From Tribonema minus (taxonomy: Eukaryota > Sar > Xanthophyceae > Tribonematales > Tribonemataceae), in the NCBI GenBank assembly GCA_017506865.1, contig JAFCMP010000519.1:682001-746000 (forward strand): DNA of 64,000 nucleotides. The letters are read 5' to 3'. Shown in pieces: positions 1 through 64,000 of this stretch. Every line of letters starts with the position of its first letter. Position 1 is the stretch's first letter. Under the pieces are notes generated by a model. It was not told the origin of the DNA. It did no database searches and saw only the letters and a list, made by a program, of their open reading frames with translations. The position numbers were made by a program, and so were the translations under genes.

Positions 1-322
1 TAGACCTTGACATGTGATTGAGAGCTGGCCTGACCTTAGTTGAAGGCAGGTGCAACTAGTTGGGTCACATGCCAAAGGGCACATCAAAGTAGCATGCACA
101 GCATCAGAACCCCCCCTGCAAGCAGCAAGCCCGAACCTTGCTGTGCCAGCCATCGTCCAGCCCCAAGCCTTCCGTCTCTCAGCAGCAGAATAAAATATCC
201 GGTAAGCGCATCGCGTTTCCTTTCGCATAACATTTCATTTGAGTTCTCTGAAGCGTGTCTACTTGTTTTGCTCTTCCAGCTTGCTTGTTTGCATTCATGA
301 CAGCATCACAAGGTAAGCCGCT

Positions 323-1375
323 TCATTCGGGGCTAGCGATGGGTGCCGCATCTGCTATGGCAGCGGCTTGGGCAGCTGCCATCTCCTTTGTCCTGGTTGC
401 TTGCTGTGGTGCACTGCTGACCGTCACGGCTAGGGCCGCAATGTTGGGAATGGTAGTATGACAAGCCGCAGGCGAACTTGAGTCGCCGCCCGGTGCTAAC
501 TGTGAGTGCGTGGCCGCTATGTTCAAGCCGCTGACGGTAATGTTGTCCTGCGCTGCTGCTCCTGCTGCTGGTGCTGCTGGTGGCTGCGTTGCGGGCATCG
601 CAAAACTACGATTCATGTTTAACTCCTCTGCTACAACCTTTACCTCCTCTTCAACGACATGCTTTGCTGCTGTTGCTGCTGCTGCCCCTGCTGTTGCTCC
701 TGTTGTTGCTTCTGGTGTTGCTGCTGCTGTTGTCTCACATGCCCGCGCTGTGGCAGCTGCTACTTGAAAAGTGAACTTGTGGGAAATTCTCTGCACCTCG
801 GGGTCCGCCAACGCTGTCCTCATTGCTGCCGCTGCCGTCAACATAGTCTCAAACTGCGCTATCACTGCTTTTATATTATCGGGCTCATCGGTTTGTGCCG
901 TTTGTGGCAGGGACACCGAGACTCCAGCGCCCTTGACTGCCACATTAGCAATACTGCCATTTAGAGCTGTGCACCTCTGCTGGCCCAGCCTCCTTGCTGC
1001 TGCTGCCTGCGCCAGCCGCTGCAATTGCAGCTCCGCAGCAGCTGCTGCTGCCATGGCGTCAGCAATGGCCTGCTCCTCCGCTGCCTCTGCTGCGTCGGCT
1101 TCATGCCGCAGATGTTCCTCGGCAACAACAACGAGAGCAGCTGCTTTGACCGCCGCCACAGCGGCTTTATTGGCCAGGCGGCACTGTGTCTCCGCTGCTG
1201 CTGCATTCAGCTCCGCTTGCACCTCCGTCTGTTGCATCTCCGCAGCGGCATCTGGGCCTGCCACACACTGCTGACATCGACTAAGCTCATGGCTCTCACT
1301 GTTATTGACCGGCATTTTAGAGCAAACTCTACTGTCCATATAGCTGGCGCAGAGTGCTGCCCGCTGCAGCTTCAA
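323..1375 (-). CDS. Ala-rich hypothetical protein, 350 aa ORF
   Basis: A single open frame of 350 codons with no family that I recognise. The first 130 residues are rich in Ala, Glu and Gln and look helical or coiled-coil (runs such as AEEHLRHEADAAEAAEEQ). The middle contains a less biased stretch (DEPDNIKAVIAQFETMLTAA), and the last 150 residues are Ala/Thr/Pro-rich and probably disordered. Part of the openness of the frame may simply come from GCN-repeat DNA, because the opposite strand is also open over the same stretch. No splice sites or echoes were seen here. It could be a real intronless gene, an exon of a larger gene, or a mobile-element-derived ORF. Confidence 0.35.
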   Translation of the reverse strand: MKLQRAALCASYMDSRVCSKMPVNNSESHELSRCQQCVAGPDAAAEMQQTEVQAELNAAAAETQCRLANKAAVAAVKAAALVVVAEEHLRHEADAAEAAEEQAIADAMAAAAAAELQLQRLAQAAAARRLGQQRCTALNGSIANVAVKGAGVSVSLPQTAQTDEPDNIKAVIAQFETMLTAAAAMRTALADPEVQRISHKFTFQVAAATARACETTAAATPEATTGATAGAAAATAAKHVVEEEVKVVAEELNMNRSFAMPATQPPAAPAAGAAAQDNITVSGLNIAATHSQLAPGGDSSSPAACHTTIPNIAALAVTVSSAPQQATRTKEMAAAQAAAIADAAPIASPE

Positions 1376-2168
1376 AAGTAGGTAATCTTGCTCAAAGCCG
1401 CCCGTGCCTCTCCTTCATACCACTCTTCTTTGCTTCTAAACGTGGGACTCGCGCAAAATGGCACGATGTCAGATCGTGCGGCTTACTCCCGCCCTGCAGC
1501 CGGCCTTTGACGGTTTCGCGGTTGAAGTTGGGAAAAATTGCAGTTGAAGTTGAAGTTCTCACTCTCGTGATTCCAGCGATGCAGCGCTTCAACGTCTCCT
1601 GATGAGCACAGCACATCATCCAACACAGTGAAATCACAGAAAGAGCGGCAACAGCTACACGTCGCAAACGGCCGTTGACGTACTCTGCGCTGCATTGTGA
1701 GTGTGTCAGCACGTCAGTGCCCATTTCAAAGGCGAGAAACCTCACTTGCGGCGAAAATGGTCTATGCATCACATGTATTTTTGTCCAATCTAACGGTCGC
1801 GCCAGATTTCCTGGACCTGCCCCACTGGCAATGTCTGTGAATCTCGCCTTGCTCATCAAAATTTGGCCACCGGCCAACAAAATTGTATGCAGCCATGCTC
1901 CCTCCCCCCCGCCCCCCCCCACCCTCCCTCCCCCCGATCAAGAGAGAGGGCGAAGCAAGACCTAGGGCATACACCAGCCTTGCATCAAAACTGTGCGATC
2001 GCGCGGCGGTCGACACACTTCACTTCAAGTGACGTGCCAGCCACCTGCCCTGTATTGGACCACAACTTCCCACCACATACATGCCGCTATGCCCAAAAAT
2101 CGCCGCGTTGCATGGTGATCTCTTCAAATGCTAAGCCCCCCCCCCCCTCCCACCCCCCCCCCGCCCCC
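1376..2168. other. Non-coding interval, no gene recognised
   Basis: I see no convincing coding sequence here. Between 1523 and 1560 the word GTTGAAGTT occurs repeatedly; this word recurs throughout the window near intron borders. Poly-C tracts lie at about 1902-1933 and 2136-2168, just downstream of the stop codon of the dehydrogenase gene on the other strand. Confidence 0.5.
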
Positions 2169-5081
2169 CTAAAGGCGGCTTACGGGACCACGCTTGTCCC
2201 CTTCCCACTTGTAGAACCCCTCGCCGCTCTTCCTGCCGAGCTTGCCGGCATCGACCATGGCACGCAGGCAGTCGGGCACGACGAACGCGGGCTCCGAGGG
2301 GAAGTTGTCCACCCACCCCTGTTCAGGTCGTAAAGAGTGCACGCGAAATCAGCATCTCAAACTTCAACAAGAAGTTGTCCACCCCCACCCTGTAGAGGTC
2401 GTGAAGACTGCATGCAGAATCAGCATCTGAAACTTCAACAAGAAGTTGTCCACCCACCCGCTGTACAGACCGTGAATGACGCGCACAATGCATGCGGTAT
2501 CAACATGTTACACTTCAATAAGCAGGCGCTAAGACAGACGTACTTTTCAATTGCACCAGAAGGCTTGCGCACTACCTGGTCAAACTTTCGCAGCCAGGTA
2601 CCAGCAAAATGGACTCACATGTACCCCTCCCTCACGTAAGCAGCAGTATGGCAGTCACCCGTGGTGCTGCTGAAACAACTACATACATTACATATTACGG
2701 GGCAAAGTGCCCCTGCAGAACAACAGCACATGCATAAGCCAACGCAGTTCACAAGCGAGAGCGGTTCCCAAGTCAAAGCAGTCCCGCAAGGCTTATCTAT
2801 GCTTGTATACAAATCATACTTCAGAATACTTAGAGGTACTACAAACAATGTACATCTGCAGAATGAAGAGGCACGTGTCCAGGCTGGCGTAGTCCCGTGA
2901 GTGCGAGCGGCCCCATGTGTAATTTTTCCATGCTTATACATATCATACTTCAAAGTATGTAGAGGTACTACAAATATAGACATACTACAATATATATATA
3001 CATGTACTTCTATATATACATGTACCGCACCTGCAGGATGAAGAGGCACGTGTCCAGGCCGACATAGTCCGCGAGCGCGAGCGGTCCCATGGGGTGCCCC
3101 GCGCCCAGCTCCATGCTCTTGTCAATGTCCTCCACGGAGGCGTCGCCGCGGTCCACCATGAGCATGGCCTGCGCAAGCGCCGGCACCACTGCGACGACAT
3201 GCACGCAGCACAAGCATGCACGACTTTGACATCCAATCAGGGATCGTTTATAAGGTCACTGTTCGGGCAGAGGTGGTCCTGCCCGTGCATCGCTTTCGAC
3301 AGTAGGTACTTCTGAGTCACGATATGACCAACACGCAGAGGTCGCGTTAGAGCATACTGATTTACCATCCCATGCGGTGTGCTGGACAAGTGAAAGCTGC
3401 AGATGCAACCATGAGCATGGCCTGTGCCAGCGCCGGCACCACTGCGATGTTACGATAGCAGCAGACACGAAGTGTACGTGCACGGCCGAAATAGAGCGCG
3501 CGCACATCAGAGCCAAGTGCTACAGACCGCACCGCTATGATGCGATGGGGGCAATGAGCAGATATGCACACGGACGATGGTCACCATGTACAAATGACGA
3601 CTTGTGTAGGCGGCACGTGATTTAGGCAATGCCGCAGGCGGCATTCATGCACATGAATCATGCAGTCCGTGTGTACGTATAATCACTTACGTAGGCGGTT
3701 CACGATGAACCCCGGCGTGTCCTTGCAGCTGACCGGGTGCTTGCCGATGGAGTTGACGAATGCACGGCATTGCTCAAACACCGCGGGGTCCGTTGCGTCT
3801 GTGCGTACCACCTCCACCAGCTTCATGACCTGAGATGCGCATGCACATGGGACAGGGCAAGTGCACACGGGTGAGGGCTTCAGAAACAGCTTGATCATCC
3901 ATGTTGAAGTGAGCACCACCGCCAGGAACTCCGCTTCGATAAGGTGTGAATCCGTCAAAGTCGAGGCGAGTTGAGTCGCAGCGTATCGTTCTGTGGTGCT
4001 CCACGACTGCACAAGCTCGATGCATGCAATGCACCGCCGTCATGAGCGTCACGCAAGAGCAGGAAACAGTTCAAGCTAGATGGTTTGCCATTGACGAGAC
4101 ATTTTACTTAAGAATGCAATGCTCCTGAGCCTCTCAGGAGATCATATGGGCTCGACAAAGATCAAAGATAGCGACAGCCGCAGTCAGTATACCTGGCAGG
4201 AGGTTTCATTGGCCACCACATGCTGCTTGCGAACAATGTGGTCACTGTCACTGAATGCCTTTGTATGGGTACTGCTCGGATCTCCCAGCGCAACCTAGAG
4301 ATCACCGCCATTTGATATGTGAATGTCGGCGCGACGAAGTCATCTCACTGCATCAAGGATCCACTGGTTGCATTTCTACATCACAATTATAACTGGTATA
4401 CGCGATAAGATAAGATGTGTTAAGTTGCGCCTGCCGCAGCAGATCGGGACGCACCTGCTTCGCTCAGCAATGCATTAGGTGAAAGGTACAGCATATCGGC
4501 AGAATGGCACCACGCAACAATATTTCCAAGCGTAGCAATTTAGTCACCTGCACGGGGTTGAAGAAGTGAAGCCCCACCACGCGATCTGGCCTGCCGCTGG
4601 CTCCCGCCATGTCCGCGATCTTCAGCGAGCTCGTGTTGCTCGCCAGTATGCAGCTCGGCTTCGTCAGCAGGCCCAGTTCCGTGTACAGGGGCAGCTTGAT
4701 GGCAGGGTTCTCCGTGATGGCCTCTATCACCAGATCGCAGTCCGCCAGGCCCGCCCTGTCCGTTGTGTAGGAGATGCGGCTGAGGTAGTCGGCTCCCTGA
4801 GACTCCGCATCTGCCTCCGTGAGCTTGCCACGGGCCACGCTTCTCGACAGCTGCCTCTTGATGGAGGCCTCGATGCGGCCCTTGCCTGCACCGATGGCGT
4901 CCTCTGTGGCCTCCAGACCTACGACTTCGTAGCGCTTGCCGGGAGCCATGGACGCTGCTTGCACTATGCCGTGGCCCATCAGCCCCAGGCCGATCACTCC
5001 CACCTTGTTGATCGATGTGGTCATATGTCTTGTGGCTGAACGGGTGTAGGGCATCACCCTGGCTGCTGCGTTGCGTAGCAT
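2169..5081 (-). CDS. HADH: 3-hydroxyacyl-CoA dehydrogenase, probably mitochondrial (4 exons)
   Basis: Oxidises (S)-3-hydroxyacyl-CoA to 3-ketoacyl-CoA with NAD+, the third step of beta-oxidation; 3-hydroxybutyryl-CoA is a possible substrate. Inferred exons on the minus strand are 5081-4548, 3829-3691, 3188-3031 and 2318-2169, giving 326 aa (family about 310). Residues 1-25 ([20 protein letters not shown]) are Arg-rich without acids and look like a mitochondrial presequence. A Rossmann fold follows with [27 protein letters not shown] and the catalytic-His motif GLHFFNPVQ. The C-terminal domain has [10 protein letters not shown] and [19 protein letters not shown], and the last exon ends in [13 protein letters not shown]. 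Introns 2 and 3 contain echo copies of the exon 3 and exon 4 edges. The gene is divergent from cpn60 with 194 bp between the start codons. The family call is firm; exact borders are by eye. Confidence 0.9.
2300..2465 (-). repeat. Acceptor-side echoes of HADH exon 4 (2 copies)
   Basis: The exon 4 start (acceptor at 2319-2320 on the minus strand, coding GWVDNF) is echoed at about 2346-2391 and 2418-2462. Both echoes carry the same GTGGACAACTTC core with an upstream CAG. The two echoes share flanking sequence (AATCAGCATCT) and have a period of about 72 nt, so the intron part was copied too. Confidence 0.75.
2859..2917 (-). repeat. Donor-side echo of HADH exon 3
   Basis: A diverged copy of the exon 3 end, coding the [19 protein letters not shown] region in the parent (3031-3095). 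It ends in CTGCAG followed by AT instead of the parental GT, so the donor site looks decayed. Confidence 0.7.
3408..3446 (-). repeat. Acceptor-side echo of HADH exon 3
   Basis: Copy of the first about 35 nt of exon 3 ([11 protein letters not shown] in the parent, 3150-3188) together with its CGCAG acceptor. It lies about 258 nt upstream in the intron and has only a few substitutions. Confidence 0.75.
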
Positions 5082-5275
5082 GATTCTGCTATGCAGATCG
5101 AATTGACACTGGTGCTGGCGGGCTGCTGGGAGTCGCAGGTGGCTGCGAGAACGAATGGATTTGCAGATTCTCGAGAGCTCAACTTCAACTTCAACGTCAA
5201 CAACTCAGACTTGATGACTCGAGTTCGCCCTTGCCCGACCGCATGTTGGTTGTACTGCCAGCTTTCAGCGTAGTC
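5082..5275. promoter_or_regulatory. Divergent promoter region between HADH and cpn60
   Basis: The 194-bp interval separates the two start codons of divergently transcribed genes and must hold both promoters and 5' UTRs, unless non-coding exons lie further out. It contains CAACTTCAACTTCAACGTC at 5180-5200, the word family found all over the window. No TATA box was identified. Confidence 0.5.
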
Positions 5276-14182
<8,907 letters not shown>

Positions 14183-15599
14183 GGTTGACGCTCCCGCACT
14201 TCGCACTTGAAGTGCGTGGCGGCCGCAGCGACAGCGACTGGCGCTGTGCGTGGCCGTGACTGGTGGCAGCGCTCTCCCCTTCCTCCCCCCCCCCCCCCCC
14301 CCCGCGCGCTGTGCGTGTGCGCTTTGCACGTGCGCCTGCCTGGCTTCGAGCAGCAGCGACCTGGGCCAGAGAACATCTCTGGCACCACCGGGAGCCTGCG
14401 AGAAGTCGCCATGCACATCGATGCAACAAGCGAATTGGGGCACACTAGGGACCAAGGGGGGGTAAGGGAGGAGGGGTTTACGGCGCTTGGCCAATGACCC
14501 CGCACCTGCGCCAGTGTCGGCATGGAAGCATGCGACTGCTGGCTAGAGCAGCAGTTGCAGCTGGTTGCATCGTATCGCGTGAGGCGATCTTGTCTTTCTG
14601 TTAACATCACAACTCAACCATTGTTACCACTCTTCTGGTTGCTACAGGTTCCTTGTCGTCGCCTGGGTGTCTGTGCCTGTGTGCCTGCGCAATCTCTCAC
14701 ACAGTGAAGCTGCACTAGAGACAGTGCATGAGACTGAACGTAAACCTTAGGCGGGGTAGATGCGCAAGTGATGGTAAGGTTGATGCATTGGCTCAGCATT
14801 ATGATGGTGTCAGCTATCATCTGCAAAGAAGTCATGCACAGCACCTCCAGCGCTATGTGCCTCAGGCGCACATGACCATCGCCACAATTGTGTCTGCAAG
14901 GAGCATCTGCCCCCCCCCCTCCCAACTCAGGTTCAGTGAATCATGTCACACGAGAAGTATGCCATGCGCGCAGGCCGGGGCACAGCATAGCCAGCGTTGT
15001 GCCCCCAAGGCGAGAGGGCTGGCTGCTCTGGCGACCGACATGACTGCTTGCTTATTCTGCCGCAACAGCGCCCGCCGTGCATGCTTCATCAGAGCCAGGC
15101 AGCTGCTTTTGTAACGTTTGCGCACACCGTCGTGCTTGCAGAGTGTATGCATGTAGCAGCTTCCGCATTGCGCGCCGCGCAGAATCGCCGCACTTCATGC
15201 GCAATGCCGCGGCATACGTCCATCGATAATGTGACCAAAAAACATGGTTGCGGGAGTCCTTGCATTGTAGCAGTGTTCACTAGGCGCATATGTTGTGACA
15301 CCTCAAGCATGTAGATAAGGGAGGCGGAGGCCGATCAATATTGTTTGAAGAGTCTTGCAATTCTTGCAAGCTTTGGCGTGCATTGAGGCATAGGGACCCT
15401 CAGCAAGCTGGACCGTTCATGTCATGCAAAACAGTTCATGCGTATGTCCAGCATCAGGTGCATGCACAGCCAAGCCGCAGGCAATGAAAGAGCTTAGAAA
15501 CTTTGCGGCAAAATGCGGAATTGCTGACTTTCATCAGCCGTGCACTCCTATTCTGATACTTCGCATATATTCTAGCTCTCACTACACTGTCGCAAACCT
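14183..15599. other. Intergenic region after cpn60
   Basis: The cpn60 3' UTR and downstream sequence. There is a 17-21 nt poly-C run at about 14285-14304. Small ORFs on both strands show no family resemblance. I see no gene that I can support here. Confidence 0.5.
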
Positions 15600-16607
15600 C
15601 TAAATCTCACTACTGTGCTCCGCATCACCGTACATGAGCTGCCTCAGCACCCTGGTGAGCCGTACCACATCTTGCCGAATCTGCTGTTCTAAGTGTCGCT
15701 GATGCGCCCTGCTCTCCTGGTCTGTCACAAATTTCTCCTTCAGCGGCAGTGCTCCTAATGTGCAATCCCGCTCTGCTACATCTCTCCTGTAGCCAGAAGT
15801 CATCGGCCTACACGTCAAGCTCGCGGCACAAGCTGGCATATTTGCAGTCTGCATTGACTCAGTCGGGCCCGATGCCAGACAGCCAAGAGCGGGCAGTGAG
15901 TTGGACGCGATGCGAGGCCTGTAGTGGTGCGCCTGTGCGCTAGTGCGGGGCCTTGCGCTCCACTTGCCCCTCCTGTCTTCGAAGCGCGCCCTCGGGTTAG
16001 CGGGAGCTGTGCGCGCCCTTGTTGTAGGTGCGCAAGTTGCCCAATCCGCTTGTTGATAGCTGGGCCACTGTTGCTGTCGCTGTTGAGGCGGTGCTGCTCT
16101 TCTCGAGGCACGGCCTGCTATTGGCCTCGGGCGGTCCGATCCATCGACATGGTTCTGCGCCGCCCTCGCCAAATACGCTAGAGAGACCGCTATGTCACTG
16201 CACTCAGAGTAGACACTCCCTGGACCTCTGGAGGTAGACCATTTGATGCTGCTGCCGCCTGCAATGCCGCCATCAGGCTTTGTCAGCCACCATGTATCGT
16301 CGCCGCAGTCACGATGCAATCTGGGCGGCCCGGGTCTGCGTCGCGGAGGCCGAACTGCGCGGGTGTCACAAAGCAGCGGCGAAACGATGGAAACGTCGCT
16401 GAGCGGCGGCGGGTAATGCAGAGACGACGTGGAAGCCCAGGACAGCTCCAGCGCGTGCATGCACTTGGACACGCTCTGCAGGTTGTGCTTCGCGCGGGCG
16501 TGGTTCGCTAGCGCCACCTTCGGGTTCAGCTGGTGTATCGCGATGGTGTGGAACTGCCTGTCAGCGCTCGCCATCTGCGCAGTCGGTACCTCGGCCAACG
16601 CCAGCAC
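15600..16607 (-). CDS. Unidentified ORF, 335 aa
   Basis: A single open frame of 335 codons. The first 75 residues (for example FHTIAIHQLNPKVALANHAR and SKCMHALELSWAS) and the last 50 (SRAHQRHLEQQIRQDVVRL, probably helical) look protein-like. The middle is Arg/Pro-rich and less convincing. No family was recognised. The general arrangement, helical ends around a basic Pro-rich middle in an isolated intronless ORF, could suit a mobile-element product, but nothing diagnostic such as a zinc knuckle, protease or polymerase motif is visible. It could equally be a lineage-specific gene. Confidence 0.3.
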   Translation of the reverse strand: MLALAEVPTAQMASADRQFHTIAIHQLNPKVALANHARAKHNLQSVSKCMHALELSWASTSSLHYPPPLSDVSIVSPLLCDTRAVRPPRRRPGPPRLHRDCGDDTWWLTKPDGGIAGGSSIKWSTSRGPGSVYSECSDIAVSLAYLARAAQNHVDGSDRPRPIAGRASRRAAPPQQRQQQWPSYQQADWATCAPTTRARTAPANPRARFEDRRGKWSARPRTSAQAHHYRPRIASNSLPALGCLASGPTESMQTANMPACAASLTCRPMTSGYRRDVAERDCTLGALPLKEKFVTDQESRAHQRHLEQQIRQDVVRLTRVLRQLMYGDAEHSSEI

Positions 16608-16795
16608 CTGGCTGCGCAGTCTGTATCTCGGTACTTGGTCTGGAAGCAGTTTGGAATGATTTTTGCCGTTACATTTTTCGCCAACTTCAACAGTATGAAG
16701 TTGGATCTGGCCGCCGATCTTTGGAGTTCTGTCCGATGCACACTCGCTTGCTCATAGTGCTGTGTCTCCACCTCCTTGCTACCACGCTGACAGCC

Positions 16796-19700
16796 ATGAG
16801 TGCAAGGGTAGGGATCGTGACAGGAGCAAACAAGGTGAGGCCCTGAGCTTCAGACTTCGCGCGTTCTACACTCGAATGCTGCCTCGAACCTCGAGCACCT
16901 GTCGCCCTGACGTCTAGTCCATGCTGCGCGTACTGCTGCACTGTTGATAATCATCAAGCGTGCATGTTGTGCCTTGCATGCTCTGCAGGGCATCGGCTTG
17001 GAAATAGCCAGGAAGCTTGGTCGAGAGCAAGGTTGGCTCTGCGTGCTGACGGCGCGTGACGAGGAGAGGGGCCGAAGCGCAGCAGAGAGTCTCCTCAGTG
17101 AAGGAGCGGGGGTCAGATTCAGGCAGCTCGACATCTCGGATCCTGACTCTCGAGAGGTGCGTTTGCAGATATCCTGGTCTCGTTCAAATATTCTAGCCTG
17201 GAGGCAGCATGTTGTGCCTCTGCAAATACTCTAGTCTGGTGCCATCATGATGTGCCTCTGAGTGCCATGTCGTCTGAGAGTAGAAGACGGTTCTGCATGT
17301 GTGCTTGTTGGAGAAACCCACATGGACCTCTGAGATTGAACTGTTGGTGTCGCAAGCTCACAATCACCTACTCTTTGACCCTCCTTGGCTCCTCATCCAT
17401 TCTACCTGCTCTGGCCTGAACCTTCCAAGATTTAACTTTTGGTATCGCAGACGTGCAGTTGGTCACCTATTGATGTTGGCTCCTGATCCTTACATCTACC
17501 TCCGCTCGTGCTCGCGCAGCGCTTTGCCAAGGACGCAGAGCAGGAGTTTACGGCGGGCATCGACGCGCTCGTTAACAATGCGGGGTTCGCCTTCAAGGGA
17601 TCAGGTGATGCAGCGCCATGTGTGCCTTCACGTTTCTGTCATACCCCCCCCCACACTTACACATGCAATGTGCTCTCATGAGTGCATGGTTAACACTGTC
17701 ACGGAGCCCGCAGCACAGCCATGGCCTTCCAGAGCCTTGGCTTGAAGGGTACAGCAATGGGATGTAGCGCATTCTGCATTCGGCAGTGCTGTATATGTCA
17801 ACTGAGCACTACCACCAGGAGCAATGTGCCTTTATGTACTCTACTTCATAAAGGCACATTGCTCCTGGTGGTAGTGCTCAGTTGACATATACAGCACTGC
17901 CGAATGCAGAATGCGCTACATCCCATTGCTGTTGACTACCTTCTTGTCGATAATTAAGGCCCGGGACGGTATTTTGGTATGTTTTTACTGCAGCAACAAT
18001 AAGCACGTCCCCTCTTTTATCGGCTGCATATAATTGCGCCCCCCCCCCCTGTTTTTTCAGCCTCCAGTAGGGCGCAGAATGCATATCGCGATGCTGCTAG
18101 CAGCTAGATAAGGCCTCGCAGTAGCCTATGATGAGCAGAGACAGCAATTGTGGCAGCCGCCTTCGATTTGTCAGACCCACAGATCCTCACAGCAGCTCCA
18201 GGGGGGCTCGCGTGCGTGGAAACTGCGAAAACTTCGATCAACTTCAAGCGTGACCCTGGCAAAATCGGTGACGGCAGAATTCTCCGAGCAATAGCCCATG
18301 CGGCGCAACAGGCACAGGAATCAAGTGCTGAGGGACCTGAGCATGATTTTAATAAGCGTCCCCCCTTTTAATTCGCCTCACAATAAGCACGCCCCCCCCC
18401 CCCCCTTTTTACGCCAGAATCGAAATACCGTCCCGGGGCCTTAATTATCGACAAGACGGTAGTGTCGATGACTCAGGAGGACCGTTTTACAACTGAATCA
18501 GTCTGCCACAGGCACTGCACCTTGGACATCGAAAAACTCCCAACAATGATCTGATGAAATGATGCATGTGCACGCAGTCCCCCGCACTACGGACTTCACA
18601 AAGGCTGACAATCTGCAGGTACTGCCACCCGCCCATATAGAGCAACTGCTTTGCCTCACATGGCTCGTTTGTCCGATGCCTCGATGCGCGTTGGCGCTCT
18701 GTCAGACCCCACGCCCTTTGCGGAGCAGGCCGAGCCCACCATGGACATCAACTTCTTCAGCACGGTGGCCACCACGGAGCGCCTGCTGCCGCTGGTCAAG
18801 CGCAGCCCGCATGGCCGCATTGTGAACGTCGCCAGCATGTCGGGCCACCTGCGCATCGTGCCAGGTCCGTGCGGTCGAAGTGCGTGCGCTGTCTTTGCTT
18901 TGTGGATGACAGAGCGCACCTGCAGATGTCGTGAATGTCGCCAGCATGTCGGGTCACCTGCGTATCGTGCCATGTCCGTGCAGCACGAGGACGGGCGCTG
19001 CCTTTGCCCTGTGTATGACAGAGTGCACCTGCGGATGCTCACCAAATTTGTGAGGTGTGATACCACATGTTTTGCCTCTGCGCGGTTCAGTACACCAAGT
19101 ACTTTGTCGAGGCACTCAACTTGTTCAGGCTCGCGTCGATACGTCCGCGGTCCTGCCAGCTTGCAGCAGCATATGCTTGTGGGCATAGCATGCGAGACAA
19201 GTCGATCTGCTGATGATTCAGGCGCGGTCCCCACAGACAGCTGTAGAATGTCAGCATGTGAAACTCATCGTCGCATTGCACCAGGTCTGCACCGCGCGTA
19301 TCGCTGCAAGTTGAGTGCGATGCGCCCTTGTGAACCATTTACAATGACGCTGCAGCTGGAGAGATGCACTTGCGACTCGAGCCAGCTGAGACACCCGCAA
19401 CGTTGATAACTATTAATTGAGCGATGATGCGTTGCTCACTGCTGTGCCTGACAGACGCGGAGCTTCGCGCCAAGTTTGCCTCTGCGGGCCAACCGGGGGG
19501 GCTGGGGCACGACGAGCTCATGCTGCTGGCGCGGGGGTTTGTGCAGGACGTCAAGGAGGGGAAGCACAAGGAGAAGGGGTGGCCAAACTCGTGCTACGGG
19601 ATGAGGTGAGACGCGCCCTCCCCCCCCCCCCCCCCTCCCCCCCCCCCCCCCCCCCCGCAATCACACAGACCCTGTGGCTGTTGCGCAGAATTCACTGATA

Positions 19701-22006
19701 GGGTTGCTGGCGTACATGCAGTGCCCAAAAAGTCGTGTTGTGTGTGCCACATTGAGGCAAAGCGCTAGATGAGCGACGAGGCTGCTGCTGCTATACTGCT
19801 CCTGCTGCTGCTGCTGCAGCAGTGCGGTGATGCTTAGTCAGCACCAGCGCGAAAATGCTGCGCGACAGCAGAGTCACTGTGTGCTGAGTGCCGCATGACT
19901 TGCTCAGCCAATCAGTGTAGTGTGCAGCATATACTGACGGACGGAACTAGAAAAACAGTAGCAGGCCGGTGATCAGGCATGATTAGGTAGCTCACTTGAT
20001 CGAGTGCGATGAAGAGCAGATCAAGAGCAGCAGTGCTCAGTAAGTAATTCAACTTGGGCCTTGAGTACTGAGTGTTGGAGAGTCTCTCCTGCCTTGTTGA
20101 AGCAATGATTACAAGTGTACAGCAGATGGTGACGCGCACAGCACCGTGTGGCTAATGCATAATTTACGTCATGCAGTGGACCAAGCACGCAAGCGCGCCT
20201 TGCGTAAGCCCTACCTCACCTCTCAGCAGGGTAGCCCTAAGGCGCTCTCAGTGTACGGATTGGTAGACTTGCATCGTTCTGCTTGGAGGGACGCGCAGAG
20301 AAACACATAGGGTGCGCACTCCTGCTTTTGTTGTCAATGAACATACCATGTGCCGTGTCTCAGAGATGTTCACTATGCAGTGGGCCAAGCACAGAGCGCA
20401 CCGTGCGTATGCCTTAACCCAACTCTCAACAGGGCAGTTGTCGGTGTGACGATGGCGTGACTCCAGGGCGCTATCAGTGTTACTATTGTAGACTTGCATT
20501 GTTCTGCCGTGACGGGGCATCTGCTGGTGGGTGATAGTCTCAGTGCGCTGCCTTGCAGCCTGGGGCTCAGGGAAAGGTCAGTGACGGGTCCCAGGATTAA
20601 TGACAAGATCACGGTCCCAGGCTAAGGGGTATGTGGCAATATATCATGAGTTTATCCATGCTGCATGTATGCATGTGCAAAAGGCATCTACTGCGGTGGG
20701 CAGCTTCTGTTCACGGATTCGCCAACGCCTGGCATTGCAGCAGCATCACTGACAGCGGCTGCTGCTGTCTGCTGCGCCCACGCTGCAGCAAGCTGTGCCT
20801 GATCGCGTACACCAAGATTCTGGCGGCGCGGGAGCCGACGCTCAAGGTCAACGCCTGCTGCCCAGGGTAAGTTGAGCACTGCTGCAGGTGCCCGCCGTGC
20901 TAATATCACACTTTAGGAAGCCCGCATATCATAATGCTCTGCCCAGGGTGAGCCGAGCACTGCTGCAGGCGCCCGCCGCGCTAACAACAAACTTTAGGAA
21001 GCCCACATATCATGCAGGCTCTGCCCAGGGTGAGCCGAGCGCCGCTGCAGGCGCCAGTTACGCAAATAACAAACTTTGGGAAGCACGCATAACGAGAGCT
21101 CATAGCGATGGAGAAATACAGGAGAGTAGGCACGCGCGTGTGTGTGCGTGCGACGGCGCTGCGGCGCAGGCACGGCCAGGCTGTGCTGCCCTGGCAGAAG
21201 TCGGGTTTTGCACAGCAGTGCGAACGACGACCTTGCATGTTAGGGCTAGGGCTAGGGTGCCGGCAGGGTGAACAATCCTAGCAGTGACGTGGAAGGCTTT
21301 TGCGGCTAACCACTCCTTGCCACCTAGAGCTCTACGATATTTTGATTCGTTTCCTTGTGGACAACACTGTGCATTTGAGTTTCAAAGTCACTACAAACAT
21401 TCACTCACGAATGAACGTGTCACATGGATGCATGGCGTGCGCTGCCGTAGGTACTGCGATACGGACATGACCAGCCACAGGGGGCCGCGGAGCGCTGAGG
21501 AGGGGGCCCGCACCCCCTTCATGCTCGCGACAGGCAAACTGAGTGAAGAAACGGGGGGGTTCTGGACAGATGGAAAGCCACTCCAGTGGTAGAGCCCCTC
21601 CCCCCTCCTGTGACTCTCCTCTCTCCTTCTCCGCCCCTTCCCCCCGCGCGCCCGCCCGCCTCACGGACTTCACAGAGGCTGACAATCTGCAGATACCAGC
21701 CACCCGTTCGTTGCCCATACAGAAACTGCTTCCTTTGTCTCACATGGTCTGTCAATGAGAATGTCGCGTGTTTCGTCGGTTGCAGCTGCCATCACTGTGA
21801 CCCCCCCCCTCCCCCCCTTTGCTAACACCACCCCCCGCTTGCGCTTGCTGGTCCTTCCTCTCAGTTACGTAGCGACGGACATGTCGGGCCAGCAGGGCCA
21901 CAAGCGCCCGGATCAGGGCGCGCTTACGCCCTTCATGCTTGCGACGGGCGCGCTGGATGGCACATCGGGCGGGTTCTGGTCAGACGAGAAGCGGATCGAC
22001 TGGTGA
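16796..22006 (+). CDS. Carbonyl reductase-like short-chain dehydrogenase (CBR1 type), two possible last exons
   Basis: NAD(P)H-dependent reductase of carbonyl compounds, cytosolic in known relatives. Inferred exons are 16796-16834, 16989-17156, 17520-17604, 18706-18864, 19455-19605, 20789-20866 and a terminal exon at 21865-22006 or 21451-21592; all phases fit. The product is about 273 aa (human CBR1 277). Motifs are VTGANKGIG for cofactor binding, ALVNNAGF, VNVASMSGH with the catalytic Ser, and YGMSK with the catalytic Tyr and Lys. CBR family signatures include KEGKHKEKGWP before YGMSK and VNACCPG after it. The two terminal exons both start in the same phase, encode different but homologous 46-47 residue tails ending in W-stop, and each contains TPFMLATG. 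Exons 4 and 6 have echoes. The family call is firm; which terminus is used is unknown. Confidence 0.88.
17751..17932. repeat. Near-perfect 86-bp hairpin (foldback)
   Basis: Two arms of about 86 bp (17751-17836 and 17847-17932) are reverse complements over essentially their whole length, with a 10-nt loop. It lies in intron 3 of the carbonyl reductase gene and abuts the MITE-like element at 17935. The lack of visible divergence between arms suggests a recent origin. Confidence 0.9.
17935..18463. mobile_element. MITE-like non-autonomous DNA transposon
   Basis: About 527 bp bounded by terminal inverted repeats of about 38 bp, which start CTACCTTCTTGTCGATAATT on the left and end in the matching complement at 18462. 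The repeats include GGCCCGGGACGGTATTT. The interior repeats the word AATAAGC followed by poly-C several times and encodes nothing. No clear target-site duplication was found; the left flank is the hairpin arm. It sits in intron 3 of the carbonyl reductase gene. Confidence 0.75.
18929..18982 (+). repeat. Donor-side echo of carbonyl reductase exon 4
   Basis: The exon 4 end (VNVASMSGHLRIVP, donor GTCCGTG at 18865) recurs once, with two or three substitutions, ending in CCAT|GTCCGTG. Further weak similarity in the following intron (GACAGAGYGCACCTGCRGATG) shows that intron sequence was copied with it. Confidence 0.8.
19619..19657 (+). repeat. Poly-C tract in carbonyl reductase intron 5
   Basis: Almost pure C over about 37 nt with one T, starting 14 nt after the exon 5 donor. 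It is one of many sense-strand C tracts in introns of plus-strand genes here. Confidence 0.8.
20857..21085 (+). repeat. Three-copy tandem repeat from carbonyl reductase exon 6 end
   Basis: A unit of about 80 nt starting at CTGCCCAGGGT (exon 6 end and donor, 20857-20875) recurs at about 20937 and 21018. Only about 8 nt of exon are included; the rest is intron (GAGCACTGCTGCAGG, CGCCC, ACTTTAGGAAGCCC). The copies are 85-90% alike. Confidence 0.8.
21451..21592 (+). CDS. Alternative terminal exon of the carbonyl reductase gene
   Basis: Follows a GCCGTAG acceptor and opens with one base before TAC, exactly like the downstream terminal exon, so exon 6 could splice to either. It encodes YCDTDMTSHRGPRSAEEGA, TPFMLATGKL, GGFWTDGK, and ends W-stop. 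Compared with the exon at 21865 (YVATDMSGQQGHKRPDQGA, TPFMLATGAL, GGFWSDEK, W-stop), about half of the residues differ, while the frame, the stop and the TPFMLATG core are kept. This is unlike the decaying echoes and suggests selection on both. Confidence 0.7.
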
Positions 22007-22869
22007 AGCGAGCGGTTGCAGCGATGCTCAACATGACGCGGGGTGCGAGAGACGAGTGCCGCCAATGGTTTTGTGATGCCTTTTGCATCTAAAGAAAAAA
22101 ATCAAGTGGACGGAGACGTACGTCGCTTTGCGTGCCCGCGCTGCATGCACGGGGCATTGCTCCGCTGGCGCTGATCAGCGGAGCGCTGCTACGTTTCTTG
22201 GGAGATGGGGAAAAGGGGGGGGGGGGGGGGGGGGCTGGGGGAGGTTGGCGCAGTTGTCATGCATGCGCCAAGCCGCCCCCCCCCCCCTCCCCTCTACCAT
22301 GTATACAGAGGGTGCAAGGCCAAGCTCGACAGCCTGCTGATGGATGCCAGTGTTCAGGCGCGGCTGCCGCAAGGCTGCTCACTTGGCATTGGGCATGTGC
22401 TATGCACGTTCACCGGCGCCGGTTCTTGCAGCCCGCTGGTGTAATAGATGATCCACATAAATTTCAACAGCGATGGCAGTGATGCCTCTCTTTGTTGTGG
22501 CCTTGCATGTTGTCGCCAGCCACGTGATGTCAATCATGTACGTTTCATATGAGTCTCGTTTGACACTTAAGAAAGCCCACATCATGTGTACTTGCATTAT
22601 GTTCTGTGCACTTGCTGAACACCTGTGTCGGGTGGGTGGTATGTATACGGTGGAGGAGCCTTTCCTATACGTATACGCGTACCACAGGCGAAGTTGACAA
22701 CACTATACATACCCATGTGCATGCAACTTCGGGCAGTTGAAGTTGCCGAGAGACACACGCGGCGTGGCGTTTAGGCGTTCCGTCATGCGCCGTGGCGCGC
22801 TGCGTGGATCCTAGGTGTTTCGGATCAACACGCTGTGCTGTGCCGGCACATTACGCGGTACAGCCGGTC
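22007..22869. other. Intergenic region between the carbonyl reductase and kinase genes
   Basis: No gene recognised. It holds a poly-G run at about 22215-22234 and a poly-C run at about 22277-22290. The start codon of the kinase gene is at 22870; an in-frame Met at 22792 is less likely because its extension has no kinase-like sequence. Confidence 0.5.
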
Positions 22870-25545
22870 ATGACAACCGACGAAGAACCCCGCCGTGCTT
22901 CAGGCCAAGTCGCCAAGCTCAAGGTGTGTGCCCGCACAAGACACAGCCTGAAGCGAGCTCCTGCTCTAAGCTGACGTTCTTCTGCTTGCTCGTAAATCGC
23001 GCAGGTTGGCAAATACATCCTGCTCAAGACCATTGGCACAGGCAGCTCCAGCGAGGTGAAATTGGGCCAGAACAGTCACACAGGAGAAAAGGTCGCTGTC
23101 AAGGTCATGAGGTGAGGCGGTTTTGTGTGTAACACGTTGGTCCTTCATGAATTGTAAGCCATGCCGCGTCGCTCCGCGCATCGCCTGTGTGCACGCGCTT
23201 ACGAGCCGCTGACGAGACCAGTTTCCATCTTCAACCTAGAGAGCTTCGGGATTTCAAGTGTGTGTGTTTGTTACAGCAAGCGAGCGGGTGTCCGTGCCGA
23301 AATATATTCATTGTTATCTCGTACTCTTGTGCATGCTGCATTCCAGAGCAAGTATTGCAGCGTCAGATCTATATCTGGCAGGCACGTATTCTGTGTTAGT
23401 GCAAACACTTCGAGCTGCGGCTGCTGCCGCGCTATTGTGGCCAAACCACACCAGTCAGCCTTGCTGCATATATTTTCATACCATAAGCATTTCTGTTTAG
23501 CAGTGCGCCTTCAGCTTATGCATTCGCCGCCAGGGGGGAATTCCTCCAAATCGGAGCTTTTACCCCCTTCCGCCACTCCGCTCTCACCTCCTCACCCCGC
23601 GCTTCGCGTCGACGCCAACTGCAGCAAGGACTGGATACAGAGCCGCGGCCTCGCCGCAGCAGTCACACAAGAGATCAACCTCATGTCCACCCTCAAGCAC
23701 CCAAATGTGGTGGAGCTCAAGGAGGTCATGAACAGCAGCACGAACGTGTACATGGTGCTGGAGTGGGTGCGGGGGCGTGAGCTATACGAGGAGATAGTGG
23801 TTGCGGGGCTGCTGCCGGAGCCGCGGGCGCGCGCGTACTTCAGGCAGATCGTGGACGGCGTCGCCTACCTGCACAGCCAGGTGAGACAGCGCGCTGCGTT
23901 GTGAGTTTTTTTCATCCAGCCATGCGGAATTCATCGTCAATGTGCTCAGGTTGCGTAGAGGCGGTGCTGCTGGAAGTGCCGCAATGCTCAGCATTGTGAG
24001 CTTTTCTTTTGTCAGGCATGTGAAATTCAGGCAGATCGTGGACGGCGTCGCGTACCTGCACAGCCAGGTGAGGCACGCGTAGCCATCGCTGTTGGCAGGG
24101 GCACGCATCAGTTCAACTCGCTGTGGCAGCAATGTGCATTGGCAGCGACGTGCAATGATGTCGTACATAGGCTTTCAGTGATGCAGCAGCGCCAGCACGG
24201 GTTCTGCGTGCCGCAGCCGCTCAGGCGCCACGGCTGTTGCCATTCGCAGCATGCTTGGACGCTGTGTGGCTGATACGGAGTGCAGCAGTGCTTTGTGATG
24301 CAGCAGTGCTCTGCGGTGCGGCAGCATTCTTGATGCGACAGTGTCGCATGATGCAGCAGTGCTCTGCAATATAGCAGCGCTCCGTGTTGCAGCAGTGCTC
24401 TACGGCACAGCAGTGCGTCCAGTGGCATTGCAAATGCGGCAGCGCCCCGCAGTGCGCGCTACACAGTCACCACGCCTAAACTCGCGACTCACGTGGAGCT
24501 CACTGTTTCAAGAGGTGCGGCTGAAGCACGGAAAGTCACCAAGAAGCTGAAGCACGGAAAGTCACCGAGAAGATGTCACTTTGAAGACTTGAAGCCTGAC
24601 TGCCTGCCCCTCCTTCGCTTTGCGATGCGGTCGCCCTTGCGTATGCGACCGCACCAACAGGGCATTGCGCACAGGGATTTGAAGCCCGAGAACGTTCTGA
24701 TCTCGCGCGATGGCCAAGTCAAGATCACGGACTTTGGCATGAGCGCGACATGCGGCAGCGGCCGCGGCCACCGGCGGCAGCACACGGTCTGCGGCACACC
24801 CTACTACACCGCGCCCGAGGTGTTTGCCTCCACCGACAGCAGGTGCGGACACGTCTCACGACGGCAGTTACAACAGTTGGTGTTATGATAAGGTTCCGCG
24901 TACACCGCCTGCATGAGGGTGGGGGGGCGGGGGGGGGGGCAGGCGCGCTCTCATGCGCAAAAAAAAAGCCTGTACTTCGAAGTACATTTCTGTATGAGAA
25001 ACAGCAACATGACTCAGTGGGATAATGTGCAGCAGTGATTTGCGCACATGGTACGGGAAGCAGCATCGGCGCTGTTGTCATTTGCCTGGGTTTAGGGTTA
25101 GGCTGCCTGGTCCATGTCACGCTGCGTCTCACCTCAGCCGGCGAAGCTTGTGCCTCGACTGGCTGCTGCTGAGTGTGGACGCTGGGCACGTCGCTCATGC
25201 TGCCACTTGAAGTTCGCATCTGGGACTAGGGTAGGTGCCGCCATGATTGTTTATGCTTGGCATGCAACAGGACTCAGGCATGCAACAGGACTGGGGCGCC
25301 TGGAGCGCTGCTTACGCTGTTTACAAACTTCAATCAAGCCGTGCACCTCGAATTGCGTCTCTCGCCCGCCACAGCGGCGATCAAAGCCCTTTGTGGACAA
25401 GCTGCTGCTGTCACGGCCGTGCCCTTCCCCGCCCTATGAAGTCATCACACTCTCAGCTCCCCCCCCCACCCCCCCACCCCCCCCCCATCCCCTGGAAGCG
25501 CGTGCTCTCATGCTCTCTCCCCCCCGCTCTCTCTCCCCCCTCCCC

Positions 25546-25590
<45 letters not shown>

Positions 25591-26594
25591 TCTGTCTCCC
25601 TCCGTCTCTCTCTCTCTGTTCATCCCTAACCCCACGCGTACGTGGCGCGCGCAGCTACGACGCGCGCCGCGCCGACGTCTGGTCCGCCGGCGTCGTCCTC
25701 TTCACCATGCTCGAGGGGCGCCTGCCGTTCGAGGGCGCGTCGCCCGAGGACGCGCTCGCGCTCATCGCCGCGCAGCCGCTCGCCGTCCCCGCGCGCTTCT
25801 CGCCGGCGGCGCGCGACCTCGTGCAGCGCATGCTGCGCAAGGACGCCGCAGCGCGCATCACGCTGAGCGCCGTCGCGCGCCACCCGTTTCTCACCGGCGG
25901 CGGCAATGGCGACGGCGGCGGCGGCGCCGCAGCGGACTGCGCTGCTGCGAAGGCGCCGGCGGCGGCGCCCTCGTCGACGGTCGCAGGCAGCGGATGCGGC
26001 GGCGGCGCTGGCGCTGCTGCCGGAAAAGGCGCACAGGCTGCGGCGGCGCGGAGGGGTGGTCACACGTTGACGGCGGGCGTGGCCGATGGCGGCGCGGCAG
26101 GGATGGATGCTCCAGAAGAGGCTGCAGCACCGGCCAGCGATGGCAGCAGCGTGGCGACATCAGCGGAGGCGCCGCAAACGGCAGAAGCGGCGGCGGCGGC
26201 CACAGAGACGGCGGCAGCGGGGGCGGCACCGGCGGCGGGGGTTCGTGACGAGGAGGCAGCTGAGGAGGAGCAGGACGCAGCGGAGGGGACGGAGGATGTG
26301 CACAGCAGCAGCAGCAGAAAGGGCGTGTCGCCTGCGGCGATGTCAGCAGTTGCGTCGCCGGTGCTGCTGTCGCCGTCGAGCTCCGCGGGCTGCACGTCGG
26401 AGACGGCGTCGCCGCGGTCGCAGCCGCACTCGCCCAGCGGCAGCAGCAGCGCGGGCGGCGGCAGCGCACAGAAGGGCGGCGACGCGCAGCGGAAGGGGGC
26501 GGCGGCGTTCTGGCTCGCGAGCCCGTCGCTGCTGCCGACGGACGGCGTGCCGCCGACGACGGCGTTTGTGCCGCCGCGCAAGCTGGCGCTGTGA
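22870..26594 (+). CDS. Serine/threonine protein kinase, CAMK/SNF1-like (5 exons)
   Basis: Transfers phosphate from ATP to Ser/Thr of unknown targets. Inferred exons are 22870-22923, 23005-23111, 23625-23880, 24661-24842 and 25655-26594, in phase, giving 512 aa. The kinase domain spans about residues 19-275: glycine loop [11 protein letters not shown]-binding Lys 51 in VAVKVM, the alpha-C Glu in TQEINLM, catalytic Asp 145 in HRDLKPEN, Asp 163 in DFGMSA, activation segment [11 protein letters not shown] and [10 protein letters not shown]. This pattern ([21 protein letters not shown]) fits the SNF1/CIPK branch of CAMK. The remaining about 235 residues are Ala/Gly/Ser/Glu-rich low complexity; I see no NAF/FISL motif, UBA or KA1 domain, so the subfamily stays open. 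Exon 3 has one echo. Confidence 0.9.
24026..24067 (+). repeat. Donor-side echo of kinase exon 3
   Basis: The last about 40 nt of exon 3 ([14 protein letters not shown], donor at 23881) are repeated with one substitution and followed by GTGAGG, 187 nt downstream of the parent donor. Confidence 0.85.
24108..24440 (+). repeat. CAGCAGTGC-type minisatellite in kinase intron 3
   Basis: Loose repeats of GCAGCAGTGCTYTGYRGT over about 300 nt, with roughly 25-nt spacing in the central part. Open frames on the minus strand here are an effect of the repeat. Confidence 0.6.
25460..25620 (+). repeat. Poly-C and (CT)n tract before kinase exon 5
   Basis: Long C runs followed by about 100 nt of CTCTCTTTCTCTC microsatellite, ending about 30 nt before the exon 5 acceptor. 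It would act as a very long polypyrimidine tract. Confidence 0.85.
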
Positions 26595-28192
26595 GGGAGG
26601 TTTGTGCGTGCTTTGGCAGCGCTCAGCGATGCCTGGCATTCACACAAGGCAGCGGCGCTTTCGCTTTGGGGGCTCAGCGCAACCTGCTCACACGCAGGGT
26701 CGGGCACCAATATGCAATGCCATGTGGTCGCCCCTGACAGCGGTGGCTGTGAAACGCAACGCGGCACCGCGCTGTTGCAGCAGCAGCGGTGGCAGCGGCG
26801 GCAGCGACGGCAGCAGCAGCAGCAGAAGCGGCGGCTCCACGCAATATGCAGCGGCAGAGCTGCTCATTGTCACCCGCAACCGACCGACGGAGCGTTGCCA
26901 CAGGCGTGGCGCAGACAGCTTGGACTGTGCATACGCTGCTGCTGCAGCAATTACCATCATGGCAGCAGAAGCCTTCACCAACGGCGGCTACCACAGCTGC
27001 TAGATCACCGGCTGGTCACGGCCTTGAATTGCCCTGGTTATTGCGCTGTGCATGTGTGGGTGTGGACTGTAGAGGTTACTGGTGAAAATCACCGTGGTGT
27101 GCGGGCGAAATGGCAGCGCTCGCGCAACTGCGGAGCGGTACGATCAGCACACGCAATTCGAGTATGTAGTACACTTCGAGCTGCCGAGACAGGCGGCAGC
27201 TGGTCTGGCGCCCGAGCGCCTCATGCCCACGTCGAGCATGCTCTTTGTTAGTAGGGAACTCTCATCTCCTGTAGGCTACTTTCATCCCCCTGACGACTGT
27301 GGTGTACACACTCGGCGCTCTTACAGCTGCCTGTGTGGAATGGTGTTTTTTGTGCAAACGGCTCATCGCGACCCCGATTCCCTGTTTGGATGTGGGTTTG
27401 TGGTGCTGGCCTTGCGCCTAGCCGATGGACGATCGCTTAATACAGGTCCATTGAAGCGCCTTTATTTGTGCCAGGTTCTGTTTCTGCTGCTTTGCACATA
27501 TTTGATGCGCACTGAAGTTCTAAGGGCCGTTCTGCGCTGAGGCTTTTTGCGTGAATATGGATGAAAAACACATGAATGTTGTGGCATATTGCAGATGGAT
27601 TCACAGCGCCCTTTGGAGGGCCGTGAAGAACAATGAAGTGAATGAATACGAAACCAGCCAATCAGATCGCGCCCAGCTGGTGATGAGGGTCGCTGGCCGT
27701 GCGTCACTCAGCACGTCCAGGCATGGCGAGAGTGGCTGTGCAGCGCCATGACCACTAGGTACCGAGCCGCTGCTGCCTGCGCCACGAGCCGTGTGCTGAA
27801 GGGCCACACCTGCGCTGGTCGCTAGCGCTGCGAGTGACGTCGCTTTGGCCACGTATGTAAAAACTAAGGCGCTGTACAGAACGCGGTTTAGACTTCACGC
27901 CTGGATTCACGGCGCAAACTTGCGGTGCAGAACGGGTCTAAGGTGTGCTATCACGTGTTTTGACTGCCTGCTCCTCAGGCGTCTGCTTGTAAACTGTTTC
28001 GGGAGATCAGCTGCGGCTAACCTCCGCCCGTTGCTACCAAGACATTCGGCCTGTCCTTTGCAAACGCGTGCTGCAGGAGGCCGAGGCAAGAATGACAGAG
28101 TGTGTCCGGCACACACACCTCTTTTTCCAAGTAGTTGAAGTTGAAGATAGAGTTGAAGATTATGATTGATCTGAAAACAAACCTGGCGTGTG
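26595..28192. other. Intergenic region between kinase and WDR55
   Basis: No gene recognised. There are GCAGCRGCGGC repeats at about 26775-26840 and otherwise unremarkable sequence. Just before the WDR55 start lies a cluster of GTTGAAG words (28134-28160). Confidence 0.5.
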
Positions 28193-31100
28193 ATGGCAGC
28201 AGCAGAATCAGAAGATGTGTGCATGCCTGAGTTGGATGTGGCCGAGCAGGTCTTCGACATTGCCCTGCACCCTGCAGAGGACATCATTGCCTGTGGCACC
28301 ATAGATGGCAGGGTGACCATGTGAGTGCGAGCACGCCCACGCACGCTTGCCATGCTGCTACAGCTCGCTGGCAGAGCAACTGCATTGCACATGAATTTTC
28401 GTTAGGTTCTGAGCGACTGCCGCATTTGCGGTGCAGACATACGTTATCCTGTCGCTCAGGGAGGCAGGGTGAAAAGGCGCTGGTGAGCGCTGCTCGAGTT
28501 GCGCAGGAGCTGCTGCATGATAGGCACACATCCCTGCTGATGGTGCTCCTGCTGCTGCCACTGCGGCTGCAGACACCGCTATGCGCCAGCAGGCCACACG
28601 CAACTGGTGGAGTCAAAACACCACAGCGGCAGCGTGCGGTCGGTGGCCTACACGGCGGATGGCTCCGTGCTCTTCACCGGCAGCGCGGACAAAAGCGTGG
28701 CCGCACTGGACCCCACCGGCGCGGTCAAATGGCACAGAAAAGGAGCCCACGACGCCGCCGTCAACCGCATCTTCCCGGTGGGGGACAGCGTGCATCTGGT
28801 GGCGAGCGGGGACGACGCGGGGGGGGTGAAACTGTGGGATGCGCGCGCGGCGGCGACGGCGAAACCCGTCATGGCGGTGGCGGTCAACACGGACTTCATA
28901 TCGGACATGGCATGCGACCGCGCCGCCGCGTTCCTGCTGGCGACGAGCGGCGACGCGACGCTGAGCGTGTTTGACCTGCGCGCGAACAAGCTGGCGGGGC
29001 GCTCGGACGACCAGGAGGACGAGCTGCTGAGCGTGCAGGTGCGCGGGGTGCAGGATGTGTACACATGTGTACTGAAGAGTGTATGTGTGTATTTGATGCG
29101 CTTGTTGGCGGGGCGCTCGGGCGACCAGGAGGACGAGCTGCTCAGCGTGCAGGTGCACGGGGCAGAGTACGCCTACGTACTGCAGAGTGTATGTATGTAT
29201 TTGAGACGCTTGCTGGCGGGGCGCTCGCACAATTTGGAGGGCGAGCTGCTGGGCGTGCAGGTGCGCAGGTACAGAAGAGTACGCATGTGTACTGAAGAGT
29301 GTACGTATGTAGTGGAGACGCGTGCTGGCGGCGCGCTCAGACGACCAGGAGGACGAGCTGCTTAGCGTGCAGGTGCGCAGGATGCAGCAGAATACATGTA
29401 GAAGTATGTATCGCAGAGTATGCATGTATTTGAAACGCCTGCTGGTGGGGCGCTCGGACCACCTGGAGGATGAGCTGCTATGCGTGCAGGTGTGCTGTAC
29501 TGAGGATTACATACGACGATGTCAAGCAAAGATTGGACCGAAACTGGGTTCAGAGGTGGTGAGGATTCCATGTGACGAGGTCAAGCAGGGATTGGACCGA
29601 AAAGTGGATTCAGAGGTGGTGCGAAGAACAAGCTACTGAGCGTGCAGGTATGCTGGTACTGAGGAGTACGCGTGGGGTCAAGTGTACACTGTAGAGTACG
29701 TAACATGAGGTCAAGTGTGCAGTGTGTGTCTGAAGTTGGTGTTTGCAGCAACGAGCCCACCGGCGGTCAAGAGCCAACCTGCATTGAGATGGGCCGTGCT
29801 ACAATGTACAAAAGGCCCATGAAGCGACGGCAGCAATTCAATTTGTGTCCGTGGTGTTTTGCAGTCTAAGCTTTTGGTGCCGCACACAAAGCTTGCACGT
29901 CGTTGACAGGTAGCAGTTGACGATCGGCAGCCTTGCCTCTGGCTGCCGGGCGGCCATGCTCGGCACACGTGGCAGGGGCGCCGACACTGGCTTGCGGCAT
30001 AAGCGGTTTCGCAGCATATCACATGAAGCGTCATCACTTGAAGTATCATCACAGCTCAGCGCCCCCGTCCCTCCCCACCTCCCTGTGTCCGCGCTTCGTA
30101 ATCAAATAGTGTATCGATACTCAATGGCCCAGGAGGACAGCTTGAGATATGCATCACTGTGTCTCCACTTCAACTACACATTGTTGTATTAGGTGTGCAC
30201 CATTCATTGCTGCGTGCTCGATGCCCCCCCCCCCACCGCCCCCCCCTGTATTTGCATACACCCTCCTGTGTGCCGCAACACAAATTGCAGGTGCTCAGGG
30301 GCAACAACAAGGTTGCGTGCGGATGTTACACGTCACCATCACTTTAATTGGCATATGTTGAAGTATGTGGTGATTCGTCGCCATCCATTGCTGCAGGCTC
30401 CATGTTTCCAATACCGCCCCTACCTCTCCATGGCCAATACAAGCGGCTTGCAGGTGCTCAACGGCAGCGGCGAGGTCGCTTGAGGCATGCATGCGCCTTC
30501 GCATCAAACACACACATGTGATGACAACTTTCTGCCATCGATTGCCGCGTGCTCCATGCCCTAACCCCTCCCCCCTCTCCCCCCCCCCCCCCCCCCGGGC
30601 CCCCCCTCTCCCCCCTGCCTCACATCCTCCCCCCCCCCCCCCTCCTGGCCCCGCTTCTCGGCCAATCCGGTCCATGAACTGCTTGGCAGGTGCTCAAGGG
30701 CGACAGGAAGGTTGCGTGCGGCACGCAGAACGGCGCAAGCGCATCAAACACTCATGTGATGACAATTGTCCACTGTTAATTGCTACGTGCTCCACGCCCC
30801 CCCCCCCTCCCCCCTCCCCCCCCCTCCTGGCCCCGCTTCTCGGCCAATACGGTCAACATACAGGTGCTCAAGGGCGGCAGGAAGGTCGCGTGCGGCACGC
30901 AGAACGGCGTCATCGCGCTGTGGTCGTGGGGCACGTGGGGCGACTGCAGCGACCGCTTCCCGGGGCACCCGCACAGCGTTGACGCGCTGTTGAAGATCGA
31001 CGAGGAGACGCTCCTCACCGGAAGTAGCGACGGCCTCATCCGCGTCGTATCGGTGCAGCCGAACAAGTTTCTGGGGGTCCTGGGGGACCACGGGGGGTTC

Positions 31101-31487
31101 CCGATAGAGCGCCTCGCGCTGTCGCGCAGCGGCGGCGGCAGCTGCGGCGCTGCCGTCGCGCGCAGCTGGATCGCGAGCGTGACTCACGACTCGAAAGTCA
31201 GGTTCTGGGATGCATCGGTGCTCAACGACGACGACGATGACGATGACGAGGAGGATGAGGAGGCCGACAACGAAAGTGGCGGTGACAAAGACGGCGAAAG
31301 CAAAGGCGACGGCGGAGGCGACGGCGATTCCGACCGCGACGGGGACAGCGATGACAGCGATGATGATGATAGTGACGAGTCGGATGCGCCGCCGCGGGGG
31401 AAGCGCAAGGGGGGTGGGCAGGGGGGCCGGCTCGGCGGGCGGAAGGCGCTCGCAACAGACGCAGAAAAGTTTTTCTCTGATCTTTAA
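28193..31487 (+). CDS. WDR55: WD40 repeat protein, WDR55/Jip5-like (3 exons)
   Basis: Nucleolar beta-propeller protein needed for rRNA processing in known relatives (WDR55, yeast Jip5). Inferred exons are 28193-28320, 28573-29038 and 30864-31487, giving 405 aa. The N-terminus EQVFDIALHPAEDIIACGTI is the first blade. Further blades carry SGSVRSVAYTADGSVLFTGS, GGVKLWDAR, DFISDMACD, LSVFDLR, GVIALWSWG and SDGLIRVVSV. An Asp/Glu/Ser-rich acidic stretch (about residues 310-370) is followed by basic KRKGGGQGG, and the protein ends EKFFSDL, like the terminal FFADL of the family. The exon 2 start at 28573 is the only CAG acceptor that keeps the frame from exon 1 into this blade. The 1.8-kb intron 2 carries four donor-side and three acceptor-side echoes. 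Confidence 0.88.
29100..29489 (+). repeat. Donor-side echo array of WDR55 exon 2 (4 copies)
   Basis: The exon 2 end (KLAGRSDDQEDELLSVQ, donor at 29039) is repeated with ends at 29152, 29260, 29372 and 29489, spacing 108-117 nt. Each keeps GTGCAG|GT. About 60 nt of intron (TGTACTGAAGAGTGTATG, TATTTGAGACGC) were copied with each unit. Confidence 0.9.
29515..29624 (+). repeat. Two-copy tandem repeat in WDR55 intron 2
   Basis: A unit of about 56 nt (GTCAAGCARRGATTGGACCG, then TTCAGAGGTGGTG) occurs twice, at 29515-29568 and 29572-29624. It is not exon-derived. Confidence 0.7.
30288..30740 (+). repeat. Acceptor-side echo array of WDR55 exon 3 (3 copies)
   Basis: The exon 3 start (GTGCTCAAGGGCGGCAGGAA at 30864) is echoed at 30291, 30454 and about 30690, each after a GCAG acceptor. 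The nearest copy continues through VACGTQNG, while the farther ones stop earlier. Each is preceded by a poly-C tract and by CATTGCTGCRTGCTCCATG-like intron sequence, copied together with it. Confidence 0.88.
30572..30660 (+). repeat. Poly-C tracts in WDR55 intron 2
   Basis: Runs of C with scattered T, at 30572-30650 and again at 30799-30830, directly before an echo acceptor and the true exon 3 acceptor respectively. Confidence 0.8.
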
Positions 31488-32320
31488 TGAAGACTTTGTG
31501 GAGCATATGATGGCATCTGGGTGAGTTTGCTCGGTCCGGTGTATGGTGCAGTGTACAGCACCCCATGCAGGAGGGGGCGGGGGCAGCGGGGGCGGGGCAG
31601 CGGCGCATGCCAAGCGTTGTTGCCTGTGATCTGCCATGATGTTGCATGCATTGGTGTTTTTGTGGGGGCTTGGACCTGCGGCACGTCATCGTGACATGTG
31701 CGCCGGCATGTCCGATGAGCTCATATTCATGTGGCGCACTTGTTGCAGCAGTGCTCCATCAGCCTTGTTGCAGCAGTGCACCTTCAGACACTCCGTTCCT
31801 AGACTTTTCTGCAAGTACGATTTCAAGATGAGCGTCTAGCCAGTTTGCGTCCAGGGTTACCTTTCAAAACTTGACAAGGATATGGTGAGCTCAGAAAGGT
31901 TTTCTCGGACAACCTCATACACAGCAGTACCCAGCAGCAGCAGCATATAAACGTCATTTAACGCGTGTGTGTATATGACTGCGTGAATGGTGTGCGTACA
32001 TTACAGTGAGAGCTAGGAATGCTACTAGCTACTGTATTCATTGCATGTACAGGTATATCCAGTGACCGACTACATTGCCCTCAGCAAGCTGTATTTAGTC
32101 CCTGCGCTCACTCACCGACGCTGACCTGGTTGCCAGGTGCAGTTTGGTTCACAACACAATGGCCTACAAAGTGGCCCATTCAAAGTTCGACAAGAACTCT
32201 TCAGACGTCACAGCAATGTATATGAAGACAACTTCAAGCCATTACTTCAAGTGCCTCGCCAACGCATAGATCCCGCTGTGCTGCTCCAGAGGTCGCACCA
32301 AGGTCAAAAGCGGCATGCTT
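31488..32320. other. Convergent intergenic region WDR55 / GNAT
   Basis: Two convergent genes end on either side. No gene is recognised inside; the open frames here are short or antisense to WDR55. Confidence 0.5.
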
Positions 32321-33319
32321 CTATTTGCGTTGAGAAGCGACAGGCGACGTCTTGGGTGACTGCGCAAAGGTGAAAGCAAAGAACTCCTTGCCCTCCTCCA
32401 GAGGACCCAGCCGCCAATGTGTGATGCCCGACAGAACTGCTTCCACCTCAGAGTGGTCCACAAAGAACTGGGTGTCTATCAAACACTTCCCGCCTTCAAA
32501 GTGCACAAGCGCCTGACTGACGTATGGAATGCCGCTGTGGCTGATGAGGGCTTGAGCACTGCTGATAGCGAGGGACCGGTCGCAGGCGCGCTCAGTGGCT
32601 GCCTCCAAGGCCCTCACAGCATGCGGGTGCGATGTGACGAGTCCGCAGGCATAGTACCTGTCAACTGCCCACGCCATGCGGCATAGCCGCTTCCCGATGC
32701 CACGGCCCCGGTACTCTGAATGCACCACCAGCTGTGTGATCCATGACACTTGGCCCTGCAAGGGCAGTTGAGAGACAACAATCAGGAAGTTGACAACTGC
32801 ATCACACGCGTTGATACATGTTGCCGTACCTGCATGGATGCATTCATGATTAGACATACACCGCCAAGCAAGTGCTTACTGAATTCACTTGCAAACTGTC
32901 ATGGGTACTCCGTGGACTACCTGCACCTTTAAGGCGCAAATGTGGGTGTGTGCAGTCTAGTGCTAGGCATGAGATCAAACGCTAACGATGAAGAAGTGAC
33001 CCGGAGCGCCGACTGAGTCGCTCACCGTGTCTGGGATATGGTAATGGCACACGAACGCATGCCCTACCAGCTGGTTTGCCACTTCGGCCTGGATGATGCT
33101 GCACCGCTCGGCATCGAACAAGAACTGCTTTCTCAGCTGTTTGGCGGATAGCCGCACGCGCTTTCCCTGCTCCAAAGCAAAAGGGTTACGTCCCCACACC
33201 CCATAGTGGTTGCTGAAGAGCTCGGAGCTGCGGATGAGTGCATGGTCCGTCACAGCAGCTGCAGGTAGGGAGTGGTATGCCACTTGAACGGCAATAGCAT
33301 CCATCAATGATCTTGCCAC
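32321..33319 (-). CDS. GNAT-family N-acetyltransferase (2 exons)
   Basis: Acetyl-CoA-dependent N-acetyltransferase; the substrate is unknown. Inferred exons are 33319-33026 and 32755-32321, joined in phase 0, giving 242 aa (or 237 from the Met at 33304). Motif A of the GNAT fold is ITQLVVHSEYRGRGIGKRL, with the acetyl-CoA pyrophosphate-binding RGRGIG loop. The preceding strand is NQLVGHAFVCHY and the following YYACGLVTSHPHAVRALEAA fits motif B. The N-terminal part (SNHYGVWG, GKRVRLSAKQLRKQFLFD) precedes the core and resembles fungal and algal GNAT proteins of unknown role. No exon echoes were seen in its single 270-nt intron. It is convergent with WDR55. Confidence 0.85.
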
Positions 33320-35382
33320 TTCAGAATAAATTGAGTGAGAACCTCAACTTCACACACTTTGCAGAGGAGCCCGACCTGGACTGGCTCACTGGCTCTGCAG
33401 GTAGCAGTGTGGCGCTTTACAGCGCGTGAGATACCATTGGGTCTAGGACTCTTGTCGTCAGCACCGGCACCGGCACCGGGCGCGTCGTGGACTCCCGCGG
33501 TGTGATCATTGATCAAGCACCTCACCGGATTGAACGCGCCCCGCAACGGGGCGCGGTTGATCCCCTGCAGGTGTCATTCTAATTTCAAAGCGCCTGAACG
33601 GTTTGAACGCGCCCACAGCGCTAAGGACGGGAGCTACCAACAGCACAACTCGAAGGACCATATCTGGCCTGTGCTCCGTGACCACTACATGGTGCTACCG
33701 AGTACCATGCATCAAACTTCAGTATTTGAAATGGAGTAAATGCCACAAGGCCACAGCTTGGGTGTGCGACAATAGGTTCACTATACAGTGTGCAGGTCGG
33801 CATGCCTCAAGCTTTGATCAACTGGCTTGCATTGAGCCCTGTCCAATGTATCATGGGCGCAGCAGCGCCAGCGCCATTTATTGGACTTGTGCAGTTCCTG
33901 TGAGGTTCTAAGAGTCTGACTCCCCCCAATCGGCAGGGTGATAGGCCTGCATCAGCGTAGTGGCAGAGTTGACCATTTCGAGCGCATGTAATCGACGCCA
34001 GCCTGGGCCCGACGTCTGCAGCAATCAATCAGTGCAGAAAGCTGGTTGCAGAAGTTTATTAACAGGGAATTTCTACTTAATCTAGCTGACTTGGCAACGA
34101 AAGAAACGTGAGTAGATGCGCAAGCGGATCAAGCACAGTCAATGTTGAGACGGGGCCGCCTCCTGCCGGCTGGTCGTGACCAGCATGCCGCAGCGACAGG
34201 GCGACCGTGCTGCAACAGGGCCAGCAAGCTGGTTTGAGCACAAAGCAGTCATGCAACAGTGACGTGACCTCGAGCCTCTGAGCTTGCTGCATTACTGTGT
34301 AATGTCTGAAGTTGTCCAGCTTGAACTAAGAAAATCATACAAAGTCACAACAAAAAATCTTCAGATGTACGCGTACTTGCGCTGACCAAGCCCACACCCA
34401 CAAAGCGCAGTTGCGCGCCGCGCGGTAATCGCACTGTGCGGTGCCGCGGCAGTGTGCCGCGCCAATGCGGCACATATGTTTCTGCGCACACTGATCATCA
34501 CATGCCAATGTCGTCACAGCTGTGCGGGCCTCAGCGTGCGTCTGCGCCGCTTGAAGTTGGGTGATACTGCTCTTGCATCGGTGCGCATGCTTGAGTGGAT
34601 CCTCAAGTCCCTTCTCTGGATGCGTGTGCTGTGCCGTCTATATTATGCGCGGCCAGCCAATGCAGCACCAGGTCTTGGTGCAGAAATCAACTTCGGGGTA
34701 CCTGCGTGTACTTGGAAAAGACCACGGGGTGGGAGGGGAAAACAATTTAATCACGACTCGAATGAGTGTCAGGTGCGCGCACTGCAGCTGCGCCGCCATC
34801 AATGATTGCACGTTAAGATGTGGCCACACCGTCACTATCACGATGCCTGTTTGTGTTGACCCTTAAGTTCAATTTGACTCGCACTGTGTGAGGGCGAGCT
34901 TGAAGTCATGCATGCTCTGTCGCCCCTGGGTGAGATGATGCCGGCACGACGATATCATCATGTTAGTTGTGGACCTGCCGTACTCGTGCACGCCCGCCAC
35001 CCGTCATGTCCTGCATGTTGGGCAGAACATAACGTCAGGTACTTGATCGTTTTACGTTCCAGTCAGTGGGCAAAGTACCTCAGGCTGGATGAGATTGTCA
35101 TCGAATAAAGTTATTTGCAAGTGCAGCCATCATGCAACAGACTTGTTGAACCGGCATCCAACTTGAACGCATCATGGTACAATCTGAAAGGGCTACCACT
35201 TCAAGTTGGTATTACTAAGCGCATGCATGCCCACCTCATCCATCTGCAACGACCACAATTGGTCAACCGCTATCATAATGGTAACCACTGGTGGAAGAGC
35301 AGCTGAAGCTGCCCTGTCCAGCTAGCGAACTTAGGTCACCGTGCAAATGGCATGGCAGTGTTGTCATCTGAGGCACTACCAC
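33320..35382. other. Intergenic region, dispersed repeats only
   Basis: No gene recognised in about 2 kb. A segment at 34284-34395 is similar to 38950-39075 (TAATGTCTGAAGTTGTC, then CGTACTTGCG) and marks a dispersed repeat family. Confidence 0.5.
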
Positions 35383-35786
35383 TCACATGTTAACGAGGCC
35401 GCCGCTGAGGCCGCCGACATAGGGAGCCGCCGCGGAGCTTTCGCGGGTCTCCCACAGGTGCGGTTCGGCGCGGAGCACTGCTGCTTCTTGGGGGTTCAAC
35501 GCGATGACGAGCCATGAGGATTCACCTAATTCACCCGCGCCGTACGTCACCTTGCCGTCATGCTTGCGCACTTGAAAGTTCAGGGTCACTGTCTGCAGCG
35601 GTCATTGCCATGGCAGCAGCAGCAGCAGTGGCGGTGGTGGCAGCGGAGGCAGTAGCAGTAGGGGCGTGACCTCAGGGCCTTCTGCACCTGTCAGCAACAG
35701 TGCTGGTACTATGCTGCACAACCATAGTGCTAGATTGTGTAAGATAGCAACTGTCAACATCAGGACATGTATAACTGCTTCCGAAT

Positions 35787-35883
<97 letters not shown>

Positions 35884-36632
35884 GCAGCTCGATAGCTGTC
35901 TACATGCGCAGGTGCTAGGCTAAGATACACCAGTGTACTTCGAAGTATTACTTTTAGTTAGCAAGTGGTACCAGCACATCAACCCCATTGCTTGCTGGTA
36001 GTCTGAGGCGAAGGTCACTTCCGAATCTTATCTGCCAGTGCCATGGAGTACCGCGTCCGTCTTGACACGCTCCTGCAGGCTGGCAGCCACCAGCCGCAGC
36101 GGCGGCGGCAGCGCTACACTCATACAAGTTGACTGTGGTGCCCAGCTTGACATCACTTGGCAACCAATGGCATGATGATCTGGTATTTATAGAAGTATCA
36201 TGGTATCACGCTCTTAGCGAGAACTGATAAGTTACTGATTTTCTACTCTTCTAAGCAGTACCGGAAGACTGGTGCTCGCATGCGCACCTGGGTGGTGGCA
36301 TACATGCCGCGCGGTTCGAACAGCTCCTCGTTGATAGCAGTCAGCCACGCGGCCACCGCGCGCTGGTAGCGCGTGGACACGTAAAACAAGTACGGGATGC
36401 CGATGACCGTCAACCAGACACACAAGAAGCCTAGCCCGCCGCCCGCAACATGTTGTGACTGAACCTCCGCCTCGAAGCGCTCGAGCCATGCACGCCATTC
36501 GCTGTCTGTGATGCCGCGCAGCTGAAGTTGCGGCGGCGCGGCAGTGCGCAGGCTCCGCCACATTCCGGGCCCTGTGGGGAGCGGAGGCGGGCGATGGCCC
36601 AAGCGACTTTTGAACTGTGAGAGCACTGCCAT
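35383..36632 (-). CDS. Small membrane protein, possibly ERF4/GOLGA7-like (2 exons)
   Basis: Inferred exons are 36632-36288 and 35592-35383, joined in phase 0, giving 184 aa. One hydrophobic segment of about 22 residues (GGGLGFLCVWLTVIGIPYLF, residues 63-85) follows an amphipathic stretch with WRAWLERFEAEVQ. After it come YQRAVAAWLTAINEELFEPRGMY and a domain with KHDGKVTYGAGELG. The order of a W/F-rich segment, a hydrophobic segment and an IN-E-F-PRG motif recalls the Golgin-7/ERF4 family, the partner subunit of DHHC palmitoyltransferases, but the match is by eye and weak. The intron contains a pure (CAG)31 tract. If not ERF4-like it is simply an unknown single-pass protein. Confidence 0.55.
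35789..35881. repeat. Pure (CAG)31 microsatellite
   Basis: Thirty-one uninterrupted CAG units on the plus strand, CTG in the sense of the minus-strand gene in whose intron it lies. A looser (CAG)n patch precedes it at 35613-35632. Confidence 0.97.
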
Positions 36633-36759
36633 GAAATTGAGATAGAGCCAGCCACGAAGGGAATGCTTCCGTTGCTAAGTGTCAGCCCTGAGGGCACAGT
36701 GCTCACAGCGCTTGCAAATGGAAGATGGGGGAGGGTCAGGGTTCGACCGACTGTAAATC

Positions 36760-37191
36760 TTAAACTATGACTTCTGAAAGCATAAACAGAGGCTGTGCCC
36801 ACAAGATGCTGGCAAACATGCATTGAACAAGCGACGGGAAGGCCCGCCGCTGTTGTGTGCTTGCCAAACAGTGCATAATCAGCTTCAACAGCGCCTTCAG
36901 GATACGATCGTCCATCATGTCGCGATTCTGAGCATTCAGTGGCCTGCCTCGGCTGAAGTTGTCGAGCACCCTCATGACGATGAAGAGCCTCGTCGACGTG
37001 CTCCTGGGAACTCGCAATGCTAGCGCTGGCTGCAGTCCGGTGAGGGGTTCCACGCTCATGGGCTCAGTCACAATAGCCACAGCCTCTGGCAGAGCCTCTG
37101 GCACAGGCTGAGGGTCGGCCGCTTCCAGGTCCGCCATTGGAATACCTGCACGCTGGGAAATGCACATCGCCGTGTGTGGGAGACGCCGCAC
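36760..37191 (-). CDS. Hypothetical ORF, 143 aa
   Basis: Open frame upstream of, and in the same direction as, the small membrane protein gene. It has a Pro/Glu/Val-rich start and then a segment of ordinary composition (FIVMRVLDNFSRGRPLNAQN, ILKALLKLIMHCLAS). No family was recognised and no splice partner was identified. It may be an exon of an unknown gene or a chance frame. Confidence 0.25.
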   Translation of the reverse strand: MRRLPHTAMCISQRAGIPMADLEAADPQPVPEALPEAVAIVTEPMSVEPLTGLQPALALRVPRSTSTRLFIVMRVLDNFSRGRPLNAQNRDMMDDRILKALLKLIMHCLASTQQRRAFPSLVQCMFASILWAQPLFMLSEVIV

Positions 37192-37249
37192 TCAGGTGCG
37201 CAGTTCGGGAAAATTCCCCGAAAGTCCACTGGGCGGATACTTAGGTGTG

Positions 37250-37660
37250 CACATCAGTCTGTCGCGACAGTGTCGTATAGACGACAACAACTTGCGCCAG
37301 CCTGTCGGACGGGCTTTGTCTAGACCTTATAGGCAAGGTTTCACAACAGTTGCAAACTTGCACTTCGGAGTTCAAGAAGAAGTTGAAGTGTGTTGAAGAC
37401 TTTGTGTATGCTATATCAATTCTCATGCCTCTTCAGCCTTGCCGTCGACCTTGTAGCAGTTGTATGTGCGTCCTGCAACACACGACAGCAAAGTGATTCC
37501 ATCGCGACGGCGTCGTCGTCGCGACACCGTCGTCTACACGACAGGGCGGTGGCGATGGGTCCGTCGGACCGTCGCGACCGGCGCGATAAGTTCTGAGCTG
37601 CTTTTGCACGACAGTCCGTCGCGACGCTGTCGTAGACACGACACAGTCGTCTCAGGTGTG
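37250..37660. repeat. Cluster of GTCGCGAC palindromes
   Basis: TCGCGAC/GTCGCGA words occur repeatedly, with TGTCGTRKAGACGAC beside them, at about 37259-37288, 37500-37545, 37574-37583 and 37615-37650. Several form short hairpins. No coding content was recognised. The spacing suggests remnants of an inverted-repeat element. Confidence 0.55.
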
Positions 37661-37673
37661 CAGGTGTGGACCT

Positions 37674-37772
37674 CATTGGCGTCGGTGTTCTGTTGCATTT
37701 GTCACCTTAATGTCTAGCTCTGCGGGTGTGGTGCACCCGGGTAGTGAGCAACAGCTCTCTACGTTGCAGCAC
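37674..37772. repeat. Dispersed repeat family 2, copy 1 (second copy at 40561-40663)
   Basis: GGCGTCGGT-TTCTGTTGC, GTCACCTT-ATGTCTA and CAGCTCTCTAC-TTGCA are shared with 40561-40663 over about 100 nt, same orientation. Intergenic, no coding content. Confidence 0.75.
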
Positions 37773-38069
37773 TAACCAATCCAGCGCCTTCCTGCGGTCC
37801 GAACAGTGAGCGGTCCACCGCGATGGTGAGCGGTCCCGTGTCTACCAGCGCCATGCTTCACAGCTGCGTCAATACGTGCTGCTAGAAGTGAACGTATACC
37901 GCCAAGTGTAACTGCCGTAACCATCAAAAGCGTGCAAACCTTGAACATTCTCCAGCCACACCACGTTAAATTGCAGCAGTTTTGCTAAACGTGCCCTCAT
38001 GCGATCCCCGCCGTGTGCCACGGTGAGCACCCGCCTGCGCAGTGCGCAGCGCCGCTGGTGCCCTCGCCT

Positions 38070-38405
38070 CAGGTCAGCTGCACCGTGGCCTTCGACCCCC
38101 GCACGGAGGCGGCACAGCTCTCGCACGCCCTTGACTACTTCCAGAGGCAGTAACAGCTCAAGGGTGTCTTCCTGCTACGCCCTTGACTACTTCCAGTGGC
38201 AGAAGCTCAACGGTGTCTTGTTCCTGCTACGCATCGCCGGGGGCGCGTACGGGGTACTCGAAGATGTCGACAAGGCCATCAGCGCTCAGCAGTACGCAGA
38301 GCGAATGAGCGACGTCACGCCTGGCCTGCCGCGCTTGCAGGCCGCGTGCGTTACAATGCCGCCGATGTTAATGAGGTGCCCGACAAGTTCTGCACCGGCG
38401 ACAGG
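38070..38405 (+). other. Coding-like segment with internal duplication, unassigned
   Basis: After a CTCAG at 38070, the frame reads VSCTVAFDPRTEAAQLSHAL and then DYFQ. A second copy of ALDYFQ-QKL follows at 38178-38220 with LNGVLFLLRIAGGAYGVLED. The segment CCTTGACTACTTCCAG is duplicated with a 47-nt offset, like the exon echoes elsewhere. A downstream frame reads RVRYNAADVNEVPDKF before a GTGCGT donor. This may be part of an unrecognised plus-strand gene; I cannot join the pieces with confidence. Confidence 0.3.
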
Positions 38406-39155
38406 TGCGTGATGCCCCCCACCGCCCGTGCACGGAGACCGACGGCGCCGCAGCAGCAGCGGCAGCGGCACTGCTGACAGTGCAGGCTCAGGCTGGCGTG
38501 CCAGCCGCAGCAACGGCGGCGGCGGCAGCAGCGGCGGAGGCGCCATCTGTGGCATCAATGGCAGCTCTGCCAGCGGTGCCGCAGTGTTGACCGGCCGCCA
38601 CACTACTGGGATAATTACCAATTCGCCTTCACCAGGCTGATGTTTCATGTTGCCATGAAGGTTGGGGAGAATCCCAAAAAGAGGCAGGAAGTCCAAGTGT
38701 TTGTTTTTTTTTCAAAGCAAGATAGTGATTAGAGCACAATTGCCAATTGCTGAAGCAGGAACTTCAACTATGCTGAGCATCCCCAGGAGAAGTGTCCCCT
38801 CCGAATAGCCTCATCTCAACCCCATGCACAACCCCTGGTGGATCCACCAAACAGGCCTACCGTTGCCTGCTTGAAGTGACCACATGTACCTGAATAAAGG
38901 GCGGTTATTGGCCCATTACTACCCGGAAAGCCACCACTGCCGCAGTGACCTCCAGCTTGCTGCACTGCCTTGTAATGTCTGAAGTTGTCTAGCTCAAAAT
39001 CAGAAAAGTCATACTTCGAAGTACAAAGCCACGACGAAGAACCTTCAAATGGTCGTACTTGCGAGCTGTCCAAGCCCAAGGCCACCTTGGCCCTAGGGGC
39101 ACCAGTCGGTCACGTCTACTAGCCGTACAGTGCTTATCTCAGGAGCGCATGGCGC

Positions 39156-41944
39156 TCACAGCTTATACGCCCTCGACTCAGTCACCACCACGTCCCCTGA
39201 CTCAGTCACCAACACGTCCCCTGATGCCCCCCTACCCCCTACTCTAGTCCGAAAAATGGCCGTCCTCTTCCTCAACTTCAAGTTCAACATCATCTTCATC
39301 TTGAAATTCGTCCTCCCCCTGCGCCCCCCGCAGGCCGCGCTTGCCCCCCCCCCCCCCTTCTTCTTCTTCTTGGTGCACTTGGGGCCGCCCGGCTTGCACT
39401 TGCCGCCGAACTTGGCGCCCGACAGGCAGCGCGTCACCGCGGCGCCGCCGCGCAGCGTGATGCGCACCTTGGGGCCGCAGCCCAGCAGCCCCGCGTCGTC
39501 GTTGATGGCCCACCGGCCGTAGTCCTGCCGCGCGGCCTTGCCGTTGAAGGTGACCGCGTCTACGGGCCCGACCGCCTCGATCGTGATGAGGCCGTAGTAC
39601 GAGTTGGAGGCGGGGTCCACCGTGAGGATCATGTCGTGCTTGGGGCAGTCGGTGAAGCTCCACTGGAGGTCGTATCTGCACGGATGGGGGGAAGAGGCAG
39701 CCCAGTGGGGCATCAAACAGTGGACTTTCACCTTCTAAAAACCTATCCTAGCTCGACATTGCCGACGCTGGCGGTCCGCGAGATCGTTTATCTTCTGCTA
39801 CCATCACCTCTTCTCGTGCTAATTGCAACCCTAATAGCGATATGCAACAGTTTACTATTCCGCTAGTGCTGTGAGCTACACCAGTTTGCTCTACGGAACG
39901 CGCCAGAACGGTTATCGATGAGAGTGCACTAGGAGTCGGCGATGGGATTCTCAGCAGGTTCGAGTGCATGGCGCGCTCTAGCCAATCCATCGATTCCCAT
40001 TTTGATGTCTGCATGGGGCTCTGGGTGCAGCAGTCTACGACATCTGATATTGTCGCCCCCTGGCTTCAACCTGCAGTTCATGCATACGTGCCTGTCGTTC
40101 AAAAAGGGGGTGGGGGGGGGGGGGGGCTGTCTGTATCCTGCAGCGGTTCGGCTCAGACGCGCTTGGGCAGACTACTGTGAGTAAACACAGTAGTATGCTT
40201 GGGCAGTCCATTGCGAGTGAACTGCATGGCGCTGAGCACATGCGGGAGAGGCAGCAGTACATATCGTGCATGAAGGAAAACTGAGCCTTCAGGTCTATCA
40301 CGGTGCACTTGGGTGCAGAAGGAATGCATGTCGACAAGGGTTCGGCCTGAGCTAGCAAGGGCTGGCGACAGCCCGCGAGGCATGCTGCTGGCGTGTGAGG
40401 TGGGGAGCACAGAGTGAGCTGAGCTGAGCACTGAAGTCATCGTGGTATGTTGGAGCGTATGGCACTTACATGCTCATTGCCGTTTGCACGCTTGACAGTC
40501 CCTATACGGCAGTTGCTCTTGCCGGTACACAGACTGCAATACATTCACTTCTTGCAGCACACGACTGGCGTCGGTCTTCTGTTGCTTTGGTCACCTTGAT
40601 GTCTAACTCTGGCGGTGTAGAGCAACGGGGCAGTGAGCAGCAGCTCTCTACCTTGCAACAGGTGTCATTTGATGAGTATATCGACGAGTACATGCCAATG
40701 GATATTGGCACTGCGTGCGTGCGTGGTGCGGTGAGCACCGGCAGAACTCCCGCTTAGGCTGGCACTGTTGTGACGCATACAATACGTGTCACTAGATAAA
40801 GGTTCACCCTCCTGTAGCTCCTGACGGCCAGGCATGGCGATATGCTTGCTAGCAACTGCTATTATAGTGGCCCTGCCGGCCTTGGAGTTTGAAGTTAGCA
40901 TTCATACCTACATGGAAACGAACCAAAAGATCGTAGAGCTCTAGGTGACAAAGGATGGTTAGCCGCAAGTGCCTTCCACCAATAACCGTGGTCGCCGCTG
41001 TTGCAGTCATTGGCCACGTGTCAAACAGTGCCATCATGTCCACAGGTCAAAAGACTTCTGTGTGCGAGCTTTGTAGCTACATACGTCGTCAGGGTGCGTG
41101 CATACTTGCACACTGCAATGCACAGTGACTGTGGCAGCTAATCCGACAGCAAGAAGCAGTTGAGTCACAGTGAAGCAAGACCCACTGTAAAGGTGACAGC
41201 AGACATTGACCAATGTAATGCCCACTTAGCATATTTGAAGCTGACAAGCTTGCCGATTGTAAGGACAGGCAGCGTCAGCTGCTCAAGCCTCGGTTCCGTT
41301 CACAGATTTGGGTTGCTGTAACAGACTTTGCCTGAAGCATGTCCTCAGGCTCAGAGTCTTGATGATGTGTTCAGTGCAATCAAGACTTGCTGATGCCAAG
41401 TGATGCACCCACCTGGTGGCGCCATAGAGTTGTCTAGCACTCTCAAGCCCGGCCTTCAGAGGCCCTTGAGATCGCAACACAATTCAAAGGGCCTCTGCTG
41501 GCCGGGCTTGAGAGCGTTTGACAATTCGATGACACCCTCAATGACATGTGGTGACAAAATTACGGTCCGTGGCCACAGTTCCATAGCGGCTGAAAGTCGT
41601 TATTCTCGGGTAATGGCAGACTTGAACTTGGACATCACAGTATCATGTAGACCTGATGCGGTTCGTGTCGCACCTGTAGTGTCCAAGAATGGCCCAGTCC
41701 AGGTCGCCGTAGCTGCAGGAGCTGCAGGCGTTGAACACACCATGCCCTTGAACTTGTGCTTGGACCCATCTTCATGCACGACCTCACCCTTGACGCACGC
41801 TGCGCAGTACTTGCCCGTTTCCAGTAGGCCATACTGGTCCTCATTGAGTAGTACCCCCATGTGCCCCTTGGGCCTGTAGGTCTGGTGGCAGGTGCCAGGT
41901 CCGAATGGGCCACCTGTCCGGTCTGCACTCTCGAGAGCAGTCAC
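39156..41944 (-). CDS. Expansin-like secreted protein, two exons recognised (partial model)
   Basis: Two minus-strand blocks look like parts of one gene. The upstream block (about 41909-41723) encodes a Cys-containing segment, PFGPGTCHQTYRPKGHMGVL, then LLETGKYCAACVKGEV. It resembles the double-psi beta-barrel of expansins and related cell-wall proteins (Gly-Thr-Cys, then Cys-x-x-Cys-Val). The downstream block (39675-39156) encodes TDCPKHDMILTVDPASNSYY, then GLITIEAVGPVDAVTFNGKA and RWAINDDAGLLGCGPKVRIT, resembling the CBM63-like second domain, with a Lys/Gly-rich tail. The intermediate exons and the signal-peptide exon were not found. The role would be wall loosening or carbohydrate binding. 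The tail contains a direct repeat (VLVTESGDVVVTES). Confidence 0.4.
41415..41537. repeat. Foldback hairpin, core arms 28 bp
   Basis: CTCTCAAGCCCGGCC-TTCAGAGGCCCTT at 41440-41467 is complementary to 41487-41514, with one or two mismatches and a 19-nt loop. Weaker complementarity extends outward (AGTTGTC against GACAATT), so the whole may be about 120 bp. It may be a small foldback element. Confidence 0.8.
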
Positions 41945-43240
41945 CAGCAGTGCTTCAGCAGTGCATGCCGGCAGGTGCTGATGGAATTGATCTTATGTTT
42001 TGGGTTATTGCTGTGTGCTGTTCCTGTTGGCTTGGGGAGTGGGTTTGACGAAACCAACAGCGCACAGGCCCGCAGATACACAGATAAGATCGGCTAGAAG
42101 CAGCACAACCACATGGTGACTCAAATGAAAATATTGGTAAGCACCAAGAGGCCACGCCTTTAACAGTGAATGCAATGCAGACGAGGTGAGCATCATGTGC
42201 TGACGAGCACTTCGCCGGTGCTGTTCACACGAGCACTTCGCCGGTGCTGTTCACATCCTAGAGACAACGCATCCTTCACTTTTTCACCATATCAACCGCA
42301 CCCAAGCTAGGCAAGCACGGTGTGAGCTTACCGTAGGGGGTGGCGTAACCCGTATATTTATATCCGCCAACGCACATGCGTACACAGAGCAACAGAGTGC
42401 CGCAGCTTGCCTCATAGTCCTGCAGGCTTGTCGGTGAGAAATCTCAACGAGCCCACCGAGAAGCACCTTTCGGCCAATTCCACAAGGTCGATTATAACGA
42501 ATTTTTTTTCAAATACTTCGGTGAAGGATGCTACTACATACAGTAGCGCTTCTTTAAGGACGACGACTAGAGCGTTTGCCGCAAGAAGACACAGCTACTG
42601 GTACGGATTCATCACTTCTTGAAAAAAGCCTTGTTTCAACTCGTGCAGGAAGACAAATGCAACCAAGGGCGTCTAGACCCTTGATGCAACACACCAAACA
42701 GGAGGACGCCATGCAGCGTCATGCATATGACTCACCAAAATTGATTGTGTCCTTCGAGGTTTTATTTGCTGAACATTTTTCAAAACCAGCCTTGCACATG
42801 GGACCATCCACCCTTCTACATCATTCCACGCAGTGCAGCCAACCGCGCCAGCAGCAGCAGCGTCCCCACGTGCGCAATGGGCACGTGTCACCGACCAGGG
42901 GTGATTTTGAAGTTGATGTATAAACTTCAAACTTTGCTAGGTGACGGAGCACAAGCGAATCAGAGACGTCCGTAGGGCAGAACACTGATGCGCACACTCA
43001 ACTGCCGCAGAAAACCCCGGCATCTGAGCTCACGATACGCATGCGGCGCATTGCGTACGCCCATCTGGTAGTGCGAGAAGCAGTTGACTCACTGACTGAC
43101 TCACCCACTCACTCACTGACAACAGCCAACTCGCACTCTCCCTGCTCTGTGTTGACCCTGTGGTGCACTTTTGATGGCGTTCTTTAACAGCGTTGAGCAG
43201 TGCCACGCTGCGCCGCGTCGAACGCTGCGAGGTGCGGTTC
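41945..43240. other. Intergenic region upstream of the expansin-like exons
   Basis: No gene recognised. A perfect 2-copy repeat of CACGAGCACTTCGCCGGTGC (with CTGTTCA) is at 42205-42255. Simple ACTCACTGACTGACTCACCC runs lie at 43087-43125. Confidence 0.5.
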
Positions 43241-46185
43241 TCACTCTTGAAGTGCATGCTTCTTGGCCTCCAGTCGCACGCGCCGGATGTACTCTGGCCT
43301 GTTGTTGAGGAACAGCCAATTGGCGTCCTCTTGTGCGGGGGAGTCGGGATTGGGGGAGTCGAGCTGCGCGCAGAAACGCAAGTTCAACACACGAACAAGC
43401 GCAGATGTTTGTATGTAGGTGCTGAGAGCGTGAAGCTCACCACCATGCCAGGAATGGACAACCAAGGGACCCAAGCAGACACAAGACTCGCGGCTCGTGC
43501 ATGTGTTGGTAGAAGAGACGTGATCATTGAGAACCCAGGAGGCAAACATGAACAGCGACGTCAGTGCTCAACAGGACCCAACCTCAACATGAGCTGAGCT
43601 GTGCGCTGTCAGGTGCCAAATACATTCACTGCAAAGAGATTTGAAGCGACTGATTTTGAGATGCAAACAAGCGCACATGTTTGGAGGTGCCACATTCTTT
43701 CCAACGAGATTTGAAGCGACTGTTTTGTAGGTATGTTGAGCTGCAACCTGCATTGACACACGAGTATGGCACAAACAACGCACAAGCAGATGCTGGTTCA
43801 AATATACGCGATGTACTGCTAGAGCCGTCTCAAAATGATATGAACACATCAACTCGATGCGCTTGACTGCTGCGTACAAATTGCTCGTGGCATCGCCAGC
43901 TGCATGCATGTCCTAACACACTCTACTGCTGGCTATTTGCGGCATGAGGTCGGCTGCATTTAAGGAGTAGGGGTAGGCCACTTGAGCTGCCAGCATCAAC
44001 TGGCACTACTGGTGGCGCAAACAGTGAGCAACGTCGGTACCGAGCAGTATGTACGGGTATGTTGACAACCTGCATAACGGTAGCGGTTCCTTTTTGAAGC
44101 GATCAGACACGGTGCTTCTGAAAGGGGCAGTCCCACGCCCTCCATCACAGTCCAAGTGACCTCGCCTTGCAGTCCATCATATCATAATTGTGCACAAACT
44201 TTGACGATCAAGGCGTCTGCCATCAACGTCAGCACACGTGGGGTCATTCAGCCAAGCATTGCGGTCAGCTGCGATATAGGAAAACTCGTTTAACTCACCA
44301 GCGACTGGATGCCCAGCAGGATCTGCTTCATGTTGATGCTTGGCCGCCAGCCGTACTCCTGCTCGCGGGTTCCGCAACCCAGTGTCGCAACGCAACAGCA
44401 AAGGCAAGCAAATCGGAGGCGCATGGGACTTTTGATGGGGTCTACAAACACACGCGAAGAGCCAGACTGCCTGCTAAAACATGATGCAGGCGTGCACACT
44501 TTAAAAACATGACGGTACGCTTGGCGCTCGCATTCTTTGTACTGAACGGTGAGCTGGTCCTCAAGAATGCAAGTGCGTTCCCGCATGAACGCACACCCAT
44601 AGCGATGCAAGATGAGCATGAAAGAGTCAGCACCCAACACGGCACTGCGCAGCTAACATGCAATTGTCGCGGGAGATGCAACGCAGGTAAGGCAGAACCC
44701 TTTGTTCTCCCACATCAAGCCTGGTTGCCAGCGCCATGCAGCATCAGCGTTTGTGAGTAAAAGAGACTCGCGTCACAAGAGAGACTCGCATCACATACTG
44801 CTGGCCTCTTTCAGCAAATAGTAGCGGCACACGAGGAGAACGTCAGCGTGAGTACGATGATCAGCATATGCATCTAAGCCTTGGGGCTCGCCTCATTGAT
44901 GATGGACAGGCAGATGGCGCCGTCCGTAAACACATTTGGATGGAAAATAGGCGACTCAAAGTAGCACACCGGTGGCTTAGACGGGTAGTCCTCCGTGAAA
45001 ACCATGGCAATCTTGTAGACCCCCCCTTCCCAGTCCGTCCCCTTGGGGCCAGGTATCCCGCACTCCCACTCCAACAGATTCATTGAGTTGTCTGGATTTG
45101 TCACCGGTTTTGCGTAGAACCCCTGTGGATGGAGCACGCATAGGCATTCGCGATCGATTAAACTGAATGGGCGAAACAGCGTTGTTGCAAGTGGACTGGC
45201 CACAAGCCCACGTTCTCGTTGTCAGCAACTTCAAGAACGAACACCATGCTGTATCTCCTCTCGCGTTTCGACCGGCCAGATTGTCCGGCACCTGCTGACG
45301 GTGTGTTGACATTGACTGTCTACTGCTGCAAACACAAAAGCAGTAAGTCAGCGTTCTCGTTTGCTGACATTCCTTTAGTGCGTGAAAGCCAACAGCCTTG
45401 AGCCGGTCATTCGCGTGAGTGCCATGTTTGGTGGATTGCTACATCACCACCAGATTGGACACACAACTTTGTCCTGCCAACATACGTATACGTAATGTTG
45501 ACTCAGGCAAGCACGGGCGTCCAACTGCAAGCCTGCAGTGCTCTGTCATTGTTCAGGCTCGAAGCATTGGATTGAGCGGATCATCTTGGCTACATGAGGC
45601 GTTTGTCACACTTATCGGTACCCCCCTGGCCCGCCAGCGCAACAATTGTATTTCAAGCATTGCGTATTGGAGGCCAGATACCACGGGCGCCCTTCGCTCA
45701 TTGGTGCCGGTGAAGGTCTGCGTGGGCGATAAACCAACCAGAAGAATTGGCCTCGGCTGCCGAGGTCCGACGTCACCAGGCACGCCAAATGTCGGCAAAG
45801 AATCTACGTGTCAAGGACGGCGAGGGATTCGAGCTGCAGCAGCCTGCCCCTACCAGCTACCGACAAACGTGCATGTTTCAGAGTTCCAACTGCCAAAAAA
45901 CTGATCAGATGAGGATCTATGTGCAGGGAACGTTGCTGGAAGCAAAGCCTCTTCACATCAAAGTTAAGATGAACAGTAGCTCTCAGGGAGAGAGTTTGCA
46001 AGCGGCTGCAGCTTCAGACTATGGCTGGCAACAGCTAGAGTTGTGGCGATCCTACATTTCAAACACAGGCCGCGCCAAAATCATGAGCGATCAGCCATCC
46101 CAGCACCACCACTTACAATTGGTCTGTCCTTGCGCCATGATTTTCTTTCCTCCGCCAGCCGCGCCCTCGCGATACCTGCAGACAT
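43241..46185 (-). CDS. UBC9: SUMO-conjugating enzyme UBC9 (4 exons)
   Basis: E2 enzyme that takes SUMO from the E1 by thioester and passes it to target lysines, in the nucleus and cytosol. Inferred exons are 46185-46117, 45122-44892, 44358-44299 and 43363-43241, all phase 0, giving 160 aa (human 158). Motifs in order are [15 protein letters not shown] (the N-terminal basic helix typical of UBC9), [24 protein letters not shown] at 84-87, and the catalytic Cys 94 in GAICLSI. These are followed by [17 protein letters not shown] and the C-terminal [15 protein letters not shown]. Residue count across each junction matches the family exactly. The exon 2 donor is GCGAGC rather than GT. The gene is divergent from the choline-transporter-like gene, with 258 bp between start codons. 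No exon echoes were found here, unlike in most neighbours. Confidence 0.93.
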
Positions 46186-46443
46186 GGTTCGCTGCTCTCT
46201 CCACTTTTTTGAGCACCTCGCGCTTCCAAGGTTCAACTCTGGCACGGTTCCCGGAAAGTTCCACTTGAAGTTCGCTTGAGAAAAAGAAAACAGAGGTTGT
46301 GTGTGTGTTGCTGCAGCTGACCGACAGGGATTCCCACAAAAGTTTCTTCTTGCATCGCAGCGGCAAGCTTCTGAGTCGTTCATCGTGCTTTTCGTCAAAT
46401 TTTACACAAACTGCAAGGCGATCGCTGGGAAGCTCGTGCTGCA
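46186..46443. promoter_or_regulatory. Divergent promoter region UBC9 / choline-transporter-like gene
   Basis: The 258-bp interval between two start codons on opposite strands should contain both promoters and 5' UTRs. It includes GGTTCAACTC and AAGTTCCACTTGAAGTTCGC, again the TTGAAGTT word family. No TATA box was recognised. Confidence 0.5.
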
Positions 46444-49400
46444 ATGAATCCTGTCGACGACAATCTCCAAGATGAGTTCGACTTCGAGGCAGGTGACCTG
46501 ATGCAGCCTTTGGCTCCTGGCCTCAATAATGCCCACAATGACTACCATCATAATCGACAAGGGGCTCCCTATCCTCCCAAACCCAGCGCCGACAGCGCTT
46601 CAACTACGTACAGGGACGCCTTCTTCGCTGTGATATTTGCGCTGCACCTGGCTGTCATACTGGCGCTGGCGATATTTAAAGGCATACCCGCGGTGGCGCA
46701 GGGCGGCATCGATCAAGTCGACGTGGACCCCGCCGGAGGCTCCGAGACACCTGTCAACGACGGCGACAATCCGATACCGCTCGGTGGGTCTGTGCTGCCC
46801 TGGTGCCTGCCTGTATGTGGACTTGTTCTCTGCCATGTGACCAGCGGCAGCAGTTGCTGCTGCATCACTGACAGGCGGCAAGCAAGCAGAGGGAGGATGG
46901 CATGCAGCAGCAGTACTGTCAGGGTTTTGCTAGCCTCGTCAACGTATCGAAGAAGCATGTGCACGCCACACTCCACACACACACCTCTACCACCACACCT
47001 CACGCTGCGCTCTGCTTCCTCGCGCCTGAGCAGTGCTGTCGCTCGGCGTCGTCATGGTCCTCGGCGCGTTCCTGAGCACAGTCTGGGTAAAGGTCCTCGT
47101 GAGCCACGGCGAGAGCGTCGTGCGCTGCACCATACTGTCCACGGTGGCGTGGTTCGTGCTGAGCGCAGTGGCGGCGGCGCTGCTGGGCCAGAGCGGCGGC
47201 GCGGTGGCGCTGCTCGTCCTCGCGGGCATCGCGTACTGGTACTACGTGCTCATCAACAGCCACATCGAGTTTGCGGGCAAGGTGAGAGTGCCTGGGTGGT
47301 GTGGACGCGCCTCCCAATCGCTGACATGTGCTCAAAAACAGCCACATCACTGGTACTACGATGCTCCTCAACAGCCACATCGAGCTTGCGGGCAAGGTGA
47401 GAGCGCCTGGGCGGTATAGGGGTGCGCGTTCACAAACTTCAACTGCTGTTTGGTACTAAGCAACAGCCACATGGGGTTTGCAGGCAAGATCAGCTTTGCA
47501 GCGGGTGGTGGCACTCTCTTTGAGTGCAAACCTCACCTGGTACCATGTGCTCATCACCAGTTACAGTGAGTGGCAGGCAAGGCCCACCAACTTCAGCTCA
47601 ATGTCTAGTGCTTGCTCTTCGATAGCACATTGAGTTTGCGGGCAAGGCGAGGGCACACGCTGCTGAGCGTTGCTGCACACCCTCAGGGGGGAGTCGGGGG
47701 GGGGCAGCAGCACTTCAGCTGAGCATCGACTTCAACTTGTGCATTGCGAACACGCATACGCTATTTGTGTGCTGTATGTGTGTAATGGCTACGATATATC
47801 TGGTGATGGCAATGTTGGGGCAAACAGACCGTAACGCCAGCGCGTGTGCTATGAGGCTGGCGTGCACACCTGTCCACATGTATCGTTCACCTTTGAAAAC
47901 CTTCGTGCGGAACTGCTGTCAAGCACGCATTGGACCTTCGGCCGACGTGCTGGTGGCTGTCCCACTGTATGCCTTGGACTGTAATGATTGTATTCACAGA
48001 TGCTCTCTGAGACAGCAGAAGCACCGCACCACTCACGACTGCCACTTGCCCAGGTACGATGCGTGCGCTGCAACATGTGTTGGTATGCTTACGTGGCGCA
48101 TGCAGGATCTCAGAGCAACGGACCATGTCTGCAGGCACGGAGCCTCAGCAGCATCTTGAAGCGCTCATCTTTCAGCAGCATCTTGAAGCACTCATCTTTT
48201 CATTCTCGCATCGACTTTTCAGCGATGCACAAATATTTGCTGACCTGAAATTGACATTGACGGCGGTCATCCCATTATCAAAGTTTGTCAGCACACTTAC
48301 GGAATCAACCCCTACAAAGCCATGTGCCTCGTTGTGCTTTGTTGTATGCTCTCACCGCGCTTGCAGAACCTGAAGGTGGCGTGCTCAGCGGTGTTGGCGA
48401 TGCCTGGGACAGTTACAGTTGCGGTGACGCTCCTCACAGTACAGGCACTGTGGTGCATGATCTGGGGGCTGGCGATGGTGCGTCCATACTTGAACTTGGT
48501 CACGTTGAAGTACTGGCCGCAGCAGAAAGTTGCAGCGCTCGTGTGTCGCGCTATGGTGCACAATGAATGGTGAATCTACTCCTGCCATGTTGACAGTTAC
48601 AGTTGTGGTGACGCTCCTCGCGGTACAGGCGCTGTGGTGCATGGTCTGGGGGCTGGCGATGGTGCGTCCAAGCTTGAACTTGATGATGTTGAAGTGCTCA
48701 TCGCAGCAGTAAGCTGCACTGCTAGTGTAGGCGCTATGGCGCTGTGGTGCATGATTGCATGTAGCCCTGAACGTGCTGAACTTGAAGTACTATCTGAAGA
48801 AGAAGGCAGTTGCAGTTGCACAGCTCCGTACGCGCTGACCATGCAATTGTACCACTGGTACTCCCGCCAGCAAGAAGCAGCGCGCGCGCGCTTCTGCAGT
48901 GTTTGCAGCATGCGTTGGGCCACTAGGGTGAGAACTAAGTCAGGTTGAGTTTGGCGCAATGCCGTGATGCGCTTCAAGTTCTCGCTGCTTCTCATTCTGC
49001 GGCACATGTGGTGCACGATCTCGGGGCTGACCGTGGCGCATCCATTGATTGCGCACACACATTACTGGAGTATTGCACGTGACATCTTTGAGTTCAGACG
49101 GCGGCGGCCAGCCCGAGAGACCGTGCCGTACAAGCTGATCCAGTCGGCGCCGATGCCACCGTGAGGCGTGTGCGACTGCACACACACACACACCACAAGT
49201 GACAGCCATGATGTCATCGCATGACTCATCAAGGCACGTATGCATGTGCATACATGCATGCGTACGCACAAACGTACATGCACACATATCATACATCCAT
49301 CAATCCACAGCATCATCATGACACGCAACTGTCAAGCCTCCGATACGAGCCCATCTCCCACATGCCCCCCCCCCCCCCCTCCCCCACGCGCCTTCAACCT

Positions 49401-52400
49401 CCCCTCTCCCCCGCCCACCGCAGCTCCCTCATGCCCTTCCCCCCCCCCCCACACACACACCCCTTAACCCCCCCTCCCTCCCCCCCCCCTGCAGCTAGGC
49501 GTAGCCACCAACTTCTCCGCCCCCATCACCGCCGCCGACGGCACGGTCTACGACGCCGACGACTGCACGACGTATGAGACGCAGCGGCCGAACCCCACCT
49601 TCAGCGCCGCGTGCACGGGGTACTACGGCGGGGGCACGTGCTTCAAGTGCGTGTGCGGCGGCGCGACGGTGTACGACGATGCCGAGTGCCGCAGCGAGCG
49701 CGTGAGCGCCGGCGTGTACGCGCTGATGCTGCTCAGGTCAGTGACAGATTCAGTACTTTGTACCTGTACCCAGTGCGTTGGATCATCTGGTCTCATATGA
49801 GTGAGAGGGGGCGCACGGCGTAGAGTGCCGCAGCGAGCGCGTGAGCGCCGGCGTGTACGCGTTGATGCTCCTCAGGTCAGTGACAGATTCAGTACTTTGT
49901 ACCTGTACCCAGTGCGTTGGATCATCTGGTCTCATATGAGTGAGAGGGGGCGCACGGCGTAGAGTGCCGCAACGAGCGCGTGAGCGCCGGCGTGTACGCA
50001 TTGATGCTGCTGAGGTCAGTGACGGACCGAGCTTTTTGTACCTGCACCAGTGCATTGGATTCTCGTCTTGTATGAATTGGGGGGAGGGGGGGGGGGGAGG
50101 GTAATCATGAAGCGCGGAGCGCAGAGTGCCGCAGCGAGCACGTCAGCGCCGGCGTGTACGCGCTGATGCTGCTCAGGTCAGTGTGTCTTACACGGACCGA
50201 TCTTGATCGCAGCGCTCGTTCTTGTGCGGCTGGCCCTTGTCACCTGCGTGCGGGGAGTAAAGTAACGAAGCGCAGGATGCACACTGCCACAGCGAGCGCT
50301 TGAGCGCTTACGCGTTGATGCTCCTAAGGTCAGTGACAGACAGTGCTTTCCCTGCGCCCATAGTCATCTGTACGCGCGCTGCCGCGCACGCACTGATGCC
50401 CCTCAGGTCCATGTGCACCCATCTAAGTGGGCTCCTAGGTCTGTGCGCGACCCTGTAAGTAGGTGAGGTTGGTAGTTGGACGCTCGCTGCGTCACTCGCG
50501 CGAGTGCTGCTTTGCACACGCGTTAATGGTGGTCCTGAGGTCAGACGCTTTCTCGCGTGCGAGGCCGCCGTTCGCCAGCAACATGACTTGGCTGTTGTGC
50601 CTATCGTAGCAATACAAAGCAAGAGTCACGCGTGTACCATCTCTGTACACGTCGCATCATCCACGTGCATCCACTGTACCGCCCGCTACTGCCTCTAGTG
50701 CTTCTGCATGCAACTGAGCAAGCTCCTCTCCTTCAGAACCGCGCCCTGCTGGCGTTACCCTGCCAATCATGGCTCTGACAGCAATGGACTAGTCATCTTC
50801 ACTCCTCTGCATACAGCAGCACTGAGGCATGCGCGCTCCTCACACTCCTCGGCGCAGCCTGATCTGGGGCTGCGGCGTGATCGCCAACATATCGCACTGC
50901 ACGACCGCGGGCGCGGTCGCGGCGTGGTGGTTTGCGGGACGGAATGGTCCCGCCGCTGACGCGTCATCGCCCGTAACTGCCAGCCTGCGAAGGGCCTGTA
51001 CCACATCGCTCGGCACCGGTGAGTCGTCAACTCATTTTGGCGAGTCATTGAGTCCTGTTGGGCAGACCCGTGATTGTCTGCAACCGCCGTTTGGCGCAGG
51101 GCCTGCCGTGCATCGCATGGCGTGAGTGAGTCATTGAGTCATGATGGTGAGAGGGCAAGTCATATGGTGTGGCTGATGCCTCAGTCCTCGAGTCGTGATC
51201 AACCGCCGCGGCGCCGCCCACGGTTGCCAGACTGCGGAGCGCATGCACCGCATCGCTCAGCAGAAGTGAGTCATTGAGTTGACTCGTCGCTCTACAGTGC
51301 TGCATATAACTCACATGTCTGCTCCCTTTCGCTTCGCTCTGCGGTGTGTCTGTTGCTCACGGCCTACATGGCTAGCGGCACAGGTCCCCCAGCACTTGCT
51401 CGCCTGCTTGTTGTGCGCGTACTCGCTGTACACCTCCAAAGTACCTCCGTAGCAAGTGTGCATATCTGTAGCGTGGAATGTTGCGCGTGCAGTGTGTTGC
51501 AGCACCTCTGAAAGGGCGGCTGCCTCCTCGTGACACATGCACTCGCAGCCTCGAAACACAATGCTAGCAGCAGCTGGAACTTCGGGTTAGGGTTAGGGTT
51601 CGGGTTAGCCTCAATGAAGGCACCGTCGCATCTCATTGTCTGAGTCTACTTTACACCGCTTGCATTTTCACTAATCAAGGCACACAGCAGCATCAAGCTC
51701 TGTGAGTATGCCGCGACACAGGCGCGCGCGCTGGGCGCATTTTTCTCTGGCAGGTCATCCACTTGCCACCACTCAGCATCGCCATGGCGCCGTCTCATGA
51801 TGATCGCAGTGCCTGGCAGCGCTGGCGGCAGCAATCGCGCGCCTGCTGGCGGTGGCGGCAGCACCGCAACTGCATCTGCAGAACAGCCACACCCGCCGCC
51901 ACCATGACCTGCCGCAACTCTCACCGGCGGAATCGCTCATCCCCCCTCTCCCCCCCCCCCTTCCCCCTCACCCTCCGCTGTGGCAGTGTGCCTGGCAGCA
52001 CTAGCAGCGGCAGTAGCGCGCCTGCTGGCGGCGGCGGCGACGCGGCTGCGGCGCTCGCGGCGCGGCATGGGCGCGCTGTGGGCGGCGGCGGCGGAGTGCC
52101 TCGCGCACGCCGCCGAGCGCGTGGTGCGCGTGTTCAGCCGCTACGCGTTAGTTCACGCCGCAGTCTACGGCACGACACTGCCGGTGGCGGGCAGCGAGGT
52201 GGGGAGACGCGAAATGTGATACTTGAAGTACGTCAGGTTGAAGTTGAAAGCAACCTCGTGGAGCGCGTGGTGCGCGAGTTCAGCCGCTACGCGCTGGTTC
52301 ACGCCGCCGTGTACGGCACGACGCTGCCAGTCGCGGGCAGCGAGGTGGGTGACACTTGAAGTACGCATATGCGATACTTCAAGTATGTCAGGCAGACGTT

Positions 52401-55400
52401 GAAAGAAACTCGCCGCGGAGCGCGTGGTGCGCGTCTTCAGCCGCTACGTGTTAGTTCACGCCGCAGTCTACGGCACGACACTGCCGGTGGCGGGCAGCGA
52501 GGTGGGGAGACGGGAAATGCGATACTTGAAGTACGTCAGGTTGAAGTTGAAAGCAACCTCGTGGAGCGCGTGGTGCGCGAGTTCAGCCGCTACGCGCTGG
52601 TTCACGCCGCCGTTTACGGCACACCGCTGCCGGTCGCGGGTAGCGAGGTGGGTGGCCGACAGTACACAAAATTTGGTACTTCACGTGTGAAAAATGTGAT
52701 ACTTGAAGCACACCTAAGCTGAAGTTGAAAGAAAAACGCGGTTCTGTGGTTGGATTATGGAAGGCCCGCGTACGGAGACAAGTACATCAAGCTGAAGTTG
52801 GCCGGAAAATGTGGTACTGTGGTCAGATCGTGGAAGGTCCGCGTTCAGAGACGACAGGAGAGGGAGGCTCTCCTTTAAGCTCAACAGAGCGTTTGGTTCC
52901 CTGCGAGGGAGGAACCACGCAGTATAGCAACGCTGTATATGAGTCGGGAAACCTCAAATGCGCTTCTCGATGCTGGCACTGTGGGAAATCAGCACCGGTG
53001 CACGCAAGCGGCGTTTCTCACCTTCATCCACACCTCCCAAGTAGCTGCCACTGTAGAGTCGTGGGCCGAAATGCACATCGTGCTGCCACGAGCATGCGTG
53101 ACAGCACACACAGAGCGTAGGCACCGGGCACGTCACACGCGAGGGATGAAAGCAGCACTGCACCTGGCGGCAGGCTGAGCGCGTCCATGATTAGCAGCTT
53201 CAGCGGATGTCGATAAGCGGGCCTATGCTAGCAAGAGCGCCAGGGTCAGAGGCGAGGCGCACGACGCACCTGACGCTTCATCTTTGGAGAGCGCTGCCGT
53301 GAGCGCGCCACTCATACGCAGTGGTGAGGTGCGCATCGCTAGCGAGGGCGGCATTTTGCGTCCGACGACGCGGAGAAGTAGGTAGGCCAGCAGCAGCGGC
53401 GGCGGCAGCAGCAGCCGCAGCCGCCGCAGCAGCAGAAACAGCTGCACCAATGCAAGAAGCCCAGCAAACAAAGGGCAAGAGAATATACGCAAAACCTCCG
53501 CCACTGCTGGCGTTGCCACCTCCGCCGCCGCTGCTGCCGGCTCCTCCGCTTGGTCAGATGTGCGAACTCGTCCTCGCTGGCGCCGCGTGCCTCACGGCTG
53601 CGCATGGCCGGCGCGCTCACAGGCAGAGCTCTCCGAAGGTGGAGCTTGCACATCTCATGAGCCTCGCCTCTGATTCTGGCCCTCTTGCCGCGCTCCCGTC
53701 CGTCGACACCTGCTGAAACCGCCATTCAGGGACGAACGCAGCCCCCCGCCACTGGCAGTGCTGCTCCCATATTCGTTTTCAAGTGCTTGGCGCCCGCCCC
53801 TGTGTCTGCCATCGAGCATGCTCGTTGCAGCACGATGTGCAGCTTTGCCCACGACTCCGCGGTGGCAGCTTCTAGGCAGGGCGTAATTGAAGAGACAACC
53901 TGCAGCGCGCACGCACGCACGCATGAACTGCCACGGAATAGTGATCGCACAGACCAGAGCATAATCAGGATGGAACGGACAGATGGAGGCCAAATGCTGC
54001 ATTCGGCTCAGATGGTTGGCCTACGGTGATGGCCAGCAAACACACACTCCACAAACTGGAGCATGGGAGCGTTTTGTTGACACAGCCGCTGCAGCTTCGT
54101 CAACCGCGACAGCTTATCCCTGGCCAAAACTGTTCAGAAGTATTGGGGAACCGAGCGATGACCGCTTGCCTTGCGACGTGTGCGCGCCTGCCGCAGTCTA
54201 CCATGCTTGCGGCAGCCAACCTGGCCGCGATGTCAGTGCGCACATCTGCACAGGCCTGGGCGCTATTCCAGTGACGAGTCACCGCTCAACCTTAATCCGA
54301 ACTTGAACCTAGTCTAATTCAATCTTGAATTCCTTGGGTGATTTGAGCTAGAAACCGAGATTGCACATGTGCTTGCGCGGCAACTCGCATCGAGCACTGC
54401 TGCGGTCCATCACCTGCGCCAGCGCTACCAGAAGCGCACGCACACCATCACTTGATTCCCACATGCGCTTGATTCCGCAAGCATCAGCATACAGACTGGC
54501 ACGCGCACGCACACACACGCGCGTGCCTGCAGCTCATCCGCGCGCTGCGCCACCCCCACCCATGCGCACTGCTGCTGCTGCTGCTGCCACTGCCGCTGCC
54601 GCTGCCGCTGCTGCGCAGGTCTGGGCGCTGTTCAAGCGGCGCGGCTGGAGCGCCATCGTCAACGACCAGCTCTGCGACAACGCGCTGGCGCTCGCGTGCG
54701 CCGTCGTCGCGGCGCTGTGCGGCCTCGCCGGCGCCGCCGCGGGCGCGCTGTGCGGCATGAGCGGTCTGCTGACCGCGCTGCTCGCCTCCTTCGGCGTGCT
54801 CATGGGGTACAACCTGGCCGCCGTGGCCGTCAGCGTGGTGCGTCTCCTCTTGCGGTTGGTGCACTTGAAGTTGTGAACGTTTTGCTCACCGCGCTGCTCG
54901 CCTCCTCTGGCGTGCTCATGGCGTACAATCTGGCCGCCATCGCTGCGTCGCCTCTTGCAGGTGATCCTTATGAGTCGAACGTTTGACCACCTAAATGAGT
55001 AGAATGTTTGACCACGCAACTGTTGCCCTTGTTGCACATGAAGTTATGAGCGGCCTGTTCACCGCGCTGCTCGCCTCCTTTGGCGTGCGCATGGGGTACA
55101 ACCTCGCCGCCGTCGCCGTCAGCGTGGTACGTATCGCCTTGCCATTGATGCAGTTGAACACTTGGAGTTGTACGCGCTCCGCTCGCAGTGTTGCTCGCCT
55201 CATTCGGCGTGCTCACGGGGTACAACCTGGCCGCCATTGCTGTCAGCGTGGTGCATCTCCTCTTGCGGTTGTCATTGACGTTCAACGGGCGCTCTGATGC
55301 TTTTTGCCAGCAATCAATGTCCTTGGATCCTTTCGAGACGAAAAGTTGACCACAAGGGATTGTTGCCTTTGCCTTTGTTGCGCTTTGAACTCATGAACAT

Positions 55401-56157
55401 CCTGTTCACCGCGCTCCCGCACCTCTTTCAGCGTGCTCATGGGGCACAGCCTCGCCGCCGTTGCCGTCAGAGCGGTGCATCTCTTCTTGCCGTTGATGTA
55501 CTATCAGTGTTGAAGTGATGCTTTACTGATGCCGAGCGCCAGCCGCATGCTCAGACGAGTAGACGGCAAACAACTTATACCAGCCGCAACTCGAGCTGGC
55601 AATCATGCCTACTATCTGCTCCAATCTTCCTGGCTCTACAGGTTGCAGTTCAGGCACCTGTGCGCTGACGCGCAGGTGTTGTCAATGCACGCGATGAGTT
55701 TTCTAGAGTTAGTTTCATTACTTGCACGCAACCACGTTGACGACACTTGCATGCGAACTCAGCTTGCATATGCTGTGCCTAAACCTAGCCCTAACCCTGA
55801 GCAGCTGGCACGGATCAGCCGTGGCGACATCGCCTGTTTGCTTTGTGCAGGACCGCGTACATGCCTTTACACTTTTTTACCCTGGGTAGGCCACCCCACA
55901 TTTCTGGCCAGCCCCGGTCTGCCCATCTCCGCATGTTGAGATTTGGGGGCACTCACAGCTTGCCTGCTGCTCTGCCGCCGCCGCTGCCGCCGCGCGTGGT
56001 GCAGGTCAGCAGCGCGGTGGCGACGGTGTTCGTCTGCTTTGCGCAGGACCACAACGCCCTCGCTGCCTCGCACCCAGAGCTGTGGCTGGAGCTGATGCAG
56101 GCGTGGCACAAGGCACATGGCCCTACCATGCAGGCCTGCGGCTACTCGCTGTCATGA
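46444..56157 (+). CDS. Choline transporter-like protein (CTL/SLC44 family), 8 exons
   Basis: Polytopic plasma- or organelle-membrane protein; relatives transport choline or related amines. Inferred exons are 46444-46783, 47034-47281, 48367-48477, 49495-49736, 50858-51018, 51987-52198, 54619-54837 and 56005-56157, all in phase, giving 561 aa. The N-terminus (about 57 aa) is soluble and followed by a membrane span (FFAVIFALHLAVILALAIF). A loop and several spans follow (VVMVLGAFLSTVWVKVLV, AVALLVLAGIAYWYYVLI). Exon 4 encodes a Cys-rich loop (DDCTTYETQ, GTCFKCVCGG). Family signatures are SHCTTAGAVAAWWF, SRYALVHAAVYGTTL (the NAYI-IYG region), the long span run GLLTALLASFGVLMGYNLAA, and the terminal span VSSAVATVFVCFAQD. 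Exons 2-7 all have echo copies in their introns. Confidence 0.88.
47326..47647 (+). repeat. Donor-side echoes of CTL exon 2 (4 copies)
   Basis: The exon 2 end (LINSHIEFAGK, donor at 47282) is echoed with ends at about 47396, 47488, 47582 and 47647. What follows the AAG is GTGAGA, ATCAGC, GCCCAC and GCGAGG respectively, so only the nearest echo keeps a normal donor. Confidence 0.85.
48583..49040 (+). repeat. Donor-side echoes of CTL exon 3 (3 copies)
   Basis: The exon 3 end (VTVAVTLLTVQALWCMIWGLAM, donor at 48478) recurs at 48583-48660, about 78 nt long with the same GTGCGTCC donor. Shorter remnants around GCTGTGGTGCATGATTGCAT lie at 48735-48762, and around GTGGTGCACGATCTCGGGGC at about 49008-49040. 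Confidence 0.82.
49370..49490 (+). repeat. Poly-C polypyrimidine tracts before CTL exon 4
   Basis: C-rich stretch broken by T and CACA words, reaching the GCAG acceptor at 49491-49494. It is the same arrangement as in WDR55 intron 2 and carbonyl reductase introns. Confidence 0.8.
49823..50545 (+). repeat. Donor-side echo array of CTL exon 4 (4 clear and 2 residual copies)
   Basis: The exon 4 end (ECRSERVSAGVYALMLLR, 49684-49736) is repeated at 49823-49875, 49962-50014, 50124-50176 and 50283-50338. Shorter remnants end near 50406 and 50540. The first two units repeat with an exact 139-nt period, including 86 nt of intron nearly unchanged. Later units are more diverged and unevenly spaced. All four clear copies keep GTCAGT. 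Confidence 0.9.
51076..51267 (+). repeat. Donor-side echoes of CTL exon 5 (2 copies)
   Basis: The exon 5 end (CTGCGAAGGGCCTGTACCAC, then ATCGCTCGGCACCG and donor GTGAGTC) is echoed at 51076-51122 and 51226-51267. Both are followed by GTGAGTCATTGAGT-like sequence. Similarity is moderate. Confidence 0.65.
51582..51609 (+). repeat. Short interstitial TTAGGG tract
   Basis: GGGTTAGGGTTAGGGTTCGGGT in CTL intron 5, between the echoes of exon 5 and the echo of exon 6. Confidence 0.8.
51807..51862 (+). repeat. Acceptor-side echo of CTL exon 6
   Basis: The start of exon 6 (CLAALAAAVARLLAAAA at 51987) is echoed 178 nt upstream after a CGCAG acceptor, with TGCCTGGCAGCGCTGGCGGC and CGCGCCTGCTGGCGG shared. 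Confidence 0.75.
52258..52647 (+). repeat. Hierarchical (ABAB) echo array of CTL exon 6
   Basis: Three copies of the exon 6 end (RVVRVFSRYALVHAAVYGTT, then GSE) follow the parent, with donors after 52344, 52501 and 52647; the parent ends at 52198. Spacing is 146, 157 and 146. The parent and copy 2 share variants (GTTAGTTCACGCCGCAGTC; donor GTGGGGAGACG), and copies 1 and 3 share others (CTGGTTCACGCCGCCGT; donor GTGGGTG). So a parent-plus-echo block of about 303 nt was itself duplicated. Confidence 0.9.
53043..53872. repeat. Inverted repeat pair in CTL intron 6
   Basis: 53043-53178 is similar in inverted orientation to 53739-53872 (AGTCGTGGGC, GCACATCGTGCTGC and GAGCATGC shared; roughly three quarters identical by eye). 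The arms are separated by about 560 nt of Ala-codon-like GCAGCAGCC repeats. It may be a degraded element with terminal inverted repeats. Confidence 0.6.
54868..55474 (+). repeat. Donor-side echo array of CTL exon 7 (4 copies)
   Basis: The exon 7 end (GLLTALLASFGVLMGYNLAA, then VAVSV and donor GTGCGTCTC) recurs at 54875-54938 (3' end scrambled), 55046-55126, 55176-55250 and 55393-55474. Three keep a GT donor (GTACGT, GTGCAT, GTGCAT). The second copy matches best, so decay is not strictly ordered by distance here. Confidence 0.88.
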
Positions 56158-56485
56158 CCTAGGGCTAGGGCTGCCATGACCTACGGCTAGGGCTTGGCTG
56201 GGGCGCCGGACCGGCGCTTTAATGCAGAGGCGACTCACAACATTTGTGCGGCCGTTTGCCGTCAAGACCAATGCTGAGGGCTTGGCCGACTGTCACGTGA
56301 GATGCCGCACAGGCCAACGGCAGACCTGCAGATGCTCGCTGCCATGACCTAGGATAAGGGCTTGACTGGGGCGTGCAACAGAGTCTGGATGCGGAGAGGT
56401 GGCACAGGGGCTCATGGGGACCTTTGTCTGCACTTACGCGGCGACTTGCCGTTGCGACCTACACTGAGGGCTAGCGCTGGGTGTA
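56152..56485 (+). repeat. Tandem duplication just after the CTL stop codon
   Basis: The stretch from CTGTCATGACCTAGGGCTAG (56148) to TGAGGGCTTGGCC (about 56288) is repeated, more diverged, at 56332-56475. The unit is about 180 nt and lies in the 3' UTR or downstream region, not at a splice site. Confidence 0.65.
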
Positions 56486-58795
56486 GGTGGTATGCACCGA
56501 TTGGGGGTCCTCCTCGATCCCCCATTTGCAGTAACTGGACTCCTGACTGTCTCAGCGTCTTCTGGCCATTGGCAGGATGCAGGGGTGTCGCGTACAAGAG
56601 TGCGAAGGCACACTGACGCCTGAGACGATATGTGGAGCCGATGCTAAACGCGTGTGCGTCCTATTCTATCGCCCTCTGATCGCGATGACCGGAGCTTCTG
56701 CTCAGACTTGTGCAGGTAGAGGTGCTGGGGGCTGGTGTCACTGTACAAAAGTTGGGAACGAGGCGCATTTACAAGCAAGCGCAACGGACAGCGTAGCTGA
56801 CAAGCAGCTGCAGTGTGCTGCTGGCAGCTGAGTGCTGTAGTCTATGGCCCCAACGGTATGTGTATATTGCTGGGTGGTATGTCTTTTGCAGTGTAATCAT
56901 GTGTCCATGCATTGAGAGTGTGAGCTGCAACACAGTCGGCGCGCAGCTACACAAAATGATACAGCGCCTTGTCCTTGCCATGAGCCATCTATTGTTGAGC
57001 GTTGCTGGCGTTGCTGCATGTGCAAAAATGGGGCGCAGAACGCATTGCATGTGCAGCACACCTCACCTCGCATGCTAGCTGATTTAAACGTGGGCGGATT
57101 AGTGCTCAGGTCAGGCGTGTGTCAACTTCATGCCTCATTGGATGATGATGCTGGTGACGATCAGCTGTGATGATCAGCTGCCAGACCGCCCGCAACTGGC
57201 TGTAAACAGACATGGCGGATTGTGTGCTCTGTCTTGCCAGGACGCATGTCAGCACACAATGCAGTGGTTTGAACAGGCAGCCAGATTGGAGAATGGGTAT
57301 GGGAGTGATCTCATGAGCACACGTCTACGCAGTCACTTCATGTACATGTAATCGTTCAATAGGCCTGCGACATGTTACTTGTCCAAACTGCGCATTGGGA
57401 ATCTAGAGAATTCAGCGGCAGCGTCATGTGCCCCCCCCCCCCGGCGCAAAGCTGGCCAAAATCTGCATGAATCATATCAGTGATGTGGAGTGGCACCATG
57501 GAACGTCACTTGCACAAGGTGTGTATGTAGTTGAAGTGAAGCAAGTGAATCTGCTCGCTCAGCAGCGCCCCAGTGACGCGGCTTCGGCGCCGCAACCCTT
57601 GCTCAAATCAGAACCTGTGTGCTCGCAGACTAGGCTGCTGCGTTGACGCAAGCTTTTCGATTGCATAGGTAACCCGGCCTCCCTTGGGCCTTCATAAATA
57701 CAAGTCCATACGCACTCTTGTAACAATAAAGCACTGTGCCAATGGACAATGAACAAATTGCTGACAGTGGTGACTGTGCTGCGAAGCATGCACTATACAT
57801 ACCTGTATGAGGGGCAGGTGCTCTTTGAATGCGGTGGTCTCCTCGCGCAGGCGCGCGCGGCCTGACCTAACCCAAACCCTACCGTAACCCTAATTAAACT
57901 AAAATAAAAGTATGGCATCAAAGCTATGCTCATGACATCATCAAAGTACTGTAGCGCCGTGTGCATCGATGCCGTCGACAAATCTTACTTCGAAGTATGC
58001 TGTGACTTCTTCATGCTCAGTATCATCTGGGTTGTCGTAGAGAGGGGCTGGTAAACGAAAGAACCCATGACCTAACCCTAAGCCCTGACAACCCCCTGGC
58101 ACTATTTCACGTCAAGCGTTTGATTCCACCCGTCGGAGGAAGTGGTGCCACAACAGCTACCAATGAGTACGAGAGGACATGGAGACACGTTCAGATAAAC
58201 CTCTCTCGTGATACGCGTGTTGTGGATGGGGTGCGACGGTGTTGCGCAACAAAGTGAGCCCATGTGGCACAGTCATTGATGCACAGAGATGCTGCAACTC
58301 AGAAATGTACATGCTTTGCTCAAAGAATGTGCCATGTACCTTGTCGGTGCCTGCGAAATTGGAAAATCGCTTGCCTGAAGACCAGACAGAGTAGGTGCGC
58401 ACATTGCGCAGGTTGCAGTCAGACATCACCAACCGCACTTGCTCGTTGAAGGTATATGTATAGGTATATATGCTGATTGCCTGTGCTGCTGTGTTGAAGT
58501 GGTGAGGCTCGTCGAACCACCAACTTCAGGCACATACGTGGCATGGACCCGTCACCACTATAGCACGTCAAAAATGCCGGAGAATCTCACTTCAACTATG
58601 ACAAGAGGCCTCTACGCGAGCCGTGCGTCCGCCTCTCACAGTATGGTGCGCTCCAGCACTTGCTCATTTGAAGCGTGTGCCACTGCTGCCTACGCAAAAG
58701 CGCAAAACGTGAAGTACAACAGACTGGACATCCACGATGATCGGGCTTTTTTGCGCCCGGAGCGTAATTTAAAAAGCAACAAGTTCAGCAGAGGC
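56486..58795. other. Intergenic region between CTL and the coiled-coil gene
   Basis: No gene recognised in about 2.3 kb. Short CCCTAA-like tracts occur at 57865-57892 and 58066-58083. Convergent genes end on both sides. A copy of the coiled-coil gene's 3' end is at about 58604-58665 (listed separately). Confidence 0.5.
58604..58665 (-). repeat. Echo of the 3' end of the coiled-coil gene, beyond its stop
   Basis: AGAGGCCTCTACGCGAGCCG and the following CGTCCGCCTCTCACAGTATG are a diverged copy of 58791-58852, which contains the stop codon and last codons of the gene. The offset is about 189 nt. It has no splice site, showing that copying is not restricted to exon-intron junctions. Confidence 0.75.
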
Positions 58796-61700
58796 CTACG
58801 CGAGCCGCGCATCCGCCTCCCACAGTATCGCGCGCTGCAGCTGCGCCTCCAGCGCCGCGCAGCGCGCCTGCAGGTGCAGCACGTCGCCCAGCGCGCTGCG
58901 CAGCAGGCCGACGTCGCTCTCGTGCCGCGCCTCCCAGCCGCGCCGCTCATCTTCAAACACCACCATGAGCCCTTTGAACACGCGGTACGATTCCTCATCG
59001 CAGCCGCCGCCGCCGCTGCCGCCGCCGCCGCCGCTGCTGCCGCCGCTGTCGCCGCTGCCCCTGACGGCAGCGCCAGCGCTGGTGGTGGTGGCAGCCGCTG
59101 CCGCTTCTGCTGCGGCGGAGGCGGCGGCGGCGGCGGCGGTGGCAGCGGCGGTGGCGGCGGCGTCTCTAGCCTCTGCTGCCTCGCTTTGAGCTGCCTCTAG
59201 GGCTACTTCTGACTCGGCAACCTGCGTGAATGGGTTCAAGGCAGCGTTGGGTTTCGCATGAGCATTGGCACAGTTAGAACTGAGAGGGGGGGTGGGGGTG
59301 ATGCTCCAACTCAATGACCTGAATGTGGAATGCATGATGTTGGGGCCGAGGGGGGAACTGACCCTAATCCTAACCCTAATCCTAACCCTAACCTGAAGCC
59401 GTCAGGGTACCGTTGGCTTGGAGGCAGCCATTAAGGTACGTGCTTCAGGTATGTGACATGAATACATATAACACATATAATAATGGTGAGTGAATGGATA
59501 ATCGACGGCTACAATAGGATGGGTAACAGCATCAGCTTAGAGTGAGGGCCAGCGCTCTCTGGGTTGTTTTGCTCAGCTGCACCTACCCAACAAGCAACCG
59601 AGGCTGCTTCTTGAAACTGTACGAGCGCACGGAGGCGCGGAGGGTCTGCTGCAGCAAGCCTCAACGATGCCGCCGCCGAGTACAGTGCGCTTCCGTGGAC
59701 ATGCGAGCCTCTGCGTGTATGGTAGGCACGCTACAGCAGCAGGGAGACATTAATTATTCTCCAAGTGCACTATGTGCGCAACAGTACCTGGTTTGTGAGA
59801 TCTTCAACTTCGGCCTGCAGCAGGCAAGGCACCTGATGGTTGATGAGATCTTCAACGTCAACGGCACCTCAACAGCTTTTTTCCGTTTGATTTGAGTTTC
59901 AATGTTCAGATCAGTTTGTAACTGTAAGCACTTTCAAAAGTACCTCATTTGTGAGATCTTCAACTTCTGCCTGCATCGCTGCCTGCCGCGCCGCGTGCTG
60001 TTGATGAGACCAATTAAGAACTTCTGCCTTCAGCACACCTGAACACTTCCATTCGACCTTCATTGTCAGACCAGTTTATGACTGTAAGAACTTCCACAAG
60101 TTCCTCATTTGCGAGATCTTCAACTTCTTCAACACTTCTGATCTAACTTTCGTGGTCAGATCAGCTTGTGAATGTAAGCACGTACCTGATTTGTGAGATC
60201 TTCAATTTCGGCCTGCAGCGCCGCCTGCCGCGCCGCGCGCTCTTCACACTCACGCCGCGCCTCCTTAAGCTCAAAGGACAGCTCCGCCTCTCTGAGCTGT
60301 GCTGCCTCTCTGACTTCGTCGATACTGCGCTCTATCACCGCGGCCTGCATATGTGTAGGTACATAAGTGTGATCGTCAATGCGTATGGGAACACTTTAAG
60401 ACACATATAGAGCTCTGGTAACAAGCTGGGCACCTACCAGCTGGGCTATTTCGCGCCTTCGGCAAGAATACATGCAAGTAAGTTTGTAAAATAACGTGCA
60501 TAAATGTGTGCCACAAGAAAACACGCAAGCATAATAGTGTAAGGCGGGGAGAGTCACCGTGTTGTGACACAGGGGTGCTGAGCGCTGCCTACCTCAAGGC
60601 GGCGACCTGACGACATCATTGGCAGTGCACGCGGTTTCCGCAGCCTCAGCATGGTCACTTGGTGGTAGGTGGTAGCGCGTGTCAGCAGTGTAGACTGAGT
60701 TTTGGAATGGACATGTTGGCAGTTCGCAGTCATCTTTGTCTCCTGAGCCATGCTCCCTCCGCTGATGTCGTGCATGCTGCAACCAGTCATGACCGCGTCA
60801 TTTCACCGCAAGTGAAGTGCCGTGTCGAGTGTGTGAAGGGTGCCATGTCAAGTGTGTGAAGGGTGCCGTGAGCAGCGCAAGGACTGACTGGGTTGTTCCC
60901 TCAGCTGCACCTACTCAATGACCAATCGAGGCTGCTGGTTAAACCTCTACGAGCGCACGGGGGCGGGGACGGCCTGCTAGGGTTAGGGTTAGGGTCAGGG
61001 TTAGGGTTAGGGTTAGGGTTAGGGTTAGCGAACGACGCTGTCCAACGCAGTGCACTACTGCAGGTATGTGAGCCTCTGCATGTATGGTACGCTTCAGCAA
61101 CAGGGGGGGCATTGAGGCTTCTTAAAGTGCACCAAGTAGCACATGATCAGTGGAAGCGGTCCAGCCAGGCCACTGTGCTGCTCTCTGGCATAGAGCGCTT
61201 GTAGTACTCTCTAAGCGTGCTGCACTGCTGAACACTGAGCGACGGCGGTTCCTTCCACGGAAAAGCCCACGCACCCTTGGAATTTGAACTTCAAGTGAGA
61301 GCTTCAAGTGCGCGATCACCGGCTGTGCTCAATGTGTTGGTGGCGAGCGCCTCGCGCTGTCACTCCCCCTTGCGGGCGCTCTACGCCCACTCCCCCAAGC
61401 TTGAACACTAAGGTGACTCTCCTCACCTGCTGAGCAATGTTGATACTCTCAGCGGCGAGCGCGATACACCTCCTTGTCGTGCTCATTTCCCTCTTTCAGA
61501 CTCTGTCGGTCAAGCCATAACAATAACTTCATGCTTTAACTTAAATGCTCTAATTTAACTTCAAGCATTTGACACTGTTGATCTCAGGCGCGCCTCTTTC
61601 TACCCACAAACCTCAACCCCCAGCCCTACCTTTGAGGTGACTGCCCTCACCTGCTGAGAAAAATGACGATCCTCGCAGCGATGAGCGCCTTGCCCAATGC

Positions 61701-64000
61701 TCTCTGCCTAGCAGACTCTGAAGCCCAAGCCACACGAAAAGCTCCAAGTGGTGACCTAAAGCATTCGGCATCCACCTGCTGAGCAATGTTGATCTTCTCG
61801 GCGGCGAGCGCATCGCGCAGGCACGCGTCCTTCTCGCCCGCACACTTTAAAAAAAAAGAAAACTTCAAGAGTGTTAACTTCACCTGCTGAGCGATGTTGA
61901 TCCTCTCGGCGGCGAGCGCCTCGCGCAGGTACGCGTCCTTCTCGCCCGCGAACTTCTCGCGCTCCTCCGCGGCGATCGCCGCGCGCAGCCGTGCGTTCTG
62001 CTCCAGCAGGCCGTTGCTCGCGACCAACTCTGCGCGCTCCTCTGCGAGCTTCTCTTCGACGCGCTTCGCCTCTTTTTTCGCTTTGTCGACATCCGCGCGG
62101 CACGCGAGCAGGTCCGCGCGCTGCGACTCGATGGCGTCCAGGAGGCCCGCGAGCTCGCCTTCGAGGGGGGCGCGCGCCGCGTCGCCGTCCGCCAGCTGTT
62201 CAGTACACGGGGCGGCAGGGTCCAACGCATGTGTCAACTTCAACTAGAACTGCAACAGCATGTTACAGGCGTCCGCGCGGCACGCGAGGAGCTCCGCGCG
62301 CTGCGAGTCGATGGTGTCGAGGAGGCCCGCAAGCTCGCCCTTGAGGGGGGCGCGTGCGGCGTCGCCTTCCGCCAGCTGCGCAGCACGGCGCGAGCATGTA
62401 TGGTGGTACATAAAGTGTTGACATTTAGATTTATTTATTCTATTGTTAAGCTCCAACTAGAGAGACGACACAATGCACAAGGGCCTCGATGGGCGTCGAG
62501 CAGACCGGTGAGCTCGCCCTCGAGGGGGGGGCGCGCGGCGTCACCCTCTGCCAGCTGCGCGGCAACGCAGTAGAGTCCAACACTCAAGCATCGATTTCAA
62601 CTAGAACTGCAACAGATGTTATGTTACAGGCGTCCAGGAGGCCAGCGAGCGGGCCTTCGAGGGGCGTGCACGCCGTGTCGCCGTCCGCCAGCTGCGTGGC
62701 GTAGCGCGGTGCGCGCGTACACGGTGTGCCAGGGTTTTCTCTTCATAGACTTCAATTCAAAGTCAACTTCACTATATTCAATAAAAAGGCGCAGCAGCAG
62801 CAGCAGCAGACTTTACAGGGACCTCAATGGCGTCAAGGAGGCTGTCGAGTTCAATTTTACACGTGCTGCGCCGCCCTCCGCAGCTACTCCCGGCGCAGCG
62901 CATACACGCTGTCTATTGCCATTAAACTTCAACTCAAAAGCTCAAGTTCCAGCCACCAAAGCCAGCCAGCATGGGTGTTGAAGCTGCGGCGCGCTCTGCA
63001 TCTGCTCAGGAAAGATCAAGTGCACACTAGTCTGGTGACCAGGTCGTCTTGGTGCGATGTGGAAGCATTTGCTTGTTTTCCACATCAGGTTTTGCAATTC
63101 GCGGAGCTGACTTTGGCCACAATGAAATCATCCGGACGCTTGAAGCACCAGCTGCAACTCAACGGCCGGCCAGCTAGAATTCCTCCAACGTCAAGTTCAA
63201 GCTCCGCATGTACAGCTCGCCTGACTGCAGCCGCGTCATACGCATACCTACTTACCTTGCCCAGTACATGCCGCAGCTCATCTGATCGTACTGAGAGTGC
63301 GCTGCTTGGTACCACTCCAGCAAACTCTGAAGCGCGTCCTATGTATACTACATACCTTGCCCTCAGCTCACCTGATCGCACTGTGCCTGGGCCGCTGATA
63401 CCTGCCCACGAAATGCTGCAGCGCGCCCTTGAGCATGTGTACGTACATACAGACATATGTACACAAATACATACTTCCAGCTCAGCTCACCTGCATGCCA
63501 ATATGCCAACATGACTCAGCTCACCGGCACACAGCGCAACTCAGCTCACCTGATCATACTGCGCCTGCGCCGCCTGATAGCGGTCCATGGAGGCCTGCAG
63601 CGCTCTTTGAGCATACATACACTTTGAGCATACAGACATACATAAATACGTACATCAACTCACCTGCATACTAACACGCATGAGTTCACCTGATTGTACT
63701 GCGCCTGGGCCGCCTGACACCGGTCCATGGAGGCCTGCAGCCCGTCCTTGAGGAGCGTACATACATACATACATACGTACATACATACCCCAGCTCGCCT
63801 GCATCAACATACCTCGCTCACCTGGTCGTACTGATGTCAGTCCGTAGAGCTCTGCGGCACCTGCTACACCTGCGTGCATACATCGCTTAGTACATGCCTC
63901 AGCTCACCTGATCATACTGCGCCTGTGCCGCTTGGTACCGGTCCATGGAGGCCTGCAGCGCGTCCTTTAGCCTGTCGTACTGCGTGCGCAGCGCCTTCTG
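58796..64000 (-). CDS. Coiled-coil protein, 5' part beyond the window (at least 4 exons seen)
   Basis: Exons recognised on the minus strand are 64000-63908 (continuing outside), 62195-61884, 60344-60186 and 59221-58796, all phase 0, giving 276 residues in the window. All are rich in Glu, Ala, Arg, Gln and Leu with heptad spacing, for example RLKDALQASMDRYQAAQAQY, RVEEKLAEERAELVASNGLL, ELSFELKEARRECEERAARQ and GLLRSALGDVLHLQARCAAL. The last exon contains an Ala run and a Gly/Ser-rich stretch before the final helix, and ends EADARLA-stop. This is a long coiled coil of the kind found in cytoskeletal, centrosomal or vesicle-tethering proteins; no specific family can be named from this part. Missed small exons are possible. 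Echo arrays surround every exon. Confidence 0.7.
59356..59394. repeat. Interstitial CCCTAA tract
   Basis: CCTAATCCTAACCCTAATCC and continuing CCTAACC units, the reverse complement of a TTAGGG-like repeat. It lies in the intron before the last exon of the coiled-coil gene. Confidence 0.85.
59775..60130 (-). repeat. Donor-side echoes of coiled-coil exon at 60186-60344 (3 copies)
   Basis: The exon end (LQAEIEDLTNQ, donor GTACGT) is echoed at about 60103-60125, 59947-59990 and 59783-59826. Each has GAAGTTGAAGATCTC and AAATGAG or AAACCAG before a G-starting junction. The farthest echo keeps CAG|GTACTG, while the middle ones have GAG|GTACT and GAG|GAAC. Confidence 0.75.
60977..61028 (+). repeat. 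Interstitial (TTAGGG)8-like tract
   Basis: About eight GGGTTA units with one substitution, the longest telomere-like tract in the window. It interrupts one copy (60887-61095) of a segment that is also present at 59560-59740 without the tract. Confidence 0.95.
61425..61843 (-). repeat. Donor-side echoes of coiled-coil exon at 61884-62195 (3 copies)
   Basis: The exon end (AGEKDAYLREALAAERINIA, then QQ and donor) recurs at 61780-61843, about 64 nt with GTGGAT as donor. Shorter copies are at 61650-61690 and 61427-61460, both with CTCAGCAG|GTGAGG. Confidence 0.85.
62271..62705 (-). repeat. Acceptor-side echoes of coiled-coil exon at 61884-62195 (3 copies)
   Basis: The exon start (LADGDAARAPLEGELAGLLD) is echoed at 62271-62378, 62500-62562 and 62637-62697. 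The nearest copy is over 105 nt long and reaches SQRAELLACRAD; the others stop near ELAG. Copies are preceded by CAG acceptors. TTCAACTAGAACTGCAACAG is shared in their flanks. Confidence 0.88.
63275..63860 (-). repeat. Donor-side echo array of the coiled-coil exon at the right edge (5 copies)
   Basis: The exon end (DALQASMDRYQAAQAQYDQ, donor GTGAGC at 63907) recurs at about 63822-63860, 63690-63756, 63548-63606, 63371-63440 and 63277-63343. Spacing is mostly 80-170 nt. Four keep CAG|GTGARC-like donors; the farthest has ATGAGC. ATACATACATAC-type intron sequence is repeated between them. Confidence 0.85.

What the first reader, a model, noticed from the sequence alone, without database searches (positions are those of the whole stretch)
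2169..64000. Pervasive exon-edge echoes: serial decaying copies of exon/intron junctions inside introns
Seen directly: at least seven genes of unrelated function (HADH, cpn60, carbonyl reductase, kinase, WDR55, CTL, coiled-coil) have introns filled with 1-6 partial copies of the adjacent exon edge, including the splice site. Upstream copies always hold acceptor plus exon start; downstream copies always hold exon end plus donor. In most arrays length and identity fall with distance. Known tandem exon duplication copies whole exons and is rare per gene, so this does not fit it. Inference: a genome-wide process repeatedly duplicates DNA around junctions (slippage, template switching or break repair), or uses junction DNA or spliced/unspliced RNA as template. 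The copies could act as splice decoys.
Basis: partly seen in the sequence, partly recalled or inferred. Interest (0 to 1): 0.93.

Follow-up and report, generated by a model that had tools for sequence, protein, structure and literature searches.

The report
Decaying exon-edge copies inside algal introns
In this stretch of a yellow-green alga's genome, most introns of the genes that could be modelled carry extra, decaying partial copies of the neighbouring exon's edge and its splice site, apparently left by repeated small local DNA duplications, and these spare copies seem to have misled the public model of one gene.

Summary
The window is Tribonema minus (Xanthophyceae): its HADH product matches the NCBI T. 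minus protein at 100%. In three genes with protein-supported models (cpn60, HADH, choline transporter CTL; 17 introns), 45 exon-like stretches lie in introns, all in direct orientation and next to their own exon. Upstream copies hold the exon start, downstream copies the exon end; 0 of 90 non-adjacent and 0 of 216 cross-gene pairs match. 14 of 17 introns and 19 of 34 junctions are affected. Identity falls with distance on average; length does not.
Best explanation: repeated small local duplications of genomic DNA across junctions. Splicing keeps the site next to the complete exon, so the spare edge becomes intron and decays; this explains the polarity. Intron-side similarity in 33 of 45 copies speaks against spliced mRNA as template. 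Transcript-derived proteins skip the copies; the NCBI CTL model uses six as exons. Junction-spanning families (19) outnumber intron-only ones (2) more than uniform duplication predicts, so exon-edge targeting is possible but unproven. Single junction-spanning duplications are known; this density was not found in ten searches.

The parts
2172..5024 (-). HADH gene, 4 coding exons (4548-5024, 3691-3829, 3031-3188, 2172-2318)
   Evidence: spliced alignment of NCBI T. minus protein P0121
2301..2525 (-). acceptor-side copies of HADH exon 4 start, unit about 71 bp
   Evidence: (TRF)
2793..2974 (-). donor-side copy of HADH exon 3 end (2856-2917, 87%) with its intron part
3408..3447 (-). acceptor-side copy of HADH exon 3 start (34 bp exon part, 94%, plus 6 nt intron)
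5447..14179 (+). cpn60 gene, 8 coding exons (5447-5461, 5805-6040, 8423-8660, 9558-9698, 10830-11129, 11995-12201, 13025-13201, 13847-14179), all introns GT-AG
   Evidence: spliced alignment of transcript-derived P0001, 99% identical
7746..8348 (+). four acceptor-side copies of cpn60 exon 3 start (82-98% identity)
8732..8833 (+). donor-side copy of cpn60 exon 3 end with about 57 nt of intron
9810..10162 (+). two donor-side copies of cpn60 exon 4 end
10420..10751 (+). two acceptor-side copies of cpn60 exon 5 start (one holds only exon bases 49-96)
11178..11937 (+). five donor-side copies of cpn60 exon 5 end, period about 166 bp (77.5-96% identity)
12248..12671 (+). three donor-side copies of cpn60 exon 6 end
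12701..12976 (+). three acceptor-side copies of cpn60 exon 7 start
13259..13457 (+). two old donor-side copies of cpn60 exon 7 end (76-77%)
13527..13602 (+). acceptor-side copy of cpn60 exon 8 start
18931..19037 (+). donor-side copy of a carbonyl-reductase (Pfam adh_short) exon end; source 18822-18928
   Evidence: junction read by eye
20939..21091 (+). donor-side copies (81 bp period) near a probable exon end of the same gene; source starts 20858
   Evidence: junction read by eye, this exon not confirmed by Pfam
24026..24079 (+). donor-side copy of a protein-kinase exon end (94.5%); source 23839-23893
   Evidence: junction read by eye
29106..29510 (+). donor-side copies of a WDR55 exon end, period about 112 bp; real exon ends at 29038
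   Evidence: junction read by eye
30194..30735 (+). acceptor-side copies of the next WDR55 exon start; real exon starts at 30864
   Evidence: junction read by eye
46444..56154 (+). choline transporter-like (CTL) gene, 8 coding exons (46444-46783, 47034-47281, 48367-48477, 49495-49736, 50858-51018, 51987-52198, 54619-54837, 56005-56154)
   Evidence: spliced alignment of transcript-derived P0241
47349..47654 (+). four donor-side copies of CTL exon 2 end
48592..49029 (+). two donor-side copies of CTL exon 3 end; part of the first is an exon in the NCBI model
49823..50328 (+). four donor-side copies of CTL exon 4 end; parts of two are exons in the NCBI model
51225..51262 (+). donor-side copy of CTL exon 5 end
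51809..51859 (+). acceptor-side copy of CTL exon 6 start
52261..52647 (+). three donor-side copies of CTL exon 6 end, with a 303-bp higher-order repeat (96%); all three are in exons of the NCBI model
54874..55498 (+). four donor-side copies of CTL exon 7 end
   Evidence: junctions read by eye
63263..63833 (-). donor-side copies of a coiled-coil exon end; source about 63892-64000
   Evidence: junction read by eye

Best explanation
The copies come from small (mostly about 70-250 bp) local, direct, tandem or near-tandem duplications of genomic DNA that straddle an exon-intron junction. After each event the mRNA still uses the splice site that adjoins the complete exon, so the spare exon edge with its splice site is absorbed into the intron, stops being selected and decays. 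Repeated rounds at one junction build arrays in which farther copies tend to be older. The polarity follows from topology plus selection: duplications wholly inside an exon, or containing a whole exon, change the protein and are lost, while those across an edge are tolerated. Shown here: the copies, their orientation, adjacency, polarity and intron sides, and that the transcript-derived proteins of two genes skip them. Inferred: the DNA-level duplication step, the order of events, and any duplication rate that is higher at exon edges than inside introns.
For: 140 direct against 1 inverted local matches and 0 in three shuffles (15 of the 140 are one microsatellite). 45 of 45 copies are direct, adjacent and of the right polarity; 0 of 306 other exon-intron pairs match. 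Several arrays are periodic (166, 139, 112, 146/303 bp). The intron side is copied too: 33 of 45 copies and 16 of 19 families by local alignment; anchored at the junction, 34 of 45 copies and 16 of 19 families score above all 40 shuffles (counted). Intron-side divergence over the 40 nt at the junction is compatible with twice the exon-side divergence in 45 of 45 copies, a deliberately lenient test. Copies behave as non-coding: 12 of 13 indels in exon parts shift the frame, and splice dinucleotides are kept in 32 of 45 against 79% expected. Where two or more copies share a base that the exon lacks, 21 of 24 such changes are synonymous, as expected if copies record earlier states of a constrained exon. 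P0001 and P0241, which by their names come from transcript assemblies, match models that skip every copy.
Against: Singleton differences also lean to third codon positions: 53 of 104, and 51 of 104 are synonymous, against 27% for unconstrained change. My own arithmetic, allowing synonymous change in the exon lineage at the same rate, expects about 42%, so a mild excess remains. Several copies are not strictly tandem: 14 to about 210 nt of unmatched sequence separate them from the source (8718-8731, 48560-48591, 23894-24025, 3195-3407). 12 of 45 copies have no significant intron side, and some of the 33 intron-side alignments are not collinear with the junction. Random duplication plus selection alone predicts more intron-only events than the 2 seen in the three genes. 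No reads or second assembly were examined.
Confidence: 0.8

Rival explanations
1. The duplication process itself is targeted to exon edges (for example by polymerase stalling, R-loops or exon-positioned nucleosomes), so that junctions are duplicated far more often than other DNA.
For: 19 junction-spanning families against 2 intron-only ones in the three genes. Uniform placement on back-estimated ancestral introns predicts 37% spanning (54% if intron-only events are seen half as well); P(>=19 of 21) is 6.4e-7 to 4.5e-4 for sensitivities from 1 to 0.5. Only two local repeats, of 38 and 39 bp, lie in 21.65 kb of chosen control sequence. Some intron interiors, such as 6041-7735, are free of local repeats.
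Against: Three genes only. Ancestral intron lengths, the two intron-only calls and the sensitivity (8 of 19 families recovered strictly by intron similarity, about 12 loosely, counted by hand) are estimates; at sensitivity 0.3 P is 0.012, at 0.2 it is 0.07. I chose the control stretches after seeing the repeat map, and they leave out other unassigned repeats: outside the three genes 19 local matches (at 20.2-20.5, 21.5-22.0, 24.3, 37.2-37.7, 43.6, 56.1-56.4, 58.6-58.8 and 59.6-61.1 kb) were not assigned to exon edges. The share of the unit lying in the exon does not differ significantly from random (KS p 0.12).
Confidence: 0.3
2. Unspliced pre-mRNA or splicing intermediates are copied back into the gene by reverse transcription at nearby breaks.
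For: Copies are always in the sense direction and hold an exon edge, most with some intron.
Against: Regular tandem periods and a higher-order 303-bp repeat; no copy in other genes, 0 of 216 pairs. DNA duplication explains sense direction equally well.
Confidence: 0.05
3. The copies are alternative (cassette or mutually exclusive) exons that are translated in some transcripts.
For: The NCBI T. minus CTL model P0242 includes six copies as exons; third-position excess among exon-copy differences.
Against: Transcript-derived P0241 and P0001 lack them. Copies hold only part of an exon, 12 of 13 indels shift the frame, and splice dinucleotides are lost at about the neutral rate. The third-position excess is largely expected from exon-lineage synonymous change.
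Confidence: 0.07
4. Assembly artefact: collapsed or mis-joined repeats in the assembly.
For: Only one assembly was seen; no reads were available.
Against: Exon parts of the copies are 74.6-100% identical to the exon (median 89.7%; the 100% is an 18-bp match) and differ from each other, with different units in different genes; such divergence is not produced by assembly error.
Confidence: 0.02

Closest known systems
Tandem duplication across an intron-exon boundary in a potato RdRp gene (PMC4974935; passages seen, including parts of the abstract)
   Same: A duplicated segment holding the 3' part of an intron and the 5' part of the next exon, made by local tandem duplication.
   Different: One event, in which a cryptic donor made a new intron. 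Here many events at donors as well as acceptors, multi-copy arrays, and no new intron: the spare edge is absorbed into the old intron.
Rogers-type intron gain by tandem duplication of an AGGT-bearing exon segment (described in passages of PMC4974935 and, for Drosophila, PMC2891723)
   Same: Local tandem duplication rescued by splicing so that the protein is unchanged.
   Different: There the duplicated unit is exonic and creates an intron. Here the unit spans an existing junction and lengthens an existing intron.
Tandem exon duplication / mutually exclusive exons (recalled)
   Same: Local direct duplication of exon-bearing DNA.
   Different: Whole exons with both splice sites are copied there; here only one edge, with one splice site, is copied.
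Introner elements (recalled; named as a model in a passage of PMC4974935)
   Same: Many introns of a genome changed by one recurrent process.
   Different: Introners share sequence between genes; here each array resembles only its own exon.

Membership tests
Junction-spanning local tandem duplication (as in the potato RdRp case) | Copy holds part of the intron and part of the exon across a splice site | tested here: met
   33 of 45 copies (16 of 19 families) have a significantly similar intron side, 34 of 45 when anchored at the junction; the rest show the exon side only
Junction-spanning local tandem duplication (as in the potato RdRp case) | Direct orientation, next to the source | tested here: met
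   45 of 45 plus-strand and in an adjacent intron; some copies have unmatched spacers
Junction-spanning local tandem duplication (as in the potato RdRp case) | An unduplicated state in relatives, showing the event | not testable with these tools
   no genomic DNA of a relative could be reached; the genome search unanswered
Rogers-type intron gain | The duplicated unit is exonic and a new intron arises | tested here: not met
   units contain existing splice junctions and the copies lie in existing introns of the protein-supported models
Tandem exon duplication | Complete exon with both splice sites is copied | tested here: not met
   no copy in 45 covers a whole exon; longest exon part 118 bp of a 300-bp exon
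Introner elements | Same element in introns of unrelated genes | tested here: inconclusive
   against: 0 of 216 cross-gene exon-intron pairs, and in the whole-window self-comparison 4 of 76 direct and 4 of 8 inverted matches are far apart. Introns of different genes were not compared separately at higher sensitivity
Copies made from spliced mRNA | Exon-exon junctions, no intron sequence | tested here: not met
   intron sides are present in 33 of 45; no copy of a non-adjacent exon in any intron

The most novel reading that the evidence does not exclude
Exon-intron junctions are themselves hot spots of DNA duplication in this alga: a replication, repair or transcription-linked process keeps copying the 70-250 bp around splice sites, growing introns out of exon edges and leaving a layered record of earlier exon states, while duplication elsewhere is much rarer.
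Probability: 0.28. Interest if true: 0.85.

Novelty: new variant of a known kind. Interest (0 to 1): 0.62.

Why it matters
If it holds across the genome, it is a concrete mutational route by which introns grow from neighbouring exons, and each array is a series of near-identical competing splice sites, a natural test of how the spliceosome picks one site among several. The copies may also preserve past synonymous states of their exons. In practice, gene prediction in such genomes can be misled: the public T. minus CTL protein contains six copy-derived segments that the transcript-derived protein lacks.

Tried and rejected
Green-alga origin (Haematococcus, from GC content and TTAGGG repeats) was my first guess and was wrong: protein searches gave stramenopile relatives and a 100% T. 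minus match. Coding constraint on the copies: third-position excess looked like it, but most of it fits synonymous change in the exon lineage recorded by copies; a small residue is unexplained. Gene conversion or copying confined to exons, suggested by short ungapped intron sides, was not needed once intron sides were aligned with gaps, although that test is lenient. Palindrome-driven breakpoints: the motif ACTTCAA/TTGAAGT lies within 60 nt of 14 of 45 copy boundaries, against 11% of random intron windows, but the copies in one array are not independent (8 of 19 families); left as a lead. Breakpoint microhomology was only looked at by eye from the self-alignments and was not decidable.

Literature: ten searches showed in their listings no description of exon-edge copy arrays in introns, in Tribonema or elsewhere. 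The library holds open-licence papers only, and the T. minus genome paper (recalled) was not in the listings. Papers of which I saw passages: PMC6330051 and PMC7617258 (Haematococcus, not relevant in the end), PMC2891723 and PMC4974935. All others only as search listings.
Full report
Source. The window belongs to Tribonema minus, a yellow-green alga. A draft HADH protein read from it matches the NCBI T. minus protein P0121 at 100%, and a T. minus CTL protein from a contig of the same length (779,345 bases) matches the CTL gene. Two proteins from a transcript collection, P0001 (cpn60, 99%) and P0241 (CTL), come from an unnamed but close alga; that their TRINITY names mean transcript assemblies is recalled.

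Gene models. I aligned P0001, P0121 and P0241 to the window with a spliced aligner written for this. This gave 8 coding exons for cpn60, 4 for HADH and 8 for CTL: 17 introns and 34 junctions.

The copies. Comparing all 20 exons with introns gave 45 matches. All are in direct orientation. All lie in the intron before or after their own exon: the 34 adjacent pairs hold all 45, while 90 non-adjacent same-gene pairs and 216 cross-gene pairs hold none. The 13 matches in upstream introns carry exon-start sequence (12 from within 4 nt of the start, one from base 49) and the 32 in downstream introns carry the exon end (30 within 4 nt, all within 15 nt). They fall into 19 families, 7 at acceptors and 12 at donors, in 14 of 17 introns. 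The copied exon part is 18-118 bp; no whole exon is copied. In the window as a whole there are 140 direct and 1 inverted local matches, and none in three shuffles. Of the 140, 73 lie in the three genes, 33 in the arrays read by eye in other genes, 15 are one CAG microsatellite and 19 are unassigned.

What was copied. The intron side of the junction is also similar in 33 of 45 copies and 16 of 19 families, or 34 of 45 copies when the alignment is anchored at the junction. The template was therefore genomic DNA or unspliced RNA rather than mRNA. Several arrays are regular (166 bp x5 in cpn60 intron 5; 139 bp in CTL intron 4; 146/303 bp in CTL intron 6), as tandem duplication makes them. Some copies stand apart: the kinase copy is 187 bp from its source, with about 130 nt of unmatched sequence between, and the copy of HADH exon 3 start has about 210 nt between. 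Over the 40 nt next to the junction, intron-side divergence never exceeds what twice the exon-side divergence allows, a lenient test.

Fate of the copies. Of 13 indels in the exon parts, 12 are not multiples of three. GT is kept in 23 of 32 and AG in 9 of 13 copies, together 71%, against 79% expected from the copies' identity. Differences shared by two or more copies are nearly all synonymous (21 of 24), and singletons are half synonymous (51 of 104) against 27% for unconstrained change. The first fits copies that record older states of a constrained exon; the second is slightly above the roughly 42% I calculate if the exon also gathers synonymous changes. Identity falls with distance in arrays of three or more (mean rho -0.55, p 0.005), although the nearest copy is the most similar in only 5 of 12 arrays; length does not fall.

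Use in splicing. P0001 and P0241 fit models that skip every copy. The NCBI model of CTL, P0242 (666 aa), aligns to the window with 16 exons by my aligner. Six of them (48629-48661, 49834-49875, 50135-50176, 52237-52344, 52421-52501, 52540-52647) end exactly at the donor of a copy (compare), and none of the six is in P0241. I take this as an annotation error, but I cannot exclude rare isoforms.

Polarity. A duplication across an acceptor gives: intron, spare exon start, intron tail, complete exon. Across a donor it gives: complete exon, intron start, spare exon end, rest of intron. If the protein is to stay unchanged, the acceptor next to the complete exon, or the donor that ends it, must be used.

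Is the junction special? In the three genes I find 19 junction families and 2 intron-only duplications (13624/13765 and 52706/52780, judged by hand; both lie close to an array). Placing units of the observed sizes at random on genes with introns shortened to their estimated earlier length gives 37% spanning among tolerated events. With intron-only events detected half as well it is 54%, and the chance of 19 or more of 21 is 4.5e-4; at a sensitivity of 0.3 it is 0.012 and at 0.2 it is 0.07. With exons masked, 8 of 19 families are still found strictly by intron similarity and about 12 if mixed matches count (hand count). Six stretches in which I had no gene model (21.65 kb, chosen after I had seen the repeat map, and likely to hold some exons) contain two local repeats, of 38 and 39 bp. 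Outside these stretches and the named arrays there are 17 more unassigned local matches in about seven places, the largest group at 59.6-61.1 kb; without gene models I cannot say whether they are exon edges. This suggests an excess at exon edges within genes, but from one window and three genes it is not proof.

Limits.

Placement. Single tandem duplications that cross a splice junction are known (potato RdRp, PMC4974935), as is intron gain from duplicated exon segments (PMC4974935, PMC2891723). Dense, two-sided, multi-copy arrays that feed existing introns were not seen in the listings of the ten literature searches. I file this as a new variant of a known kind.

Noticed in passing
window 1-64000; e.g. 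7332, 9709, 11139, 11305, 52223: The 8-mer AACTTCAA/TTGAAGTT is the most over-represented non-simple 8-mer (41 seen, 4.9 expected, both strands). ACTTCAA/TTGAAGT occurs at 2.46 per kb in introns, 0.92 in control stretches and 0.24 in exons, sometimes as a near-palindrome just inside a donor.
   Followed up: partly
introns 3830-4547, 5462-5804, 46784-47033: The three introns without any exon-edge copy are the first coding introns of HADH, cpn60 and CTL; 1 in 680 by chance, noticed after the fact.
   Followed up: no
CTL gene, P0242 against P0241: The public T. minus choline transporter model contains six copy-derived exons and two further exons not in the transcript-derived protein, and lacks its last exon.
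   Followed up: partly
53033-53880: An 848-bp imperfect inverted repeat (68% self-complementary) inside CTL intron 6, possibly a decayed mobile element.
   Followed up: no
17751-17932: A 182-bp near-perfect palindrome (96.7%) in a stretch without a gene model.
   Followed up: no
8674-8846, 59361-59393, 60967-61028: Interstitial TTAGGG/ACCCTA repeats, one inside cpn60 intron 3 and copied with it.
   Followed up: no
56130-56172 and 56320-56362: A 43-bp copy spanning the CTL coding end lies downstream of the stop codon: an exon edge that is not a splice junction.
   Followed up: no
59559-61132: A cluster of eight local direct matches (29-196 bp, 71-95%) in a stretch without a gene model; not assigned to an exon edge.
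   Followed up: no
9013-9173 and 40912-41070; 21289-21358: A dispersed repeat (up to about 160 bp, 80-87% identity, both strands) shared by distant places.
   Followed up: no
cpn60 exon 5 and exon 7: At two sites where the window protein differs from P0001 (window C, P0001 R; window T, P0001 A), intronic copies carry the P0001 residue, so the copies may preserve an earlier state of the exon.
   Followed up: partly
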